In this document: one piece after another, positions 1 through 64,000 of the stretch
Layout of the letters: each line of letters starts with the position of its first letter
Position numbering within the stretch: the stretch's first letter is position 1
DNA from: Glycomyces sp. YM15
GTDB lineage: Bacteria; Actinomycetota; Actinomycetes; Mycobacteriales; Micromonosporaceae
Length of the DNA stretch: 64,000 nucleotides
NCBI RefSeq assembly: GCF_016918015.1
Contig: NZ_JAERMK010000012.1
Span: 62,001 to 126,000, forward strand
Direction of reading: 5' to 3'
Translations under genes and position numbers: made by a program
Notes under the pieces: model-generated
The model's input: the letters and a program-made list of their open reading frames with translations, nothing else
Told to the model about the DNA's origin: nothing
The model's database searches: none

Positions 1-360
1 GCCGACGCCGCGCACCGAGGCGATGGTCCCGGCGATCTGGTCACCGACCCGGTGTACCGGGCTCAGCACCGTGAGGGCGTCCTGCGGCACGTAGGCGAGG
101 GTGCGGCCCCGCAGCCGGCCGAGCATCGCACGTTCGGCGCCGATGATCTCGGTGCCGTCGACCACCGCGCTGCCCGACGCGTGCGCCGAGGTCGGCAGCA
201 GCCCCAGGATCGCCTTGGCGGTCAATGACTTCCCGGCGCCCGAGGCGCCGACGAGCGCCACGATCTCACCGGGGTCGATGCTGAACGAAATGCCGCGCAC
301 GGCTTCCGTCCGTCCGATCGCGACGCGAAGGTCACGGACATCGAGTAGCGGCTCGCTCAC
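1..360 (-). CDS. Peptide/nickel-type ABC transporter ATP-binding protein (partial)
   Basis: This is the first 120 codons of a DppD/OppD-type ATPase that runs off the left edge. The reading frame opens at a GTG. It shows a Walker A motif GASGAGKS near residue 40 and a Q-loop YVPQDA near residue 95. It would energise import through the fused permease encoded just upstream on the same strand. Its GTG overlaps the stop of a short upstream frame (GTGA), so translation is probably coupled. The signature and Walker B motifs lie outside the window. Confidence 0.9.
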   Translation of the reverse strand, partial: MSEPLLDVRDLRVAIGRTEAVRGISFSIDPGEIVALVGASGAGKSLTAKAILGLLPTSAHASGSAVVDGTEIIGAERAMLGRLRGRTLAYVPQDALTVLSPVHRVGDQIAGTIASVRGVG

Positions 361-536
361 GGGGACTCCACCTTCTCGATTGACACGTCGCAGCGCTGGA
401 CTTTCATCACCGACCGTCGACGCCGGGCGTTCTTCGGTGGCGCAAGCCCCGCGGGCCGCGGTCCCGGGTGCCTGATCTGCCGGCTGGGACCGGGGACGCG
501 GTGAACGACGGAGGCGACCGGAGTGCGGGCGTTCAT
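357..536 (-). CDS. Possible 59-residue linker ORF between permease and ATPase
   Basis: An open frame of 59 codons starts at an ATG overlapping the permease stop (ATGA). It ends in a TGA overlapping the ATPase GTG (GTGA). It has no recognisable domain and is basic and Arg/Pro-rich. The two 4-base overlaps are what a translationally coupled gene would show. They could also mean that ribosomes are carried through a non-functional linker to reach the ATPase start. I treat it as uncertain. Confidence 0.3.
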   Translation of the reverse strand: MNARTPVASVVHRVPGPSRQIRHPGPRPAGLAPPKNARRRRSVMKVQRCDVSIEKVESP

Positions 537-2266
537 GCGAACGCCGCCTTCCGGCGGGGCAACCGGGTGAGGTTGGCGCTCGACACGGTCAGTGCCGCGA
601 GGAACGCGATCGCGGCGGCCGGAGCCAGCGCGGCGACGGGTGCGATCTCCACGTAGGCGCGCGACTCGTCGAGCAGGAGACCCCATTCGGGCGTGGGCGG
701 CTGCGTGCCGAGCCCCAGGAATCCCAGTGACGCGATCGCCAGTGCGATGCCGGGCAGGCGCAGTACCGCGTGCCGCGCCAGGGGCCCGGCCACTTCCGGC
801 AGCACGTGCCGGATCGTGATCCAGCCCGGGCTCGCGCCCAGGGCCCGCTGGGCGGTCAGGTACGAAGCGGCCCTGGCCTCTTGCGTCAGTGCGGCGGCGT
901 GCGCGGTGAGGGTCGGCCAGGAGACGAGCGCGACGGCGATCGCCGCGCCCACCGTGCCCGGGCCGAGCGCCGCCGCCACGAGCACCCCGGCGAGGACGGG
1001 CGGTACGGCGTTCGCGACGTCCGCGGCGCCCGCCGACGCCTGCGGCGCGAACCCGAGCGCGAGTGCGAGCACGAATCCGAACGCGCACACCGCGACCGCC
1101 GCTCCGACGGTGTGGGCGGCGCCGTGGCCGAGGCGGGCGAGCACGTCGCGGCCGAGCGCGTCGGTGCCGAGCGGATGCGCCCACGACGGTTGCAGCAGTT
1201 TCGCGGTGACGTCCAGTGCGAGCGGGTCGCGGAGCAGGCCCCACGCCACGGTCGATGCGAGGACGGCCGCGAGGCCCGCCGGAACCGCGTACTGGCGCGC
1301 TCCCGAGGGACCGCGTGGAGGCGGCGGTGGGGTCAGTGCGGCGTCGCGCAGGCCTGAGCCGAGCATGGCCCGGCGGGCCAGGTGGCCGAGCGCCCCGGCG
1401 GCGAGCCCGAGGCACATGAGCGCGAGCACGCTGCCCTGCAGGAGCGGCAGGTCCTGGGATTTGGCCGCTCCCAGCGCGGTCCGGCCGATCCCCGGCACGG
1501 CGAAGATCGTCTCGACCGCCACGGCTCCGCCGGTCAATCCGACGACCACCATCCCGAACTGCGTCATCACCGCGGGCAGGGCGCGCCGCAGGACACCGAA
1601 TGCGATTCGTCCCTCGGTGACGCCGGCCGAGCGCCACAGCGCCACCCAGCGTTCGTCGAACGCGCCCGGGAGGGCGTCGCCGATGAGCCTGCCGAGTACC
1701 GCGCCGGCCGGGACGCCCATGGCGACGGCGGGCAGCACGAGGTTCGCGGGCCCGGTCCAGCCTGAGGTCGGCAGCCAGCCGAGCCAGACGCCCACGACGA
1801 TGAGGCCGACCGTGGCGATGAGGAATTCGGGGCAGGCCACCAGGACCGCGCCGATCGCGCCGCCGGGGCGGCCTTCGCCGAGCGTGCCGCGAGCGCCGCG
1901 CCAGACGGTCCGGGCGCAGAGCGCGGCCGCCAGGAGCAGCGCGACCGTGAGCGCGCCCGCCATGAGCGTCAAGGAGGTCCCGAGCCCCGAGGCGACGGCG
2001 GGTCCCACGGGGTATCCGGAGGTCCACGAGGTGCCGAGGTCGCCGCGGAGCAGGTCGGCGGCCCATCGGCCCAGGAGCGCCAGCGGTCCGGCGTCGAGCC
2101 CGAGGTCGGCGCGGATCGCGTCGAGCGCTTCCGGGGTCGCCTCCTGCTCGGCCGATTTCGCGCGGAGCACGGTGAGCGCCGGGTCGTTCCGCGAGAGCCA
2201 CGGCAGCAGGCCCACGACCGCGAGGAGCGTCGCCAAGGCGGCCAGCCGGGCGAGGACGGTCCGCAT
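533..2266 (-). CDS. Fused DppB-DppC-type ABC transporter permease
   Basis: A single 577-residue membrane protein carries two binding-protein-dependent permease domains. The N-terminal half (about 1-300) resembles DppB, with LTGGAVAVETIFAVPGIGRT in its second half. The C-terminal half (about 320-577) resembles DppC, with the hallmark HPLGTDALGRDVLARL followed by transmembrane helices and an EAA-like segment ending in GFLGLGTQPPTPEWG. Most family members encode B and C as separate genes of about 320 and 290 residues, so this is a gene fusion, a form known in some actinobacteria. It lies 8 bases after the binding-protein gene and is the transmembrane channel of the importer. Confidence 0.92.
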   Translation of the reverse strand: MRTVLARLAALATLLAVVGLLPWLSRNDPALTVLRAKSAEQEATPEALDAIRADLGLDAGPLALLGRWAADLLRGDLGTSWTSGYPVGPAVASGLGTSLTLMAGALTVALLLAAALCARTVWRGARGTLGEGRPGGAIGAVLVACPEFLIATVGLIVVGVWLGWLPTSGWTGPANLVLPAVAMGVPAGAVLGRLIGDALPGAFDERWVALWRSAGVTEGRIAFGVLRRALPAVMTQFGMVVVGLTGGAVAVETIFAVPGIGRTALGAAKSQDLPLLQGSVLALMCLGLAAGALGHLARRAMLGSGLRDAALTPPPPPRGPSGARQYAVPAGLAAVLASTVAWGLLRDPLALDVTAKLLQPSWAHPLGTDALGRDVLARLGHGAAHTVGAAVAVCAFGFVLALALGFAPQASAGAADVANAVPPVLAGVLVAAALGPGTVGAAIAVALVSWPTLTAHAAALTQEARAASYLTAQRALGASPGWITIRHVLPEVAGPLARHAVLRLPGIALAIASLGFLGLGTQPPTPEWGLLLDESRAYVEIAPVAALAPAAAIAFLAALTVSSANLTRLPRRKAAFA

Positions 2267-2274
2267 GTCGCCGC

Positions 2275-3756
2275 CTACGCCACGCTGGTTTCGGGGCCGA
2301 CGAGTTCGCGCTCACGGGGGTCCTTGATGGACCCGGTCACGCCTGCCGCGTCGCCCTGGATGACCCGCTCGTGCAGGAGCGGGATCGCCGCGTCGGCGTT
2401 GAGGATGGCCGTCTCGGCCGCGAGGACGGCCGCGCGCCGCTCCTCGCCGGGCGGGGTCGCGGACGCGGTGTCGAGGGCCGCGTCCACGCCGTCGTCGGCG
2501 AACTGGGAGAGGTTGAACGAGCCCTCGGAAGCGAAGTCGGAGAACATGTACGCGACCGGGTCGCCGGAGTCGAGGACGGTGGCGCGCGAGAGCAGGAACG
2601 CGTCGAACGCGCCGTCGAGCGCGTCGGCCTCGATGTTCGCGTACTCGCGGATGTCGAGCGCGACGGTGAATCCGGCGTCCTGCAACTGCTGCTGGAGGAC
2701 CTGTGCGACCTCGGGCAGCTCAGCCCGGTCCGTGAAGGTGCCCAACGTGATCGTGGTCCCGGCGGGATCCGCGGCGGTGGCGGGCTCGGTGCGGCCGGGG
2801 CGTTCGGCGGCCCACGGGATCGCCGGGCCGAGCAGGCCCTCGGCGAGGTCGGCGCGGCCGTCGTAGACCCCGTCCACGATGGTGGCGGCATCGATCGCCT
2901 CGCGGACGGCGGCCCGCATGGCCGGGTCGGCGAACGGCCCGGTCGTGCAGTTGAGGTAGAGCGTGCAGGTGCGGGGCATGGGCACTTCGGTGATCTGGTC
3001 CGGCTCGAGCAGGCCGGCCTGGGAGACCGGGATGGACTCGACGATGTCGGCCTCGCCCGCGCGGAGCTTCCCGGCCCGGGCGGTGCCGTCGGGCACGAAC
3101 GACGCGTCGATGCCGGCGGCCAGCACCTCGCCGCCCCACCAGTCCTCGTTGCGGTCGAGGGAAGCCGAGGAGGTGCCGTCGACCGCGGTGAGGACGAACG
3201 CGCCGGTGCCCGCGCCCACCGGGTCGACGATCCCGTCGCGGTAGGCCTTCGCCGCGAGGATCGAGAGCTGTGGCGAGGACAGCCGGTGGGGGAGCAGCGG
3301 GTCGGTGTCTCCGGTGGTGACGGCGACCGTGTTGCCCGCGGTCTCCACAGTGAGCTCGACGCCGTCGAGGATGCGGGGTTTCGGCGCCGCCTGCGAGGCG
3401 ACGGTGAGCGCATTGGCGACGGCTTCGGCCGTGAACGCGGTGCCGTCGTGGAAGACCACGTCCTCGCGCAGCGTGAAGGTCCAGGTCTTGCCGTCCTGGA
3501 CCCACTCGGTGGCGAGCCATGGAAGTGCGTTGCCGTCGCCGTCGAGCACGACAAGGGTCTCGGCGGTGGCCCAGCGGGAGAGCTTGAACGCGTCGTCGGT
3601 CAGTGGTGAGAGCCCTGAACGGGGCGGCTGCATGTGCGCGACCCGGACCCGCCCGGACGCCGCTGCCCCCTCCGAGCCTTCGGAGAAGCAGGCGGCCAGG
3701 CCGAGGACCGGGGCGGCGGAGGCGGCCGCGAGGAGTGAACGGCGGGAGACAGGCAA
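2275..3756 (-). CDS. Peptide/nickel-type ABC transporter substrate-binding lipoprotein
   Basis: This is an SBP family 5 (DppA/NikA-like) protein of about 493 residues. The signal peptide starts PVSRRSLLAAASAAP and ends at the lipobox LAAC, so the mature protein should be lipid-anchored outside the membrane. A conserved stretch TLREDVVFHDGTAFTAEAV follows. I place the start at TTG 3756, just after a GGAG; a longer frame to 3837 would put extra residues ahead of the signal peptide and run into the operator. It heads the importer operon. The substrate is probably a peptide-like metallophore or metal complex, judging from the Zur-like dyad upstream; this is inference. Confidence 0.85.
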   Translation of the reverse strand: MPVSRRSLLAAASAAPVLGLAACFSEGSEGAAASGRVRVAHMQPPRSGLSPLTDDAFKLSRWATAETLVVLDGDGNALPWLATEWVQDGKTWTFTLREDVVFHDGTAFTAEAVANALTVASQAAPKPRILDGVELTVETAGNTVAVTTGDTDPLLPHRLSSPQLSILAAKAYRDGIVDPVGAGTGAFVLTAVDGTSSASLDRNEDWWGGEVLAAGIDASFVPDGTARAGKLRAGEADIVESIPVSQAGLLEPDQITEVPMPRTCTLYLNCTTGPFADPAMRAAVREAIDAATIVDGVYDGRADLAEGLLGPAIPWAAERPGRTEPATAADPAGTTITLGTFTDRAELPEVAQVLQQQLQDAGFTVALDIREYANIEADALDGAFDAFLLSRATVLDSGDPVAYMFSDFASEGSFNLSQFADDGVDAALDTASATPPGEERRAAVLAAETAILNADAAIPLLHERVIQGDAAGVTGSIKDPRERELVGPETSVA

Positions 3757-3806
3757 GGGAGGACTCCAAGGGGGAGGTTCGGACGGTACGCCTCGGAACC
3801 ATATAC

Positions 3807-3827
3807 AAATGAAAACCGTATTCATTT
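3807..3827 (-). promoter_or_regulatory. Zur-like operator
   Basis: Perfect 7-bp arms AAATGAA and TTCATTT flank AACCGTA. The inner 15-mer TGAAAACCGTATTCA is very close to the actinobacterial Zur box (TGAAAAtgatTTTCA type). The site is about 50 bases upstream of the importer start, where it could cover the promoter. I infer zinc-dependent repression of the operon. Confidence 0.6.
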
Positions 3828-3943
3828 CTAGCGTCATGGGACTTGCCCCGGGTCACAACCCCGGAACCCGCCGCCCCCGTCGCCGCCCAATGCCACCAGC
3901 CGGTGGAATGTCATATGTCGCGCGGCATATGGCACCGAACGGA

Positions 3944-4018
3944 CGGCCCTGCAAAGGAGGGCCCTGCAAAGGACGGCGCTGCAAAGGGCCGCGCTGTAGA
4001 AGACCGCGCTGAGCGGGA
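3944..4018 (+). repeat. Five tandem 15-bp repeats
   Basis: Units start at 3944, 3959, 3974, 3989 and 4004. The first is CGGCCCTGCAAAGGA, and divergence increases toward the last. The array lies in the leader of the GH15 gene, ending 74 bases before its chosen start. A 15-bp unit would add five residues if translated, but no gene needs this region. Confidence 0.85.
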
Positions 4019-4092
4019 TGGCGCCGAAAGCCATCGGGACACAAGAAGCGCGCCATACAATGCCGCCAGCGCCAATGGCGAGGAGCCGCATC

Positions 4093-6030
4093 ATGCACCA
4101 CCAGGACGACGCCGAGACGGGCGCGCACGCCCGCTACCGCCCGATCGAGGACTACGCCCTCCTCTCCGACCGCCGCTGCGCCGCCCTCGTCTCCTCCGAG
4201 GGATCCATCGACTGGTTCTGCCGCCCCCGCTTCGACAGCCCGGCCGTCTACGGCCGCCTCCTGGACCCCGACGCCGGCCACTGGTCGATCCGCCCGTCCG
4301 GCCCCTTCACCAGCGAACGCTCCTATGTCGGCGACACCTTGGTCCTTCGCACCGTCTTCACCACCGACACCGGCACCGCCCACCTCATCGACACCTTCGC
4401 CATCGGCCCCTCGACCGAGGCCGAGACCGGCGTGCGGCTCAGGCTCGCCTCCCGCGCCCCCAGGGCCACGATCCGCGTCCTCGAATGCACCGCAGGGCGC
4501 ATCGAGATCGACTTCGAATTCAAGCCCCGACCCGAATTCGGCCTCGTCAAACCCATCTTCACCACCATCCCCGGAGGTGTCCTGGCGACGGGCGGGCCCG
4601 TCCGCTTCGTCCTCACCTGCCCCATCGACCTCGAATTCAGCGACGCCGCCGCCACCGTCCGCATCACCCTCGACGAAGGCGAGAAGCTCCGCTTCGTGAC
4701 CCAGTCCGCCGGACTCGCCGACGAACCACCCGCGACCTGGACACCCGAAGCCATCGACGTCGCACTCGAAGAGACCATCCAGGGCTGGCAGCGCTGGAGC
4801 GACGCCCATCCCACCTGGGACGGACCCCTGCCCCACCTCGTGCGGCGCTCCATCCTCGTCCTCGAAGCCCTCCGCTACCAACCCACCGGCGCCATCGTCG
4901 CCGCCCCCACCACCTCCCTGCCCGAAGCCGTCGGCGCGGGCCGCAACTGGGACTACCGCTTCTCGTGGATCCGCGACGCCAGCTTCACCGTGCAGGCGCT
5001 GGCCGCCGCCGGATCCACCGAGGAAGCGATCCAGTTCTTCGAGTTCATCACCCGTGCCGCCGCCCACTACCACCCCGAGAACCCGCTCCAGATCATGTTC
5101 GGCGTCGGCGGCGAACACGACCTGTCCGAAAGAGAACTCACCCATCTGTCGGGTTGGCGCGGTTCGCGTCCCGTGCGCGTGGGCAACGCCGCCTGGCAGC
5201 AGCCGCAGCTCGACGTCTACGGCGAATTCCTCGACGCGGCCTGGCAGCTGCGCCCCCACCTGACCCACCTCGACGCGGCATCGCGCCGCTTCCTCACCGG
5301 CGTCGCCGACGCGGCCGCGGACCATTGGGGACGGCCCGACCACGGCATCTGGGAGTCGCGCGGCGCCCCCCGCCACTACACCTACTCCAAACTCATGTGC
5401 TGGGTCGCGCTCGACCGCGCCGTCAAACACGCCGAACTCATCGAGGTTGAACAACGCGAGGCCATGACGTTCGGCCGAGACGTCCTCAGTGGCCAGGAAC
5501 TCACCCCTGAGGACTTCAACCCGGTGAAGCTGGCCCCGGGCTGGGCGGCCGCGCGCGACCGCATCCGCGAGGCCATCGAGGAGTACGCCTGGAAACCGGC
5601 CATCGGCGCCTTCGGCGCGGCGTTCGACGGCGACGACCTCGACGCGGCCGTCCTCCTGCTGCCCGCCGTCGGGTTCCTGCCCGGCGACGACCCTCGCGTC
5701 GTCTCCACGGTCGATGTCATCGCGGAGCGGCTTCGCGCCCGGCAGGGCCTGGTGCGCCGCTACGAATCGGGGACCGACGGGCTCGAAGGCGACGAGGGCG
5801 CGTTCATCATCTGCACGTTCTGGCTCGCGCAGGCACTGGCCCTGACCGGACGGGTCGAGCGGGCCCGAGACGTGCTCGAGGAGGCCGCGGCCTGCGCGAA
5901 CGACCTCGGTCTCATGTCGGAGGAGATCGACGCCGACTCCGGTGCGATGCTCGGCAACTACCCGCAGGCGTTCAGCCACATCGGCCTCATCAACGCCGCG
6001 GCGGCGATCCGCGACGCCGAACGCCGCTGA
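4093..6030 (+). CDS. GH15 glucoamylase/trehalase-family hydrolase
   Basis: This 645-residue cytosolic protein has full GH15 features. The N-terminal domain begins YRPIEDYALLSDRRCAALVS and contains GSIDWFCRPRFDSP. The (alpha/alpha)6 catalytic domain carries RNWDYRFSWIRDASF near residue 285 and GTDGLEGDEGAFIICTFW near the C-terminus. Close actinobacterial relatives include mycobacterial GH15 trehalase as well as glucoamylases, so the substrate is trehalose or short alpha-glucans. I chose ATG 4093 because GGAG sits 7 bases upstream; an in-frame ATG at 4018 would extend into the tandem repeat. Confidence 0.92.
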   Translation: MHHQDDAETGAHARYRPIEDYALLSDRRCAALVSSEGSIDWFCRPRFDSPAVYGRLLDPDAGHWSIRPSGPFTSERSYVGDTLVLRTVFTTDTGTAHLIDTFAIGPSTEAETGVRLRLASRAPRATIRVLECTAGRIEIDFEFKPRPEFGLVKPIFTTIPGGVLATGGPVRFVLTCPIDLEFSDAAATVRITLDEGEKLRFVTQSAGLADEPPATWTPEAIDVALEETIQGWQRWSDAHPTWDGPLPHLVRRSILVLEALRYQPTGAIVAAPTTSLPEAVGAGRNWDYRFSWIRDASFTVQALAAAGSTEEAIQFFEFITRAAAHYHPENPLQIMFGVGGEHDLSERELTHLSGWRGSRPVRVGNAAWQQPQLDVYGEFLDAAWQLRPHLTHLDAASRRFLTGVADAAADHWGRPDHGIWESRGAPRHYTYSKLMCWVALDRAVKHAELIEVEQREAMTFGRDVLSGQELTPEDFNPVKLAPGWAAARDRIREAIEEYAWKPAIGAFGAAFDGDDLDAAVLLLPAVGFLPGDDPRVVSTVDVIAERLRARQGLVRRYESGTDGLEGDEGAFIICTFWLAQALALTGRVERARDVLEEAAACANDLGLMSEEIDADSGAMLGNYPQAFSHIGLINAAAAIRDAERR

Positions 6031-6166
6031 CCGGCCGCGCCCGTCGGGAAACCGTCGCACCGGATCACGAAAAGCCCTCAAACGGGTCGTGCGGCGACGC
6101 TACGGTGACGTGGAGCCGCGCCTACGCGCCGGCTCGCAACGGGGAAAGACTGAGGAGGGCGGCGAC

Positions 6167-6460
6167 ATGGCCGCACACATGGAACACGCCGGGCACGCGC
6201 ACGAACACGGCAGGGACTGCGGCCACACCGCGGTGCTGCACGGCGACCACACCGATTACGCCCACGACGGTCACCTGCACCGGGTGCACGGCGACCACGT
6301 CGACGAATGCGAGCCGCAGGGCCATCATGTCCACGAAGGGCACGCCCACGAGCACGGTGAGGACTGCGGGCATGTCGCGGTCGCCCACGGCGACCACAGC
6401 GACTACGTGCACGACGGGCACCGCCACGCGGCCCATGCCGGCCACTGGGACGACCACTGA
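6167..6460 (+). CDS. Histidine-rich metal-binding protein with internal duplication
   Basis: This is a 97-residue protein with roughly a quarter histidine. It consists of two copies of a unit of about 45-49 residues built on HEHGxDCGHxAVxHGDHxDY followed by HDGHxH. Similar actinobacterial proteins are often misnamed zinc transporter permeases, but there is no membrane segment or signal peptide here. A role in zinc or nickel buffering is plausible, and the Zur-like site 2.3 kb upstream fits that. GAGGAGGG precedes the ATG. The only cysteines are in the two DCGH motifs and one DECEP. Confidence 0.85.
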   Translation: MAAHMEHAGHAHEHGRDCGHTAVLHGDHTDYAHDGHLHRVHGDHVDECEPQGHHVHEGHAHEHGEDCGHVAVAHGDHSDYVHDGHRHAAHAGHWDDH

Positions 6461-6474
6461 CCCGGACGCAGGAG

Positions 6475-6509
6475 GAAGCGGCCGTGGGCGTCGCGCTCAC
6501 GGCCGCTTC
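6475..6509. terminator. Bidirectional hairpin terminator
   Basis: Perfect 12-bp arms GAAGCGGCCGTG and CACGGCCGCTTC enclose an 11-base loop. They lie between the convergent histidine-rich gene and the gntR-type gene. Confidence 0.75.
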
Positions 6510-6522
6510 GCGTCGTCCGGTG

Positions 6523-7215
6523 TCAGGTGGGCTGGGCCCAGGAGCCGCGAACGTGGCTGAGGTGCAGCTCCATCACCTGGCGCACGTACTCGGGGTCGCG
6601 GGTGAGGAGGCCGTGCAGGATCTCCAGGTGCTCCCCGGCCGACTCCTCCAGTTCGCCCAGTTCCATGAGGGCGGTCAGGCCGTACAGGCGTGAGCGCTGG
6701 CGCAGGTTGCGGACGGTCTCGACGAGCGTGGCGTTGCCGGAGAGCGCGAGCATCTCGAGGTGGAAGCGCATGTCGGCCTCGACATAGGCGATGAGGTCCT
6801 CTTCGGCGGCGGCGTCGACGATGGCCTGGGCGAGGGGGCGCAGCGCTTCGATGTCGGCCGGGTCCGCGGTCGTCGCGAGTGCCACGGTCGTCGGGATCTC
6901 GATGAGCTCACGCAGTTTCGTGTACTCGTCGAGCTGCGATTCGGAGACGACCTTGACCCGGAACCCCTTGTTGGGCACGGGTTCGACGAGCGCTTCCTTG
7001 ACGAGGTCGAGCATCGCCTCGCGCACGGGAGTGGCGGAGACCCCGAACTGCTCGGCCAGGACGGGCACCGAGTAGACCTTGCCCGGGGCGAGCTCCCCGG
7101 TGATGACGGCGGCCCGGAGGGCCTCGCCGATGCGCTCCCGGTAGCTGGCGCGGCGCCCGCCCATCTCGGGCAGGGACATCGCGACGGCCTGCGCGGCTCC
7201 GGCTCGAGCTGGCAT
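6523..7215 (-). CDS. GntR-family regulator, FCD (FadR) subfamily
   Basis: This 230-residue regulator has an N-terminal winged helix (ERIGEALRAAVITGELAPG, then VLAEQFGVSATPVREAML, about residues 25-75) and a C-terminal all-helical FCD ligand domain with EADMRFHLEML. It is the last gene of an operon with a DapA-family lyase and a proline racemase-like enzyme, so it probably senses hydroxyproline, proline or a derivative. GAGGAGG lies 5 bases before the ATG. Two TGTCACA-centred palindromes (7232-7242, 9277-9287) are candidate operators. Confidence 0.92.
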   Translation of the reverse strand: MPARAGAAQAVAMSLPEMGGRRASYRERIGEALRAAVITGELAPGKVYSVPVLAEQFGVSATPVREAMLDLVKEALVEPVPNKGFRVKVVSESQLDEYTKLRELIEIPTTVALATTADPADIEALRPLAQAIVDAAAEEDLIAYVEADMRFHLEMLALSGNATLVETVRNLRQRSRLYGLTALMELGELEESAGEHLEILHGLLTRDPEYVRQVMELHLSHVRGSWAQPT

Positions 7216-7231
7216 CAGGACCTCCTCAGTG

Positions 7232-7242
7232 GTGTGTCACAC
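7232..7242. promoter_or_regulatory. Candidate GntR operator (GTGTGTCACAC)
   Basis: A perfect 11-bp palindrome sits in the 54-base gap before the gntR-type gene. It shares the TGTCACA centre with the site upstream of the operon. It also resembles the dispersed motif described below, so assignment to GntR is tentative. Confidence 0.35.
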
Positions 7243-7269
7243 GTGGCGCGTCACAGTATGCGGGAAGGC

Positions 7270-8271
7270 TCAGAGGATGAACCCGCTGGGGAAGGGGTCG
7301 TCGGGGTCGAGCGTGTACTGGGCGGTACCGGTTATCCAGGCGCGGCCGGTGACGGACGGGATGACAGCCGGGAGGCCGTCGACCTCGGTCTCGCCGACGA
7401 GGCGGCCGGTGAACCGCGAGCCGATGAACGACTCGTTGACGAAGTCCTCCTCGAGCCCGAGGAGGCCGCGGGCGTGCAGCTGGGCCATGCGAGCGGAGGT
7501 GCCCGTGCCGCAAGGGGAGCGGTCGAACCAGCCGGGGTGGATCGCCATGGCGTGCCTGGAGTGCTTCGCGTCCGATCCGGGCGCGGTCAGGTAGACGTGG
7601 TGGAGGCCCCGGATGGACGGCTCGAGCGGGTGCACCGGCTCCGCCGCGGCGTTCACCGCCGCCATGATGTCGAGCCCGGCGGCGATGAGTTCGTTCCCGG
7701 CGGCCCGGTCGAACGGCAGGCCGAGGTCGTCGAGGTCGACGAACGCGTAGAAGTTCCCGCCGAAGGCCAAGTCGTAGCGGATCTCCCGGCCGTCTTCGAG
7801 GGTCGCGGTGCGGTCGAGCCCGACCGAGAACGCCGGGACGTTCACCAGCGTGACGGCCTTGGCCGCGCCGTCCTCGACCCGCACCTCGACTTGCACCAGG
7901 CCGGCCGGGGTGTCGAGGCGGACCGTGGTCCACGGCTCCGTCACCGGCACCATCCCCGTCTCGACGAGCACCGTGGCCACGCCGATCGTGCCGTGCCCGC
8001 ACATCGGGAGGTAGCCCGAGACCTCGATGAACAGCACGCCCCAGTCCGCGTCCGGGCGGGTCGGCGGCTGGAGGATCGCCCCGCTCATGGCGGCATGGCC
8101 GCGCGGCTCGTTCATCAGGAACCCGCGCACATGGTCCGAGTGGTCGCGGAAGTGCTCCCGCCGCTCCATCATCGTCGACCCGGGGATGGCGCCGACACCA
8201 CCGGTCACGACCCGGGTGGGCATGCCCTCGGTGTGCGATTCGACGGTCTGGAGCACGAGTCTGCCGCGCAT
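7270..8271 (-). CDS. Proline racemase-family enzyme, probable 4-hydroxyproline 2-epimerase
   Basis: The protein has 333 residues and both catalytic cysteines of the racemase/epimerase branch: Cys91 in MCGHGTIG and Cys254 in SPCGTGTSA. Dehydratase relatives have Thr at one of these sites. Cofactor-free epimerisation of trans-4-hydroxy-L-proline to the cis-D isomer is the best fit, because the upstream partner resembles the pathway's deaminase. The ATG follows a ribosome-binding site AGGAGG that overlaps the upstream gene's stop. A D-hydroxyproline oxidase and a ketoglutarate semialdehyde dehydrogenase are not in this window. Confidence 0.88.
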   Translation of the reverse strand: MRGRLVLQTVESHTEGMPTRVVTGGVGAIPGSTMMERREHFRDHSDHVRGFLMNEPRGHAAMSGAILQPPTRPDADWGVLFIEVSGYLPMCGHGTIGVATVLVETGMVPVTEPWTTVRLDTPAGLVQVEVRVEDGAAKAVTLVNVPAFSVGLDRTATLEDGREIRYDLAFGGNFYAFVDLDDLGLPFDRAAGNELIAAGLDIMAAVNAAAEPVHPLEPSIRGLHHVYLTAPGSDAKHSRHAMAIHPGWFDRSPCGTGTSARMAQLHARGLLGLEEDFVNESFIGSRFTGRLVGETEVDGLPAVIPSVTGRAWITGTAQYTLDPDDPFPSGFIL

Positions 8272-8282
8272 CGGTGGTCCTC

Positions 8283-9179
8283 CTAGGCGAGCCCGGCCGC
8301 GAGGGCCTGCTCGGTGGCGGTGCGGACCTCGGCGGCCTGCTCGGGCAGGAGCGGCACGCGGGGGAGGCGGCACCGGCCGCCCTTGCGGCCGACGATGTCC
8401 ATCGAGAGCTTGATGGCCTGCACGAACTCCACTTTCGAGTCCCAGCGCAGCAGCGGGTGAAGCTGCCGGTACAGCGGCAGGGCCGTTTCGAGGTCGCCCG
8501 CGACGGCCGCCCGGTACAGCTCCACCGTGGACTTCGGCAGTGCGTTGGGGTAGCCCGAGATCCAGCCGACGGCGCCCGCGACGGCGAGTTCGAGCAGCAC
8601 GTCGTCGGCTCCCACCAGCAGGTCGAGGCCGGGGGCGAGCTCGGCGATGCGGTAGGCGCGCCGCACGTCGCCGGAGAACTCCTTGACGGCGTGGATGAGT
8701 CCTTCGGCGTGGAGCTTCGCCAGCAGTTCTGGAGTGAGGTCGACCTTGGTGTCGATCGGGTTGTTGTAGGCGACGACCGGCAGGCCGGCCTTCGCGACCT
8801 CCTCGTAGTGGGCGATCACCGAGCGCTCGTCGGCCCGGTAGGCGTTGGGCGGCAGCAGCATGACGGCGCCGCACCCGGCGTCGCGCGCCTGCTCGGCCCA
8901 GCGGCGGGCCTCGACGGCGCCATAGGCGGCGACGCCGGGCATGACGCGCTCGCCGCCGATCGCCGCGACGGCCGTGGCGACGACCTCGGATCGCTCGGTC
9001 TCGGTGAGGGTCTGGTACTCACCGAGGGAGCCGTTCGGGGTGACGCCGTCGCAGCCGTTCGCCACCAGCCAGGCGCAGTGCTCGCCGAAGGCCGGGAAAT
9101 CGACCGTGCGGTCCTCGTTGAACGGCAGGGCGGTGGCGACGAGGACGCCGCGCCAGGGGCGCGATTCGGGTGCCGACAT
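8283..9179 (-). CDS. DapA-family lyase (probable pyrroline-hydroxycarboxylate deaminase)
   Basis: This 298-residue TIM barrel carries the Schiff-base lysine Lys166 in AVKEFSGD, Tyr138 in VAYNNP and the substrate motif TPNGSLGEY. In hydroxyproline clusters a DapA homologue deaminates 1-pyrroline-4-hydroxy-2-carboxylate to ketoglutarate semialdehyde. Plain dihydrodipicolinate synthase is less likely in this context. I chose ATG 9179 for its GGAAG; an ATG at 9209 is also in frame. It is the first gene of the operon, 11 bases before the epimerase. Confidence 0.85.
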   Translation of the reverse strand: MSAPESRPWRGVLVATALPFNEDRTVDFPAFGEHCAWLVANGCDGVTPNGSLGEYQTLTETERSEVVATAVAAIGGERVMPGVAAYGAVEARRWAEQARDAGCGAVMLLPPNAYRADERSVIAHYEEVAKAGLPVVAYNNPIDTKVDLTPELLAKLHAEGLIHAVKEFSGDVRRAYRIAELAPGLDLLVGADDVLLELAVAGAVGWISGYPNALPKSTVELYRAAVAGDLETALPLYRQLHPLLRWDSKVEFVQAIKLSMDIVGRKGGRCRLPRVPLLPEQAAEVRTATEQALAAGLA

Positions 9180-9276
9180 GGGGCTTCCAATCTCGATGAC
9201 GTGTGACATGGTACTGCGGGAGCCGCCTGGGGCGACCTGGAAGCAGCAGCGGCAGCGGCCGTTCACCGAACAGTAA

Positions 9277-9287
9277 TATGTCACATA
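9277..9287 (-). promoter_or_regulatory. Candidate promoter/GntR operator of the hydroxyproline operon
   Basis: TATGTCACATA is a perfect 11-bp palindrome in a short A+T-rich patch. It overlaps a possible minus-strand -10 (TATAGT) about 100 bases upstream of the DapA-family start. FadR-type regulators bind TGTnnACA-like dyads, so autoregulation by the operon's GntR protein is likely but inferred. Confidence 0.45.
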
Positions 9288-9289
9288 CT

Positions 9290-10035
9290 ATAGGAGAGGG
9301 AGGGGCCCGCGCACTCCGGGAGTGACACACCGCGGACCAGTGCGCGAAGCTCGGCGCCGCGGCCCTGATCGAGCGCCGCGTCGACGGCGAGTTCGAAGCC
9401 GCGCAACGCGTTGAAACCTGGTACCGGGAGCGCGGTGCGGGCATCCGGCTGAGCGCGACGCGCCGCCCGTTCAGGGCCGCGCCGCAGCGGAGGCTGCCGT
9501 TCCTGGACCACTTCCGCGGTGATCGCCGGGGCGATGCGGGTGACCGCCTTGCCGAAGACCTTGCGGTCCCCAGGTTCGGCGAGGTCCCAGTCGTCCAGGC
9601 GCATGTCGAGCCGGTGGCGCAAGGCCGCGATGAACCGCTTGAATGCCGCCTGCCCTGGGCGGTCGGCGTGAGTCGTCCCTTTTCGACGGACAGGAGCCCG
9701 GCTCGCACCGCCTGGGTGGACGCCGGAGTGAGCACCTCCGGCGGGACCGGGTGGACGGCGACGATCTTGCGCACCGTCGCTTCCGCTCCGGCCCGCTGCG
9801 GCACATAGACCTGGCGCAGCGCGCACGCGTCCGACCGGTCGAGCAGACCGTCGGTCGCCCGGGACACCTCGGTGCAGACCGTCGCGCGTTCGCGCTGCAT
9901 GACGTCGGCGATCATCCGCGCACCCCGTTCCTCCGACGGCGCCGGGTCCGGGGCCCCGAAACCCTCGCCCATGTCGACTTCGCGTCCGCGCGTCGCATCG
10001 CGCAGCGGTCGCTCCGCCGGGAACCGGGCCACCAC
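9290..10035 (-). pseudogene. Frameshifted remnant of an unidentified gene
   Basis: Coding-like sequence starts in one minus-strand frame (about 10035-9650, with RDATRGREVDMGEGFG and later VEKGRLTPTAQG). It continues in another frame (about 9650-9290, with AAFKRFIAALRHRLDMRL and AVTRIAPAITAEVV). The join falls near a run of G and C at about 9650. The middle looks like a winged helix, but I cannot name the family. There is no clean start, since the open frame runs back over the promoter of the neighbouring lipoprotein gene. A real but unfamiliar gene plus a sequencing error is the alternative. Confidence 0.35.
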
Positions 10036-10090
10036 GAACCCGAGCGCGACGCCCGGTATGTCGCGGCCGGGAGCGGGGCCCTCTCGCGCC

Positions 10091-10096
10091 TAAGGT
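10091..10096 (+). promoter_or_regulatory. -10 box (TAAGGT) of a leaderless lipoprotein gene
   Basis: TAAGGT is followed by 7 bases and then GTG 10104, the leaderless spacing seen at several genes in this window. It makes GTG 10104 preferable to GTG 10095. Confidence 0.5.
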
Positions 10097-10103
10097 GGCG
10101 CTT

Positions 10104-10853
10104 GTGGAGAGACGAGAAGCGAGCGCGGTGTCGGCCGGGGTCCGCTGGGCCGCGGCCCTGACGGTGGTGGGCGTGGCCCTGGCCGGGTGCGGGGCGAGCA
10201 GGACCGCCCAGACCAGCGAGATGGCGCCGGCGGTCTCCGGCGTCAATGTGGACGCGGGGGCGCTGGCCCTGCGCGACCTGCAGGTGGACTTCGGCCAACA
10301 GGGCTTCTACCCTGAGGGCGGGCAGGCCCCGCTGCGGGTCTGGATCGACAACCTCGGCGACGAGCCCGTGGTCCTCGAGGCGGTGACGAGCTCGGCCGCC
10401 GAGTCCGTCATCCTCGTGACCGAGATGGTCGTCCCGGGGGAGACGCCCGGGGCGGACGAGCCGACGCCTACCGCGGACGAGTCGACCACTCCGGAGACCG
10501 ATGCGTCGCCGACCGCCGACGCCACCGAGAGCCCCGGGGCCGATGCCTCGCCGACCGCCGACGCCGCGACGTCGAAGCCCGCGGAAGGCGAAGGGCCCGT
10601 CGCGGAACTGGAGGGCACGCGCGACTTCGAGATCGAGATCGCCCCGGGCTCGTACGTGCGCCTGGCGCCGACGACCGGCTCCTTCCTGGTGCTGGACGGG
10701 TTGCAGGAGGACCTTGCCATGGGCGCGACCGTCGAGCTCACGTTCGTCTTCTCGAACGGGGAGGCGGTCACCGTGGACCTGCCGATGGGCGTCCCGGAAG
10801 AGGCCCCGTCGCGCTCGTACTTCGAGCCGCGGCACGAGGAAGGCGCCGAATAG
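10104..10853 (+). CDS. LpqE-like secreted lipoprotein
   Basis: The lipoprotein has about 249 residues, with a signal peptide ending at the lipobox LAGC. A domain typical of actinobacterial LpqE/DUF461 proteins follows (SEMAPAVSGVNVDAGALALR, then PLRVWIDNLGDEPVVL). A low-complexity Thr/Pro/Asp/Glu linker (about residues 110-165, with ETDASPTADATES-type repeats) interrupts the beta-sandwich before the C-terminal strands. The family has been linked to copper chaperones of the PCu(A)C fold, but the His/Met ligands are not obvious here. It is convergent with the next gene. Confidence 0.82.
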   Translation: MERREASAVSAGVRWAAALTVVGVALAGCGASRTAQTSEMAPAVSGVNVDAGALALRDLQVDFGQQGFYPEGGQAPLRVWIDNLGDEPVVLEAVTSSAAESVILVTEMVVPGETPGADEPTPTADESTTPETDASPTADATESPGADASPTADAATSKPAEGEGPVAELEGTRDFEIEIAPGSYVRLAPTTGSFLVLDGLQEDLAMGATVELTFVFSNGEAVTVDLPMGVPEEAPSRSYFEPRHEEGAE

Positions 10854-10881
10854 CGCGGCACCGTCGAAACGGGAACCGAGC

Positions 10882-10910
10882 AACGGCGGCGGCGATGCGC
10901 CGCCGCCGTT
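10882..10910. terminator. Bidirectional hairpin terminator
   Basis: Perfect 13-bp arms beginning AACGGCGGCGGCG enclose a 3-base loop, between two convergent lipoprotein genes. Confidence 0.8.
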
Positions 10911-10928
10911 CGCATTGCGGTCCTCGGA

Positions 10929-11867
10929 CTACCGCCAGGCGGTGACTTCGATCTGGCGCGTGGTGCCGAGGTCGATCGAGGCCTCCGGCGTGACGGTCTC
11001 CATCGGGGAGCCTTCGGCGTAGCCGACGCTGATCTCGGTCGCGTTCACGACGTCGCCCGCCTCGACCCTGTTGGTCCACAGCATGCCCGCGCTCGCGGTG
11101 TCCCCGGGCGCGAGGGTGATCGGCGCGGGCCCGGGGTCCTGGAGCGTGTCCGACCCGTGCCGGACCGCGACGTCGACCCCGGGGAACTCGATCACCGGGT
11201 ACCCGTTGACCTCGATGTCCGCGGTGCCGCAGTTGAGGAGCTCGATCCCGGAGGAGCGCACGCCCATGGCGGCGCTGCCCTGGGTGACGGTGACGTGGAA
11301 ACCCTCTTCGGGGCAGTCGGGCTCCTCCGGCCGGTCGGTGGCCGGTTGCACCGGCTCGGCGGGCTGGGCCGCGGGTACGCCGGAGAGCTGCCAGGCCCCG
11401 AGGTCGAGCACGTGCTCGGCGCCGAGTTCGATCGGCTCGGCCAGCTCGAGCTCGTACTCGGCGTACACCGGCAGCGCGTTGACGAGGAACCGGTCCACTT
11501 CGACCGTCTCACCGCCCCCGGTCGCCGGAGTCCACGACAGGGGCGCGATCGCGCCCTGCCCGGGGTCGACCGTGACCGATTCGGGGGCGTTCAGGTCGCG
11601 GGGCGCGACGACGTTCCCGCCGAAGACGCCGACCTGCGGCATGCTGTCGAGCAGCAGCGGCTCCTCGCCGCAGTTGACCAGGCCGATCGCCATGAAGGTG
11701 CGGTCGCCGACGATGCCGGTCGGCGTGAGCGACATCTGGATGCCGTGGTCGTCGCACGCCGTGGAGGTCGCCGCGGCGGGCTCGTCCCCGCTGCCGAAGC
11801 CGCACCCGGAGGCCGCGAAGGCGAGGACGGCGGCGATCAGCGCCAGGGGCCGGGAGGTGTGTCGCAT
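10929..11867 (-). CDS. DUF4232-type lipoprotein, two-domain
   Basis: The lipoprotein has 312 residues, with signal peptide and lipobox ASGC. Two similar beta-sandwich modules follow. One spans about residues 38-150 and begins with a Cys-containing segment after CDDHGIQMSLTPTG. The second spans about 185-312 and begins CPEEGFHVTVTQGSAAMG. Each holds a conserved LxNCG motif (GLVNCGEEPLLL and ELLNCGTADIEV), as in the DUF4232 family. Its function is unknown; it is probably an extracellular anchored binding protein. AAGGA precedes the ATG. Confidence 0.82.
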   Translation of the reverse strand: MRHTSRPLALIAAVLAFAASGCGFGSGDEPAAATSTACDDHGIQMSLTPTGIVGDRTFMAIGLVNCGEEPLLLDSMPQVGVFGGNVVAPRDLNAPESVTVDPGQGAIAPLSWTPATGGGETVEVDRFLVNALPVYAEYELELAEPIELGAEHVLDLGAWQLSGVPAAQPAEPVQPATDRPEEPDCPEEGFHVTVTQGSAAMGVRSSGIELLNCGTADIEVNGYPVIEFPGVDVAVRHGSDTLQDPGPAPITLAPGDTASAGMLWTNRVEAGDVVNATEISVGYAEGSPMETVTPEASIDLGTTRQIEVTAWR

Positions 11868-11914
11868 GCGGTGTCCTTCACTGTGGGGGTTCCGCAATGC
11901 CTGACGCGGAGGGC

Positions 11915-13084
11915 CTATCGCGAGGTTGCACCGGGTGTCTGAATGATCAGCACGGTCAGGTCGTCCGTGCGCTCGTAGCCGCCGCCCTGGAAGTCGGCTT
12001 TGAGCTTGCGGTGGAGGCGGTCGGGGTCGCGGATGCCCGAGGTGACGTGCGCGTTGAGCCGCTCGATCACCGGGAACGTCTCTCCGGCGGCGTTGCGGCC
12101 TTCGATGAGGCCGTCGGAGAAGACCACGACGAGGTCGCCGGGCATGAGCGTGGCTTCGCGGATCTCGCTGACCTGGAGCCCGAAGTCGGCGAGCCCGAGG
12201 GGCGGCATGGGCCGCACGGAGAGCGGCTGCGCCGATCCGCGCACGAGCAGCGGCGCGGGGTGCCCGCACAGCAGGACCCTGATGGTGTCGAAGCGGGGCG
12301 TGATCTCGACGAACGCGGCGGTGGCGTAGGACTGGTCCAATTCGCCGCGGCCGCGGTTGTGCATGCGCACGCGCCGCTCCATCCGGGCGGCGAGCGTCCG
12401 CAGGTCGGGGTCGTCGAGCGATCGTTCGCGGAAGGTGCCCAGGAGCGCCTCGGTGAGCTGGACGGTGGCGAGGTCGTGGCCTTGGACGTCGCCGACGACG
12501 GCGCGGATGCCGAGATCGGTCTCCTGCACGTCGTAGAAGTCGCCGCCGACCAGGCCGGGGCTGTCGTGCGTCCGGTAGGCGACGGCGACCCGCGCGCCGC
12601 CGATGTGCGCGGGCAGTTCGGGCAGGATCGCGGTCTGGACGGCCTCGGCGACGAGCGTCATCGAGATCAGGCGGTTGACCATGCGGTTCCTGATCCAGGA
12701 GAGGGCCGTGCACAGCGCGCCGATGATGACGACGGGCGGCAGGTCGCTCCAGGCGGACTCGGGGTAGGGGAGGAGCCCGAGGGCGTACTGCCCGGAGCTG
12801 ACGACGGCGGCGACGACGAGCGTGGCGCCGGCGGTGACCAAGGGCCCGTTGACGAGCGCGGTGAAGGCCGGCAGGAGGATCACCGCGTAGTCGGTGTACT
12901 CGGCGGCCTCGTCGTCGATGAGCGCGATGGGGATGGTGACGGCGATGAGGAGGAACGGCATGAGTCGCAGGAGGAGGACCGTGCCGGGTTCGCCTGCGGC
13001 GATGCGGTGCCAGGGGTTCTTCGACAGCGCATAGGACCTGAAGTACCCCTGCATGTCAGCGGCCGCTCGTTTGGTCCCGTCCAC
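11915..13084 (-). CDS. Membrane-bound SpoIIE-type PP2C serine phosphatase
   Basis: This 389-residue protein has 4-5 N-terminal membrane helices (about residues 35-130) and a C-terminal PP2C/SpoIIE phosphatase domain. Metal-binding segments include GLVGGDFYDV, VVGDVQGHDLATVQ, VVFSDGLIEGRN and ERTDDLTVLII. Such proteins usually dephosphorylate anti-sigma-factor antagonists. No partner kinase or antagonist is adjacent. The GTG at 13084 lies 6 bases after TACGCT, a leaderless arrangement; ATG 13054 is the alternative. Confidence 0.88.
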   Translation of the reverse strand: MDGTKRAAADMQGYFRSYALSKNPWHRIAAGEPGTVLLLRLMPFLLIAVTIPIALIDDEAAEYTDYAVILLPAFTALVNGPLVTAGATLVVAAVVSSGQYALGLLPYPESAWSDLPPVVIIGALCTALSWIRNRMVNRLISMTLVAEAVQTAILPELPAHIGGARVAVAYRTHDSPGLVGGDFYDVQETDLGIRAVVGDVQGHDLATVQLTEALLGTFRERSLDDPDLRTLAARMERRVRMHNRGRGELDQSYATAAFVEITPRFDTIRVLLCGHPAPLLVRGSAQPLSVRPMPPLGLADFGLQVSEIREATLMPGDLVVVFSDGLIEGRNAAGETFPVIERLNAHVTSGIRDPDRLHRKLKADFQGGGYERTDDLTVLIIQTPGATSR

Positions 13085-13090
13085 GGGGAG

Positions 13091-13096
13091 AGCGTA
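13091..13096 (-). promoter_or_regulatory. -10 box (TACGCT) for the SpoIIE-type phosphatase
   Basis: TACGCT on the minus strand is separated by 6 bases from GTG 13084, matching the leaderless spacing of other genes here. Confidence 0.45.
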
Positions 13097-13137
13097 TGCG
13101 GATCGGGGATCGAAGGGGCGATGAACAGGCAAAACAA

Positions 13138-13179
13138 GAGGCGTGCTCGCGGCGCTGGGAGTCGCCGCGGGCACGCCTC
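13138..13179 (-). terminator. Intrinsic terminator of the DUF1269 gene
   Basis: Arms of 17 bp with a single G-T wobble enclose an 8-base loop. On the minus strand they are followed by TTGTTTTG, a true U-tract and rare in this G+C-rich window. It starts 8 bases past the DUF1269 stop. Confidence 0.9.
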
Positions 13180-13186
13180 GCGGGTG

Positions 13187-13687
13187 CTAGGCCCTGGCCG
13201 TGGCGGCGGCGATGTGCCCGCGCAGCCGCTCCTCCTCTTCGGACGAGAGGTTCGTCTGGAGGAGTTTGCCCTGGTACTGGCCGCCGAGCTCTTCGAGGAC
13301 CTTGTCCTCGGTCATGGTGCGGACGAGGACCACGAGCGCGGCGCTGCCCGGGCTGAGCTCCTTGCCGAGGTCCTTCATGAAGGAGTCGTCGACGCCGACG
13401 TCGGTCATGGCCCCGCCCGCGGCCCCCGCGGCCGCGCCGACGGCCATGCCGAGCAGCGGTGCGAAGAACAGCAGGCCGATGAGTCCGCCCCACAGCGCGC
13501 CGCCGGTCGCGCTGACGCCGACCAGCGAGGTCGACTGGTGGAGTTTGACCTTGCCGTCGTCGCGCCGTTCGACGACCACGGCGTCGTCGAGTTTGATGAG
13601 TTCGCGTTTCTGCATGTCGGCGAGCTTGGCCAGGACCGTCTGCGCGGTGGGGACGTCGGGATAGGCCACGGCGATGAGTTTGCTCAT
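13187..13687 (-). CDS. DUF1269-family membrane-associated protein
   Basis: This 166-residue protein has an alpha/beta N-terminal domain (LIAVAYPDVPTAQTVLAKL, then IKLDDAVVVER). A glycine-rich hydrophobic hairpin follows (GGALWGGLIGLLFFAPLLGM, about residues 65-95), then a C-terminal domain with SPGSAALVVLVR. This matches the DUF1269 family, whose function is unknown. A minus-strand terminator follows immediately, so it is monocistronic. Confidence 0.88.
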   Translation of the reverse strand: MSKLIAVAYPDVPTAQTVLAKLADMQKRELIKLDDAVVVERRDDGKVKLHQSTSLVGVSATGGALWGGLIGLLFFAPLLGMAVGAAAGAAGGAMTDVGVDDSFMKDLGKELSPGSAALVVLVRTMTEDKVLEELGGQYQGKLLQTNLSSEEEERLRGHIAAATARA

Positions 13688-13871
13688 GCGTCTTCCTCTC
13701 TGCGGGCCGCCGTCGGCGGCGTCTCGCCCGATTGTGTCCCTGTTCGTGCATGTTCGCGGGCAAATGACGGGCAAACTCCGGTATGCGTGATGGTTGCTCG
13801 TGCCCGACCTGGGCGATCCCGACTGACGGGACCCGAGGTTGACGCTCGACGGCCCATGAATCTATATTTCC

Positions 13872-13886
13872 CATAGAATTAGTAGA
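13872..13886 (+). promoter_or_regulatory. A+T-rich promoter patch upstream of the TSUP exporter
   Basis: The stretch around 13862-13890 is markedly A+T-rich, with TATATT and TAGAATTAGTAGAG. A dyad CTAT-N7-ATAG (about 13862-13876) could bind an Rrf2- or LysR-type sulfur regulator. The exact -10 is not certain. Confidence 0.35.
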
Positions 13887-13921
13887 GTTACTGCTTCGGT
13901 CATCACCCGGAAGGCTTCCTC

Positions 13922-14890
13922 GTGCGCACCCTCGTCATGCTCGGACTCGTCGGCCTGGCCGCCCAACTCGTCGACGGCAGCCTCGGCATGGCCTACGGCG
14001 TCACCTCGACCACGCTCCTCCTCGCCATCGGCGCCAACCCCGCCGCCGCATCGGCCACCGTGCACCTCGCCGAGATCGGCACGACCCTCGCCTCCGGCGC
14101 CTCGCACTGGCGCTTCGGCAACGTCGACTGGAAGGTCGTTCTCAAGATAGGCCTCCCCGGCGCCGTCGGCGCCTTCGCGGGCGCCACCGTCCTGTCGCGG
14201 CTCGCCACCGAGGTCGCCGCCCCGGTCATGTCGATCATCCTGCTCTCCCTCGGCCTCTACCTGCTCATCCGCTTCACCCTGCGCGGCCTCGACGGCAAGC
14301 ACCTCGGCAAGCCCCTCCGCAAGCGGTTCCTGACCCCGCTCGGCCTCGTCGGCGGCTTCCTCGACGCCACCGGAGGCGGCGGCTGGGGGCCGGTCGGCAC
14401 GCCCGCGCTGCTCGCCAGCGGCCGCATCGAGCCCCGCAAGGTCATCGGCTCCATCGACACCTCCGAGTTCCTGGTCGCGCTCGCCGCCTCGATCGGCTTC
14501 GTCGTCGGCATCGGCAGCGCGGGCATCGACTTCGCCTGGGTCGGCGTGCTCCTGGCCGGCGGCCTCATCGCCGCGCCGATCGCGGCCTGGCTGGTCCGCC
14601 ACCTCCCGCCGCGCGTGCTCGGCTCGGCCGTCGGCGGCGTCATCATCCTGACCAACGCCCGCACGCTGCTGCGCAGCGACTGGATCGCCGCCCCCGCCGG
14701 GATCGCGGTCGCGGTCTCCGTCGCCGTCGCCGTCGTCTGGATCGCGGCGGTCGCCTACTCGGTGCGCCGCCACCTCGCCGAGCGCGACGTCGGCGGGCCC
14801 GTCCTCGGCAAGGCGAACCGCCCCGGTCCCGAGGCGTCCGGTGCCCAGACGCCCGCCCGCGTCGACGAGCCGGCCGCCGAGACCGTCTGA
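13922..14890 (+). CDS. TSUP (TauE/SafE) family anion exporter
   Basis: This 322-residue protein has about eight membrane helices. It carries the two TSUP repeats, marked by AQLVDGSLGMAYGVTSTTLL near the N-terminus and GFLDATGGGGWGPVGTPALL in the middle. The family exports sulfite, sulfoacetate or related anions. The GTG follows GGAAGG. The upstream region contains an A+T-rich patch with the dyad CTAT-N7-ATAG, which may be a sulfur-related operator. The cytosolic C-terminal tail is Pro/Ala-rich. Confidence 0.88.
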   Translation: MRTLVMLGLVGLAAQLVDGSLGMAYGVTSTTLLLAIGANPAAASATVHLAEIGTTLASGASHWRFGNVDWKVVLKIGLPGAVGAFAGATVLSRLATEVAAPVMSIILLSLGLYLLIRFTLRGLDGKHLGKPLRKRFLTPLGLVGGFLDATGGGGWGPVGTPALLASGRIEPRKVIGSIDTSEFLVALAASIGFVVGIGSAGIDFAWVGVLLAGGLIAAPIAAWLVRHLPPRVLGSAVGGVIILTNARTLLRSDWIAAPAGIAVAVSVAVAVVWIAAVAYSVRRHLAERDVGGPVLGKANRPGPEASGAQTPARVDEPAAETV

Positions 14891-15022
14891 GCGACGACTG
14901 CGGTTCGCCGCGCCCACCGAGCGAACCCAACTGTCCCTATTGGATTTGGATGACGACGCGAAGATGAACTTCCAGTAGCATGTTGCCTCAACGTGGCCGT
15001 GAGCTGGACCGTTGGAGGCGCC

Positions 15023-16921
15023 GTGACGCAGTTCTACCAAGCTTTGCTCCGCGACGGCGGGCCGCGGCTCGGCCCCCGGTTGCGGCGGTGCTTCGCCGCC
15101 TGGGCCGGGATCGAGGACGACGGCGAACCGACCCGCGAACACGCCCGCGGCCGCGAGCGCACCGCCTTCGCCGACAACGACCTCTGCGGCCGCTACCTCC
15201 ACGACGCACCCGCAGTCGGCGGACGGCTCCGCACCACCGCCACCTGGGCCGCCGGCCACAAAGGCGCGCCCGGCTGGGTCCGCGTCACCGTCGAAGGCGA
15301 GCTCGAGGCGGCCGAGGTGACCGCCCCGGGATTCATGCCCGCGTTCCTCGCCACCGGCCGCGCCACCGACGGGGCCGTCCCCGTCGAGGCCGGACCGCAC
15401 CTCATCGGACCCGAAGAGGTCAAGGAGCTCACCCGCTGGCTCGCCCGCCCCGACCGCGCCGTCCCCCTCATCGTCCTCACCGTCGACCGCGGCGACCCCA
15501 ACCTCGTCACCGCCTGCGCCGACCACCTCGCCGAGGCGCTCGCGGGCGTCGCCGTCATCGCCCGCCTCTACGACTCCCGCACCCAGGACGACCTCAACGC
15601 CTGGCTCGGCGGCGACCTCAGCGTCTTCGGCGGCGGCCTGCGCACCTACCTGCCCGGCGTGCGGCCGGGGGAGGAGACCTACCCGATGCGCCACCAGCCC
15701 CGCGGCGGCGGCGCGATACGCGATCAGGGCGTGCGCTCACTCGAAGTCGTCGTCAGAGGCGTCATCGACCTCTCCGTCCACCGGCCCCTCCCCACCGACA
15801 TACGCCGCGCCGAACCCAGGATCGCCCGCATACTCTCCGGCGCACTGCCACCGGTCGAACTCCACGCCGCCCCGCCCAGCCCCGCCGCGATAGCCGTCCC
15901 CCGCGGACCCCGCATACCCAGACCAGCCGCACCGTCCGAACCGAGGACACCCGCCCCCGAACCCGCAGTCGAGACACCCGAACCGCAGCCCGAACTGACG
16001 ACCGAACCCGAGCCCCCGCAACCGGAAACGCCACCCGCGCCCGCCCTGCCCGCGAGCCTCGCCGACGACATCGCCGCGAGACTCGCCGACCGCCTCGACG
16101 ACGCCGTCCTCGAGACCCTCGTCGACATGGCACGCGGCGGCGACTCCGAGACCACCGGCCTCATCAAGACCATGTCCGCCCATCTCGACGCCCTCACCCG
16201 CGCCGTCGAATCCACCGGACTCCTCGGCTCCCGCGCCCCCAGCCAGGAGCTCGAACGACTCCGCAGGCAGTACGACCAGCTCGAACTCGACTACACCGAA
16301 CTCCAAGAGCACGAACGCAAAGCCCAGGACCGCATCCGCTGGCTCGAAAGCCGCCTCGCCGAGCACGCCGACCCCGTCTACGGCGTCCAGAGCGAAGCCG
16401 ACCAGGACGACTGCCGGGAGGCCGAGAGCCTCATGGACGTCGTCCAGCGCGCCCGCAAACAGCTGCGCCACCTCGACCTCCCCGACGCCCTCGACACCGA
16501 AGTGTCCCGGCTCGACGTCATGTACCCGCGCCAGCGCCGCCGCTGGACCGGCCGCACCTGGGACGCCCTGCGCGCCCTCGACGCCTACGCCGCCGCCCGC
16601 GCCGAATCCCGCTTCACCGGCGGCTTCTACGACTGGTGCGCCCGCCCCCTCCCCGGAGCGCCCATCATCACCCCGACCATGGTGTCCATGAAGGAGTCCG
16701 ACTCGGTCTCGGGAAACCCGAAGTTCCACCGCGCCAGGGTCTTCCGCGTCCCCACCGAGATCGACCCGTCAGGCCGCGTCTACATGCCCTCCCACATCAA
16801 ACTCCAGCAGGTCGGCTCGCCCGCGCCCCGCATGCACTTCCTCGACGACGCCGGCGGCGCCACCGGGAAGATCTGGATCGGCTACCTCGGCGACCACCTG
16901 CCCAACACGCGGACCAACTGA
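15023..16921 (+). CDS. Large unclassified coiled-coil protein
   Basis: This is a soluble protein of about 632 residues that I cannot assign. The N-terminal region (about 1-240) has alternating strands and helices, with PLIVLTVDRGDPNLVTACAD and LGGDLSVFGGGLRTYLPGV. A Pro/Glu-rich linker (about 285-340) and a coiled coil (about 400-450, LERLRRQYDQLELDYTELQE) follow. The C-terminal domain carries SMKESDSVSGNPKFHRARVF and GKIWIGYLGDHLPN, ending TN. Similar layouts occur in large actinobacterial proteins of suspected regulatory or conflict function. GGAGG supports GTG 15023; GTG 14993 is the alternative start. Confidence 0.75.
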   Translation: MTQFYQALLRDGGPRLGPRLRRCFAAWAGIEDDGEPTREHARGRERTAFADNDLCGRYLHDAPAVGGRLRTTATWAAGHKGAPGWVRVTVEGELEAAEVTAPGFMPAFLATGRATDGAVPVEAGPHLIGPEEVKELTRWLARPDRAVPLIVLTVDRGDPNLVTACADHLAEALAGVAVIARLYDSRTQDDLNAWLGGDLSVFGGGLRTYLPGVRPGEETYPMRHQPRGGGAIRDQGVRSLEVVVRGVIDLSVHRPLPTDIRRAEPRIARILSGALPPVELHAAPPSPAAIAVPRGPRIPRPAAPSEPRTPAPEPAVETPEPQPELTTEPEPPQPETPPAPALPASLADDIAARLADRLDDAVLETLVDMARGGDSETTGLIKTMSAHLDALTRAVESTGLLGSRAPSQELERLRRQYDQLELDYTELQEHERKAQDRIRWLESRLAEHADPVYGVQSEADQDDCREAESLMDVVQRARKQLRHLDLPDALDTEVSRLDVMYPRQRRRWTGRTWDALRALDAYAAARAESRFTGGFYDWCARPLPGAPIITPTMVSMKESDSVSGNPKFHRARVFRVPTEIDPSGRVYMPSHIKLQQVGSPAPRMHFLDDAGGATGKIWIGYLGDHLPNTRTN

Positions 16922-16950
16922 GGGGCGGCCGGTCCGCGAGGCCGCTCCCG

Positions 16951-16956
16951 TAGGCT
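16951..16956 (+). promoter_or_regulatory. -10 box (TAGGCT) for small membrane protein
   Basis: TAGGCT lies 25 bases before the ATG, with AAGGAG between. The same hexamer precedes both tandem methyltransferase genes (17544 and 18331). Confidence 0.45.
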
Positions 16957-16981
16957 CGAGGCAACCCCGGAAGGAGCCTCG

Positions 16982-17170
16982 ATGGACTTCATGCGCCGCA
17001 ACGCACGATGGATCGCGCTGGCGGCACTGCTGGCGATCCTGGCACCGTTCATCGCCCAGATGTTCAACGCCCTGTTCGCGGTCGACACCCTGCTCGTGGC
17101 CGTGATCCTGCTGGCCGCCGTCGTGGTCGCCGTGGCGCTGCTGGCTCGATCGTCCAGCGACGAGGACTGA
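16982..17170 (+). CDS. Small two-helix membrane protein
   Basis: This 62-residue hypothetical protein has a short basic N-terminus (MDFMRRNARW). Two hydrophobic segments follow (IALAALLAILAPFIA and LLVAVILLAAVVVAVALLA), with a charged tail SSSDED. AAGGAG is 6 bases before the ATG, and a TAGGCT -10 lies upstream. No family is recognised. Confidence 0.7.
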   Translation: MDFMRRNARWIALAALLAILAPFIAQMFNALFAVDTLLVAVILLAAVVVAVALLARSSSDED

Positions 17171-17176
17171 GCCCGG

Positions 17177-17449
17177 TCACCCGCCCCGGACCTCGAACCC
17201 GGCCAGGCCCTCCGGTTCCTCCGCGAACACCCCGACGTGCGCCACCACCGCGGTCGGCGGGCCGTGCCCCGCCCAGGCGATCATGGCCTCGACCTGCGCC
17301 GCAGTGCCTTCGAACACCGCTTCGACGGTGCCGTCCGCGCGGTTGCGGACCCACCCGGCCAGCCCCAGCGACTGCGCCTCCCGCCGGCATTCGGCCCGGA
17401 AGAACACGCCCTGCACCCGTCCTTCGACGACCACCCTTCGCCGCAGCAC
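17177..17449 (-). CDS. acyP: Acylphosphatase
   Basis: This 90-residue single-domain enzyme hydrolyses acyl phosphates. It has the active-site loop GRVQGVFFR with Arg18 and the catalytic Asn36 in GWVRNRADGTVE. The length is normal for the family. GTG is the start, preceded by AAGGGGG. It converges with the small membrane protein gene; the stops are only 6 bases apart. Confidence 0.93.
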   Translation of the reverse strand: MLRRRVVVEGRVQGVFFRAECRREAQSLGLAGWVRNRADGTVEAVFEGTAAQVEAMIAWAGHGPPTAVVAHVGVFAEEPEGLAGFEVRGG

Positions 17450-17543
17450 CGCCGCCCCCTTTCACCGATCACCCGCGAGTGTAGTGACCTGGACCTCCAT
17501 CCGCGGGTCCACCGGAGGTCCACCCCGAACCCGCCGTCCCCGC

Positions 17544-17549
17544 TAGGCT
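17544..17549 (+). promoter_or_regulatory. -10 box (TAGGCT) for first methyltransferase
   Basis: TAGGCT lies about 50 bases upstream of ATG 17601. It is identical to the hexamers at 16951 and 18331. Confidence 0.4.
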
Positions 17550-17600
17550 CCGAAGCAGGACCGTCCACCCCTGGCCGCAATGCCACACAGGAGCACCCCC

Positions 17601-18323
17601 ATGGCACGTCGCAAGCGCCCACTGTTCGCCCGCTGGTACCCGGACGCCGCCGCCCGGCTCGAGGAGCGCGGCCTCGCCGCGCAGCGGGCGAGGCTGCTGG
17701 CCCCGCTGGAAGGCCGCGTCCTCGAGATCGGCTGCGGCTTCGGCGCGAACTTCCCCCACTACCCGGAGGCGGTGACCGAACTCGTGGCGGTCGAACCCGA
17801 GGAGCACTTCCGCGACCTCGCCCGCGCCCGCGCCGGCGAACTCGGGCTCAAGGCCACGGTCGTCGGCGGCACCGCCGAGGCCCTGCCCGTCGAGTCCGGC
17901 TCGTTCGACGCCGTCGTCGCCACGGCCGTGCTCTGCTCGGTCGACTCCCAGGCCGACGCGCTCGCCGAGATCGCCAGAGTCCTCAAACCCGGCGGTCAGC
18001 TGCGGGGCTTCGAGCACGTCGGCGCGCCGGGGCGGGGCCGGCGCGCGCCCGAGAACGGCCACGAACCCCGGCGCGGGGCCCTGCGGGGGGGCTGCGCCCC
18101 GGGGGGCGCGCCGGGCCGGCCCCGCCCCGCGACCGAGAAGGTCCTCGACGCCGTGCTCTGGACCCACCTCAACGGCGGCTGCCACCTTTCCCGCGACACC
18201 CTCGGCGCGATCTGCGAGGCCGGGTTCGACACCGGCGGCATGAGCGAGGAGCGCTTCGCGTTCCTGCCGTTCCCGGTCTCCAAGAGCCCGCACATCGTCG
18301 GCTCGGCCCGCAAACCGGAGTGA
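17601..18323 (+). CDS. SAM-dependent methyltransferase, copy 1, with G+C-rich insertion
   Basis: This 240-residue class I methyltransferase is of the UbiE/Methyltransf_11 type. The SAM loop is VLEIGCGFGANFPHYP (about residue 37), the acidic residue is in VAVEPEEHF, and motif IV is around SFDAVVATAVLCSV. It is a tandem paralogue of the next gene. About 28-32 residues of Gly/Arg/Pro (about 145-175) interrupt it where copy 2 continues directly from EHVAS to the C-terminal domain. The insert is nearly all G and C and palindromic. Activity may be impaired. CAGGAG precedes the ATG. Confidence 0.85.
   Translation: MARRKRPLFARWYPDAAARLEERGLAAQRARLLAPLEGRVLEIGCGFGANFPHYPEAVTELVAVEPEEHFRDLARARAGELGLKATVVGGTAEALPVESGSFDAVVATAVLCSVDSQADALAEIARVLKPGGQLRGFEHVGAPGRGRRAPENGHEPRRGALRGGCAPGGAPGRPRPATEKVLDAVLWTHLNGGCHLSRDTLGAICEAGFDTGGMSEERFAFLPFPVSKSPHIVGSARKPE
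18021..18131 (+). repeat. G+C-rich palindromic insertion inside a methyltransferase gene
   Basis: Perfect 15-bp inverted arms lie at 18028-18042 (CGGGGCGGGGCCGGC) and 18115-18129. Between them is almost pure G+C with further self-complementary blocks. The segment keeps the reading frame and has no counterpart in the adjacent paralogue, so it looks like an inserted REP-like element. Confidence 0.65.
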
Positions 18324-18330
18324 CCCGGCA

Positions 18331-18336
18331 TAGGCT
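18331..18336 (+). promoter_or_regulatory. -10 box (TAGGCT) for second methyltransferase
   Basis: TAGGCT lies 30 bases before ATG 18367, with GGAGGGAGG between them as the ribosome-binding site. Confidence 0.4.
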
Positions 18337-18366
18337 CGAAGACACCGCCGCCGGAGGGAGGAACGC

Positions 18367-19041
18367 ATGGCACGCCGTCCGCGCCGCCTGTTCGCCCGCT
18401 GGTATCCCGGCCTCGCCGCCTCCCTCGAGGAGCGCGGCCTGGGGGAGTGGCGCCGACGACTCCTCTCCGGGCTCGAGGGCCGCGTCCTCGAAGTGGGCTG
18501 CGGAAACGGCGCCAATTTCCCGCACTACCCCGACACGGTCGGCGAACTGGTGGCCGTCGAACCCGAAGCGCACCTGCGGGACCTCGCCCGCGAGCAGGCC
18601 GCGGCGTCCCGCGTCGCCGTGACGGTGCTCGACGGTCGGGCCGAGGCGCTTCCCTTGGAGAGCGGTTCGTTCGACGCGGTCGTGTCGACCCTCGTCCTGT
18701 GCTCGGTCGACGACCAGGACCGCGCGCTCGCGGAAATCCACCGGGTGCTGCGACCCGGCGGGCGCCTGTGGTGCCTCGAGCACGTGGCCTCGGCGAACCG
18801 GCCGATCCGCTGGGCCGAGCACGCGTTCGACGCGGTGTTCTGGTCGCACGCGTTCGGCGGCTGCCACACCGGCCGCGACACCGGGGCGGCGATCGAACGC
18901 GCAGGACTGCGCACCGACGACCTCGAGGCGCGGCGGTACCCGGACCTGCCGTTTCCGCTCTCGGTGAGCCCGCACCTGATCGGCGCCGCCCGCAAACCCG
19001 GCGCTTCGGGCCCTGTGGAAGACTCTGCCGGAAATCGGTGA
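18367..19041 (+). CDS. SAM-dependent methyltransferase, copy 2
   Basis: This 224-residue class I methyltransferase is closely related to copy 1 throughout (RRPRRLFARWYPGLAASLEE; SAM loop VLEVGCGNGANFPHYPDTV; SFDAVVSTLVLCSVDDQDRA; EHVASANRPIRW). It represents the uninterrupted form. Substrate unknown; the C-terminal part (FGGCHTGRDTGAAIERAG) resembles that of small-molecule or lipid methyltransferases. A strong GGAGGGAGG precedes the ATG. Confidence 0.88.
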   Translation: MARRPRRLFARWYPGLAASLEERGLGEWRRRLLSGLEGRVLEVGCGNGANFPHYPDTVGELVAVEPEAHLRDLAREQAAASRVAVTVLDGRAEALPLESGSFDAVVSTLVLCSVDDQDRALAEIHRVLRPGGRLWCLEHVASANRPIRWAEHAFDAVFWSHAFGGCHTGRDTGAAIERAGLRTDDLEARRYPDLPFPLSVSPHLIGAARKPGASGPVEDSAGNR

Positions 19042-19123
19042 AATGAGGTCGAGACGATGCCCGTCTCCGCGCCCTCGAACGGAACGCAGCCGACCTCGCA
19101 CCTTCGATCACCGGGAGCGCCCA

Positions 19124-20239
19124 GTGTCCGCCAGTAGGACCGAGACCGACGAATTCCATGCCGCCGCATGGCATTCCGAGAACTCGACGCCGCCGCCGTC
19201 CGCGGTCGTCGCGGCCGACGACCGGATGAAGGCCGACACCGCGTACCGCCTCGTCAACGGGGGCACGGCCCTGGTGTGGGGCGGCGACTTCCACAACGCC
19301 CGGCAGCTGCTGCGCGCCCTCGACCGCCGCATCGGCGAGCCGCGCCCCTCGCAGGGCACCGCGGCCGAGACCTTCCACCGGCACCGCCAGCACCGCGGCC
19401 GCCGCGCCCGGCTGCTGGGGCGGCTCGTCGTCGTCCTCGGCGACGACTACCGCCTCGACCTGCGCCGCGCACCCGAGGTGCGCCGCGCCTGCACGGAGGC
19501 CTACGGGCCCCCTTCCGGGCCGATCGCGGTCGCCTTCACCGAGCTCCAGGGCGTCCTCAGCGCGCACCAGTGGCGTGAGCAGGGCGTGCTCGTGCCCGCG
19601 CTCGGCGACCGCGTCTTCCCGCATTACGGCGTGTTCTCGCCGATCCGAGGCGAATACGTCGACCTCGTGGCGCAGGCGCCGCCGCCCGCCGTCACCGGCA
19701 CCGCGTTCGACCTCGGCACCGGGACCGGTGTGCTCGCGGCGGTCCTGGCGCGCCGCGGCTTCGACCGGGTCACGGCGACGGACGTCAATCCGCGTGCGCT
19801 GGCCTGCGCCCGGGACAACGCCGAGCGGCTGGGCCTCGCCGACCGCATCGACGCGACCGTACCGGGCCTGTTCCCGGACGGCCGGGCCGATCTCGTGGTG
19901 TGCAATCCGCCCTGGCTGCCCGGCAGGCCCGTCTCGGCCGTCGAAGGCGGCGTCTACGACCCCGACGGCGCCATGCTCCACGGCTTCCTCACCGGCCTCG
20001 CCGACCACCTGAACCCGGGCGGTGAAGGCTGGCTCGTCTTCTCCGACCTCGCCGAGCACCTGGGCCTGCGCACTCGGGCCGACCTCTTGGGCGCCTTCGC
20101 GAACGCGGGCCTCGAGGTCCTCGGGCGGCTCGACACCCGGCCCTCCCATCCCGGTACCGAGCGGAGCCCCGACCTCCTCGCCGACGCCCGCCGCAGGGAA
20201 GTGACCTCGCTCTGGCGGCTGCGTCCCGTCTCGGGCTGA
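19124..20239 (+). CDS. Class I methyltransferase with NPPW motif
   Basis: The protein has about 371 residues. An N-terminal domain of roughly 165 residues contains ADTAYRLVNGGTALVWGGDF. A Rossmann methyltransferase domain follows, with FDLGTGTGVLAAVLARRGF, VTATDVNPRALACARDNAER and the catalytic VVCNPPWLPG. NPPW/NPPY marks N-methylation of amide or base nitrogens (HemK/RsmC-like), so the substrate is probably rRNA, tRNA or a protein glutamine. GTG 19124 follows GGAG; the frame stays open upstream to 19043. Confidence 0.82.
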   Translation: MSASRTETDEFHAAAWHSENSTPPPSAVVAADDRMKADTAYRLVNGGTALVWGGDFHNARQLLRALDRRIGEPRPSQGTAAETFHRHRQHRGRRARLLGRLVVVLGDDYRLDLRRAPEVRRACTEAYGPPSGPIAVAFTELQGVLSAHQWREQGVLVPALGDRVFPHYGVFSPIRGEYVDLVAQAPPPAVTGTAFDLGTGTGVLAAVLARRGFDRVTATDVNPRALACARDNAERLGLADRIDATVPGLFPDGRADLVVCNPPWLPGRPVSAVEGGVYDPDGAMLHGFLTGLADHLNPGGEGWLVFSDLAEHLGLRTRADLLGAFANAGLEVLGRLDTRPSHPGTERSPDLLADARRREVTSLWRLRPVSG

Positions 20240-20259
20240 GACCGGTTGCGGCCCCCGCA

Positions 20260-20265
20260 TAGGAT
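20260..20265 (+). promoter_or_regulatory. -10 box (TAGGAT), leaderless exonuclease gene
   Basis: TAGGAT, 7 bases, then ATG 20273. This matches the leaderless arrangement found at several other genes. Confidence 0.55.
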
Positions 20266-20272
20266 GCACGGC

Positions 20273-20833
20273 ATGGATTCGCCGCGGCAGCTGCTCAATG
20301 TGGTCGACGTCGAGGCGACCTGCTGGCAGGGCGAGCCGCCGCCCGGTGCGGTCAGCGAGATCATCGAGATCGGCCTCGCGGTCGTCGACCTCGACCGGCG
20401 CGAGCGCCTCGCCAAGCACCGCATACTGGTGCGGCCGAGGCGATCCCGGGTCAGTGCGTTCTGCACCGAGCTCACCGGCCTCACCCAGGAGGAGGTCGAC
20501 ACCGGCGTCGATTTCGCCGAGGCCTGCCGCCTCCTCATGGACGAGCACCGATCCGATTCGCGGCCGTGGGCCAGCTGGGGCGACTACGACCGCAGGCAGT
20601 TCGAGCGCCAGTGCAAGGCCACGGGCGCCCGCTACCCGTTCGGGAGCCGGCACCGCAACGCGAAGCTGCGGTTCACGGAGGCCCGGGGGCTGCGCCGCAG
20701 GCCGGGCATGGCGGCCGCGCTCGACATCGCGGGCCTGCCGCTGGAGGGCCGCCACCACAGCGGCGCCGACGACGCCTGGAACATCGCCGCCCTGGTCCTC
20801 GACCTGGCCGAGCACGGCGATTGGCCCGCATGA
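20273..20833 (+). CDS. DEDDh 3'-5' exonuclease (KapD/ERI-1-like)
   Basis: This 186-residue exonuclease has the DEDDh motifs in order: VVDVEATCW (ExoI), EIIEIGLAVV, WASWGDYDRRQF (ExoII) and HHSGADDAWNIAAL (ExoIII with the catalytic His and Asp). A short single-domain length and the EATCW signature point to the ERI-1/KapD group, which acts on RNA or short DNA 3' ends. The start is leaderless behind TAGGAT. Its stop overlaps a downstream ATG (ATGA). Confidence 0.9.
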   Translation: MDSPRQLLNVVDVEATCWQGEPPPGAVSEIIEIGLAVVDLDRRERLAKHRILVRPRRSRVSAFCTELTGLTQEEVDTGVDFAEACRLLMDEHRSDSRPWASWGDYDRRQFERQCKATGARYPFGSRHRNAKLRFTEARGLRRRPGMAAALDIAGLPLEGRHHSGADDAWNIAALVLDLAEHGDWPA

Positions 20834-21027
20834 ACGTGGCATTGACCGTCGACGGCACGGCAGTCCTGGGCAACCTCGAGGCCACCGCTACCGCCGAGCG
20901 CGTCAGCCGCGGTGGCGAGAACCCGAACGCCGGGAACAAGACCGATGTCGCGTTCGACACGGACTTTCCGCGTCAGGCGAGCCGGCCGTACTCCTGGAGC
21001 GTCGCGAGCGTCGCCCGCGTCAGGTAG
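20830..21027 (+). CDS. Possible 65-residue coupled ORF
   Basis: An ATG overlapping the exonuclease stop opens a frame of 65 codons, starting MNVALTVDGTAVLGNLEAT, with G+C-rich third positions in its first two thirds. Its last 55 bases overlap the 3' end of the convergent gene. No family is recognised. It may simply be spacer sequence. Confidence 0.3.
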   Translation: MNVALTVDGTAVLGNLEATATAERVSRGGENPNAGNKTDVAFDTDFPRQASRPYSWSVASVARVR

Positions 21028-21860
21028 CCGCCCCATTCGTGGGCGACCACGGGCGTCCACATCATGAAGTTCGGGGCCCATCCGCCGTCGGCGCCCTGCG
21101 TGTCGATGAGGTGGTCGAGGTGGCGGCCGATCTCCTCGTCGCTGAAGAGGCCGCGGGCGAGCGAGTTCGGCGTCGGGGCCAGGTCGAGCGGCGAATGCGT
21201 GTGCCCGGGCTCGTTCGGGTCGAGGGCCGTGCTGGCGCGCAGCGAGGGACCGAGGCGGTCGAATTCGGCTCGGGCCCGTTCGCGGTCGGGGACCCGGTCG
21301 AGGAAGCGCACCACGCACATCGCGTCGTACGCGCCGATCTCGTCCAGTTCGGCGAGCGCCCGCCAGCAGAACTCGGTGGCCGGCTTCAGCCACGGGTGCT
21401 TGACGTTGTGCGCGTGGAGGAGCCCGGCGATCGGCGCGGTCGGGTTCAGGGCGGCCGGCGGCTGTTCGCCTTGCGGCTGCCACCACGGGCCGCGTTCGTC
21501 CTCGACCACGGTCGGCAGGACCCACGGCACGCCGCCGTCCTCGGTGGAGTGCTCTTCGAGCCAGGCGCAGGCGGCGAGGACGATCGCGTCTTCGAACGCG
21601 CCGACTTCGTCGAGCGCCCAGAACGCGACCTCGACGCCTTGCGGCTGGCTGCCGGCTCCGCGCAGGTCCGGTTCGATGGCGTTGCCGAAGCCGCCGTCGG
21701 GGTTCTGGTAGGCGCGGACCGCGTGCAGGACCGGTCCGGCCGGGCCGCCGTGGAAGCGGTAGTCGAAGCGAGCCCGGTCGATGAGGCGGGCGTTCAGGTG
21801 GAGGTAGCGCTCGGCGGCGGCGAACGCGTCCTGTCCGAGCGTCTTCTCGCGGGTCTTCAT
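20973..21860 (-). CDS. Prenyltransferase/squalene-oxidase-repeat-like protein
   Basis: This 295-residue soluble protein probably has an (alpha/alpha) barrel. Repeats resemble terpene-cyclase QW motifs: AVRAYQNPDGGFGNAIEPDL near residue 50 and IDTQGADGGWAPNFMMW near the C-terminus. The family is annotated only as a hypothetical prenyltransferase-like protein, and the catalytic DxDD or DCTAE motifs are absent. The ATG follows a weak AAGGGG. It is downstream of, and on the same strand as, the macrodomain gene. Confidence 0.75.
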   Translation of the reverse strand: MKTREKTLGQDAFAAAERYLHLNARLIDRARFDYRFHGGPAGPVLHAVRAYQNPDGGFGNAIEPDLRGAGSQPQGVEVAFWALDEVGAFEDAIVLAACAWLEEHSTEDGGVPWVLPTVVEDERGPWWQPQGEQPPAALNPTAPIAGLLHAHNVKHPWLKPATEFCWRALAELDEIGAYDAMCVVRFLDRVPDRERARAEFDRLGPSLRASTALDPNEPGHTHSPLDLAPTPNSLARGLFSDEEIGRHLDHLIDTQGADGGWAPNFMMWTPVVAHEWGGYLTRATLATLQEYGRLA

Positions 21861-21919
21861 GCGGGCCCCTTCGTTGCTGCGTCGATGCGCTTCCGACCGT
21901 ACCGGCGCGGTGCGACGGC

Positions 21920-22426
21920 TCAGTCCATCGCCTGTCGGAAGGCCTCGAGGACCTCGTCGTTGAACAGGACGAAGCGGATGTCCGAAACGTTCTGCGCGGT
22001 GTCGCGCACGGCGGCGACGGCGATCGCGGCGGCCGACACGGCGGGCCAGCCGTATACCCCGGCGGAGACCGCCGGAAACGCGATCGAGTCGACGCCGAGC
22101 CTGTCGGCGAGTTTGAGGGACTCGCGGTAGCACGAGGCGAGGAGGTCGCTGCGGTCCTCGTCCTCGGAGTAGACGGGGCCGACGGTGTGGATGACCCAGC
22201 GGGCCCGGAGCCGCCCGGCGGTGGTCGCGACGGCCCGCCCGGTCGGCAGCCCCTTGCCGTAGTGGGAGCGGCGGAGCTCCTGGCATTCCGCGAGGATGGC
22301 GGGGCCGCCCGCGCGGTGGATCGCGCCGTCCACGCCGCCGCCGCCGAGGAGCGAGGAGTTCGCCGCGTTGACGATCGCGTCCACGTGCTGCTTCGTGATG
22401 TCGCCGCTGAGGATCTGGATGGCCAT
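21920..22426 (-). CDS. Macrodomain ADP-ribose-binding protein
   Basis: This 168-residue single macrodomain resembles YmdB/MacroD O-acetyl-ADP-ribose deacetylases. Binding loops are GDITKQHVDAIVNAANSSL, GGGGVDGAIHRAGG and FPAVSAGVYGWP; the Asn and Asp residues needed for hydrolysis are present. It probably removes ADP-ribose or hydrolyses O-acetyl-ADP-ribose in the cytosol. Confidence 0.93.
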   Translation of the reverse strand: MAIQILSGDITKQHVDAIVNAANSSLLGGGGVDGAIHRAGGPAILAECQELRRSHYGKGLPTGRAVATTAGRLRARWVIHTVGPVYSEDEDRSDLLASCYRESLKLADRLGVDSIAFPAVSAGVYGWPAVSAAAIAVAAVRDTAQNVSDIRFVLFNDEVLEAFRQAMD

Positions 22427-22560
22427 GCCCGCATTCAAGCACGCGGGGCGGTGCTCGGGACGGGGGCGGCCGTTTCGACGCCCGGCTGCGGGAGCGGCAG
22501 TAACGTTCGAGGTCAAGGGCTTGTTACGAAGTCGTGATGCGCGGAGGCCCTCGCGGCGCG

Positions 22561-22590
22561 TTGACAATGCAACAAGCAGCCATGTATAAC
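22561..22590 (+). promoter_or_regulatory. Promoter of the fructose operon
   Basis: TTGACA (22561-22566), an 18-base spacer and TATAAC (22585-22590) form the best sigma-70-type promoter in the window. The A+T-rich stretch that follows (about 22588-22610), with AACCAAGTA and AATCCAAATGAA, is a likely FruR site. Confidence 0.7.
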
Positions 22591-22624
22591 CAAGTAAATC
22601 CAAATGAAACGGGGGTGAAACCAC

Positions 22625-23386
22625 ATGTTCGCTGAAGAGCGTCAGCAGCGCATCGCCGAACGGGCGCATATCGAAGGCCGCGTGGACGTCGCGGCCCTGG
22701 CGGCCGACTTCGAGGTCACCACCGAGACCATCCGGCGCGACCTCACCGCCCTCGAGCGCCAAGGCGTGGTCAAGAAGGTCCACGGTGGTGCGATCCCCTT
22801 GGAGCGCCTCGGTTTCGAACCCACTGTGTCCGCCCGCGACACCGTCCAGATCGAGGCCAAGGAGCGCATCGCCGCCGCCGCCCTCGCCGAGGTGCCGAAC
22901 GAAGGCGCGATCCTCCTCGACGCCGGCACCACCACCGCCCGCATCGCCCAGGCCCTCCCGGGCGACCGCGAGCTCACCGTGGTCACCAACGACGTCACCA
23001 TCGCCGCCCACTTGGCGGCCAAACCCCGCCTCACCGTCCTCATCATCGGCGGCAAGGTGCGCGGCCGCACCATGGCCGCGGTCGACGACTGGGCCCTGCG
23101 CGCCCTCACCGAAACGTTCGTCGACGTCGCGTTCATCGGCGCCAACGGCATCAGCGTCGAACGCGGCCTGACCACTCCGGACACCGGCGAGGCCGCCGTC
23201 AAGCGCGCCATGATCGGCGCGGCCCGGAAGACCGTCGTCGTCGCCGACCACACCAAGGTCGGCAACGACTGCCTCGCGCGATTCGGCACCCTCGACCAGG
23301 TCGACATGTTCATCACCGACACCGGGCTCGACGACGACCTCGCCTCCGACTTCGAAGACGCCGACCTGAAAGTAGTGCGCGCATGA
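22625..23386 (+). CDS. fruR: DeoR-family fructose operon repressor
   Basis: This 253-residue DeoR-type regulator has an N-terminal helix-turn-helix (VDVAALAADFEVTTETIRRD, about residues 19-38). Its sugar-phosphate sensing domain has DAGTTTARIA, VTNDVTIAAHLA and GANGISVERGLTTPD. Regulators of this type in fru operons sense fructose 1-phosphate. Its stop overlaps the fruK ATG (ATGA). It heads a six-gene operon. Confidence 0.92.
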   Translation: MFAEERQQRIAERAHIEGRVDVAALAADFEVTTETIRRDLTALERQGVVKKVHGGAIPLERLGFEPTVSARDTVQIEAKERIAAAALAEVPNEGAILLDAGTTTARIAQALPGDRELTVVTNDVTIAAHLAAKPRLTVLIIGGKVRGRTMAAVDDWALRALTETFVDVAFIGANGISVERGLTTPDTGEAAVKRAMIGAARKTVVVADHTKVGNDCLARFGTLDQVDMFITDTGLDDDLASDFEDADLKVVRA

Positions 23387-24360
23387 TCGTCACCGTCACC
23401 GCCAACCCGAGTCTGGACCGGACGTTCGAGGTCGACCGGCTCCGACGCGGCGAGGTGCAGCGGGCCCAGGGCGACCGGGTCGACCCGGGAGGCAAGGGCG
23501 TCAACGTCTCCCGGGCGCTCGTCGCCAACGGATACGCCACGCGGGCCGTCCTCATCAGCGGCGGCCATGCCGGCACCGAACTGCTCGACCTCCTCGCCGA
23601 GGCGGGTGTGCCGATCATCGAGGTGCCCGTCTCCCAAGGGGTTCGTTCGAACCTCACCCTCGCCGAAGCCGACGGCACCGTTACGAAGCTCAACGAGGCC
23701 GGCCCGGTCCTGCGGGCCGAGGAGATCGAAGAGCTGCTCGACGCCGCCGTCGCGGCGCCGCCGAACTACGCACTCCAGACGCCCTCGAGCAGCATCGACC
23801 GGCCGACCGCCTGGATCGCCGGATGCGGGAGCCTCCCGCCCGGCGTCGGCGCCGACTTCTACGCCCTCCTCGTCGCCCGCGCCCGCGACGCCGGCGTCGC
23901 CACCGTGGTCGACTCCTCCGGGGCCGCCCTCGACGCGTGCCTCGCCGCCCGGCCCGACCTCGTCAAACCCAACTTGGAAGAACTCGCCGAAGCCGCCCGC
24001 ACCCGCATCGCCACCATGGGCGACGCCGTGAAGGCCGCCGAGGCGCTCCGCACCGCCGGGGCCGGCGCGGTCCTCGCCTCACTCGGCGCGGACGGCGCGA
24101 TCCTCGTCGCCGCCGAAGGCGTCTGGCACGCCCAAGCCCCCCTCGCCGCACCCGTCGCCAGCACCGTCGGCGCCGGCGACGCCGCCCTCGCGGGCTTCCT
24201 CGCCTCCGGCGGCCGCGGCCCCGACGCGCTGGCCGCCGCCGTCGCCTGGGGCACCGCCGCGGTCTCCCTGCCCGGCAGCACCATGCCCGGCCCGAAGGAC
24301 ATCGACCTCGGGGCCGTCCGGGTCACCCGCGACCCGGACGCCGCCCAGGCCTTGAGCTGA
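23383..24360 (+). CDS. fruK: 1-phosphofructokinase
   Basis: This 325-residue PfkB-family kinase converts fructose 1-phosphate to the 1,6-bisphosphate. N-terminal motifs are TANPSLDRTFEVDRL and GGKGVNVSRALVANG, and the catalytic loop is STVGAGDAALAGF with the base Asp. The length matches the family. Translation is coupled to fruR by an ATGA overlap. Confidence 0.94.
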   Translation: MIVTVTANPSLDRTFEVDRLRRGEVQRAQGDRVDPGGKGVNVSRALVANGYATRAVLISGGHAGTELLDLLAEAGVPIIEVPVSQGVRSNLTLAEADGTVTKLNEAGPVLRAEEIEELLDAAVAAPPNYALQTPSSSIDRPTAWIAGCGSLPPGVGADFYALLVARARDAGVATVVDSSGAALDACLAARPDLVKPNLEELAEAARTRIATMGDAVKAAEALRTAGAGAVLASLGADGAILVAAEGVWHAQAPLAAPVASTVGAGDAALAGFLASGGRGPDALAAAVAWGTAAVSLPGSTMPGPKDIDLGAVRVTRDPDAAQALS

Positions 24361-24382
24361 ACCACGAACAGGAGCACGCACC

Positions 24383-24829
24383 ATGTCCGATCTCATCACC
24401 GCCGATCTGATCGACCTCGACCTCCACGGGGCCGACCGCCACGAGGCCACCGCCCGGCTCGCGGGCCTCCTCGCCGCCGCCGGGCGCGTGACCGATGCCG
24501 ACGGGTTCCTCGCCGACGTGCGTGCCCGCGAAGAGCAGATGCCCACCGGCATCGAAGGCGGCATCGGCATCCCGCACGCCCGCAGCGCCCACGTCACCGC
24601 CCCCAGCCTCGCCTTCGGACGGGCTCCCGAGGGCATCGACTTCGGCTCCGAGGACGGCCCCGCCGACCTCGTGTTCCTCATCGCCGCACCGGAAGGCGGC
24701 GGCTCGGAGCACATGACCATCCTCGCGAAACTCGCCCGCAAACTGATCCACCAGGACTTCAAGGCCGCACTCCGCGACGCGCCCGACGCGGATGCGACCG
24801 CCGCACTCATCCAGCAATCCCTCACATAG
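24383..24829 (+). CDS. PTS fructose-type EIIA
   Basis: This 148-residue EIIA domain has the phospho-accepting His65 in GIGIPHARSAHV. It relays phosphate from HPr to EIIB. In many actinobacteria the fructose EII is one EIIABC chain; here EIIA is a separate gene between fruK and EIIBC. Confidence 0.93.
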   Translation: MSDLITADLIDLDLHGADRHEATARLAGLLAAAGRVTDADGFLADVRAREEQMPTGIEGGIGIPHARSAHVTAPSLAFGRAPEGIDFGSEDGPADLVFLIAAPEGGGSEHMTILAKLARKLIHQDFKAALRDAPDADATAALIQQSLT

Positions 24830-24851
24830 AGAAGAAGAAGGTGCTCGAACA

Positions 24852-26327
24852 ATGAAGCTCGTAGCAGTCACCTCGTGCCCGACGGGTATCGCCCACACCT
24901 ACATGGCCGCCGAAGCCCTCGAGCAGGCCGCCGTCGCGGCCGGGCACGAGATCCGAGTCGAGACGCAAGGCGCCGCCGGCGCCGAAGCGCTCAACCCGAT
25001 CGACATCGCCGAGGCCGACGCGGTCATCTTCGCCGCCGACGTCGACGTGCGTGACAAGGAGCGCTTCGCGGGGAAGCCCCTCGTGTCCGGTCCGGTCAAG
25101 CGCGGCATCAACAACGCGGCCGCGATGGTCGCCGAAGCCGTCGCCATGGCCGAAGCCGCACCCGCCGAGAAGCCCGAGGCGGGATCCGTCGCGCCGATGA
25201 CGGCGGCGGCGCCGAAGCTCGGCCCCGGCGCGAAGCTGCGGCTGTGGCTGATGACCGGCGTGTCGTACATGCTGCCGTTCGTCGCCGCGGGCGGTATCCT
25301 CATCGCCCTCGCGTTCCTCATCGGCGGAGCAGAGATCAACCAGGTCGTCTACGGCGGTGACTTCGAAGGCGTGACCTATGAGGCGATCGCCAACCCGACC
25401 GACATCCTCGCCCAGGCCGGGTTCGCCGGGGTGCTGATGTACCTCGGCGCGACGGCCTTCTCGATGCTGGTCCCGATCCTGGCGGGATACATCGCCTTCG
25501 GCATGGCCGACCGCATGGGCATCGCGCCCGGCGTCGTCGGCGGCCTGGTGGCCGTCGCCATCGGCGCGGGCTTCCTCGGCGGCCTCGTCGCCGGCCTGCT
25601 CGCCGGCGCGGTCGTCATGGCGCTCAAGCTCATCAAACCCGGCCAAGCGCTGCAAGGCATCATGCGCATCGTCGTGATCCCGCTCGTGGGCGTGTTCGTG
25701 GTCGGCTTCATCATGCTCGTGGTGGTCGGTCAGCCGATCGCCGCCGCCCAGTCCTGGCTCACCGACTGGCTCGCCGGGCTCTCCGGAGCCAACGCGATCC
25801 TGCTGGGCCTGCTGCTCGGCGCCATGATGGGGTTCGACCTGGGCGGACCGGTCAACAAGGTCGCCTACCTGTTCGGCGTCGGCGCCCTCGCCAGCGGCGA
25901 CCTGACCATCATGGCCGCCGTCATGGCCGCGGGCATGGTCCCGCCGCTGGGCATGGCGCTCGCAAGCGTCTTGCGGCCCAAGCTGTTCACGCCCGGCGAG
26001 CGACAGGCCGGCAAGGCCGCCTGGCTCCTGGGCGCCTCCTTCATCACCGAAGGCGCGATCCCGTTCGCCGCCGCCGACCCGCTGCGCGTCATCCCGTCCA
26101 CCATGATCGGCGGCGCCGTCGCGGGCGCGGTCTCCATGGCGTTCGAGGCGACGCTGCGCGCCCCGCACGGCGGCATCTGGGTCATCGGTCTCATCGGCAA
26201 CTGGGGCGGGTTCCTCGTGGCCCTGCTCGCCGGGACCGCCGCGACCTGCCTCGCGGTGCTCGCGCTCAAGACCGTGGCGCGGTCCGAGACCGCCGCCGAA
26301 GCCGACGAGCACGTGCTCGCCATCTGA
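24852..26327 (+). CDS. fruA: PTS fructose-specific EIIBC
   Basis: The protein has 491 residues. The EIIB domain comes first, with the phospho-cysteine Cys9 in AVTSCPTGIAHTYMAAEAL. An Ala/Pro linker (about residues 100-125) and the EIIC membrane domain follow, with about nine helices and conserved MGFDLGGPVNKVAY and SFITEGAIPFAAADP. It imports fructose as fructose 1-phosphate for FruK. Confidence 0.95.
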   Translation: MKLVAVTSCPTGIAHTYMAAEALEQAAVAAGHEIRVETQGAAGAEALNPIDIAEADAVIFAADVDVRDKERFAGKPLVSGPVKRGINNAAAMVAEAVAMAEAAPAEKPEAGSVAPMTAAAPKLGPGAKLRLWLMTGVSYMLPFVAAGGILIALAFLIGGAEINQVVYGGDFEGVTYEAIANPTDILAQAGFAGVLMYLGATAFSMLVPILAGYIAFGMADRMGIAPGVVGGLVAVAIGAGFLGGLVAGLLAGAVVMALKLIKPGQALQGIMRIVVIPLVGVFVVGFIMLVVVGQPIAAAQSWLTDWLAGLSGANAILLGLLLGAMMGFDLGGPVNKVAYLFGVGALASGDLTIMAAVMAAGMVPPLGMALASVLRPKLFTPGERQAGKAAWLLGASFITEGAIPFAAADPLRVIPSTMIGGAVAGAVSMAFEATLRAPHGGIWVIGLIGNWGGFLVALLAGTAATCLAVLALKTVARSETAAEADEHVLAI

Positions 26328-26347
26328 TCCGCAGGGAAGGAACCGAG

Positions 26348-26614
26348 ATGCCCGAACGCCGCGTAGTCATCGCCTCCAACGTGGGCCTCCACGCCCGCCC
26401 GGCCAAGCTGTTCGCGAAGCTCGCCGCAGACCAGCCCGCGAAGGTCACCATCGCCAAGGAAGGCCAGGAGCCGGTCGACGCCCGCTCGCTCCTCATGATC
26501 CTCACCTTGGACGCCAAGGGCGGCGACGAGGTCGTGCTCTCGGCCGAAGGCGAGGGCGCCGAGGCCTCCCTCGACGCACTCGCAACCGAGCTGCAGACCG
26601 ACCGCGACGTCTGA
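26348..26614 (+). CDS. ptsH: Phosphocarrier protein HPr
   Basis: This 88-residue HPr has the active-site His15 in VGLHARPAKLF and the region ARSLLMILTLDAKGG around the regulatory Ser position. It receives phosphate from EI and gives it to EIIA. Its placement inside the fructose operon suggests that general PTS proteins are induced with fructose. Confidence 0.95.
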   Translation: MPERRVVIASNVGLHARPAKLFAKLAADQPAKVTIAKEGQEPVDARSLLMILTLDAKGGDEVVLSAEGEGAEASLDALATELQTDRDV

Positions 26615-26630
26615 CGAGGAGCCTCCCGAC

Positions 26631-28286
26631 ATGACCGCTGAGATGACCGGCATCGGCGTGAGCCCGGGCGCCGCGTACGCACCGGTGGCCCGACTCGCAC
26701 CGGTGCCGGCCCCGCCCGCCGACACCGGACCCGAGCCCGACCCGGCCGCCGCGCTTGCCAGGGCCAAAGCCGCCCTCGAAACGGTCGCCGCCGACCTCGA
26801 CGACCGCGCCGAGGCCGCCAGTGGAACCACCGCCGACATCCTCGACGCGCAGTCGATGATGCCCCGCGACCCCGCCCTGGCCGACCAGATCGAGAATTCG
26901 CTCGCGAACGGCCGCTCGACCCCGCACGCCGTCATCGAGGCCTACGGGTTCTTCCGGTCCGCGCTCGAAGCCGCCGGGGGATATCTCGCCGAACGCGCCG
27001 CCGACCTCGACGACCTGCGCGACCGCACCATCGCCGTGCTGCTCGGCCGGCCCATGCCGGGACTGCCCGACCCCGGGCACCCGTTCGTGCTGGTCGCCAA
27101 GGACCTCGCGCCCGCCGACACCGCGGCCCTCGACCCGGCCACCGTCGTCGCGATCGTCACCGAGCAGGGCGGGCCGACCAGCCACACCGCGATCCTCGCC
27201 AAATCGATGGGCCTGCCCGCAGTCGTCGCCTGCCCTGCCGCCGCCGCGCTGGAGGACGGCACCGAGGTCCTGGTCGACGGCGGAACGGGCCTGATCGTGC
27301 CCGATCCCGAACCGGGGCGGGTCCGTCGCGTCCTCGACGCCGAGGCCAAGCGCACGGCGGCGCTCGCGGCCAGCCGCGGCCCCGGCCGCACCGCCGACGG
27401 GCACGCCGTGCAGCTGCTGGTGAACCTCGGCTCGCCGGCCGACCTGGCAGCCGCCGCTGCGGTCGACAGTGAAGGCGTGGGCCTCTTCCGCACCGAGTTC
27501 CTCTTCCTCGACCGCGAGACCGCACCTACTGTGGACGAACAGGTCGAGGCCTACGGCCAGGTGTTCGCGGCCTTCTCCGGCAGGAAGGTCGTCGTGCGCA
27601 CCCTCGACGCCGGAGCCGACAAGCCCCTGGCGTTCGTCGACCACGGCGACGAACCCAACCCGGCGCTCGGCGTGCGCGGCATCCGCTTGGCCGGCACCGA
27701 CGCCGGATCCTCACTATTGGACGACCAGCTCACCGCGATCGCCGTCGCCGCGGCGAAGCACGCCGCCGAAGTGTGGGTCATGGCCCCGATGGTGGCGACC
27801 CCCGGCGAGGCCGCCGCGTTCGCCGACCGGTGCCGCGCACACGGACTGCCCACGGCGGGCACCATGATCGAGGTCCCGGCCGCGGCGCTGCGCGCCTCGC
27901 GGGTGCTGGAGGGCTGCGACTTCGCGAGCCTGGGCACCAACGACCTCGGCCAGTACACGCTCGCCGCCGACCGCATGAACGGTTCGCTCGCCGAACTGCT
28001 CGACCCGTGGCAGCCCGCCCTCCTCGACCTGGTGAGCCTCGCCGCCGAGGCCGGTCGCGAGGCCGAGAAACCGGTCGGGGTGTGCGGCGAGGCCGCCAGC
28101 GACCCGATGCTGGCGTGCGTCCTCGTCGGCCTCGGCGTCACGAGCCTCTCGATGGCGCCGGGCGCAGTCGCGGCCGTCCGCGCCGAACTGTCCGCACGCA
28201 CCCTCGCCGACTGCGCGGGCATGGCCGCCAGAGCCCTCCACGCGGACGAAGCGGCGGAGGCCCGCCGCGCCGTGGCCGCCTACTGA
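26631..28286 (+). CDS. ptsI: PTS enzyme I (phosphoenolpyruvate-protein phosphotransferase)
   Basis: This 551-residue enzyme I takes phosphate from PEP onto His185 in GGPTSHTAILAKSMGLPAVV and passes it to HPr. The N-terminal HPr-binding helices (about 20-140) precede the phosphohistidine domain. The PEP-binding TIM barrel contains GLFRTEFLFLDR, GTMIEVPAAAL, SLGTNDLGQYTLAADR and the catalytic Cys in GVCGEAAS. It is the last gene of the operon; a strong hairpin follows 12 bases after the stop. Confidence 0.95.
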   Translation: MTAEMTGIGVSPGAAYAPVARLAPVPAPPADTGPEPDPAAALARAKAALETVAADLDDRAEAASGTTADILDAQSMMPRDPALADQIENSLANGRSTPHAVIEAYGFFRSALEAAGGYLAERAADLDDLRDRTIAVLLGRPMPGLPDPGHPFVLVAKDLAPADTAALDPATVVAIVTEQGGPTSHTAILAKSMGLPAVVACPAAAALEDGTEVLVDGGTGLIVPDPEPGRVRRVLDAEAKRTAALAASRGPGRTADGHAVQLLVNLGSPADLAAAAAVDSEGVGLFRTEFLFLDRETAPTVDEQVEAYGQVFAAFSGRKVVVRTLDAGADKPLAFVDHGDEPNPALGVRGIRLAGTDAGSSLLDDQLTAIAVAAAKHAAEVWVMAPMVATPGEAAAFADRCRAHGLPTAGTMIEVPAAALRASRVLEGCDFASLGTNDLGQYTLAADRMNGSLAELLDPWQPALLDLVSLAAEAGREAEKPVGVCGEAASDPMLACVLVGLGVTSLSMAPGAVAAVRAELSARTLADCAGMAARALHADEAAEARRAVAAY

Positions 28287-28297
28287 ACACCGGAACG

Positions 28298-28331
28298 GCG
28301 AGTGCCACGTGACGTGTGACGTGGCACTCGC
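28298..28331 (+). terminator. Hairpin terminator of the fructose operon carrying the dispersed motif
   Basis: Perfect 13-bp arms GCGAGTGCCACGT and ACGTGGCACTCGC enclose an 8-base loop GACGTGTG. There is no U-tract. The 3' arm and loop make one copy of the dispersed GTGAC motif. Confidence 0.75.
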
Positions 28332-28506
28332 ACAGCGCTGCGAAGCCACCCTTCCGGGCAGCGTGTGACAGGTGAGGTGCCACCGGTCGTGTAGGGCGGA
28401 TGCCGTCCTGGAAGCCGCATGCGGCGTGTGATGCACCGCGGATGCAAGGGCACCCGCCGCACAGCCGCGAACCATCCCGGTTCGACCCATACCGGACCCT
28501 TCATCT

Positions 28507-28541
28507 AACCCATTTACAAAGGCGGCGTTCGCCCGTACCAT
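28507..28541 (+). promoter_or_regulatory. Promoter/operator of the ROK regulator
   Basis: TTTACA (28513-28518), a 17-base spacer and TACCAT (28536-28541) are followed 6 bases later by ATG 28548, so the transcript is probably leaderless. The -35 lies in AACCCATTTACAAAG, which recurs with one change at 29928-29942 before the ABC operon. Confidence 0.65.
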
Positions 28542-28547
28542 GCATCC

Positions 28548-29753
28548 ATGAAGTCCACCTCGCGCGACATCCGCCTCCGCAACTGCTTCGCAGTGCTCCG
28601 GCACCTGATCGCGGACGCCCCCACCTCCCGCCAGATCCTCGCCCGCGAGACCGACCTCAGCGTCGCCACCGTCTCCAACCTGGTGACCGACCTGATCGAA
28701 CTCGGCGTGGTCGTCGAAGTGGGCCGCGAGGACTCCGGCGGCGGCAGGCCCCGAGCCCTGCTCGCACCCAACGCCGGAGGCGGCGTCATGATCGGCGTCG
28801 ACGTCGCCGAGACCTACGTCTACCTCGAGGTCTACGACCTCACCCTCGCCGTCGTCGACCGCGTCGAAGAACGCATGGAACCCAGCGAGAACGCCCCCGA
28901 ACAGATCATCGGCCACATCGCCTCCGCCATGGACCAGATCCGCGAACGCCTCGGCGGCCGCGCCATCCTCGGCCTCGGCGTCAGCCTCCCCGGCCAGGTC
29001 GACGTCACCTGGGGCGTCTCCGGCTTCGCCCCCAACTGGAACTGGCACGACGTGCCCTTCCGCAAACTCCTCGCCGACCGCCTCCAACTCGGCGTCCCCA
29101 TCTACCTCGACAACCCCCTCAAGACCATCACCGTCGGCGAACTCTGGTTCGGCGAAGGCCGCGGCGTCGACCGCCTCGCCGTCCTCATCCTCGGCACCGG
29201 CGTCGGCGCGGGACTCGCCTTCGGCGGCCAGCTCTACCGCGGCGCCACCAACTCGGCGGGGGAGTGGGGCCACACCACCATCAACCCCGCCGGACCCCAA
29301 TGCCGCTGCGGCGCAAGAGGATGCATCGAGGCCTACATAGGCGCACCCGCCATCCTCTGGCACTGGGGCCAACTCGACGGCCGCGCCAACGCCGGATCCC
29401 AGACCGAGGCCATGGCCGCGCTCGCCGCCGCCTGGGATGCCGGCGAACCCACCGCCGTCCGCACCATCGAGACCGTCGCCGAATACCTCGCCGCCGGCGT
29501 CGCGAACCTCCTCAACCTCTTCAACCCCGACCTCGTCGTCCTCGACGGCTGGGTCACCAGCGTCCTCGGCGACGCCCTCATCCCCGAATTCGAACGCCGC
29601 CTCCCCGGCCACGCCATGGAAGCCCCGCTCAAAGCCGTCCGGCTCAAGCGCAACGGCGAGGACCGCAACATGGTCGCCCTCGGCGCCGCCGCGCTGGCCC
29701 TCGAAGGGCACCTGAACCGCCTGAACACGGTGGGCTCCCGCAGCCGCCGCTGA
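28548..29753 (+). CDS. ROK-family transcriptional regulator
   Basis: This 401-residue NagC/XylR-type regulator has an N-terminal winged helix (TSRQILARETDLSVATVSNL, about residues 25-44) and a sugar-binding ROK domain. Signatures are GVDVAETYVYLEVYD, LGTGVGAGLAFGGQLYRG, the zinc motif CRCGARGCIEAY and DGWVTSVLGDAL. It lies directly upstream of a sugar ABC importer whose promoter shares its -35 motif, so it probably controls that importer and itself. Confidence 0.9.
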   Translation: MKSTSRDIRLRNCFAVLRHLIADAPTSRQILARETDLSVATVSNLVTDLIELGVVVEVGREDSGGGRPRALLAPNAGGGVMIGVDVAETYVYLEVYDLTLAVVDRVEERMEPSENAPEQIIGHIASAMDQIRERLGGRAILGLGVSLPGQVDVTWGVSGFAPNWNWHDVPFRKLLADRLQLGVPIYLDNPLKTITVGELWFGEGRGVDRLAVLILGTGVGAGLAFGGQLYRGATNSAGEWGHTTINPAGPQCRCGARGCIEAYIGAPAILWHWGQLDGRANAGSQTEAMAALAAAWDAGEPTAVRTIETVAEYLAAGVANLLNLFNPDLVVLDGWVTSVLGDALIPEFERRLPGHAMEAPLKAVRLKRNGEDRNMVALGAAALALEGHLNRLNTVGSRSRR

Positions 29754-30066
29754 ACCCGCCACCGCCTTGCGGCCGCGGTTCTCGCCGCTCTCATCGTGTC
29801 CGCAAACGCCCCGGTCGTCCCCGACGGTTGGGGCTGTTCCCGTTGTGCGCTTGGGAAACTCCCGCACCTTCCGTAGTGACCGCTCCCATGCGTATCGAGC
29901 GCAAATCGTTATCCGAGCCCTTACTTCAACCCATTGACAAAGTGAGTGGCGCTCGCAACACTAGAGGGCGAATCGGCGCTCGTCGATTCTCCGCTGCGGC
30001 GTCGACCATGACCCGGGGTCGCACGGGAAGCCCTTCCGACCTCTCAACGTAGCGAGGAGCTCAGCA
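29754..30066. other. Spacer between ROK gene and ABC importer
   Basis: The last 140 bases hold the importer promoter/operator. The first 170 bases show no gene, strong hairpin or repeat that I can support. Confidence 0.6.
29928..29962 (+). promoter_or_regulatory. Promoter/operator of the sugar ABC importer
   Basis: TTGACA (29934-29939) with a 17-base spacer precedes a weak -10 AACACT. It is embedded in AACCCATTGACAAAG, matching the ROK promoter motif at 14 of 15 positions. This is a likely shared ROK operator. Confidence 0.6.
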
Positions 30067-31362
30067 ATGGTTGCCTCACGCAACAACCGGCGTTCGCAGC
30101 AAGCGTTCGCCAAGTTCATGCTCGACCGCCGCCGCATGCTCGCGCTCGGCGGCATGACCGCCGGCGCCGGCGCACTGGCCGCCTGCGGCGGCAACACCGG
30201 ACGCGAGGAGACAGGCGACGGGGTCTCCCTGTCGCAGTGGTACCACGAATACGGCGAAGCGGGAACCCAGGAGGCGGCGAAGGGGTACGCCGCGGACTAC
30301 ACCGACGCCAACGTGACCGTCGAGTGGATCCCCGGCGACTACGACGCCGCACTGGCTTCGGGTCTGCTGACCGACGACGGCCCCGACGTGTTCGAGAGCC
30401 ACCTCAACCGCGGCATGGTCGAGGCCGGCCAGATCGTGCCGCTCGACGACATCATCGCGGACGTGATCGACGACATTCCCGAGGGCGACCTGATCCGCAA
30501 CACGATCGACGGCACCGTCTACGGCATCAACATGATCGACGACCCGCAGTACATCGTGTACCGCCCCAGCCTGTTCGAGGCCGCCGGCATCACCGCGCCG
30601 CCGACCACCTTCGACGAGCTGATCGCGATCGCCGCCGAACTGACCACCTCGGACGTCAAGGGCATCGACTTCGGCGCTGCCGGCGGCACCGACCGGCTCG
30701 GCCAGCACATGATCAACAGCCTCGGCCTCTCGTTCATCGGCTCCGACATGCAGGCCGGGTTCAACGACCCGCGCATGGCCGAAGGCGCCGAGCTGGTCAA
30801 GCAGCTCAACGACTCCAGCTCGCTCCTGCTCGGCGCGCCCACCGACTGGTGGGACCCCTCGTCGATGATCCAGGGCCTGTGCGCCATGTCCTGGACGGGG
30901 CTGTGGACCATGCCGGCGCTCATCGAGAACCTCGGCGACGACATCGGCATCTTCCCGTGCCCGGGCTTCGTCGGCGGCACCCCGACCGTCTACAACGGCG
31001 GCTGGGCGACCTTCGTGAACGCCAACAGCGCCCACGTCGACGAGGCCAAGGCCTTCACCAAGTGGCTGTGGGTCGACAACAAGGAGGCCATCCTCGACTG
31101 GTGCCTCAGCTACGGTTTCCACATCCCCTCGCGGCTGTCGCTGCGGGCGGAGGCCGACCAGCTGACCTCCGGTCCGGCCGCCGAGGCCGTCGCCATCTCG
31201 GAGGAGTTCGGCTGGGCCGACAACCCCGACTGGACGCCGGCGATGAACACCGCCGTCAACGACATGCTCAGCAACATCGCGATCGAGGGCAACGACCCCG
31301 AGGCCGAACTGGCCAAGGCCGTCGAGACGGTCAACTCCGAGCTCGACGGCATCTTCGGGTAA
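30067..31362 (+). CDS. Sugar ABC transporter substrate-binding lipoprotein
   Basis: This 431-residue family 1 binding protein has a long N-terminus with DRRRMLALGG, a Tat-like signal, ending at a lipobox LAAC near residue 39. Later features include GPDVFESHLNRGMVEAGQIV and WWDPSSMIQGLCAMSWTGLW. It captures an oligosaccharide or monosaccharide outside the cell for the two permeases downstream. GAGGAG precedes the ATG. No ATPase gene is in the operon, so a shared MsiK-type ATPase elsewhere is likely. Confidence 0.92.
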   Translation: MVASRNNRRSQQAFAKFMLDRRRMLALGGMTAGAGALAACGGNTGREETGDGVSLSQWYHEYGEAGTQEAAKGYAADYTDANVTVEWIPGDYDAALASGLLTDDGPDVFESHLNRGMVEAGQIVPLDDIIADVIDDIPEGDLIRNTIDGTVYGINMIDDPQYIVYRPSLFEAAGITAPPTTFDELIAIAAELTTSDVKGIDFGAAGGTDRLGQHMINSLGLSFIGSDMQAGFNDPRMAEGAELVKQLNDSSSLLLGAPTDWWDPSSMIQGLCAMSWTGLWTMPALIENLGDDIGIFPCPGFVGGTPTVYNGGWATFVNANSAHVDEAKAFTKWLWVDNKEAILDWCLSYGFHIPSRLSLRAEADQLTSGPAAEAVAISEEFGWADNPDWTPAMNTAVNDMLSNIAIEGNDPEAELAKAVETVNSELDGIFG

Positions 31363-31372
31363 GGGGATCGCC

Positions 31373-32350
31373 GTGGCCGTCACCGACAAGACGGCCGATC
31401 CGGCTCCGGCGGCAGCGGGGACGTCACGACGCCCTCGCCGCCGCCGGACGTTCGGCGGCCGCAACCTCGCCTTCTGGTACTTCGTCGGGCCCTTCCTGCT
31501 CGGCCTGATCATCTTCACCTACATCCCGGTCGGCTGGTCCGCCTACCTGTCGCTCTTCGACGCGCGCAACACCGTCACCCCCACCTCCGACGACTTCGTC
31601 GGATTCGACAACTACGTCACGATGCTCACCAACGCGGACTTCCGGCGGAGCCTCATCACCTTCTCCGTGTTCGCGGCGATCATCGTGCCGATCACCTTCG
31701 CCTCGTCGCTCGGGCTCGCCTTGGCGGTCAACAAGGTCCGCATCATGCGGGCGTTCTTCCGCTCGGTGTTCTTCCTGCCCTTCGCCTGCTCGTACGTGGT
31801 GGCGTCGCTGGTGTGGAAGATGTCGATCTTCGCGGGCGTGCGCTACGGCATGGCCAACACCGTGCTCGGCTGGTTCGGGATCGAGAACATCCCCTGGCTG
31901 TTCGGGAACGACCCGCCATGGTTCTGGCTGGTCATCGCCACGCTCCGCCTGTGGATCCAGTGCGGCTTCTACATGATCCTGTTCATCGCCGCGCTCCAGC
32001 AGATCCCCGAACACCTCTACGAGGCCGCCTATGTGGACGGCGCGAAGCCCGGCTGGCAGACCTTCTGGCACATCACCCTGCCGCAGTTGCGGGCCTCCTC
32101 GGTGGCGGTGCTGATGCTGGTCCTCATCGCGGCCTACCAGGCCTTCGACGAGTTCTGGAACCTGCTGCCCAACTCCGGGAACGTCCCGTACGCCCGGACG
32201 CCGCTGATCTACCTGTTCCACACCTCGCTGGGAACGAGCCAGGACCTCGGCCGCGGCTCGGCCGGCGCGCTCATCCTGGCGCTCCTGATCGCGATCGTGA
32301 CCCTGCTCCAAGGCAAGATCCTCGGCTTCGGCAAACCGGAAGGACGGTGA
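31373..32350 (+). CDS. Sugar ABC transporter permease (MalF-type)
   Basis: This 325-residue permease has six to seven helices and the ATPase-contact loop EAAYVDGAKPGWQTFWHITL. The basic Ala/Pro N-terminal tail (about 25 residues) is cytosolic. It starts at GTG 31373, 10 bases after the binding-protein stop. Its stop lies within the start region of the next permease. Confidence 0.93.
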   Translation: MAVTDKTADPAPAAAGTSRRPRRRRTFGGRNLAFWYFVGPFLLGLIIFTYIPVGWSAYLSLFDARNTVTPTSDDFVGFDNYVTMLTNADFRRSLITFSVFAAIIVPITFASSLGLALAVNKVRIMRAFFRSVFFLPFACSYVVASLVWKMSIFAGVRYGMANTVLGWFGIENIPWLFGNDPPWFWLVIATLRLWIQCGFYMILFIAALQQIPEHLYEAAYVDGAKPGWQTFWHITLPQLRASSVAVLMLVLIAAYQAFDEFWNLLPNSGNVPYARTPLIYLFHTSLGTSQDLGRGSAGALILALLIAIVTLLQGKILGFGKPEGR

Positions 32351-32355
32351 GCGGC

Positions 32356-33231
32356 ATGGTGTCCACACAGCACCGGCCCAAGCCGGTCGGCTACAAGGCG
32401 GGCGTCGGCTCGAGGGCCTCGCGCATCGCGAACTTCATCGGGCTGTGCGTGATCGCCGCGGTCTTCCTGATCCCGTTCTACCTGATCGTGCGGAACGCGC
32501 TGTCCACCACCGAGGACATCACCGCGCCGGGATGGATGTGGTTCCCGACCGAGATCCAGTGGGGCAACGTCGCGGAGCTGTTCAACGACGAGAAGGTGCC
32601 GATGGCGCGGAGCCTCCTCAACTCCGCCGTGGTCTCGGTGCTCACCACCGTCGGCACCCTGTTCCTGTGCACGACGGCCGGATACGGCCTCGCCCGCATC
32701 CCGTACCGGCACGCCGACAAGGTGTTCTACGCGATCCTGGCGACGCTCATGGTCCCCAGCGCGATCACCTTCCTGCCGAGCTTCGTGATGGTCTCCAGCC
32801 TCGGCTGGGTCTCGGACCTGCGGGGCCTGATCATCCCGACGCTGTTCAACGGGTTCGTCGCGTTCCTGTGCCGGCAGTACTTCCTGAGCTTCCCCAAGGA
32901 ACTCGAGGAGGCCGCCCGCGTCGACGGACTGGGGTACTGGGGCTCCTTCTGGCGCATCGTGATCCCGAACTCGAAGGGCTTCCTCGCCGCGATCGCCGTG
33001 ATCACGTTCGTGACGTCCTGGAACTCGTTCCTGTGGCCGCTGGTCATCGGGCGCTCGTCCGACTCGTGGACCGTGCAGGTCGCCCTCTCCACGTTCCTGA
33101 CCGCCCAGACGGTCAACCTGCCGCAATTGTTCATGGCGGCCGCCGTGGCGATCCTGCCGTTGGTGTTCGTCTTCCTGTTCCTCCAGCGGTTCCTGGTGCA
33201 GGGTGTGGCGCAAACCGGGCTTAAGGGGTGA
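32356..33231 (+). CDS. Sugar ABC transporter permease (MalG-type)
   Basis: This protein of about 291 residues is the second half of the channel, with helices from VIAAVFLIPFYLIVRNAL onward and the EAA loop EEAARVDGLGYWGSFWRIV. A GTG at 32347 overlaps the previous stop (GTGA), but GGAAGGA lies only 2 bases from it and 11 from ATG 32356, so I prefer the ATG. A possible terminator hairpin (33310-33334) lies downstream. Confidence 0.92.
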   Translation: MVSTQHRPKPVGYKAGVGSRASRIANFIGLCVIAAVFLIPFYLIVRNALSTTEDITAPGWMWFPTEIQWGNVAELFNDEKVPMARSLLNSAVVSVLTTVGTLFLCTTAGYGLARIPYRHADKVFYAILATLMVPSAITFLPSFVMVSSLGWVSDLRGLIIPTLFNGFVAFLCRQYFLSFPKELEEAARVDGLGYWGSFWRIVIPNSKGFLAAIAVITFVTSWNSFLWPLVIGRSSDSWTVQVALSTFLTAQTVNLPQLFMAAAVAILPLVFVFLFLQRFLVQGVAQTGLKG

Positions 33232-33274
33232 ACACAAGGGACTCCCTGTTTCCATAGCGGACGAATGCGGATGC

Positions 33275-33280
33275 TAATGT
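33275..33280 (+). promoter_or_regulatory. -10 box (TAATGT) for the DUF4234 gene
   Basis: TAATGT lies about 100 bases before GTG 33383, leaving a leader that contains the 11-bp hairpin at 33310-33334. Confidence 0.35.
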
Positions 33281-33309
33281 GAGCTGCACTTCGGTCAGCG
33301 AGCCCAACC

Positions 33310-33334
33310 GGCTGCGGGTGAACCACCCGCAGCC
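33310..33334 (+). terminator. Hairpin after the ABC operon / in the DUF4234 leader
   Basis: Perfect 11-bp arms GGCTGCGGGTG and CACCCGCAGCC enclose a 3-base loop, followed by GTGCGCTTT. It could end the ABC transcript or attenuate the next gene. Confidence 0.6.
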
Positions 33335-33382
33335 GTGCGCTTTGACCATGCCCGTCCCCCTTTGCACAAGGAGTCATCCCCA

Positions 33383-33769
33383 GTGGAAGAACTGAAGATC
33401 CGGTCCCCCTTCGGCGTGTGGATCCTCACCCTCATCAGCTTCGGCATCTACGGCCTGTTCTGGTACGCCAAGACCGCCGCCCAGATCAAGGGCGTCAACC
33501 CGAACAACCCGAACAACGTCAGCGGTTCCAGCCTCGTGGTGTGGATGCTGTTCGGATTCATCACCCTGTACATCATGCCGATCATCAACTGGTTCAAGCT
33601 CTGCGCCTCCATCAAGGCCGAGCAGCAGGCCGTCGGCCTGGCCCCCACCTTCAACACGGGTGTCGCCACGCTCCTGTGCTTCGTCGCCGGCACCAACCTC
33701 TGCTACATCCAGGCCCAGCAGAACCTGGTCGTGAACGCCGTCAAGGCCCGCCAGGGCGTCCCCGCCTAG
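33383..33769 (+). CDS. DUF4234-type small membrane protein
   Basis: This 128-residue protein has the motif SPFGVWILTLISFGIYGLFW near the N-terminus, then two to three more helices (SSLVVWMLFGFITLYIMPII; VATLLCFVAGTNLCYIQ). This matches DUF4234, whose function is unknown. GTG 33383 follows AAGGAG. A terminator lies 32 bases downstream. Confidence 0.85.
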   Translation: MEELKIRSPFGVWILTLISFGIYGLFWYAKTAAQIKGVNPNNPNNVSGSSLVVWMLFGFITLYIMPIINWFKLCASIKAEQQAVGLAPTFNTGVATLLCFVAGTNLCYIQAQQNLVVNAVKARQGVPA

Positions 33770-33801
33770 CGACGCCCACCGCGACATTCCACACGCGGAG
33801 G

Positions 33802-33837
33802 CGAAGCCCCCGGTTGCTCGTTCAGCCGGGGGCTTCG
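33802..33837 (+). terminator. Hairpin terminator
   Basis: Perfect 12-bp arms CGAAGCCCCCGG and CCGGGGGCTTCG enclose a 12-base loop, 32 bases past the DUF4234 stop. A dispersed-motif copy (33841-33866) follows at once. Confidence 0.8.
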
Positions 33838-33901
33838 TGCTGCGTGACGCGTGATATGCCACTGCGCGGCCCAGGCGGCACCCGGGCGGCCGGGGACCGG
33901 C

Positions 33902-33907
33902 TAACCT
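33902..33907 (+). promoter_or_regulatory. -10 box (TAACCT), leaderless apt gene
   Basis: TAACCT, 7 bases, then GTG 33915, in the leaderless arrangement. Confidence 0.55.
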
Positions 33908-33914
33908 TGCCGCT

Positions 33915-34430
33915 GTGGATCTGACCGAATACGTGCCCGTCGTCCCCGACTTCCCCGAGCCGGGGGTCGGCTTCCGCGACATCACGCCGCTGCTCGCCGA
34001 CCCGGACGCCTTCCGCTCCTCGGTCGACCGGCTCCTGGAGGCCTGCGCGGCCCACCCTTACGACGCGATCGCCGCGTTCGACGCCCGCGGCTTCCTCTGG
34101 GCCGCACCGCTCGCCGACCGCACCCGCACCCCGCTGATCCCGATCCGCAAGGCCGGCAAGCTCCCGCGCGCCGCCGCGGTCGAGACCTACCGCGGCGAGT
34201 ACGCCGAAGTCCGCGTCGAGATGCACGCCGACGCCGTCCGCGAGGGCGACCGGATCCTCCTGGTCGACGACGTCATCGCCACCGGCGAGTCCATGGCCGC
34301 AGGCGTGCGCCTCGTCGAAGGCCTCGGCGGCACCATCGCCGCCTGCGCCGCCCTCCTGGAGATCGCCTCCCTCTCGGGCCGCGACCGCCTCGACGGCTAC
34401 CCGGTGATCTCGCTCCTGGGCAAGCTCTAA
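33915..34430 (+). CDS. apt: Adenine phosphoribosyltransferase
   Basis: This 171-residue purine salvage enzyme makes AMP from adenine and PRPP. It has FPEPGVGFRDITPLLADPDA near the N-terminus, the flexible loop RKAGKLPRAA, and the PRPP-binding motif LLVDDVIATGESMAAG. The length is normal. The start is a GTG with leaderless spacing from TAACCT. Confidence 0.94.
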   Translation: MDLTEYVPVVPDFPEPGVGFRDITPLLADPDAFRSSVDRLLEACAAHPYDAIAAFDARGFLWAAPLADRTRTPLIPIRKAGKLPRAAAVETYRGEYAEVRVEMHADAVREGDRILLVDDVIATGESMAAGVRLVEGLGGTIAACAALLEIASLSGRDRLDGYPVISLLGKL

Positions 34431-34471
34431 GCCCGCCAAGCGAATCCGAGGCCCCCTCGCGGCGCTCCGCT

Positions 34472-34543
34472 GTCGTACCCACCTGCCAGGGTGGTCCCGG
34501 GGGCCCGCGACTCGGGTGATACGTGACATGTCACATGGCATGG
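34472..34543 (+). repeat. 72-bp dispersed repeat, copy A
   Basis: This block is about 82% identical by hand alignment to 48846-48917. It begins GTCGTACCC, continues with CAGGGTG, and ends in the palindrome GTGACATGTCAC followed by ATGGCAT. It lies between convergent apt and KDPG aldolase genes. Confidence 0.7.
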
Positions 34544-34581
34544 CCACTGGCGACGGGCCCCGATCAGAGCGACATCGACCG

Positions 34582-34614
34582 ATGGCGCGTGACCGGTGAT
34601 AGGTCACGCGCCAT
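34582..34614 (-). terminator. Hairpin terminator of the KDPG aldolase gene
   Basis: Perfect 13-bp arms ATGGCGCGTGACC and GGTCACGCGCCAT enclose the loop GGTGATA, 16 bases beyond the aldolase stop. It also carries a GTGAC-type motif. Confidence 0.8.
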
Positions 34615-34630
34615 TTCGCGGGAAGGCCGC

Positions 34631-35230
34631 TCAGCCGACGAGCTTCGCCAGGTTCGTCGGGTCGGCCAGCGCCGAGCCCATCCCGATGACCGAGGCCCCG
34701 GCTTCGATGTAGGTGTCGATCTCGTCGGGACCGACGCCGCCCGTCGCCACGAACTTCATCTCCGGGAACGGCCCGTGCATCGCCTTGAACCAGTCCGGTC
34801 CGAGCGTCGAGGCCGGGAAGACCTTCACCCAGGTGCAGCCGAGGTCGCGGGCGAGACCGACCTCGCTGGCGGTGGCCACGCCCGGCAGGTGCGGCAGGCC
34901 GGCCGCGTGCGAGGCCTCGAGCACCGCCGGGTTCAGGCCCGGCGCGATCGTGTAGGCCGCGCCGGCGGCGGCCGCGCGCTCCACGTGCCCGGCGGAGACC
35001 ACGGTGCCGGCGCCCACGGCGCGCCCGCTCGGGGCCGCCGCATTCACCGCGGCGGCCAGGGCCGCTTCCTGACCGGGCTTGCCGATCGGGACCTCGACCA
35101 GGTCGAACCCGGCGTCCCACACCCGCTCCGAGAGCGCCACGGTCTCGTCGGCGGGCAGCCCGCGCCAGATCGCCATGACGCGCTGCCCGGCGAAGAGGCG
35201 GTCGAAGAATTCGCCTTGATCAAAGGTCAC
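34631..35230 (-). CDS. eda: KDPG/KHG aldolase-family protein
   Basis: This 199-residue class I aldolase cleaves 2-keto-3-deoxy-6-phosphogluconate (or a relative) to pyruvate and glyceraldehyde 3-phosphate. It has MAIWRGLPADETV at the N-terminus, GAGTVVSAGHVERA, and the Schiff-base Lys136 in CTWVKVFPAS. The GTG start overlaps the kinase stop (GTGA), so the two are co-translated. The usual Arg in the early IVRG-type motif is kept as IWRG. Confidence 0.9.
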   Translation of the reverse strand: MTFDQGEFFDRLFAGQRVMAIWRGLPADETVALSERVWDAGFDLVEVPIGKPGQEAALAAAVNAAAPSGRAVGAGTVVSAGHVERAAAAGAAYTIAPGLNPAVLEASHAAGLPHLPGVATASEVGLARDLGCTWVKVFPASTLGPDWFKAMHGPFPEMKFVATGGVGPDEIDTYIEAGASVIGMGSALADPTNLAKLVG

Positions 35231-36141
35231 TGGTCCTCCAGGATGGCTCGGACGGTCTCGGGTGGCGGCGGGGGCGCGAGGTCCCCGACGGTCTGGAGGG
35301 CTCCGGCCGCGAGCCGGTGGCCCAGCCGCATCGACGCCTCGAGCGAGGCGTCCTGCAAACGGCCGTAAAGGAATCCGGCGGCGAACGCATCGCCGGCGCC
35401 GACCGGTTCGACCACGTCGACCGGTTCGGCGGGGGTGTATACGCGTGTGTCGCCCTCGAACGCGGTGACCCCGGTGCCGCCGTCCTTGACGACGAGTACG
35501 CCGGTGCCGGGCAGGAGCCCCCGGACGTCGTCGGCGGTCTCGACGTCCCACAGTGACTGGGCTTCGTCGAGTCCGACGAAGGCGATGTCGGCGGCGTCGG
35601 CGAGGCGCCGCAGTGCCGGCCCGGCCTCGCTCACGGGCCACAGCGCGGGCCGGTAGTTGACGTCGAAGCTCACCAGCGCCGGGTCCATGGAGCGGTCCAC
35701 GACGAGTTCGTCGATGAGTGCCGCGCAGGTGTCGGAGAGGATCGGGGTGATGCCGGAGAGGTGGAGGAGTCGCGGTGCCGCGGTTCCGTGGAGGTGTCCG
35801 GGCCCCATGGTGGAGGCCGCCGAGCCGCGCCGGTAGTAGTGGACGCGGGTGCCCTCGGGTCCGGGGTCTTTGAAGTACACGCCGGTGGGCCGCTCCGGGT
35901 CGGTCTGGGCGGTGCTGCAGTCGACGCCGGCCTCGCCGAGCACGTCGAGGACGCGCTTCCCCAGGGGGTCGTCGCCGACTTTGCCGCACCAGGCGGCGTT
36001 CGCGCCGAGGCGAGCGAGCGCGACGGCGACGTTCGATTCGGCCCCGGCGACGCCCATGTGGAGGTCGACGGCGCCGCGGAGGGGTTCGGCGGCGGCGGGG
36101 GCGAGGACGATCATCGATTCGCCCAGGCACAGGACGTCCAT
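35227..36141 (-). CDS. kdgK: PfkB-family 2-keto-3-deoxygluconate kinase
   Basis: This 304-residue ribokinase-fold enzyme has GVAGAESNVAVALARLG near residue 30, FDVNYRPALW in the middle and the catalytic loop VEPVGAGDAFAAGFLYG. FDVNYR and pairing with a KDPG aldolase identify it as a KDG kinase for uronate or gluconate breakdown through the lower Entner-Doudoroff route. No uronate isomerase or dehydratase is present in the window. Confidence 0.9.
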   Translation of the reverse strand: MDVLCLGESMIVLAPAAAEPLRGAVDLHMGVAGAESNVAVALARLGANAAWCGKVGDDPLGKRVLDVLGEAGVDCSTAQTDPERPTGVYFKDPGPEGTRVHYYRRGSAASTMGPGHLHGTAAPRLLHLSGITPILSDTCAALIDELVVDRSMDPALVSFDVNYRPALWPVSEAGPALRRLADAADIAFVGLDEAQSLWDVETADDVRGLLPGTGVLVVKDGGTGVTAFEGDTRVYTPAEPVDVVEPVGAGDAFAAGFLYGRLQDASLEASMRLGHRLAAGALQTVGDLAPPPPPETVRAILEDQ

Positions 36142-36290
36142 GTGGCTCCGTTCGTGTCCGCGCTCGCGCGTGTGGGGGTCGGCAAGAGGTGGGTTCAGCC
36201 TACCGACTGGAAAACGCATACACAAAGCGGCGGTCACCGATTGCCCCGTATGGCGCGAGTCGGATCCCCGGTCGGGTGTCCCCGCCCGCG

Positions 36291-36296
36291 TAGACT
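36291..36296 (+). promoter_or_regulatory. -10 box (TAGACT) for small secreted/membrane protein
   Basis: TAGACT lies 33 bases before ATG 36330, with TTGGAG as the ribosome-binding site between them. Confidence 0.4.
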
Positions 36297-36329
36297 TTGT
36301 GACACAGGCCTCTCACCTTGGAGCCGGAC

Positions 36330-36740
36330 ATGACCGACCTGCGTCTGGGGAAGCTCTTCGCGTGGACCATCGGCGTGCTCATCCTGCTGTGGATGCTCAC
36401 CGAGTGTCTGGGAGGCGCGGACGAGACCGACCCCGGATACCAGGACCTCGACCGCGACACGCAGCAGTACGCGGCCGATTGCGAGCGCGCCTGGCAGGCA
36501 CTCGACCTGGCCGTCCAAGCCGACAGCGGCAACGTGGACGCCGTCATCGACCAGGTCGACACGCTCGGCACGGAGATCGACGACCCGAACCTCAAGGCGC
36601 TCACGGCGAGCTTCGGGGACCAGGCGCAGGACATGGTCGCGAGCGCGCGGTCCGAGGACGCCGAGGCCCTCGCGGATGCCCAGGCCGCCTTCCGGGACGA
36701 CGCCGCGCTCAGTCTCGCGATGCGCTGCCCGCTGCGGTGA
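36330..36740 (+). CDS. Small membrane-anchored or secreted hypothetical protein
   Basis: This 136-residue protein has one N-terminal hydrophobic helix (LFAWTIGVLILLWMLTECLG). A soluble acidic helical domain with two further cysteines follows (ADCERAWQALDLAVQ and AMRCPLR). The Cys in TECLGG could be a lipobox variant, but the fit is poor. No family is recognised. Confidence 0.7.
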   Translation: MTDLRLGKLFAWTIGVLILLWMLTECLGGADETDPGYQDLDRDTQQYAADCERAWQALDLAVQADSGNVDAVIDQVDTLGTEIDDPNLKALTASFGDQAQDMVASARSEDAEALADAQAAFRDDAALSLAMRCPLR

Positions 36741-36766
36741 GCGCGCCCGCAAACTGGACACGGGTA

Positions 36767-36795
36767 TTGACAGTGTTCGAAATTCTCGCTAACTT
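36767..36795 (+). promoter_or_regulatory. Strong sigma-70-type promoter without an adjacent gene
   Basis: TTGACA, a 17-base spacer and TAACTT lie in an A+T-rich patch starting about 36767. Flanking TGTTCGAA (about 36774) and TTCGAACA (about 36803) form an 8-bp inverted repeat that resembles part of an actinobacterial SOS box. The next convincing gene starts more than 400 bases downstream. Confidence 0.6.
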
Positions 36796-36805
36796 CTACA
36801 CGTTC

Positions 36806-36832
36806 GAACATCCTTCTGCCGGAAGGATGTTC
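36806..36832 (+). repeat. Promoter-proximal 11-bp hairpin
   Basis: Perfect arms GAACATCCTTC and GAAGGATGTTC enclose TGCCG, just after the expected start of transcription. It could be a 5' RNA hairpin or an operator. Confidence 0.75.
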
Positions 36833-36917
36833 AGTGAACCTCAATGTGGAGGGACGCGGCACGGCGCGTGAGCGCCCGAACCGACGGCGCCTCCGCACGG
36901 ACTTTGCTCTGGGGTTG

Positions 36918-36991
36918 ACGGGGCGGGACCGCCCGAAGGCGCACGGGCCGCGTGATCGCGGCCCAGGCGGCGACGGGCGGTCCCGCCCCGT
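36918..36991 (+). ncRNA. Nested hairpin, candidate structured RNA or attenuator
   Basis: Perfect 18-bp outer arms (36918-36935 and 36974-36991, core CGGGGCGGGACCGCC) enclose an inner 8-bp stem GGGCCGCG-TGAT-CGCGGCCC (36945-36964). Unlike the terminators here it lies far from any upstream stop and has no U-tract. It sits 120 bases downstream of the promoter at 36767. Ending a short RNA of roughly 190 nt, or attenuating the SNF2 gene, are both possible. Confidence 0.5.
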
Positions 36992-37208
36992 TCCGGTCCG
37001 CTGCCGGCCCCACCGCCGTGGCACGCCCCGATAGGCCCGCCGCCGCCAGTGCGGGCGTTCGTCTGCATTCGCACACCGGCGACTTGCCACGTGACCGACA
37101 AGCTGCGGTTTCGCATGTCGTCGGGCGTCCGCCGCGGACCGCGCGTTTGGGTTCGGGGCCGCGCTTGTGGCAAAATGGCACGTCTGCCGTTGACCCGTAG
37201 GAGCCTCG

Positions 37209-39113
37209 TTGCCACCCAGCGAATTGCACGCCACCTTCCTGCCCGACCACGCCTCCCCGGCCGACGGGCGGCTGCTCTTCTACGGCGGTGTGCACCCCGA
37301 GGCCGCGGTGGCCGAGCTGGGGCTCCCCCCGGGGGACCCGGTGGACGCCGAGCTCTACCTCGACGGCGAGCTCCGCGAAATGGAGGGCGTGGCCATACCG
37401 GTGCGGCCGGTCCTGCCCGCGCTCACCAGGATCGCCTCCCGCCCGGACATCACCGAGTCGGTCGCGATCTGGGCGCGCATCGCGAACGCGGTCGCCGACG
37501 ACAAGTTCGACGACCTCGACCGCATCGCCGCCGAACTGCCCGCCGAAGGCCACGCCGTGCCGCACTCCGAAGGGCACGTGTGGACCGCTCAGGCCCTCGT
37601 GGGCGCGTTCGTCGAGTCGTTCACCGAACTGCTGCGCTCCGACTCGGGACTGAACCTGCGGCTCATCACCGCACAGCACTCCGACCCCGGCGACGTCCGC
37701 GTCAACGCCGACCTGCGCAAGTACCAGGCCCACGGCATCGCCTGGCTGGAGGCCGCGGCCGAGGGCGGCGCAGGCGTCATCCTCGCCGACGACATGGGTC
37801 TGGGCAAGACCCTCCAGTCGATCGGGCTGCTCGTGCGCCGCGCCGGGAACGCCCCGCACCTCGTGGTCTGCCCGACCTCGCTGGTCGGCAACTGGCAGCG
37901 GGAGATCGCCCGCTTCGCGTCCCAGCTCAGCGTCCACCTGCACCACGGCCCGGCCCGCACCAGGGACCGCTCGCCGCTCAGCGAGGCCGACGTCGTCGTC
38001 ACCTCGTACTCGATCGCGCTGCGCGACATCAAACTGCTGCGCCAGATCGCGTTCGACACGATCGTCATCGACGAGGCCCAGGCCATCAAGAACCACCGCT
38101 CGCGCACCGCGGGCGCCGTCCGCGACCTCACCGGGAGGGTGCGGGTGGCGCTCACCGGCACGCCCGTCGAGAACCACCTCTCCGAGCTGTGGTCGATCTC
38201 CGAGTTCGTCAACCCCGGGCTCCTCGGCGGCCAGACCGACTTCAAACGCCGCTTCGCCGACCCCATCGAGATCGGCCGCGACCCCGTCTCGGCGGCCACC
38301 CTCAGGGCCCGCATCGACCCGGTCGTGCTGCGCCGCATGAAGGAAGACGTGGCCGCCGACCTGCCGCCGAAGATCGAGGCGGTCGTCGCCTGCACCATGA
38401 CCGACGAGCAGGCCGGCCTCTACAAGGAGGCCATCCGCGAGGCCTTCGACGAAGGACTCGGCGACGGCATCACCCGCCGCGGCCGCGTCCTCAAACTCCT
38501 GACGCGGCTCAAGCAGATCTGCAACCACCCCGCCCAGTACGTCGGCGAAGGCGACAGCGGGCTCGCCGAACGCTCCGGGAAACTCGACCGGGTCACCGAG
38601 ATGCTCGCCGAAGTCGTCGACGAGGGCGACAAGACCCTCATCTTCACCCAGTACCGGCAGATGGGGGAGCTGCTCTCCCGCCACCTCCACGCCGAACTCG
38701 GCGTCGCCGCGCCGTTCCTCCACGGCGGGCTCGACCAGCCCGCCCGCGACCGGCTCGTGGACGAGTTCCAGACCGGCGAGGGCCCGGCGATCCTGCTCGT
38801 GTCCCTCCGCGCCGGCGGCACCGGCCTCAACCTCACCGGCGCCTCGCACGTCGTCCACTACGACCGCTGGTGGAACCCGGCCGTCGAGGACCAGGCCACC
38901 GACCGGGCACACCGCATCGGGCAGACCCGCACCGTCCACGTCCACAAGCTCGTCACCGCCGGGTCCCTCGAAGAACGCGTCGACGAGCTCCTCGCGCGCA
39001 AGCGGGCCATCGCCGACGCCGTGGTCGGCAACGGCGAGGACTGGCTCGGCGACCTCGACGACTCGCAGCTGCGCAAACTCATCGAACTCGACGACGCCGG
39101 AGGCCACCTGTGA
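37209..39113 (+). CDS. SNF2-family DEAD/DEAH-like helicase
   Basis: This 634-residue Swi2/Snf2 ATPase has an N-terminal domain of about 170 residues. The helicase core carries DDMGLGKTLQS (Walker A, about residues 194-204), VIDEAQAIKN (DEAQ box), LTGTPVENHLSELWS, IFTQYRQMGELL and the last motif DRAHRIGQTRTV. It is expected to translocate on duplex DNA and remodel protein-DNA complexes. The start is a TTG preceded by GTAGGAG. It is coupled to a SWIM protein by a GTGA overlap, a common pairing. Confidence 0.92.
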   Translation: MPPSELHATFLPDHASPADGRLLFYGGVHPEAAVAELGLPPGDPVDAELYLDGELREMEGVAIPVRPVLPALTRIASRPDITESVAIWARIANAVADDKFDDLDRIAAELPAEGHAVPHSEGHVWTAQALVGAFVESFTELLRSDSGLNLRLITAQHSDPGDVRVNADLRKYQAHGIAWLEAAAEGGAGVILADDMGLGKTLQSIGLLVRRAGNAPHLVVCPTSLVGNWQREIARFASQLSVHLHHGPARTRDRSPLSEADVVVTSYSIALRDIKLLRQIAFDTIVIDEAQAIKNHRSRTAGAVRDLTGRVRVALTGTPVENHLSELWSISEFVNPGLLGGQTDFKRRFADPIEIGRDPVSAATLRARIDPVVLRRMKEDVAADLPPKIEAVVACTMTDEQAGLYKEAIREAFDEGLGDGITRRGRVLKLLTRLKQICNHPAQYVGEGDSGLAERSGKLDRVTEMLAEVVDEGDKTLIFTQYRQMGELLSRHLHAELGVAAPFLHGGLDQPARDRLVDEFQTGEGPAILLVSLRAGGTGLNLTGASHVVHYDRWWNPAVEDQATDRAHRIGQTRTVHVHKLVTAGSLEERVDELLARKRAIADAVVGNGEDWLGDLDDSQLRKLIELDDAGGHL

Positions 39114-39682
39114 GCGACCCGTACGGACGGACCTGGTGGGGCCGCAAATGGTGGCGGGCCCTGGAGACCATCGGCCTGAACTACCCCGACCAGCGCATCG
39201 TCAAGGGCCGCGCCCTCGCCGGGCACGGCGCGGTCACCGGCATGTCGATCGACCCGGGCAGGGTCTCCGGACGCGTCGCGGACGCCAACGGCGCCTTCGA
39301 GACCGAGATCCGGATCCCCGTCTACAACGCGTCCGCGTGGGCCGCGGGCATGACCGCACTGTCCCTGTCGCCCTCATGCGTGGCCGGCCTGCTCGCCGGG
39401 CGCCTGCCCAAGCGGATCGACGACGTCCTCGCCGAGACCGGGATGCGCCTGCTGCCCAAGAAGTTCGTCACCGAGGACCACAACCGCATCACCGCGAGCT
39501 GCCCCTGCGCCGACAGCCGCGAAGTCTGCGCCCACATCATGGCGCTCGCCCTGGTCAGCGCCGCGAAAATGGACGACGACCCGTGGCTGGTCCTCCTCCT
39601 GCGCGGCGGCCCCACCCGCGACCTCGCCGGCCGCCTGCGCGCGGCCAGGCTCGCCAGCATGGACGCCGCCCAGCCCGTCTGA
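39110..39682 (+). CDS. SWIM zinc-finger protein
   Basis: This 190-residue partner of the SNF2 helicase begins PYGRTWWGRKWWRALE, a typical start for this family. It carries the SWIM finger CPCADSREVCAH (CxC-n-CxH) near residue 130. It probably helps the helicase bind DNA or proteins. The GTG overlaps the helicase stop. Confidence 0.9.
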   Translation: MSDPYGRTWWGRKWWRALETIGLNYPDQRIVKGRALAGHGAVTGMSIDPGRVSGRVADANGAFETEIRIPVYNASAWAAGMTALSLSPSCVAGLLAGRLPKRIDDVLAETGMRLLPKKFVTEDHNRITASCPCADSREVCAHIMALALVSAAKMDDDPWLVLLLRGGPTRDLAGRLRAARLASMDAAQPV

Positions 39683-39712
39683 GCGTGCACGCCGACCACT
39701 GCGAACACCGAA

Positions 39713-39737
39713 GCCGGGCCGCCGACGGCGGCCCGGC
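39713..39737. terminator. Bidirectional hairpin terminator
   Basis: Perfect 11-bp arms GCCGGGCCGCC and GGCGGCCCGGC enclose GAC, between the convergent SWIM and Rpn-like genes. Confidence 0.8.
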
Positions 39738-39754
39738 ATTCGCGCGACTTCAGA

Positions 39755-40606
39755 TCAGCCCTTGGCGGGCGGGAGGCGCTCGGTGATCCAGGCGTCGAGC
39801 CGGACGAGATCGGGGCAGGCCTCGACCTCGGCGCGGCGCTCGCCGCTCACCTGGCCTTCGGCTTCGAGCAAGCGCAGCAGGATCGCCCTGGCATGGCGGA
39901 CGGCGCCTTCGTCGCGGCCCTTGGCGAGCAGCTCCTCGGTGTACTCCGAGTGGTAGCGACGGGCTTCGGTCTTCATGAGTGCCTCCAGCAAGGTCGCAGG
40001 CTCCTTGGCCAAAGTGGTGAGCAGGAATTTCGCATAATCGGCGGCCCTGCCCGGCTCGATCGTTCCGAGCCAGCGGTCGAGCGTCGAGACGAACAGTTCG
40101 GTCGGGAGCGTCCTCGGCTGCCGGCGCATGACCGCCGCCGCGACGGCCGCGGCAGCGTTCGGCGGAGCCACGTCGGAACCGAGATCCGGCATGTCCCCGG
40201 GGCCGACTGTCGCGACCGCGAGGATGCTGTCCGGACCGGTGCTGATCCCGCGGCGGAACCTCCTGGCGAGCGCGTCGGTGCGGCACAGCATGAGCAGCAC
40301 GACCGGGACGCGGTGGTCCTCGAACGCGCGCGCTGCGAAACCGGGCAGCCGGTGGTACTTGTCCTCGCTCCATTCTTGCTGCACCTCGCAGACGACCAGC
40401 AGCTCCGACCCGTCGGCGAACCCGAGGCGAACGACGCCGTCCGCCCGGTGCTCGGTCGGACCCGACGATTCGACCGCACCTGAGCGCGTCTCCGCCCTGA
40501 CGCATCTCGCGCCGCGCGGCCCGCCCGCGAGCGCCAGCATCCACGGCACCGACGCCGGCTCGTCCTGGATCAGCTTCACGAGGATCTCGTGGAACGCACC
40601 TGGCAT
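39755..40606 (-). CDS. Rpn-like PD-(D/E)XK nuclease-fold protein
   Basis: This 283-residue protein is of a type common in actinobacteria. It begins MPGAFHEILVKLI, has a PD-(D/E)XK-like core (EHRADGVVRLG, then LLVVCEVQQEW, about residues 55-85), VVLLMLCRTDALARRF, and a helical C-terminal half. The fold relates to Rpn/YhgA recombination-promoting nucleases, but a lysine after the E-x-Q core is not clear, so nuclease activity is uncertain. AGAGGT precedes ATG 40606. Confidence 0.75.
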   Translation of the reverse strand: MPGAFHEILVKLIQDEPASVPWMLALAGGPRGARCVRAETRSGAVESSGPTEHRADGVVRLGFADGSELLVVCEVQQEWSEDKYHRLPGFAARAFEDHRVPVVLLMLCRTDALARRFRRGISTGPDSILAVATVGPGDMPDLGSDVAPPNAAAAVAAAVMRRQPRTLPTELFVSTLDRWLGTIEPGRAADYAKFLLTTLAKEPATLLEALMKTEARRYHSEYTEELLAKGRDEGAVRHARAILLRLLEAEGQVSGERRAEVEACPDLVRLDAWITERLPPAKG

Positions 40607-40736
40607 CGACACCTCTTTCCACATCGGGGAGATCACCCGGAAGAACGAGGAACGAACCGGACGGACACGGCCCTGTCTGATACCTGACAGATTGGGCGGG
40701 AAGGGGACTGCGCGAAACGCGGCGGCGACCCGCCGT

Positions 40737-41387
40737 TCAGGCCAGCGTCACCGACAGGCCGGAACCATTGGCGGACACCGAGACTGAGACCATGTCCGCG
40801 ACCCTCGGCAGGCCGTCCGCCGCCTCACCCCGGTAATCGCCCACCACCACCGTGGCCGCGCCGGCCGCCCTCGCCGAGGCCAGACCCGCCGGGGCGTCCT
40901 CGAACACCACCGCCTCCGTCGCATCGAAGCCCAGCGCCTTCGCCGCCAACATGTACGGCTGCGGATGCGGCTTGCCCTTCGTCACGTCATCGGCCGCCAC
41001 CAGGATCTTCGGCAGCGGAATGCCCACGGCCGCCAGCCGGCGCACCGTCAGCGCCCGCGTCGCCGACGTCACCACCGCCCACCGGTCCCGATCCAGACCG
41101 CGCAGCAGCGCCGCCGCCCCCGGAATCTCACTGATCCCGTCCGTCCGGTCGATCTCCTCCGCCTCGATCCGATCGGTCTCCGCCACCACGTCCACACCGT
41201 GCGGCGCGAACTCCGCGACCACCTCGATCGTGGGTCGCCCGTGCGCCACCGCCAGAATCGCCGAAGCCTCCAGACCGTGCCGGCCGGCGAACCGCCCCCA
41301 CGCCCGCTCCACCGACGCCGTCGAATCGACCAGCGTCCCGTCCATGTCGAACAGCAGCACCGAAGCCGTCAGCACCGAATCACCCAT
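40737..41387 (-). CDS. HAD-superfamily sugar phosphatase
   Basis: This 216-residue HAD subfamily IA hydrolase has the nucleophile motif LLFDMDGTLVDST, the second-motif region WAVVTSATRAL, the lysine in DDVTKGKPHPQPY and motif IV EDAPAGLASARAAG. KGKPHPQPY and EDAPAG are typical of sugar-phosphate or glycerol-phosphate phosphatases. GAGGAGGG precedes ATG 41387. Confidence 0.9.
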   Translation of the reverse strand: MGDSVLTASVLLFDMDGTLVDSTASVERAWGRFAGRHGLEASAILAVAHGRPTIEVVAEFAPHGVDVVAETDRIEAEEIDRTDGISEIPGAAALLRGLDRDRWAVVTSATRALTVRRLAAVGIPLPKILVAADDVTKGKPHPQPYMLAAKALGFDATEAVVFEDAPAGLASARAAGAATVVVGDYRGEAADGLPRVADMVSVSVSANGSGLSVTLA

Positions 41388-41527
41388 GCGTACCCTCCTC
41401 GAGTCCAATGGACCGTCACGCTACCAACGGAACATGACGGCCACGCTAACTCTCACGAAGGATTCGAACATCGCACCGTGAGCCCCGCACCCCGCCGATA
41501 ACGGTTGCGCGAAACCGGACCACCGCC

Positions 41528-41533
41528 TACCGT
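41528..41533 (+). promoter_or_regulatory. -10 box (TACCGT), leaderless GNAT gene
   Basis: TACCGT, 7 bases, then GTG 41541. Confidence 0.5.
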
Positions 41534-41540
41534 CGACACC

Positions 41541-42074
41541 GTGCCAGTACTGATCCTCCCCACTGCGCGCCTTGGACTCTCCTTCGCGCAGGCCATCCGC
41601 GAGTTCCTCGCCGAAGGCCGCTGCGGGCCCGACGACCGCACCCTCCTCGGCGACCTCCTCCGCGAAACCGGGCAGCCCGAGGACACCGAGGAATGGATCG
41701 GACGCGTCCTCGACTTCGAACGCCGACTCACCACCGACCCGCCCGCCGCCTTCGTCCCCTCCACCACCTACTGGTGGACCGACCGCCGCGCGTTCCTCGG
41801 CCGCATCAACCTCCGCCACCGCCTCAACGAATCCCTCAGCGAGATCGGCGGCCACATCGGCTACGACGTCCGCCCCACCGCCCGCAGGCAGGGCCACGCC
41901 ACCGCCATGCTCGCCGCCGTCCTGCCCCGCGCCGCCGCGATCGGCATCGACAAGGCCCTCGTCACCTGCGACGCCGAGAACACCGCCTCCCGCAAGGTCA
42001 TCGAAGCCAACGGCGGGGTACTCGAGGACGAGCGCGGCGGCAAACTCCGCTACCGGGTGCCCACCGCGCCATAG
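41541..42074 (+). CDS. GNAT-family N-acetyltransferase
   Basis: This 177-residue acetyltransferase has the acetyl-CoA-binding motif A (HIGYDVRPTARRQGHATAML, with R-R-Q-G-H-A) and motif B around VTCDAENTASRKVIEANGG, ending in a conserved RYRV strand. The substrate is unknown. The GTG is leaderless behind TACCGT. Confidence 0.88.
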   Translation: MPVLILPTARLGLSFAQAIREFLAEGRCGPDDRTLLGDLLRETGQPEDTEEWIGRVLDFERRLTTDPPAAFVPSTTYWWTDRRAFLGRINLRHRLNESLSEIGGHIGYDVRPTARRQGHATAMLAAVLPRAAAIGIDKALVTCDAENTASRKVIEANGGVLEDERGGKLRYRVPTAP

Positions 42075-42106
42075 CCACGCAAGCAGACACCGGTTGGGGG
42101 AACAGG

Positions 42107-42874
42107 GTGAAACTCGAACGCGTCGACTACGACCGCACACAGCACGCCGGATACGCGAAAGGCCGCAGGCTCCTTCCCGCGAGCCGCCGCACCTGGATCC
42201 GGGCCTTCCGCGAGCACGCCGGGAACCGGCGCATCGGCACCGTCCTCGACATCGGCTCCGGCACCGGGAGGTTCACACCCGCGCTGGCCGACGGGTTCGG
42301 GGCCGACGTGATCGGCGTCGAACCCTCGGTGCGGATGCGGGAGGTCGCCCACATCGAGTCCTCGCACCCGCTCGTCACCTACGTGCCCGGCCACGCCGCG
42401 GACCTGCCGCTCGACGACGCGAGCGCCGACCTGGCGCTGATGTTCCTCGTCTGGCACCACGTGCCCGACCGGCCCGCCGCGGCGCGGGAGCTGGCGCGGG
42501 TCCTCGCGCCTGGCGCGCGGCTGCTCATGGCGACCACGCTCTCGGACCGCCTCAAGGAGCTGCTGCTCTACCGGTACTTCCCGCGGACGCGGGACATCGA
42601 CGCCGAAGTGTTCCCCACCCTGGAGGAGACCGTGGGCGTGTTCGCCGAGGCCGGGTTCGCGCACTCGGCGCTCACCGAGGTCCACCACCGCTCGGCCGAC
42701 AGCCTCACCGAGTACGCGGGGCGGCAGCGGATGCGGGCGCTGTCGGTCTACGAGCACCTCCGCGACGACGAGTTCCGGGAAGGCCTCGCGGCGCTGGAAG
42801 CGGACGCGGCCGCGGAGACCACGCCCCAAGCGGTCGAATCCGAATGCGACCTGCTCGTGTTCACGCGACGGTGA
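42107..42874 (+). CDS. SAM-dependent methyltransferase
   Basis: This 255-residue class I methyltransferase starts with the conserved YDRTQHAGYAKGR. The SAM loop is VLDIGSGTGRFTPALAD, with VIGVEPSVRMREVA, and SADLALMFLVWHHVPDRP as motif IV. The substrate is probably a small molecule. It is unrelated to the tandem pair at 17601-19041 beyond the common fold. Confidence 0.88.
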   Translation: MKLERVDYDRTQHAGYAKGRRLLPASRRTWIRAFREHAGNRRIGTVLDIGSGTGRFTPALADGFGADVIGVEPSVRMREVAHIESSHPLVTYVPGHAADLPLDDASADLALMFLVWHHVPDRPAAARELARVLAPGARLLMATTLSDRLKELLLYRYFPRTRDIDAEVFPTLEETVGVFAEAGFAHSALTEVHHRSADSLTEYAGRQRMRALSVYEHLRDDEFREGLAALEADAAAETTPQAVESECDLLVFTRR

Positions 42875-42904
42875 ACGGCCGCAGCAGCTTCGAGCGGAGC
42901 GACG

Positions 42905-43041
42905 GCACCGCACAGGTGACATGCCGCGGTGGAGCGGTGCGAACGACACCGATATCGGCTGCGGCGCATGACGTATCACCGCCGCTCGCCGAGGACGCCG
43001 AACCGATCGCCGCCGGTGGCACATGACATGCCACCGGCGGC
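42905..43041. terminator. Cluster of three hairpins between convergent genes
   Basis: Hairpin a is GCACCGC/GCGGTGC (42905-42940). Hairpin b is GCGGCG/CGCCGC with loop CATGACGTATCAC (42961-42985). Hairpin c has perfect 13-bp arms GCCGCCGGTGGCA and its complement with loop CATGACA (43009-43041). Each loop carries a GTGAC/ATGACA-type dispersed motif. Hairpin c probably terminates the response-regulator transcript. Confidence 0.7.
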
Positions 43042-43065
43042 CGACGACTGCGAGACGGCCGGGGT

Positions 43066-43740
43066 TCAGGGGCCGTCGGGGGTGACCAGGCCGGTGTTGT
43101 AGGCGAAGATGACCGCCTGCACCCGGTCGCGGGCGCCGATCTTGGCGAGGATGCGGCCCACGTGGGTCTTCACCGTCGACTCGGCGAGGTGGAACCGCTC
43201 GGCGATCTCGGTGTTGTTCCATCCCCGTCCGATCGCCGTCAGCACCTCCTTCTCCCGCTCGGTCAGGACCTCCAGCCGTTCGGCCGTCACCGAGGCGTCC
43301 CCCTCGCTCTCGACCGGCAGCTGATCGGCGAAGCGGTCGAGCAGCCGCCGCGTCAGCTTCGGCGCGACCACCGCATCCCCCGCGGCCACCACCCGGATGC
43401 CCGCGAGCAGCTCCTCCGGCTGGGCGTCCTTGACCAGGAACCCGCTCGCACCGGCCCGCAGCGCCGCGAACGCGTACTCGTCGAGATCGAACGTGGTCAG
43501 CACCAGCACACGACTGCGACCGCCCGCGGCGATGATCCGCCGCGTCGCCTCGATCCCGTCCACGCCAGGCATGCGCACGTCCATGAGCACCACATCCGGT
43601 CCCAGCTCCGTCGCGCGCCGCACCGCGTCAGCCCCGTTGTCGGCCTCCCCGAGCACCACGAGATCCGGCTGGCTCTCCACCAGCATCCGGAATCCCATGC
43701 GCTGCAGCGGATGGTCGTCCACGATCAACAACGTGGTCAC
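43066..43740 (-). CDS. NarL/LuxR-type response regulator
   Basis: This 224-residue regulator has a receiver domain with phospho-acceptor Asp54 in VVLMDVRMPGVDG and the acidic pair at VDDH. The C-terminal LuxR helix-turn-helix (LTEREKEVLTAIGRGWNNTE, then AESTVKTHVGRILAKIG) binds DNA. The GTG overlaps the kinase stop (GTGA). It probably controls the adjacent ABC exporter genes or itself. Confidence 0.94.
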   Translation of the reverse strand: MTTLLIVDDHPLQRMGFRMLVESQPDLVVLGEADNGADAVRRATELGPDVVLMDVRMPGVDGIEATRRIIAAGGRSRVLVLTTFDLDEYAFAALRAGASGFLVKDAQPEELLAGIRVVAAGDAVVAPKLTRRLLDRFADQLPVESEGDASVTAERLEVLTEREKEVLTAIGRGWNNTEIAERFHLAESTVKTHVGRILAKIGARDRVQAVIFAYNTGLVTPDGP

Positions 43741-44948
43741 CGGCGCTCCTCTCCATCCCTGGGAAGCCACAAGGCGACCCGCCAACCCCCGAGCGCCTCG
43801 GGACCGGCCGCCATCGTGCCGCCGAAGGCCGCCGCCCGCTCCGACAAGCCTGCCAGACCACGGGCCGTACCGGCCTCGTCCACCCGGTTCCCGGTGTTGT
43901 GCACCGTGACGGAGAGCCCGGAGTCCCGATACTCGATCGTGACCGTCGCCCGCCTCACACCCCTCGCGTGCTTCAGCACGTTCGTCAGCGACTCCTGCAC
44001 CGTCCGGTACACCGCCAGCTGCTGGTTCTCCGACAACGGCAGCGGCTCGCCCGTCACGGTCACCGTCACCGGCAGCCCCGCCTCCCGGACCCGCTGGATC
44101 AGCGCGTCCAGATCCGACAGTCCCGGCTGCGGCGCGAGCTCCAGCTCCCCGCCCTCCTCCGCCTTGAGCACCGACAGGACCCGGCGCAGCTCGCCCAGCG
44201 CCTCCCGGCTCGTGCGCCCGATCGCCTCGAGCGCCTCCTTCGCCTTCTCCGGCGCGGCGGTCGCGGCGTACGCGCCCCCGTCCGCGAGCGCGTTGATCAC
44301 CGCCAGGTTGTGCCCGATGATGTCGTGCATCTCCCGCGCGATCCGGTTCCGCTCCTCCGTGACCGCCTGCTGCGCGGCCTGGTCGCGAGCCGAGTGCTGG
44401 AACTCCCGGCGGGTGCGCACCAGCATCGCCACCGCCACGATGAGCCCGAAGTAGAGGAACGTCGGCACGAAGAGCCCCAGAAAGCTCCCGACCGTCTGGT
44501 CATAGTTGACGAACCAGTCGACCAGCGAGGGCGCCACCGACACCGCCGCCGCCCACCACAGGAGCCTCAGCGGACGGCGCAGTACCAGGTTGTACAGCAC
44601 CACCGTGAACGACAGCGCACCCGCCGTACCGACGAACCCCGCCGTCTCATCGATGGTCAAGCCGAGCGGGATCATGATCGCCAGCGGCACGAACTGACTG
44701 AGCAGCACCGCGAACGGATACCGGCGCCGCCAGATCGTCGGCACCATGAGCATGACCACCAGAAGCGCCTGGATCAGCGGATACTGCACCCGGAACTCGG
44801 CTACGGCGATGCCCACCAGCCCCACGCACCCGCCGGCGGTGAAGAGGAAGATCGGGAAGAGATTCCAAAGCAGCGGATGCCGGGAGTCGAACTCCAGCAT
44901 CCGCTGCCACACCCCGCGCTTGCGGGTGACGCCCACGGCCTCGGTCAC
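43737..44948 (-). CDS. NarL-type sensor histidine kinase
   Basis: This 403-residue kinase has five to six membrane helices (about residues 28-180). The HisKA_3 domain contains EERNRIAREMHDIIGHNLAV with the phospho-His. The HATPase domain has VYRTVQESLTNVLKHARG and a GLAGLSERAAAFGG G-box. It likely senses a membrane or envelope signal and phosphorylates the overlapping regulator. The gene starts at GTG, 10 bases after the ABC permease stop. Confidence 0.93.
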   Translation of the reverse strand: MTEAVGVTRKRGVWQRMLEFDSRHPLLWNLFPIFLFTAGGCVGLVGIAVAEFRVQYPLIQALLVVMLMVPTIWRRRYPFAVLLSQFVPLAIMIPLGLTIDETAGFVGTAGALSFTVVLYNLVLRRPLRLLWWAAAVSVAPSLVDWFVNYDQTVGSFLGLFVPTFLYFGLIVAVAMLVRTRREFQHSARDQAAQQAVTEERNRIAREMHDIIGHNLAVINALADGGAYAATAAPEKAKEALEAIGRTSREALGELRRVLSVLKAEEGGELELAPQPGLSDLDALIQRVREAGLPVTVTVTGEPLPLSENQQLAVYRTVQESLTNVLKHARGVRRATVTIEYRDSGLSVTVHNTGNRVDEAGTARGLAGLSERAAAFGGTMAAGPEALGGWRVALWLPRDGEERR

Positions 44949-44958
44949 GAGGACATGC

Positions 44959-45780
44959 TCACACGTCGCGGCGCTTGAGCAGCACGCCCGCCAGTCCGTA
45001 AGTGACGACGAGCCAGATGCCCATCCACAACCACGACTCGCCCACCGACAGGTTCGCCCCGGTCGGGTCGACCAGGAGGAGCGTGTTGGGCACGTTGCCC
45101 GGCGCGTACGGCGTCACCTCGGCGACCCAGTTCCACGGCAGCAGCGTCGCCAGCTGCGGCAGGATCATGATCACGCCGATGTAGAACCCGATCGAACCCG
45201 CCGAATTGCGCAGGATCGAGCCGATGCCGAGCGCCAACAGCGCCAGGTACACGATCATCGCCGCGTACCCCAGCAGCGCCCGGAGCACGCCCTCGTCGGC
45301 GAGCGACACGCCGCCCAGGTCCGTACCCGAGAAGATCGCCTGCGTCATGAAGAACGTCAGGAACACCATGACGCCGAACAGGACCGCGACCACAGCCCCG
45401 TACACGGCGGCCTTCGCCCACAGCACCGGGACGCGCTTGGGCGCGGCCGACATGGTGGAGCGGATCGACCCGGTCGAGTACTCTCCCGTGACCGTGAGGA
45501 TGCCGAGCACCGCCACGAACACCGAGGCGAGCGCGATCCCCGCCATAGAGAAATCGAGCGCCGCCCCCGCACCGCCCAACGCCTGGTCGCTCGGCACACT
45601 GGACGCGATGAGCGCGCCCAGGCCGGCGCTGAACACGACCGCGCACAGCAGCACGATCCACGTCGAACGCAGCGACCACAGCTTCGTCCACTCCGAGCGC
45701 AGCAGACCCGCCGCACTGAGCTTGTAGTGCACCGGCGGCGTGTAGGCCGCGGGGCGGTCGGTCATCACAGCGGCGGTCAT
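44959..45780 (-). CDS. ABC-2-type transporter permease
   Basis: This 273-residue membrane protein has about six helices. A cytosolic start carries SEWTKLWSLRSTWIVLL, a hallmark of drug/bacitracin-type exporters, and TGEYSTGSIRSTMSAAPKR follows the second helix. It pairs with the ATPase upstream (ATGA overlap) and the two-component system downstream, the typical layout of an antibiotic-response exporter. Confidence 0.92.
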   Translation of the reverse strand: MTAAVMTDRPAAYTPPVHYKLSAAGLLRSEWTKLWSLRSTWIVLLCAVVFSAGLGALIASSVPSDQALGGAGAALDFSMAGIALASVFVAVLGILTVTGEYSTGSIRSTMSAAPKRVPVLWAKAAVYGAVVAVLFGVMVFLTFFMTQAIFSGTDLGGVSLADEGVLRALLGYAAMIVYLALLALGIGSILRNSAGSIGFYIGVIMILPQLATLLPWNWVAEVTPYAPGNVPNTLLLVDPTGANLSVGESWLWMGIWLVVTYGLAGVLLKRRDV

Positions 45781-46697
45781 CGGTTCGCCCCTTCACTGGT
45801 CTGGCGGTACTCGACCGCGTCGGCGGTCAACTGCATGAACGCGTCCTCAAGGGACCCGCGGTCGGTGCGCAGCTCGTGCAGCACCAAGCCGTGCGCGGCC
45901 GCGGTCTGGCCGACGACGGCGGCCTCGGTCCCCGTCACCTCCAACACCCCGCGCTCCGGGCTCGCCACGGAGATCCCGGGCCCGGCCAGGCTCTCGGCCA
46001 GACGCGCCGCATCGGGCGAGACCACCCGCACGCGCGCCTGCCCGTTGCCGGACACGAACGCGTCCACCGTGGTGTCGGCCAGGAGCCTGCCCTGCCCGAT
46101 CACGACCAGGTGCTCGGCCGTCTGCGCCAGCTCGCTCATGAGGTGCGAGGACAGGAACACCGTGCGGCCCTCGGCAGCGAGGCCCTTGAGCAGCAGGCGG
46201 ATCCACTTCACGCCGTCCGGGTCGAGGCCGTTCACCGGCTCGTCCAGGATCAGCACGGCCGGGTCGCCGAGGAGCGCGACCGCGATGCCCAGGCGCTGGC
46301 CCATGCCGAGGCTGAAGCCGCCGACGCGCTTGCCGGCGACCTCGTGGAGGCCGACGAGGTCGATGACCTCGGTGACGCGTCGCTTCGGGATGCCGTGGGT
46401 GCGGGCGAGGGCCAGGAGGTGCTTGTAGGCGCTGCGCCCGGCGTGGACGGACTTGGCCTCGAGCAGCGCGCCGACCTCGGTGAGGGGCGAGCGGAACTCG
46501 GAGTAGTGCCTCCCGTTGACCCGGGCGAGGCCGCTGGTGGGTGCGTCAAGGCCCACGATGGCGCGCATCGTGGTGGACTTCCCGGCGCCGTTGGGGCCCA
46601 GGAAGCCGGTGACGACGCCGGGTTTGACGGTGAACGTCAGATCGTCCACGGCGGTCTTCTTGCCGTAGCGCTTCGTCAAGTGCTCGATCTCGATCAT
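45777..46697 (-). CDS. ABC exporter ATP-binding protein
   Basis: This 306-residue ATPase has Walker A GPNGAGKST, a divergent signature FSLGMGQRLGIA (LSGGQ replaced by SLGMG, normal for this subfamily), Walker B LILDEPVNGLDP and a C-terminal extension of about 80 residues. It drives the adjacent permease. The ATG lies 7 bases from TAGCGT, so the message is probably leaderless. Confidence 0.93.
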   Translation of the reverse strand: MIEIEHLTKRYGKKTAVDDLTFTVKPGVVTGFLGPNGAGKSTTMRAIVGLDAPTSGLARVNGRHYSEFRSPLTEVGALLEAKSVHAGRSAYKHLLALARTHGIPKRRVTEVIDLVGLHEVAGKRVGGFSLGMGQRLGIAVALLGDPAVLILDEPVNGLDPDGVKWIRLLLKGLAAEGRTVFLSSHLMSELAQTAEHLVVIGQGRLLADTTVDAFVSGNGQARVRVVSPDAARLAESLAGPGISVASPERGVLEVTGTEAAVVGQTAAAHGLVLHELRTDRGSLEDAFMQLTADAVEYRQTSEGANR

Positions 46698-46704
46698 GCA
46701 CCGA

Positions 46705-46710
46705 ACGCTA
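46705..46710 (-). promoter_or_regulatory. -10 box (TAGCGT), leaderless ABC exporter operon
   Basis: On the minus strand TAGCGT is followed by 7 bases and ATG 46697. The same operon holds the permease, kinase and response regulator. Confidence 0.5.
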
Positions 46711-46936
46711 CGGCGCGCCGAGCGGCGCATCATCCGTTTCAGGAGCGAACTTCGGGGACGTGAGTGGTACCCAAGTACTACGACTTCTGGCCGGGCGGGC
46801 ACGGCGCCGACGGGAATCAGCGGAAAAACGCGTGACATGTCATATATTACTCGTGGCGGACCCCCGGAAATACCCTGACACACGGGTACGACGGTGATGG
46901 CCGGCGAACATGCGGCCCGGCCGTTCGGCCGGTTCG

Positions 46937-48715
46937 TCATTTCGCCTCGGCGTAGCTGTCGACCACCTTGGGCCGCAGCGGGATACGCACCGGCATGTCG
47001 CCGAAGAGGGTCCTCGTGGCGGCATCGGCTGCCTGCTCGATCACGGAGCCGACGGTCTCGGCGTGCTCGGCCGGGCAGTGGACCACGACCTCGTCGTGCA
47101 GGAAGAACACCAGTTCGCCGAGGCCGCGCTCGTGGAGCTCACGCCGCAGCAGCGCCAGCAGCACGAGGGCCCACTCGGCGGCCGTGCCCTGCACGATGAA
47201 GTTCCTGGTGAAGCGCCCGCGACCGGTCGCAGCCCGCGTGCCGTCCTCGGAATTGAGGGTCTGCCACCAGCGCTCGCCCGGGGCGGGGACGGTCCGCCCG
47301 AGCCAGGTGCGGACCAGCCCGCCCTTCTCGCCGGTGCGCGCGGCCGACTCGACCCGGTGGAACGCGGCCGGAAACCGATCGCGCATGAGCTGCACCAGCT
47401 GCGCCGCATCCCCGGCCGTACCGCCGTACATCGCGGAGATGAGCGCGATCTTCGCCTTCGACCGCTCGCCGCCCAGTCGCGGCGCCAGCTCGGTGTACAG
47501 GTCGTCGGCGGCCGTGGCGGCGATCATCGCCTGGTCGCCGCTGATGGCCGCGAGCAGCCGCGGCTCCAGCTGCGCGGCGTCGGCCGCGACGAGCTTCCAA
47601 CCGGGCTCGGCCCGGATCGCCTCCCGCACCGCGTGGGGGAGCTGCAGGGCTCCGCCGCCGTCGGTGCCCCAGCGGCCCGTGTCGGCCCCGCCCACCGTGT
47701 AGACGGGCCGGAACCGCCCCCGGTCGGCGAGCGCCGGATCGGCCTCGGCCCCGGGCGCTCCCGTCCCGGAGACCCAGGCGTCCGCCCAGTTCCAGCCGAA
47801 GGCCGACCACACCCGCGCGTGCTCGCGGTAGACCTTGAGCGCCTCCACGGCAGGGTGGTCGACCGAGGCCAGCTCCCACGAGTGCGTGTTCTTCACGTCG
47901 AGCCCGGCCGCGTGGAACGCCGCGAGGACCTGCTTCGTCGAATCGGGGTTGAGCTGGTGCCCGAACGCGTCGACCACCTGGTCCGCCAGCGCCTGCAGCT
48001 TCCTGGGTCGCATGCCCTTCGCGGGGCGGGGCCCGAGCAGGTCGCGCAGGAGCCGGTCGTGCACGCCGCGGTCGAAGGGGACGCCGGTGCGGCTCATCTC
48101 GGCGGCCACCAGTGCGCCGGCGGATTCGGCCGCGAGCAGCATGCCCAGGCCCGGCATCGCGGCCGCGGCGGTCCGGCGGCGCTGGTCGAGCCAGGTCGCC
48201 TGCAGACGGACGAGGAGGGCGGGGCCGTCGACGGGTTCGGGCTCGCGCTCGAAGAGCGTCCCGGCGTCGGGGTCGGACTCCGCGGTGACGGCAGGCGGTT
48301 CGCGGCCCTCGACTCGGGAGAGGATGCGCTCGGCGAGGCGCAGGTCGCGGCAGCGGTCGAGTCGAGCTCCGGCCTGCAGCAGCGGCGGGTAGTCGTGTGC
48401 GGCGTCGGCGAGGACCCAGCGCGGCGCCTCGGGGTGGCGGTGGCCGAAGTCGGACCGGTCGGCCCCCGGCTCGCCGGGCCGGTAGCCGTCGGACCGTTCG
48501 TGAGCGGCGACGTCGGCGCGGGCGCCGGTGGCAGTATGCGCCGCGCTGTCGGCCTTGTCTCTGGTCGCGGTGCCGCCCGAGTCGGGCCTGCGGCGCGCTT
48601 CGGCCTCGATCGCGGTCACCGCGGCCGCCAAGTCGTCGTGGTACGTGACGGCACCGCCGGGCAGGGGCATCGTCCACCCCTCCCCGCCGCGACCGTGCAC
48701 GAGTGCGACCTCCAT
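46937..48715 (-). CDS. Pol I-like DNA polymerase (bifunctional 3'-5' exonuclease/polymerase family)
   Basis: This 592-residue family A polymerase lacks a 5' nuclease domain. The N-terminal third is a shortened, apparently degenerate exonuclease-like region interrupted by a low-complexity stretch (about 40-95). The polymerase has motif A AADAAQLEPR (about 376-385, catalytic Asp kept but DYSQIELR changed), the O-helix region KAKIALISAMYGGTAG, and motif C FLHDEVVV (about 538-545). A housekeeping PolA would be about 900 residues, so this is an accessory enzyme, possibly for repair. Confidence 0.85.
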   Translation of the reverse strand: MEVALVHGRGGEGWTMPLPGGAVTYHDDLAAAVTAIEAEARRRPDSGGTATRDKADSAAHTATGARADVAAHERSDGYRPGEPGADRSDFGHRHPEAPRWVLADAAHDYPPLLQAGARLDRCRDLRLAERILSRVEGREPPAVTAESDPDAGTLFEREPEPVDGPALLVRLQATWLDQRRRTAAAAMPGLGMLLAAESAGALVAAEMSRTGVPFDRGVHDRLLRDLLGPRPAKGMRPRKLQALADQVVDAFGHQLNPDSTKQVLAAFHAAGLDVKNTHSWELASVDHPAVEALKVYREHARVWSAFGWNWADAWVSGTGAPGAEADPALADRGRFRPVYTVGGADTGRWGTDGGGALQLPHAVREAIRAEPGWKLVAADAAQLEPRLLAAISGDQAMIAATAADDLYTELAPRLGGERSKAKIALISAMYGGTAGDAAQLVQLMRDRFPAAFHRVESAARTGEKGGLVRTWLGRTVPAPGERWWQTLNSEDGTRAATGRGRFTRNFIVQGTAAEWALVLLALLRRELHERGLGELVFFLHDEVVVHCPAEHAETVGSVIEQAADAATRTLFGDMPVRIPLRPKVVDSYAEAK

Positions 48716-48845
48716 GGCTCAAGTCCACCATGCGCCACCGACATCCCGCCCGATCCGAGCGCGCCGGAGGCGGTTCGTCCCGGCCGTGCCGCTTCCATGC
48801 GAGGTAGATAGGAATCCCGCTCACATTCCTGCGGTTCCGGTTCGC

Positions 48846-48917
48846 GTCGTACCCCCATGTCAGGGTGCTACCGGGGCTCGCTGATCGGGTGGTACGTGAT
48901 ATGTCACATAGCATCGC
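48846..48917 (+). repeat. 72-bp dispersed repeat, copy B
   Basis: This block matches 34472-34543 at about four in five positions. It runs from GTCGTACCC to GTGATATGTCAC and ATAGCAT. The left part has spacing reminiscent of PafBC-type promoters (TGTCG, 12 bases, then CAGGGT) but lacks the TA of the -10. It lies between divergent genes. Confidence 0.7.
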
Positions 48918-48986
48918 AGATCAGGACCGGGCCGGCCAGAGAGGACAGTAGACATACTTTCGCGTCCTTCCGGGTAACCGGAGCGC

Positions 48987-49130
48987 ATGGCATTGATTCT
49001 GTGGATCCTCGCGGTCCTTCTCGTGGTGTACGGCATCTTCATGATCTTCCGCGGCCAGGTCATCCTGGGCATCGTGGTGATCATCGTCGGCCTTCTGGTC
49101 GGCCCCGGCGGAGTGAGCGTCTTCACCTAG
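48987..49130 (+). CDS. GPGG-motif small membrane protein
   Basis: This 47-residue protein has two hydrophobic segments (LILWILAVLLVVYGIFMIF and VILGIVVIIVGLLV) and the closing motif GPGG followed by VSVFT. This is the signature of a widespread actinobacterial small membrane protein family of unknown function. CCGGAG lies 5 bases before the ATG. Confidence 0.85.
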   Translation: MALILWILAVLLVVYGIFMIFRGQVILGIVVIIVGLLVGPGGVSVFT

Positions 49131-49277
49131 CCGGACTGCCGGCGGCGGTACCCGGCATGCGGCCGGCCGCCGCCGCCCAGCACCGCGCTCGATCGCCGCT
49201 CCTCGACGGTGCGCGACCAGCCGGGAAGATCGCGCTAGCCGCGTCACGCGGTCGCGGCTCCAGCGCACGCCCCGCCG

Positions 49278-50321
49278 CTACGCGGACTCGCGGACCACCA
49301 GCTCCGTGGGAAGGATCTGGAGCGGTTCGACCTCATGACCTTCCAAGAGGCGCAGCATGGTCCGGGCCATGCTGCGGCCGATCTCCGCGATCGGCTGCCG
49401 CACCGTCGTCAACGGCGGATCGCAGTACGTCGCCAGCGCGATGTCGTCGAACCCGACCACCGCCACGTCGCCGGGCACGCTCCGGCCCGCTTCCCGCAGC
49501 GCCTGGAGGGCGCCGTGCGCCATGAGGTCCGACGCGACGAACACCGCGTCGAGGTCCGGTTCGTCCGCGAGCAGCTGCCGCATCCCCGCATGCCCCGATT
49601 CGGCCGTGAAATCGCCGACCGCGACGATCGCGCGGCGGTCCGCGTCCGCGAGCGCCTGCCGGTAGCCGTCGAGGCGCGCCCGACCCGCCACCATGTCCTG
49701 CGGCCCCGCGACCGTTGCGATGCGCTTGCGGCCCTTGGCGAGCAGGAACTCCACCGCGGCCCGCACGCCGCCGACGTGGTCGACGTCGATGCACGGAGCG
49801 GCCAGATGCGGCAGCCCGTTGCACACCACCGGGACGCCGCGCCGCATCATCAGCTCGGGCAGCAGGTCGGTGTCGTGCAGCGAGGCGAACATGACGCCGT
49901 CGACGTGCCCGCCGACCGCGTACCGCTCGGCCCGCGACCGCGCCTCCGCCGAACCGGTCGTGAGGAGCACCAGGAGCTTGCCGGCCGCGTCGAGCTCGGC
50001 GGCCACGCCGCGGATCACGCTGGGGAAGAACTGGTCGTCCGAGAAGACGCGGTTCGGCGACTCGGGCAGGATGAGCGCCACCGAATCGGTCCGGTGGGTC
50101 ACCAGGGAGCGCGCGGCGGCGTGCGGGACGTAGCCGAGCTCGGCCGCCGCCGCCTCGACAGCGCGCCGCAGGTCCTCGGCGACCGTGGTCTGCCCGTTGA
50201 CGACCCGCGAGACCGTCGCACGCGACACGCCCGCCCGCTCGGCGACCGCTTCCAACGTGGGCCGGCCGGTGCGGGGCCCCCGCACCGCCCCGCCGCCGGG
50301 CACCGCCTCCGCTCGCTGCAT
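49278..50321 (-). CDS. LacI-family transcriptional repressor
   Basis: This 347-residue regulator has an N-terminal helix-turn-helix (TLEAVAERAGVSRATVSRVV, then hinge-helix HAAARSLVTHRT) and a periplasmic-binding-like effector domain ending PLTTVRQPIAEIGRSMARTM. It is the last gene of the beta-glucan import operon. It very likely binds the GAGAGAGCGCTCTCTC palindromes at 53782 and 55463, and would be released by a beta-glucan oligosaccharide, by analogy with CebR/BglR. GGAGGAAGG precedes the ATG. Confidence 0.93.
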   Translation of the reverse strand: MQRAEAVPGGGAVRGPRTGRPTLEAVAERAGVSRATVSRVVNGQTTVAEDLRRAVEAAAAELGYVPHAAARSLVTHRTDSVALILPESPNRVFSDDQFFPSVIRGVAAELDAAGKLLVLLTTGSAEARSRAERYAVGGHVDGVMFASLHDTDLLPELMMRRGVPVVCNGLPHLAAPCIDVDHVGGVRAAVEFLLAKGRKRIATVAGPQDMVAGRARLDGYRQALADADRRAIVAVGDFTAESGHAGMRQLLADEPDLDAVFVASDLMAHGALQALREAGRSVPGDVAVVGFDDIALATYCDPPLTTVRQPIAEIGRSMARTMLRLLEGHEVEPLQILPTELVVRESA

Positions 50322-50338
50322 GCCTTCCTCCGTACGTC

Positions 50339-51283
50339 TCAGCCCTTGACCGCGCCCTGCATGATCCCGCTGATCATGTATTTGCCCAAGAGCGCGAACA
50401 CCGCCAGCAGAGGAAGCGTAGCCAGCATCGTCCCGGTCAGCACCAACGACTGGTCGGTGACGTACCCGCCGCTGAGCGTCGACAGCGCCACCTGCACGGT
50501 CTGCCGCTCGGGGCTCGACAGCACGATGAGCGGCCAGAGGTAGTCGTTCCACGAAGTCAGGAACGTGAGCACCCCGAGGACGACCGCAGCCGGCCTCGCG
50601 GCGGGCATGACGATCTGCCAGAAGATCCGGAACGTCGAGGCGCCGTCCATCCTGGCCGACTCGATGAGCGACCCGGGCAGCGCCCCGCGCAGGTACTGGG
50701 TCATGAAGAAGACCCCGAACGCGCTCACCAGGCCCGGCGCGATCACCGCCCACAGCGTGTCCGTCCACTCCAGTTCGATCATGAGCATGAACAGCGGGAT
50801 CACGCCCAACTGCACCGGCACCATCATCGTCGCGACCACCGTCACCAGCAGCGCCTTGGCGCCCTTGAACTCCAGTTTCGCGAACGCGAACCCCGCGAGC
50901 GTCGAGAAGAACACCACGGACGCGGTCACCGTGGCGCTGACGACCGCCGAGTTCCACAGCGCCGTGCCGAACGGCACCGTCGCGAAGACCCGTTCGACGT
51001 TCTCGACGAGGTTCGCCCCGGGCAGGACCGGCGGCGGGACCTGCGCGAGCGCCGAGTTGTCGCGGGAGGCGACCACGAAGCTGTAGTACAGCGGGAAGCC
51101 CGAGAAGAACAGCACCCCGACCAGCGTCAGGTAGACGAGCCGGCCGGGCTGCTCGCGCAGGGCGCGCATCCGGGCTCGTGCCCGACGGGCCGGCCGGCCC
51201 GGCAAGGCTGTGCGGCCGGCCCGTCGGGGGTCTGCGGAGGCGGGGGAGGACGTCGGCGCGGCGACGGTGGCGGGGCGGGTCAT
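50339..51283 (-). CDS. Sugar ABC transporter permease (MalG-type)
   Basis: This 314-residue permease has a long basic cytosolic N-terminus (about 45 residues), six helices and the EAA loop ESARMDGASTFRIFWQIVMP. Its ATG overlaps the partner's stop (ATGA). It forms a channel with the preceding permease for beta-gluco-oligosaccharides (inferred from the glucanase that shares its operator). Confidence 0.93.
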   Translation of the reverse strand: MTRPATVAAPTSSPASADPRRAGRTALPGRPARRARARMRALREQPGRLVYLTLVGVLFFSGFPLYYSFVVASRDNSALAQVPPPVLPGANLVENVERVFATVPFGTALWNSAVVSATVTASVVFFSTLAGFAFAKLEFKGAKALLVTVVATMMVPVQLGVIPLFMLMIELEWTDTLWAVIAPGLVSAFGVFFMTQYLRGALPGSLIESARMDGASTFRIFWQIVMPAARPAAVVLGVLTFLTSWNDYLWPLIVLSSPERQTVQVALSTLSGGYVTDQSLVLTGTMLATLPLLAVFALLGKYMISGIMQGAVKG

Positions 51284-52275
51284 GAATCGCTCCTGATGCG
51301 GCGGAGGAACAGGTAGTTGAGGAGGGCGATGATGACGATGACGAGGAACATCGTCCACGCGACCGCCGAGGCGTAGCCGAATGCGAAGCCGCGGTTGAAG
51401 CCGTGCTCGTACAGGTAGAGCGTGAGCGTCTGGAACTGGCGGGAGGCGCCGCCGGTGACGCCGTTGGGCCCGCCGCCGCCGAAGAGCTGCGGCTCGGCGA
51501 AGATCTGCAGCCCGTAGATGGTCGAGACGATCACCGTGAACACGATGGTGGGCCGGATCATCGGGACGGTGACGTGGAACAGCTGCTGCATCCGCGACGC
51601 CCCGTCGAGATGGGCGGCCTCGTAGACCTCGCGCGGGACGGCCTGCATCGCGGCGAGGAAGATCAGGGCGTTGTAGCCGGTCCACTTCCACGCCACCATC
51701 ACCGCGATGGCGATATGTGACGTGGCACTGCCGGACTGCCAGTCGATGCGCCCGGCCCCGAGCGATTCGAGCACCCAGTTGACGAGCCCGAAGTCGCGAC
51801 CGAACAACTGGCTGAAGATGACGGCGACCGCCACCACGGAGGCGACGTTCGGCAGCAGCATCCCCATGCGCCAGAACGTCTGCCCGCGCAGCCGCAACGT
51901 CAGCAGGTGCGCCAGGAGCAGGGCTGCGAGCAGCTGCGGCACCGTCGCGAGCAGCAGGATGGACAGCGTGTTGCCCAGGGCGTTCCAGAAGTACGGGTCG
52001 CTCAGGAGCGTCCGGTAGTTGCCGAGTCCGAGGAACACGTGCTCGTCGGACAGGAGGCTCCAGTCGTGTGTGGACACCCAGGCGGTGTACGCGAGCGGGA
52101 AGAGCCCGAACGTGGCGAACAGCGCGAAGAACGGGGCGATGTACAGGTACGGCGAGGCCTTGAGATCGAGGCGGTACCGCAGCTGCTGGAAGCGCCGGCC
52201 TTCGGGGCGCCCGGGGCTGCGGGTGGGGGAGGACCGTCCGGTGGGGCCGGCGGTGCTCTTGGCGGCGATGGTCAT
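51280..52275 (-). CDS. Sugar ABC transporter permease (MalF-type)
   Basis: This 331-residue permease has the EAA loop YEAAHLDGASRMQQLFHVTV and six or seven helices. It is preceded by a (GGAAGC)8 microsatellite in the 128-base gap after the binding protein. Codons for SATSHIAI (about residue 186) coincide with a dispersed-motif copy at 51711-51733. No ATPase is encoded nearby. Confidence 0.92.
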   Translation of the reverse strand: MTIAAKSTAGPTGRSSPTRSPGRPEGRRFQQLRYRLDLKASPYLYIAPFFALFATFGLFPLAYTAWVSTHDWSLLSDEHVFLGLGNYRTLLSDPYFWNALGNTLSILLLATVPQLLAALLLAHLLTLRLRGQTFWRMGMLLPNVASVVAVAVIFSQLFGRDFGLVNWVLESLGAGRIDWQSGSATSHIAIAVMVAWKWTGYNALIFLAAMQAVPREVYEAAHLDGASRMQQLFHVTVPMIRPTIVFTVIVSTIYGLQIFAEPQLFGGGGPNGVTGGASRQFQTLTLYLYEHGFNRGFAFGYASAVAWTMFLVIVIIALLNYLFLRRIRSDS

Positions 52276-52296
52276 CGGGTCGCTTTCAGGATCGTC

Positions 52297-52356
52297 GGAA
52301 GCGGAAGCGGAAGCGGAAGCGGAAGCGGAAGCGGAAGCGGAAGCGGAACCGGAACC
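52297..52356 (+). repeat. Hexanucleotide microsatellite (GGAAGC)8(GGAACC)2
   Basis: Eight perfect GGAAGC units run from 52297 to 52344, then two GGAACC units to 52356. The array lies in the transcribed spacer between the binding-protein stop (52404) and the permease start (52275), ending 21 bases upstream of that ATG. Length changes could alter translation of the permease. Confidence 0.95.
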
Positions 52357-52403
52357 GGCCGGGCACGGGCGGCGCGCCCTGCCGGTCCCGCCTCCTTCGG
52401 GGG

Positions 52404-53669
52404 CTAGAACGATTCGAGGTCGCCGAGGACCTGGCTCCAGGCCTCCTCGGGCGTCTGGCTGCCGTCCTCGATGCGGCCGAGGCCCTGGCCGATGGTCGCG
52501 AGCACGTCGCCCTGCAGCGGCCCCTGGTACTGCGGCTCGACGGCCTGAGCGGCCGCGGTGAAGATCTGCCCCACCGGAGCCTCGTTGAAGTAGGCCTTCG
52601 TCAGGCCCGTGAGCGCCTCGTCCTCGTAGAGCTCCGGTGTGGACGGGAAGTTCCCGGTCGCCTCGAACACCTTGAGCTGCTGCTCAGGGGCGGTGAGCCA
52701 CTCGATGAACGCGTACGCCTCTTCGGGGTGCTCGCCCTGCGAGGGCAGCACGAGGTGCGAACCGCCCATGTTCCCGGCGCCGCCGGGCACGGTGGCGATG
52801 TCCCACAGTCCGGCCGAGTCGGGCGCGTTCGTCTCGATGTAGGAGGTCATCCACGCCGGGCAGATGATGGTGGCGAAGGTGCCCTCGCTGAACCCGGCGT
52901 TCCATTCGGGCGTCCACGCCTGGAGCCGGTTCGACATGCCCGCCTCGATCGCGTCGACAGTGAGGTCCCATGCCTGGCCGATCGCGGGGTTGGACTCCAC
53001 GACGAGGTTGTCCTCGCGGTCGTAGACCCCCTCGTCGGCCTGCTCGACCATGGCGCGGAACATGTTCCCCGAGGACTCGAAGAAGTACGCGCCGTCGGTC
53101 GCCGCCGAGTACCGGCGGCCCACCGCCACATAGTCCTCCCAGGAATCGGCCCACAGGGCCGAGACCTCGTCGCGTTCGACCGGGAGACCGGCCTGCTCGA
53201 AGAGATCGCGGCGGTAGCACATCGCCATGCCGCCGACGTCGGTGCCGAGCCCGATCAGGGTCTCACCGTCCTTGGACAGGGCCTGCTGCCACTTCCAGTC
53301 CAGCCACTGGCCTTCGAGGTCGTCGGCGCCGAGTTCCAGGAGGTTGTGGAAGCGGTCGGGCTGGGAGGTGTACTGCGAGATGTAGCCGACCTCGACGGCT
53401 TCGATGTCGGCCGTGCCCGAGCCGGTGGCGAGGTGGGTGGTGAGGTTGGTGTGGTGGTCGGCGAATTCGGCGATGCGCTCCTCGAACTCGATCTCGGGGT
53501 GCAGTTTCGTGTACTCCTCGTAGAGGGGTCCGAATCCGAAGTCGCCGAACAGGCCGACGCTGAGGGTGATCGTGCCGTCGTCGGCCCCGCCGCCGGAGCA
53601 GGCGGCGGTCAACGCGAGCGCCGCGGCGGCGGCCGCCCCGATGGCGGTGCGGATCGGTCTGGTGTTCAT
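52404..53669 (-). CDS. Sugar ABC transporter substrate-binding lipoprotein
   Basis: This 421-residue family 1 solute-binding protein has a signal peptide and lipobox LTAACSGGG. Further features are HHTNLTTHLATGSGTADIEA and CPAWMTSYIETNAPDSAGLW. It heads the operon with two permeases and a LacI repressor, and has a perfect 16-bp palindromic operator 112 bases upstream. The likely ligand is a beta-1,3-gluco-oligosaccharide released by the GH16 enzyme upstream. Confidence 0.92.
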   Translation of the reverse strand: MNTRPIRTAIGAAAAAALALTAACSGGGADDGTITLSVGLFGDFGFGPLYEEYTKLHPEIEFEERIAEFADHHTNLTTHLATGSGTADIEAVEVGYISQYTSQPDRFHNLLELGADDLEGQWLDWKWQQALSKDGETLIGLGTDVGGMAMCYRRDLFEQAGLPVERDEVSALWADSWEDYVAVGRRYSAATDGAYFFESSGNMFRAMVEQADEGVYDREDNLVVESNPAIGQAWDLTVDAIEAGMSNRLQAWTPEWNAGFSEGTFATIICPAWMTSYIETNAPDSAGLWDIATVPGGAGNMGGSHLVLPSQGEHPEEAYAFIEWLTAPEQQLKVFEATGNFPSTPELYEDEALTGLTKAYFNEAPVGQIFTAAAQAVEPQYQGPLQGDVLATIGQGLGRIEDGSQTPEEAWSQVLGDLESF

Positions 53670-53966
53670 CGGTGGTTCTCCACTGTGTTCTCTGGGTGGT
53701 GAGGGATCCGCTGCCCCGGGCGGGGAGCGGGCGGCGGCTCAGGTGCCGCCGTGGCGATAGGGCCGGTCTTCACGTGAAGGTGAGAGAGCGCTCTCTCGTT
53801 CGGACGGACGGCCCGAAGCCGAGCGGTGCGCTTCGGGGCTCTGGAACGTCGTGCCGACCGGCGTCGGCTTCGGTGCGTCACGCGTGACAGGTGCCATGCC
53901 ACCGCCTTGGGGGAGCGGCATATCGGCGCGGCCGCGTGGAAGGAAGGCGCGGCCGCGCCGCTCGGG
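53670..53966. other. Spacer between glucanase and importer genes
   Basis: It contains the LacI operator (53782-53797), a CTTCACGTGAAG palindrome (53768-53779) and a dispersed-motif copy with GTCACGCGTGAC (53877-53905). I see no gene. Confidence 0.7.
53782..53797 (-). promoter_or_regulatory. LacI operator upstream of the beta-glucan importer
   Basis: GAGAGAGCGCTCTCTC is a perfect 16-bp palindrome, identical to the core at 55465-55480. Its central CG and symmetric arms are typical of LacI-family sites. Confidence 0.8.
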
Positions 53967-55397
53967 TCAGTGCCTGAAGTGGAACTCCTGCACGGACACG
54001 AAGTCCTGCGGCTGGCCCGAAGTGAAGGTGAGGAACACGTCGTGGGTGCCGGTCACCGCGGCCACGTTGCCGGGCACGTCCCGCCAGGCGGTCCAGCCGC
54101 CCGTGTTCGCGATCGCGAACGAGCCGATCGGGTTCGCCGTGGCCGAGTCGATGCGGACCTCGACGAGGCCGCTCACCCCGCTCCCGGCACCAGAGGCGAC
54201 TCGCGCGGTGAAGTCCACCGGAGCCGTCGACCCGAAGTCCACATCGTCATAGCGGACCCAGTCGCCGTTGGCGAGCGGCCCGATCGACGAGCCTCCGGCA
54301 GTGGCGCCCGAAGCGGCGTCGAACGACGCCGCGGCGATCGACGCGAACGCGTCCCGCGTCCCGCCGGGGCCGCCGGTCGTCGGCGGATCGGTCGGCCCAC
54401 CGTCGCCGCCGCCTCCGGCGGTGTACACCCGCACGTAGTCGACGAGCATCGAATGCCCCGGCACCGTCGCCGCCGTCGGTGTCGCCTGCCCCGACACGCC
54501 GTCGGGGAAGGCCCCGCCGATCGCGAGGTTCAGCAGCAGGAAGTACCCGGCGTGGTCGGTCATCTGCGCCCACGTGTCCGCCGGCAGGTCGCCCTCGTCG
54601 ACGGTGTGGAACAGCGTCCCGTCCACGTACCAGCGCAGCTGGCCCGCCGCACCCGACTCGTCCCACTCCATGCCGTAGGTGTGGAAGCCGCTGTGGCAGG
54701 AACCGCCGCAGTACGTCTGCCCGGCGATCCCGTTGAACTCGTTGCAGGGCCCGCCCGGGGCCACACCGCAGTGGAGCGTCCCGAACGTCCAGTCCAGACC
54801 GTTCACGTTCTCCATGAGGTCGATCTCGCCGATGCCCGGCCAGTTCCAGTGGTCGCCTCGGAACGGCGCGCCCATGGACCAGAACGCGGGCCAGTACCCG
54901 AGCGCGGCCTCACCGGTCACCTGCGGCAGTTGGAGCCGCCCTTCGACCTTCAACGTCCCGCCCGACGGCGGTTTGAAGTCGGCCCGGACGGTCTCGATCC
55001 GCGCCGAGGTCCACTGCCCGGACGCGTCGCGCAGGGCGGTGATCTCGAGGTTCCCGCTGCCGTCCATGGAGACGTTCGCCGGGTCGTTCGTGTGGGCCGC
55101 GATCTCGCCGGTGCCCCAGTTGTCGGGCCCGCCCGGATAGCCGTGCCCGAGGTCGTAGATCCAGTCCGCGGTCGAGGGCTGCGATCCGGCCGAGCCGTTG
55201 AACTCGTCGGACCAGACCAGGTCCCAGGTCTGCGCGGCCTCGGGGCCTTCCTGGGCGCCGGCATTGGCGATGGTGAGGCCCGCGGCCGCGAGCACGGCCG
55301 CGCCGGCGGTGGCGGCGGCGACGGCTCGGACGAGCCTGCACGGTGAAGATCGGCGGCGGGGTGGGTGTTGTCGTTCGGAGGTCTGCGCTTGTGCCAT
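53967..55397 (-). CDS. Secreted GH16 endo-beta-1,3-glucanase with CBM6-type module
   Basis: This 476-residue secreted enzyme has a signal peptide (to about residue 49, cleavage near ANAGAQ). The GH16 domain (about 55-310) carries the catalytic GEIDLMEN and the family motifs WDLVWSDEFNG and YWPAFWSMG. A Gly/Pro/Thr linker and a C-terminal CBM6-like module follow (ANGDWVRYDDVDFG, then GTHDVFLTFTSG). It should cleave laminarin-type beta-1,3-glucan outside the cell. Two LacI-type palindromes lie just upstream. Confidence 0.93.
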   Translation of the reverse strand: MAQAQTSERQHPPRRRSSPCRLVRAVAAATAGAAVLAAAGLTIANAGAQEGPEAAQTWDLVWSDEFNGSAGSQPSTADWIYDLGHGYPGGPDNWGTGEIAAHTNDPANVSMDGSGNLEITALRDASGQWTSARIETVRADFKPPSGGTLKVEGRLQLPQVTGEAALGYWPAFWSMGAPFRGDHWNWPGIGEIDLMENVNGLDWTFGTLHCGVAPGGPCNEFNGIAGQTYCGGSCHSGFHTYGMEWDESGAAGQLRWYVDGTLFHTVDEGDLPADTWAQMTDHAGYFLLLNLAIGGAFPDGVSGQATPTAATVPGHSMLVDYVRVYTAGGGGDGGPTDPPTTGGPGGTRDAFASIAAASFDAASGATAGGSSIGPLANGDWVRYDDVDFGSTAPVDFTARVASGAGSGVSGLVEVRIDSATANPIGSFAIANTGGWTAWRDVPGNVAAVTGTHDVFLTFTSGQPQDFVSVQEFHFRH

Positions 55398-55420
55398 GAC
55401 GGCTCCTTTGCCGAGGGTTC

Positions 55421-55436
55421 GAGAGATCGCTCTCTG
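55421..55436 (-). promoter_or_regulatory. Second, imperfect LacI-type palindrome
   Basis: GAGAGATCGCTCTCTG differs from the perfect operator core at a few positions. It lies between the perfect site and the glucanase ATG, 24 bases from the latter. Confidence 0.55.
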
Positions 55437-55462
55437 CGATCTGATCTGGGAGCAGATCGATC

Positions 55463-55482
55463 ATGAGAGAGCGCTCTCTCAT
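55463..55482 (-). promoter_or_regulatory. LacI operator upstream of the glucanase
   Basis: A perfect 20-bp palindrome with half-site ATGAGAGAGC contains the same 16-bp core as the site at 53782. It lies just downstream of the expected transcription start. Confidence 0.85.
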
Positions 55483-55497
55483 TCGGTTCAGAGCTCA

Positions 55498-55526
55498 TTC
55501 CTACCGAACGAATCGGTACATGTCAA
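55498..55526 (-). promoter_or_regulatory. Glucanase promoter
   Basis: On the minus strand TTGACA (55526-55521), a 17-base spacer and TAGGAA (55503-55498) lie just upstream of the LacI palindrome, so bound repressor would block transcription. Confidence 0.65.
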
Positions 55527-55616
55527 TGGCCCGTGGCCTAAACGTTATCGGCCGAGTGGTCTGAACCCGCAGGTAAGCCCTTGCAGCGCTTGGTTATCGA
55601 TCACTTCGGCCTCCCG

Positions 55617-56072
55617 TCAGCGTGCGCCTTCGTCGCCCTCGGTCTGCGGCGGCTGCTGCGCCTCCCGCGACCGCCGCTGCAGATCGTCGAGCCGCGCCTG
55701 GCGCTCGTGCCGCAGCCGCTCCAGTCGATGCCGGCGCTCGCGCCGCTCCTCGGGCGACTCGGTGCCGCCGAGCATCCGCTTCTCGATCCACTCCACGTGC
55801 TCGGCGTGCGCGGCCGCGTTGATCGCCCGCACGTCCTGGTAGGTGCCCCGCAGCGACTCCATCCGCTTGAGCGCGTCGTGGCACTGCGCCAGCAGGATCT
55901 CGATGTCGGCGTTCTCGGCCGGGTCGGCGTCGGCGCGCCGCGCCTCGAGCCAAGCGATGCCCTCCCGCAGCTTCTCGCGGGCTTTGAGGTTGTGCATCGC
56001 CAGGTCCTCGACGAGTCGGTCGGTCGTCTCGAGGAAGCTCAGGTGAGGATCGGGGCGGTCGTCGGTGCCCAT
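55617..56072 (-). CDS. Coiled-coil hypothetical protein
   Basis: This 151-residue protein is almost entirely charged helix, with long heptad-like stretches (LARRAD-type N-terminal helix; SPEERRERRHRLERLRHERQ near the C-terminus) and a Gln/Glu-rich tail. No family is recognised. GGAAGGAC precedes the ATG. An in-frame ATG further upstream is possible but has no ribosome-binding site. Confidence 0.65.
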   Translation of the reverse strand: MGTDDRPDPHLSFLETTDRLVEDLAMHNLKAREKLREGIAWLEARRADADPAENADIEILLAQCHDALKRMESLRGTYQDVRAINAAAHAEHVEWIEKRMLGGTESPEERRERRHRLERLRHERQARLDDLQRRSREAQQPPQTEGDEGAR

Positions 56073-56178
56073 GGGGGCCGTCCTTCCACGAGGAGGTGCC
56101 TCTACCCCCTCTACCATACGGGCGCGGCTACGATCATCCTTCACCGCGCGACCGATTCACCCCGAAGTCTGAGGCCCA

Positions 56179-56910
56179 GTGGAACCCATCGAGACCGTCA
56201 TCGACACCCTCACCCAGACCCAGGACGCTCCCCCCGTCTGGGTCATGCTCGCCTGCCTGGCCGCCGCGGCCGCCGCCGTCCTCTACACGCCCGTATGGCG
56301 CTGGTCCCGCGGCCTCGTCACCATCGCCCATGAAGGCGGCCATGCGTTCATGGCGGTCCTCATGCGCCGCCGCCTCACCGGCATCCGCCTGCACGCCGAC
56401 ACCTCGGGCCTGACGTTCTCGCGCGGCAGGCCCACCGGGTTCGGGGCCGCCATGACCCTCTTCGCCGGCTACATCGCGCCCGCCGCGCTCGGCCTCCTCG
56501 CAGCGGGTCTCACCGGTGCCGGGCGCATCGTCCTGCTCCTGTGGATCACGCTGGGGCTCTTGGCGGTCATGCTCGTGTTCATCCGCAACTGGTACGGCGC
56601 GCTCGCGTTGATCGTCGTCGGCGCAGGCGTTTTCGCGGCCACCTGGTACGGCAATGCGATCGTGCAGACCGTCGCGGCCTACGTCGGCGCCTGGCTGCTG
56701 CTGCTCGGGTCGGTGAAGCCGGTGCTGGAGTTGGGCTCGCGCCGCCGGCGCAGGCGCGGCTCGGGCCAGTCCGACGCCGACCAGCTCGCCGGGATCACCC
56801 CGCTGCCCGCCGGCGGCTGGATCTTCCTGTTCGCCCTCGCGACCATCGCGGCCGCGCTCTGGGGCACGTACATGCTGCTGCCCGCCGACGAGTGGCTCGC
56901 CGCCGCGTAG
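56179..56910 (+). CDS. M50-type intramembrane metalloprotease-like protein
   Basis: This 243-residue membrane protein has six or so helices and the zinc motif HEGGH (TIAHEGGHAFMAVLMRRRL) near residue 50, followed by GIRLHADTSGLTFS. This matches the M50B peptidase-like family of actinobacteria. The second metal-binding Asp motif is not obvious, so activity is uncertain. The start is a GTG. Confidence 0.85.
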   Translation: MEPIETVIDTLTQTQDAPPVWVMLACLAAAAAAVLYTPVWRWSRGLVTIAHEGGHAFMAVLMRRRLTGIRLHADTSGLTFSRGRPTGFGAAMTLFAGYIAPAALGLLAAGLTGAGRIVLLLWITLGLLAVMLVFIRNWYGALALIVVGAGVFAATWYGNAIVQTVAAYVGAWLLLLGSVKPVLELGSRRRRRRGSGQSDADQLAGITPLPAGGWIFLFALATIAAALWGTYMLLPADEWLAAA

Positions 56911-56940
56911 CGCGGCCTCCCATCAGCGAGCAGCGCCGCT

Positions 56941-59706
56941 TCAGCGCAGGTGCCGCTTGGTCTTCGCGGTCGGCGCCACCGAGTACGGGTCCTCCGGCCA
57001 CGGGTGCTTGGGGTAGCGGCCGCGCATCTCCTTGCGCACGTCCCGGTAGGGCCCTTCCCAGAACGACCTGAGGTCGGCGGTGACCGCGAGCGGACGCCCG
57101 GCGGGGCTGAGCAGGTGCAGGACCACCGGCACGCCCGCGACGCGCGGCGTGTCGACGGCGCCGAACATCTCCTGGAGCTTGACGGCCAGCACCGGGGCCT
57201 CCCCGGAGTAGTCGACGCGCGCCTCGCGTCCGGTGGGGACGGTGAGCGACTCGGGTGCGGTCTCGTCGATGCCGGCCCGCCACGGCAGCAGGTTCCGCAG
57301 CGCCTGACCGACCGGGATGCGCTCCACATCGGCTCGACGTCCCGCCCGCGACCACCACGGCTCCAGCCAGTCCGTGCCGGCCGTGAGCGCCGCGTCGGAG
57401 ACGTCGGCCCACGGTTCGCCGAGCGCGCGACGGCAGAACGCCATCCGCTCGCGCAGCCGCTTCGACTCCTCCGACCAGCGGAGCAGGCCGAGGCCTTCGC
57501 GGCGCAGCCCTTCGGCGAGCGCCGCCGCCACGAGCGCAGGATCGGCCCGGCGCAGCGGCTCCGCGGACACCTCGATCGCCCCGAGCGAGCGCACGCGGCG
57601 TGCGGCCACGTCCCGGCGCTCGCCGTCCCACTCGACGCGTTCGCTCACGCTGTCGCCCACCAGCTCGCACGCGAGCTCCCCGTCGATCGGGACGGCGGCG
57701 CGGATGAGGGCGGCGGCGCGGCCGGGGGAGCGGTCGGCGTCGGCGATGGCGAGCCACGGGCTCCCGACGAGCGAGGAGCCCTCCGCGGCGACCGCGCCGG
57801 TGCCGGCGACGGTCCGCCACTGCCCGGCGCTCGTCGGCGCGCCCATCCGGTTCGCGTCGGCTCCTCGGCCGCGGATCGGTGTGAGCGCTACGCCCCCTTG
57901 GTGTTTGGCGACGCGCTCAGGGAAGGCCAGGGCGATGACGGTGGCGGCGGCCTCGTCGTCGCCGACCGCGGAGCGACGCTCTCCCGATCGCGAAGCGGCG
58001 CGATGCGCGCGGGCGGTCGGACCATCTGACGCCGCGGTGTCGGTGCCGCCGGCTTTCGCCGCGGCGTCCGGTTCTCCGTTCGTCGTACTGCTCGCTGTGT
58101 TCCGCTCCTCGCGCGCGCTCGACAGCGCGCGCTTCAGGCGTTTGACCTCGGACTCCCACTGGCGGTCCCGGCTCGCCCGCAGCTGCCGCCATTGCGCGAG
58201 GAGGTCGTCGCCTCTGGCGCGCCGGTCGAGGTTGAGGAGCGCGGCGACCTCGGCGGCCTTCGCCGCTCCGATGCGGTCGGCGCCGTCCACCAGAGCGCGC
58301 GCCAGCCGCGGCGGGACGCCCATCCGGGCCAGGTGCCGGCCCCGTGGGGTCGCGATGCCGTCGGTGTCGATGGCGCCCAAGGCGCGCAGCGTCGCCTCGG
58401 CCGCTTCGAGGGCGCCCGTGGGCGGGGGACCGGGCATCGCCAGCTCCTCGACCGGGGTGCCCCAGCAGGCGGCCTGGAGGCGGAACGCGGTGAGGTCGGA
58501 GCAGGCGATGTCCGGGGCGGGCTGGGCGGCGCGGCGGGTGTGCTCGGCTTCGCTCCAGCACCGCCAGACCGCGCCGGGCCCTTCGCGCCCCGCGCGGCCC
58601 GCGCGCTGGTCGGCTGCGGCGCGGGAGGCGTATGCCGTGGTCAGGCCCGGCAGGCCGCGCGCGTGGTCGACGAGGGGCCTGCGAGCGAGTCCGGCGTCGA
58701 CGACGATGCGCACGCCGGGCACGGTGAGGCTGGATTCGGCGATGTCGGTGGCCAGGATGATCCGGCGGCGCTCGCCGATGCGCTCTGCGGATTCACGGCT
58801 CGCAAGTGTCGCCGAGAGGGCGCGGTCCTGGTCGGCCGACGAAACCGAGCCATGCAATTGATATATATCGACACCGAGGTTTTCACTTGTCAAGTGCGCC
58901 AACCGCTCGGCGACGCGACGGATCTCGGCGGCGCCGGGGAGGAAGACCAGGAGATCGCCGTCGTCGGTGTCGACGGCCCGTTCGACGGTGTGGGCGACAT
59001 GGGCGAGGAATCTCGGGTCGACGCGCATCCCGTCAGGGGCGCTGACGCGCTCCCTCGGCGGTGCCCAGTGCATCTCGACCGGATAGCGCATCGGTTCGGA
59101 GCTCACCGAGGGAGCGGGGGCGTGCTCGGTGCCGATGAGCGCGGTCCAGAGACCGACGTCGGCGGTGGCGGAGGCGGCGACCAGGCCGAGCTCGGGGCGG
59201 AGGATCTGGCGGGTCTCGGTGAGGAACGCGACCGCGGTGTCCGTCTCGAGGTGTCGCTCGTGGCATTCGTCGAGCATGACGAGGTCGACGCCGGGGAGTT
59301 CGGGGTCGGCGATGAGCCGGTTGAGGAGGACCCCGGTCGTCACGACCTCGACGCGGGTCGCGGCGGACCGGCGGGCCTCGCCCCGGATCTGGTAGCCGAC
59401 CCGCCCGCCGACCTGCTCGCCGAGGATCGCGGCCATGCGCGTGGCGGCAGCCCGGGTGGCGAGGCGCCGCGGCTCGGCCACCAGGACGCGGCGCTGTGGC
59501 ATATCACGTGTCACACGTGACGCGGCGGTTCCGTCGGGAGCGTTCGCTCCCTGGATGAGGCCCGCGAGGGCCAGCGGCGCGAGCGTGGTCTTGCCGGTGC
59601 CGGGCGGCGCGACGAGCACCGCGGTCCCGGTGCGCGCTACGGCCTCCAGGAGCGCGGGGAGGGCTTCGCGGATCGGCAGTTCGGGCAGCGCGGGCGGTTG
59701 CGGCAT
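56941..59706 (-). CDS. hrpB: ATP-dependent helicase HrpB
   Basis: This 921-residue DEAH-type helicase has Walker A VAPPGTGKTT, Walker B LDECHERH, SATADVGLW, TDIAESSLTVPGVRIVVDAG and the QRAGRAGR motif, then the HrpB C-terminal domain. Most relatives are about 820-850 residues. Two extra stretches explain the length: about 15-20 residues near position 60 with SRVTRDMPQ, and an Ala/Thr/Ser-rich insert near 555-610. The first coincides with a dispersed-motif copy (59495-59524). The ATG at 59715 is an alternative start. The role of HrpB is unsettled. Confidence 0.9.
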   Translation of the reverse strand: MPQPPALPELPIREALPALLEAVARTGTAVLVAPPGTGKTTLAPLALAGLIQGANAPDGTAASRVTRDMPQRRVLVAEPRRLATRAAATRMAAILGEQVGGRVGYQIRGEARRSAATRVEVVTTGVLLNRLIADPELPGVDLVMLDECHERHLETDTAVAFLTETRQILRPELGLVAASATADVGLWTALIGTEHAPAPSVSSEPMRYPVEMHWAPPRERVSAPDGMRVDPRFLAHVAHTVERAVDTDDGDLLVFLPGAAEIRRVAERLAHLTSENLGVDIYQLHGSVSSADQDRALSATLASRESAERIGERRRIILATDIAESSLTVPGVRIVVDAGLARRPLVDHARGLPGLTTAYASRAAADQRAGRAGREGPGAVWRCWSEAEHTRRAAQPAPDIACSDLTAFRLQAACWGTPVEELAMPGPPPTGALEAAEATLRALGAIDTDGIATPRGRHLARMGVPPRLARALVDGADRIGAAKAAEVAALLNLDRRARGDDLLAQWRQLRASRDRQWESEVKRLKRALSSAREERNTASSTTNGEPDAAAKAGGTDTAASDGPTARAHRAASRSGERRSAVGDDEAAATVIALAFPERVAKHQGGVALTPIRGRGADANRMGAPTSAGQWRTVAGTGAVAAEGSSLVGSPWLAIADADRSPGRAAALIRAAVPIDGELACELVGDSVSERVEWDGERRDVAARRVRSLGAIEVSAEPLRRADPALVAAALAEGLRREGLGLLRWSEESKRLRERMAFCRRALGEPWADVSDAALTAGTDWLEPWWSRAGRRADVERIPVGQALRNLLPWRAGIDETAPESLTVPTGREARVDYSGEAPVLAVKLQEMFGAVDTPRVAGVPVVLHLLSPAGRPLAVTADLRSFWEGPYRDVRKEMRGRYPKHPWPEDPYSVAPTAKTKRHLR

Positions 59707-60226
59707 GCCGACCATTCTCGCCGAGGCCCGGCGGGTGCGGCGACCGGACGAGGCGCGGGTGCGCTCAGGGCACAACGTGAGCGGCGGTTCCCGGCAAAAC
59801 GGGCGTTCGCAGGCACCCCCCCCGAATCAACGATGCCCGGCGGGTATGACCTATCGGCGGAGGCGCTGGCCCCTACGAGGCGCCTCCGGCCCCCGCGGCC
59901 GGGCGCGTCCGATCGCAAGCGCCCCGAGCCAAGAGCGGTCGCCGGGTACGACCTCGTGGTCGGGCCCATGCGCGGACGGCAACCGCTCGGGGCTCGGGCT
60001 CTGCGATGACGGCACGGCCGGATGCGTCGGCCGGGCGCAGCCGGGCTCTCGGATGCGGACGGCAGTTCGGCGGGCCTCGGCCCGGCCCGTGGGGCGGACG
60101 ACGGCGCGGCTCAGCACGGCCGGGCATCCGGTCCGTGACGCAGCCACCCGGCGCAATGCACCGATGCCGGGGCCGGCATCGCGGGTTCGGCTGCGGGCCA
60201 TGGTGACGCGGTGCGTCCGGTCGGGT
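59707..60226. other. 520-bp region without a recognisable gene
   Basis: The region lies between the start of hrpB and the end of the kinase gene, which is on the same strand. It contains an 8-base C run (59816-59823) and frames that look like shadows. I found no promoter, hairpin or gene that I can support, apart from presumed hrpB promoter sequence near its left end. Confidence 0.5.
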
Positions 60227-61813
60227 TCACTCGCTGAGGTCGCCCTCCGGGCAGGAATCGTCGTTGGCGACGTACTCGAGCGTGATCGGCGTGTCGTAGC
60301 CGATCTCGGCACCGCTCTCGGGGCTCTGGTAGAGGACCTCGCAGGTGTCGTGCTCGGTGCTCTCGGGCTCCGTCGTCATCGAGTGGGCCGCCGTGAACCC
60401 CTGGCTTTCGAGATCTTCGAGGGCGTCGGTGACGTTCCATCCGGTGTAGTCGTCGATCTCGACGAGCTGGGACTCCTCCTCGGCGTTGTCGTCCTCGGAG
60501 TGGTCCTCTTCATTGCCGCCGTTGTCGTCCGAGTTGTCCTCTTCGGAGTCGCCGCCCGACTCGTCGCGGGTCTCCTCGGCGGCCTCGGTGGCCTCCTCGG
60601 TCGCCTGGGCCTGCTGGGTGGCGCCGGTGTCCTCGCCCCCGGCCAAGTCGTTCTCGTCGGACTTGTCCCACGGCTTCAAGAGGAACAAAGCGACGATGAT
60701 CACCGCGATGCCCGCCACGACCACCAGGATCGGTCCCGTGGGATTCCGCTTGGGCTGCTCGGCCTCGCGCGGGGGCGGCAGCGGGCGTTCAGGGGCGCCG
60801 CCGGTCCTGTACTGGCCGGTGCCGGGCGAGCCGTACTCATCGTGCTGCACCGGTTGCACCGACGTGTGGGCGGGCGCGACGCCTGCGGCCATCGCCGGCG
60901 CCATGCCCGGGGTCATCACCTGGGTGGACTGCGGCGACTGGCCGGACTGGTACGGGCTCGGCGCGGGCGCGAGGATCGTCGTGGTGCCGCCGCCCATGCC
61001 GCCGGCCTTGCACACCTGCGCGAGCTCGGCCGCCGAGGCGAAGCGCTGGCGCGGGTCCTTCGCCAGACAGCGCATGACGGTCTGCGCGACCGGGCCCGGG
61101 ACGTCCGGAGGGAGCGGGCCGGGCCGGCCGGTGAGGTGGCCGGCGATCGCGGCGGTCGGCTCGTTGCCCGCGAACGGGGGGCGTCCGGCGAGGCATTCGT
61201 AGGCGACGATGCCCAGCGAGTAGAGGTCGGTCGCGCCGGTCAACTGCGCGCCCTGGAGTTGCTCGGGGGAGGCGTAGGCGAGGGTGCCCATGACGGTGCC
61301 GGTCTCGGTCAGCCCCGCGCCGCCCTTGGCGGCGGCGATGCCGAAGTCGACGATCTTGACGCTGCCGTCCGAGTCGACCAGCAGGTTTCCCGGCTTGATG
61401 TCGCGGTGGATGATGTGGGCCTGGTGGGCGACGTCGAGAGCCTCGGCCGCCGACGCCATGATCTTCAGCGTCTCGTTGGGGGACAGGCGGCCCCGCTGAC
61501 GCAGGACGTTGTCGAGCGCCTGACCGCGCACGAGCTCCATGATGAGGTAGGAGACGAGCCCTTCGGGGGCCTGCTCCTCGCCGTAGTCGTAGAGGCTGAC
61601 GATCCCGGGGGACTGCAGCTGGGCGACGGCCTGCGCCTCCTGGTGGAAGCGGGCGCGGAACCGGTCGTTGCCGGACAGTCCTGAATGGAGGAGTTTGACG
61701 GCGACGGTGCGGTTGAGCCGGGTGTCGGTCCCGCGCCACACCGCGCCCATGCCGCCCGCGGCCAGACGCTGTTCTAGGCGGTATCGGCCAGCGATCAGGT
61801 TCCCGGGTTCCAC
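60227..61813 (-). CDS. Transmembrane serine/threonine protein kinase with PASTA-like domain
   Basis: This 528-residue kinase has an N-terminal catalytic domain (about 10-275) with a GGMGAVWRG loop, AVKLL, HRDIKPGNLL, DFGIA and SPEQ. A Pro/Gln-rich linker and one membrane helix (PTGPILVVVAGIAVIIVALF, about 362-381) follow. A very acidic extracellular spacer rich in Glu, Asp and Thr precedes one PASTA-like domain (VEIDDYTGWNVTDALEDLES, then TPITLEYV). It resembles PknB-type kinases that bind peptidoglycan fragments, but with a single PASTA unit. Confidence 0.92.
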   Translation of the reverse strand: MEPGNLIAGRYRLEQRLAAGGMGAVWRGTDTRLNRTVAVKLLHSGLSGNDRFRARFHQEAQAVAQLQSPGIVSLYDYGEEQAPEGLVSYLIMELVRGQALDNVLRQRGRLSPNETLKIMASAAEALDVAHQAHIIHRDIKPGNLLVDSDGSVKIVDFGIAAAKGGAGLTETGTVMGTLAYASPEQLQGAQLTGATDLYSLGIVAYECLAGRPPFAGNEPTAAIAGHLTGRPGPLPPDVPGPVAQTVMRCLAKDPRQRFASAAELAQVCKAGGMGGGTTTILAPAPSPYQSGQSPQSTQVMTPGMAPAMAAGVAPAHTSVQPVQHDEYGSPGTGQYRTGGAPERPLPPPREAEQPKRNPTGPILVVVAGIAVIIVALFLLKPWDKSDENDLAGGEDTGATQQAQATEEATEAAEETRDESGGDSEEDNSDDNGGNEEDHSEDDNAEEESQLVEIDDYTGWNVTDALEDLESQGFTAAHSMTTEPESTEHDTCEVLYQSPESGAEIGYDTPITLEYVANDDSCPEGDLSE

Positions 61814-61926
61814 CCTCGGCCTCGCTTCTGATTCGGGGAGCAGGGGACGTGGGAGAGCTTAGTCGGGAGGCGCGAGCCCGCCCGAGGGCGTCCGGTCGCT
61901 GCCCGTGCCGATCGGCAGGGGTCCAA

Positions 61927-61953
61927 CGTGTGACAGGTGATATGGCACTGCGC
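61927..61953 (+). repeat. Dispersed GTGAC motif, reference copy
   Basis: GTGACAGGTGATATG followed by GCACTGCG is one of the clearest copies of the recurrent motif. It lies in the spacer between the kinase and msrB genes, outside any hairpin. Confidence 0.7.
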
Positions 61954-62050
61954 CGAGCGGCCGCGGAGTCGGTCAGCCGCGAATGATCCAGTACGCGTCG
62001 CGGTCGTCGAAGGCGGTCGGTTCGATGCCGATCGCGATCGGCCGAAGCGC

Positions 62051-62461
62051 CTACGTCGCGTCGTCGGCCGGTTCCAGGGTCAGGCTGATCGAGTTGATGC
62101 AGAAGCGGGCGTCGTCGGGGTTGTCCCAGCCTTCGCCGTAGAAGACGTGGCCCAGGTGCGAATCGCAGTTGGCGCAGCGCACCTCGGTGCGGCGCATGCC
62201 GAGGCTGTCGTCCTCGAGGAGCCGCACCCGGTCCCCGGCCATCGGCGTCCAGAACGAGGGCCAGCCGCACCGGGAGTCGAACTTGGTGTCCGACGCGAAC
62301 AGCTCGGCCCCGCACGCGCGGCACCGGTAGACGCCCCGGCGCTTCTCGTCCACGTACTCGCCCGTCCACGGCGCCTCGGTGCCGCCTTGGCGCAGCACCT
62401 TGTACTCGTCGCGGCTGAGCTGCTCGCGCCACTGCGCGTCGGTCTTGCGGTCCTCGGCCAT
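62051..62461 (-). CDS. msrB: Peptide-methionine (R)-S-oxide reductase
   Basis: This 136-residue MsrB has the zinc-binding pairs Cys47/Cys50 and Cys96/Cys99, the catalytic Cys121 in RFCINS, and FDSRCGWPSFW with the resolving-type Cys65. It reduces methionine-R-sulfoxide with thioredoxin. The stop TAG is followed by 25 in-frame codons with coding-like composition before the next stop. Confidence 0.95.
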   Translation of the reverse strand: MAEDRKTDAQWREQLSRDEYKVLRQGGTEAPWTGEYVDEKRRGVYRCRACGAELFASDTKFDSRCGWPSFWTPMAGDRVRLLEDDSLGMRRTEVRCANCDSHLGHVFYGEGWDNPDDARFCINSISLTLEPADDAT

Positions 62462-62627
62462 GACTCAAGTGTAGGAGCCGGAGCGCGAACCGTCTCGCCC
62501 TGACCGGGTGCGCCGACCTCCTCGGGGCCCGGGGCCGGGAACCCGAGCCGCCCACGGCGGCGGGCGCCTAGCACCACCGCCGCGGCCCGGAGGAGCCCGA
62601 GCCCGCGCCGCCCCTCCGGCGGGCCGC

Positions 62628-62633
62628 TAGGAT
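62628..62633 (+). promoter_or_regulatory. -10 box (TAGGAT), leaderless lactonase gene
   Basis: TAGGAT, 7 bases, then ATG 62641. It is identical in form to the promoter at 20260. Confidence 0.55.
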
Positions 62634-62640
62634 CGGGCCC

Positions 62641-63669
62641 ATGCGGTACCTCCTTGGCGACTACACCACTGAAGGCGGCCCGGGCCTCGTCGTGGCCGGA
62701 CCCGACGGACTCGGCGCGGCCGCGGCGGTGGTCAACCCGTCGTGGGTCCACGTCGGCCCCGAAGCGGTCTACACCCTCACCGAGACCGAGCCCGGCTTCG
62801 CCGCGGCCTGGCGGCTCGGCGAGGACTTCACACTCGACCGGGCGGGCCAGGGCCAGTCCACCGGCGGCAACAACCCCTGCCACGCCACTGTGGATCCGAG
62901 TGGGCGCTGGCTGCTGGTCGCGAACTACGGTGGCGGCGACGGGAACGGCGCCTCGGTCGCGGTCCTGCCGATCGGGGAGGGCGGGACGCTCGGGGAGGCC
63001 GCGGACGTCTTCAAGCTCTCCGGGTCGGGCCCCGACGCGGAACGCCAGGCCGGGCCGCATGCGCACCAGGTGGTATGTCACATGGGACGGGTGCTGGCCG
63101 TGGATCTGGGCTCTGACCGCATCCACGCGTTCGACCTCGGCGAGGACGGCAAGCTCATCCCCGCCGCGACCACGCAGCTCGACCCCGGCTTCGGCCCGCG
63201 CCACCTCGCGTTCCTCGGGGATCGCGCGGTCGTCGTGGGGGAGTTGGCGAACGCGGTCGCTGTCGGGTCCTTCGACGAGCGCGCGGGCACCTTCTCATTC
63301 CGCACCCCGGTGCCCCTGCCCGGCGGCGGGGTCGCCGACTTCGCGGCCCTGCCCGACATCGGGATCGAAGAGGACGCGCCGCAGCCGCTCCCGGCGGCGG
63401 TGGTCGCCGACGCCGAGCGCGGCCTGGTGTACGTCACGGTGCGCGGCACCGACCAGGTCGCGGTGATCGACCCGGCCGACGGGGCGCTCGTACGCACGGT
63501 GCCGACCGGTGCCGCCTGGCCGCGCGACGCCGTGCTCACCGCCGACGGGACGCTGCTGGTGGCCTGCCAGCACTCGGGCGTCGTCAACCGTGTCGACCCG
63601 TCGGGCGCGGCCGAGCCCGTCACCGAGTGGACCGTCCCGGGCGTCACCTGCGTGGCCCCGCTCACATAA
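62641..63669 (+). CDS. Beta-propeller lactonase-family protein (6-phosphogluconolactonase-like)
   Basis: This 342-residue seven-bladed propeller of the YkgB/Pgl type has NPCHATVDPSGRWLLVANYG, AGPHAHQVV, and DPGFGPRHLAFLGD. These carry the conserved His and Arg of the lactonase family. It may hydrolyse 6-phosphogluconolactone or a related lactone. VVCHMG within the AGPHAHQ segment coincides with a dispersed-motif core (63069-63087). Confidence 0.88.
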   Translation: MRYLLGDYTTEGGPGLVVAGPDGLGAAAAVVNPSWVHVGPEAVYTLTETEPGFAAAWRLGEDFTLDRAGQGQSTGGNNPCHATVDPSGRWLLVANYGGGDGNGASVAVLPIGEGGTLGEAADVFKLSGSGPDAERQAGPHAHQVVCHMGRVLAVDLGSDRIHAFDLGEDGKLIPAATTQLDPGFGPRHLAFLGDRAVVVGELANAVAVGSFDERAGTFSFRTPVPLPGGGVADFAALPDIGIEEDAPQPLPAAVVADAERGLVYVTVRGTDQVAVIDPADGALVRTVPTGAAWPRDAVLTADGTLLVACQHSGVVNRVDPSGAAEPVTEWTVPGVTCVAPLT

Positions 63670-63722
63670 AACGTTCCCACCAGGAAACTTTGCGCCTCCT
63701 GCAAAATTTCTTCATTTGCATC

Positions 63723-63751
63723 TTGTGAACATGAGTAACCTCTACTAAGGT
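63723..63751 (+). promoter_or_regulatory. Promoter of the TetR gene
   Basis: TTGTGA (63723-63728), a 17-base spacer and TAAGGT (63746-63751), then 7 bases to ATG 63759. The transcript is probably leaderless. The A+T-rich sequence from about 63665 may include an autoregulatory operator. Confidence 0.6.
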
Positions 63752-63758
63752 TGCTCTC

Positions 63759-64000
63759 ATGGCCGACCAGTCCGGACTCCGCGAACGCAAGAAGGCCGCC
63801 ACCAAGGCGGCCCTCTCCGCGGCGACCTTCCGACTCGCGATCGCGAAGGAAGGCATCGGGAACGTCACGGCCGACGAGATCGCCGCCGAAGCCGGCGTCT
63901 CGACCCGCACCTTCCACAACTACTTCCCCTCCAAGGAAGCCGCGCTCCTCCACGACTTCAACGAGACCACCAACGCACTCCTCGCCGACCTGCGCGAGCG
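63759..64000 (+). CDS. TetR-family transcriptional regulator (partial)
   Basis: The first 80 codons of a TetR regulator run off the right edge. The helix-turn-helix is complete (VTADEIAAEAGVSTRTFHNY, then FPSKEAALL). The ligand domain and target genes are outside the window; a TetR gene of this type often sits next to an exporter gene. Confidence 0.9.
   Translation, partial: MADQSGLRERKKAATKAALSAATFRLAIAKEGIGNVTADEIAAEAGVSTRTFHNYFPSKEAALLHDFNETTNALLADLRE

Follow-up and report, generated by a model that had tools for sequence, protein, structure and literature searches.

Heptad arrays around a hypR-like gene in Glycomyces: putative HypR-type operators that may mark a chromosome domain

Form and placement of the arrays

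What are the short palindromes dispersed through the 64,000-nucleotide stretch of Glycomyces sp. YM15 analyzed here (the window), and which protein reads them? The initial annotation described one 23-bp motif. That the motif is real and far above chance is confirmed by its consensus, which at up to 3 mismatches has 10 matches as compared to 0.01 expected in shuffled sequence. The element is instead an array with a 7-bp period and the near-palindromic consensus GTGACATGTGACATGTCACATGTCACATG. Each 7-bp unit consists of GTSAC and an AT-type 2-bp linker, and the units stand in tandem, mostly 3–6 per array, and are non-directional. Because the array is near-palindromic, the "strand" of a copy means little. 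Seventeen of the 18 coordinates listed originally lie within arrays scoring at least 12 with the matrix built in this analysis; 42913 falls below that score, and the array at 9266–9298 had been missed (Table 1). These same regions supplied the training set of the matrix, which makes its scores there optimistic; pattern counts are independent of it. By pattern count, 15 of 27 array places fall in ~1.6% of the assembly, which a restriction or methylation target alone would not explain. Positions 3911 and 63087, given as the limits of the family, are not its bounds: in the stretch read, arrays span C4:35,626 to C4:125,098 (window −26,374 to 63,098), and satellite arrays also lie on other contigs of the assembly. 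Rfam returned no family within the window.

Table 1. Heptad arrays and the hypR-like locus, in window coordinates
Feature	Position	Strand	Evidence
hypR-like gene g58, GntR wHTH + FCD, presumed array binder	6523..7215	-	Pfam GntR 1.6e-14, FCD 1.4e-21
proline racemase/hydroxyproline epimerase family gene, adjoins hypR-like gene, same strand	7270..8280	-	PF05544 E=1.9e-126
DHDPS-family gene, same strand; true start possibly further in	8283..9284	-	PF00701 E=6e-47
array, divergent spacer	3896..3938	.	matrix 24.8
array immediately 5' of hypR-like start codon	7222..7261	.	matrix 22.9
array, 5' end of DHDPS-family gene	9189..9221	.	matrix 22.5
array, 5' side of three-gene row; absent from initial list	9266..9298	.	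matrix 26.1
array, PEP-utilising enzyme/ROK intergenic spacer	28295..28334	.	matrix 29.5
array, second in PEP-utilising enzyme/ROK spacer	28358..28390	.	matrix 16.7
array, directly past terminator-like inverted repeat	33830..33869	.	matrix 25.5; array present in 6/6 array-rich genomes aligned
array, spacer	34506..34548	.	matrix 35.4
array, spacer or gene start	34575..34621	.	matrix 23.3
array, convergent spacer	42954..42986	.	matrix 15.8
array, convergent spacer	43009..43044	.	matrix 23.3
array between PolA-like and ABC-ATPase genes	46818..46860	.	matrix 30.6
array 5' of PolA-like gene; copy persists in hypR-less G018	48882..48921	.	matrix 31.8, alignment
array within ABC permease gene	51703..51735	.	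matrix 16.0; array-less species: same codons, no motif
array, tandem spacer	53870..53909	.	matrix 19.1
array within HrpB helicase gene	59489..59531	.	matrix 31.4; common to clades A and B
array, tandem spacer	61920..61955	.	matrix 23.9
array within lactonase-family gene	63056..63098	.	matrix 26.4; common to clades A and B

The original count of three copies inside genes fits the arrays at 51703, 59489, and 63056 but not the automatic gene calls, which make 9 of the wider region's 21 arrays intragenic, several of these where the gene start is uncertain. When all 156 arrays are considered, 117 lie outside called genes ("edge" and "long gap" classes included) versus 56 expected at random, and the other 39 lie within called coding sequence. 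Seventy-nine arrays were assigned to spacer classes, with expectations derived by hand from spacer length: convergent 21 (16.6 expected), divergent 9 (13.6), and tandem 49 (48.8). The arrays show no preference for promoter-bearing spacers. Most genes flanked by satellites are metabolic; an RsmC-like methyltransferase gene is also among them, and the satellite at C1:250 kb adjoins another GntR-type gene. Given these flanks, the idea that satellites mark regulator genes was rejected.

A GntR/FCD regulator as the candidate binder

Contrary to the initial annotation, this core does occur in a known actinobacterial element. HypR of Streptomyces coelicolor (SCO6294), a GntR/FCD repressor, binds TGCCATGTCAC (PMC6608401). 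Its box, CTNTGC(A/C)ATGTCAC, was footprinted at its own promoter and bound in EMSA at others, and the core TGC(A/C)ATGTCAC is matched by array units GTGCC-AT-GTCAC, which makes it two units. The earlier suggestion of a nucleoid-protein or regulator site gains weight from this experimental match and from the HypR relative encoded in the window. That regulator, g58, combines a GntR wHTH with an FCD domain, and its predicted structure (pLDDT 85) matches GntR/FCD structures. The gene adjoins hydroxyproline-type genes, one of the proline-racemase/hydroxyproline-epimerase type and one of the DHDPS type.

The same association recurs outside the genus. A proline racemase gene adjoins all six of the nearest homologues in other genera (66–68%; large actinomycete genomes), and an ATGTSAC box precedes the homologue in five of these six loci. 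The three-heptad sequence GTGCCATGTCACGTGCCAC has a single match each in G057 and G150, at the hypR homologue; 8 of the 15 foreign genomes gave no match in that search. The recognition helix is 86–100% identical among the homologues compared, and operators also occur at paralogues. One feature is atypical: GT and AC are usually 2–3 nt apart in FadR-subfamily operators (PMC4494728), versus 1 nt (GT-S-AC) in the arrays. Because of the co-occurrence described below, the operators at homologues elsewhere, and the identity with the published HypR site, the arrays most likely represent HypR-type operators, a putative assignment made from sequence.

Comparison with characterized relatives shows what is shared and what differs. 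HypR of S. coelicolor shares the GntR/FCD architecture, the hydroxyproline-type genes, autoregulation, and a box of two array units. It has seven sites in vitro, in potential promoter regions (PMC6608401), whereas in Glycomyces a single region holds tens of multi-unit arrays, some of them between convergent genes or within genes. On (GGTATA)3, E. coli NanR illustrates how FCD-GntR dimers fill short tandem repeats. Cooperativity of NanR needs an N-terminal extension (PMC8012715), and in the g58 model 24 residues likewise precede the first predicted helix. NanR reads 6-bp direct repeats (PMC8012715), unlike the 7-bp array units, and g58 would be cooperative only by analogy. Atu1419, of the VanR type, binds ATGTATACAT and shares the half-sites ATGT/ACAT; as a tetramer, it joins two sites by a DNA loop (PMC7797058). 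Two promoter regions hold its palindromes, three identical copies with a 2-bp center (PMC7797058), as compared to 1 bp in the arrays.

Distribution of arrays and hypR

Pattern counts find many arrays in 9 of 25 family genomes. In these nine, the arrays cluster in a single syntenic stretch from ~−65 to +70 kb relative to hypR, with satellites elsewhere, and their density is highest 20–60 kb to one side of the gene. A hypR orthologue (78–99%) is present in exactly these nine genomes and G017, and in none of the 15 others, which have 0–2 array pattern matches each. The Fisher value for hypR versus arrays is 4.9e-6, an overstatement given that the genomes are related. As a control, a TetR-type gene left of the window was profiled across the 25 genomes. 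It occurs in the nine array-rich genomes and in six array-poor ones, so it does not track the arrays and was rejected as the binder. Genome-wide profiling covered hypR and this one control protein. Sixteen other gene calls of the region occur in at least three of five array-rich regions; the array-less stretches read, which in part fell short of them, contain none.

An array directly precedes hypR in all nine array-rich genomes. G017 carries hypR with one array in the 80 kb read, which stands only before the three-gene row (the counterpart of 9266..9298); the gene therefore does not need the domain. The proline racemase gene flanks 6 of 10 orthologues and is absent from the four of clade B, where the hypR surroundings (4/4 flanks, 2/2 regions) hold no epimerase or DHDPS gene. 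Three of seven aligned array sites are not common to clade B; arrays shared by descent were counted once per species. In a 26-protein tree, G018 and G010 are sisters of the two array clades, and both lack hypR. G018 has weaker array copies at three of seven aligned sites and six arrays scoring at least 14 in 80 kb, which we read as decay. In G021, also without a hypR orthologue, two strong arrays (scores 28 and 33) lie as a pair ~11 kb from a 46% paralogue. The odds for HypR as the binder are lowered by G021 and raised by the TetR control.

A matS-like terminus domain was considered first because of the GTGAC cores. In enterobacteria, the matS/MatP system has tens of palindromes built on GTGAC and restricted to the terminus part of the chromosome; matS is a 13-bp single site and MatP an RHH protein. 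Glycomyces shares the many GTGAC-type palindromes in one region but differs in its heptad arrays and wHTH candidate. A dif-like site was found in none of 18 Glycomyces genomes, except for one 3-mismatch match in G002, and third-codon GC skew has no clear switch inside the array region. In outgroups where they were found, the HrpB and PolA-like genes lie 2.2–2.3 Mb from dnaA and ~1.25 Mb from dif. The parS sites of ParB are likewise palindromes scattered in the vicinity of the gene that encodes ParB. They were rejected as an identity for the arrays, whose sequence differs from the TGTTTCACGTGAAACA core. Canonical parS forms a separate set, with seven sites per genome in 15 of the 16 Glycomyces genomes and two in G006; among the matches listed, which do not include those of G000 itself, they are mostly on the dnaA contig.

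Competing explanations and a possible domain role

Our proposal, toward which we lean modestly, is that the arrays are operators of g58 that multiplied over ~130 kb, with HypR now a marker of a chromosome domain. It draws on what the DNA shows: the arrays, how they cluster and co-occur with hypR, the matching operator of other genera, intragenic conservation, and the lack of promoter preference. From these we infer binding, cooperative array filling, bridging, a domain role, and the order in which the steps took place. One operator would ancestrally have controlled the hydroxyproline-type genes and hypR. In the ancestor of the two Glycomyces groups, it would have multiplied to tens of places in the ~130 kb that surround hypR, with a few satellites besides. 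Several dimers could sit adjacent where palindromic GTSAC units follow one another at 7-bp intervals, as with NanR, and the dispersed HypR clusters may bridge or fold the region rather than switch single promoters. More tentative, though a serious possibility, is that a metabolic repressor has become a domain protein whose clusters fold or insulate the ~130 kb at its own locus, and that this role persisted after the adjacent catabolic genes were gone.

The arrays could instead form a local regulon through which HypR controls many neighboring genes with no structural role. The excess of arrays in noncoding DNA, the position of several arrays before transporter and sugar genes, and the repressor function of S. 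coelicolor HypR (PMC6608401) agree with this explanation. We nevertheless consider it unlikely, as promoter-bearing spacers are not favored, arrays lie in convergent spacers and within the HrpB, permease, and lactonase genes, and clade B keeps them without epimerase and DHDPS genes nearby. A titration sponge, in which arrays buffer free HypR and sharpen the response of target genes, would suit both the many strong sites for one regulator and the missing promoter preference. A sponge would work without regional clustering and without conserved intragenic positions, and in clade B the hypR surroundings hold no catabolic genes to buffer, which makes it improbable.

Slightly more improbable still is that another protein binds the arrays and hypR is a linked passenger. 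The G021 pair and the 16 other gene calls that remain candidates, with two proteins profiled genome-wide, fit such a binder, and the 7-bp repeats resemble the heptad repeats of the omega protein of pSM19035; against it stand the identity with the HypR box and the presence of operators beside paralogues and beside homologues from other genera. The initial annotation also offered a MITE-like repeat, and a mobile element of MITE or REP type would suit copies that are dispersed and near-palindromic, some at ~57 bp spacing (G013:C12). Array flanks are not shared between copies, however, and unit number varies; array alignments yielded no conserved element whose copies share ends and leave clean empty sites. 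Alignment of the permease and lactonase genes with those of array-less relatives shows base substitutions in the corresponding codons where the array lies, with no insertion. The HrpB array sits in an extra stretch of its gene. A mobile origin is very improbable.

What is new about these putative HypR-type operators is their use: tens of them, not favoring promoter-bearing spacers, some in genes, kept in a clade where hypR has no adjacent epimerase or DHDPS gene. Among the literature matches listed, there was no published account of these arrays or of Glycomyces HypR, and no regulator-site domain of this kind; both absences are weakly tested. The origin of sequence-specific chromosome organizers is an open question. 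Glycomyces and its relatives offer states that can be compared: a plain promoter-type operator in other genera and in G017, an array-filled region with tens of sites in nine genomes, weakened copies in G018, and near-absence in G010 and others. The surrounding gene order is largely kept within Glycomyces, which makes the route from regulator to domain marker testable. If the proposal is true, the arrays would constitute a genus-specific domain organizer unrelated to MatP, ParB, or the classic nucleoid proteins, and the genus would offer a natural series from presence through decay to loss for studying how such domains arise.

Heptad arrays and their clustering

The consensus of the initial annotation, which had proposed a family of short palindromic motifs, matches the window 10 times with up to three mismatches, versus 0.01 times in shuffles. 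Across the whole assembly of Glycomyces sp. YM15 (G000), GTGAYNNGTSAYATGSCAY affords 37 matches with up to two mismatches, grouped by hand into 27 places, and the reversed pattern affords none. Fifteen of these places lie in one segment of contig C4 comprising 1.6% of the assembly (binomial 1e-20, the interval having been picked after the places were seen). A matrix built from array-rich regions describes the motif as GTSAC pentamers at a 7-bp period with AT-type linkers; rows of these units are termed arrays, and 18 are present in the window when positions scoring at least 12 are grouped. When the matrix is scored on the same regions that trained it, 71 positions reach at least 14 in 164 kb of G000 versus 1.3 in sequences generated by a first-order Markov model, three for each region, and G. 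luteolus (G014), G. niveus (G002), G. lechevalierae (G006), and G. sambucus (G013) contain 91, 125, 123, and 102 versus 0–0.3. The corresponding values for G009, G012, G017, and the outgroup G024 are 0, 0, 2, and 0 versus 0.3, 0, 0, and 1.0.

The long stretches of these five array-rich genomes and G. terrestris (G007) contain 21 (G000), 23 (G014), 29 (G002), 30 (G006), 32 (G013), and 21 (G007) arrays at scores of at least 14. All but one fall within −86 to +69 kb of the hypR-like gene; the outlier, in G006, is at +108 kb. Per 10 kb, array density is 0.3–0.6 at −100 to −60 kb, 1.1–1.6 at −60 to +20 kb, 3.2–3.5 at the +20 to +60 kb peak, 1.2 at +60 to +80 kb, 0 at +80 to +100 kb, and 0.25 farther out, the ends being reached by part of the six stretches. 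G007 has an additional array group at C10:417 kb. Because the order of g84–g119 is retained in array-less species as well, the region is not an island; order is less retained to the left. Arrays beside an RsmC-like gene occur in G000, G014, G. algeriensis (G016), G007, and G013, placing this satellite in both clade A (G000, G014, G002, and G006 in the protein tree) and clade B (G013, G007, G. albidus G005, G019).

Coordinates of the features discussed
Feature	Location	Remark
hypR-like gene (g58), GntR/FCD	window 6523-7215 (-)	presumed array binder
Proline racemase-family gene		beside hypR-like gene
DHDPS-family gene		beside hypR-like gene
Segment rich in GTGAYNNGTSAYATGSCAY places	C4:35,640-125,088	
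TetR-type control gene	C4:41,046-41,651	
ORF of 3151 aa	G000:C4:17236-26691	left of window; no good match in relatives' stretches
Additional array group	G007, C10:417 kb	
Near-palindromic arrays, four	G013:C12:186173-186362	57 bp spacing; about 2 kb from HypR paralogue gene
Near-palindromic arrays, five	G013:C6:80497-80809	69-78 bp spacing
Array pair in G. salinus (G021)	L045:1432-1529	scores 28 and 33
Paralogue loci with operator-like AATATGTSACATATT	L177-L181, L183, L185, L187, L188	

A HypR-like regulator and its relatives

The hypR-like gene is grouped with a proline racemase-family and a DHDPS-family gene, an arrangement seen in hydroxyproline gene sets. An array lies immediately 5′ of the hypR-like start in all nine array-rich genomes. 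The predicted g58 structure (pLDDT 85, residues 1–11 below 50; 26 sequences) resembles McbR, PmiR, TM0439, VanR-type, and NanR structures. Homologues at E 1e-38 occur in 43 of 197 genomes of the class, its own included. Among 29 foreign loci with 1.5 kb flanks, a proline racemase (at least 65%) adjoins the homologue in 18, and ATGTSAC lies within 130 bp upstream in 11; for the six nearest homologues (66–68%), these counts are 6/6 and 5/6. G057 and G150 each have a single match to the three-heptad GTGCCATGTCACGTGCCAC, located 63 bp and 102 bp, respectively, upstream of the homologue gene. According to PMC6608401, Streptomyces coelicolor HypR binds TACAATGTCAC at its own promoter, as shown by footprint, and TGCAATGTCAC, TGCCATGTCAC, and TGCAATGTGAC in EMSA, and TACAAGGTCAC and TGCAATGTCAG are unbound. 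We therefore call the protein HypR-like.

At E 1e-35, a HypR paralogue is encoded by 15 of the 22 Glycomyces genomes. In 9 of 16 paralogue loci, a single AATATGTSACATATT-like palindrome starts 61–90 bp 3′ of the matched coding sequence, pointing to one core throughout the subfamily.

Distribution and history

Of the 23 stretches of the GTDB collection that contain exact GTGACRYGTGATATGCCAC, 22 belong to Glycomyces and the remaining one to Cerasicoccus. With up to one mismatch, 17 of 41 genomes have any match; the nine array-rich genomes (G000, G002, G005, G006, G007, G013, G014, G016, and G019) have at least 9 each, and the remaining eight, four of them outside the family, have 1–2. One of those eight, G021, lacks the hypR-like orthologue and holds a true array pair, with a 46% paralogue roughly 11 kb away. 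GTSNCRTGTSACRTGSNAC with up to one mismatch matches 14 times in G000, 30 in G002, and 42 in G013, and 0, 1, and 1 times in G017, G010, and G018, the Glycomyces genomes all being drafts with no closed chromosome. Eight of 15 foreign genomes have no match and seven have 1–4, and the reversed control likewise gives 0–3.

Genome-wide profiles cover two proteins. The hypR-like orthologue (78–99%) is present in the nine array-rich genomes and G017 and missing from the remaining 15 of the 25 genomes profiled. Among these 15, eight have 41–52% paralogues only, and seven have nothing that matches at E 1e-35. The TetR-type control is present in the array-rich nine plus G004, G008, G009, G010, G011, and G018. 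Arrays number 0 per 80 kb in each of G009, G012, G004, and G011, 1 per 80 kb in G017, 1 per 100 kb in G010, and 6 per 80 kb in G018. The G009 and G012 regions have no matrix match even at score 8, where Markov copies predict 6.7 and 3.3, a hint that genomes without HypR may avoid such sites. The HypR reading fits least well with the atypical GT-N1-AC spacing, G017, and G021.

A quick phylogeny built on 26 linked proteins in 13 genomes, with SH-aLRT and without bootstrap, gives (G018,(G000,(G014,(G002,G006)))), (G010,(G013,G007)), and (G011,(G017,G004)), with SH-aLRT of 90–100 at these forks. Taken alone, it would be satisfied by two array gains (2 changes). A 23-row single-gene tree likewise places G010 next to clade B but sets G018 apart from clade A. 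The arrays inside the genes for the permease, HrpB, and lactonase, together with one following a terminator-like repeat, occupy identical places in both clades; thus, these arrays probably predate the split or were transferred between clades. Three other aligned sites are absent from clade B. G018, which has no hypR-like gene, scores 29 at the upstream-PolA site, 18 at the lactonase site, and 13 at the permease site, and is empty at the remaining four of the seven aligned sites; G010, G017, G004, G011, G009, and G012 score at most 11 at every shown site that aligned. At the permease site, G000 encodes SGSATSHIAI and G013 AGSATSHIAI with codons AGT, TCA, and CAT, and G010, G017, and G004 encode AGTASSHVAI with GC-rich codons, as expected if selection acts on the DNA rather than the protein.

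A dif search with the actinobacterial consensus (up to three mismatches) found a dif-like site in each of the two closed outgroup genomes, G022 and G024, and in none of 18 Glycomyces genomes (G000 and 17 others), bar one poor three-mismatch match in G002. In Glycomyces, dif may have diverged or the chromosome may be linear.

Placement and possible use of the arrays

Across the six genomes, 39 of 156 arrays lie in called coding sequence versus 100 expected at random; the others lie in tandem (49), convergent (21), and divergent (9) spacers, long gaps (28), and edges (10), with start codons uncertain and arrays common to several species counted once per species. For the 79 arrays in classed spacers, the split tracks spacer length, with neither preference for divergent nor avoidance of convergent spacers. 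A promoter regulon should show both. Clade B has the hypR-like gene and arrays, and an epimerase or DHDPS gene is absent from the hypR flanks in all four of its genomes (G005, G007, G013, G019) and from the two clade B regions searched. The spacer pattern and this retention away from catabolic genes favor a structural use of the arrays, as judged from sequence. Among FCD relatives, NanR fills tandem repeats cooperatively (PMC8012715), and the Atu1419 tetramer loops DNA (PMC7797058). By analogy, HypR seated on the arrays could bridge them to one another.
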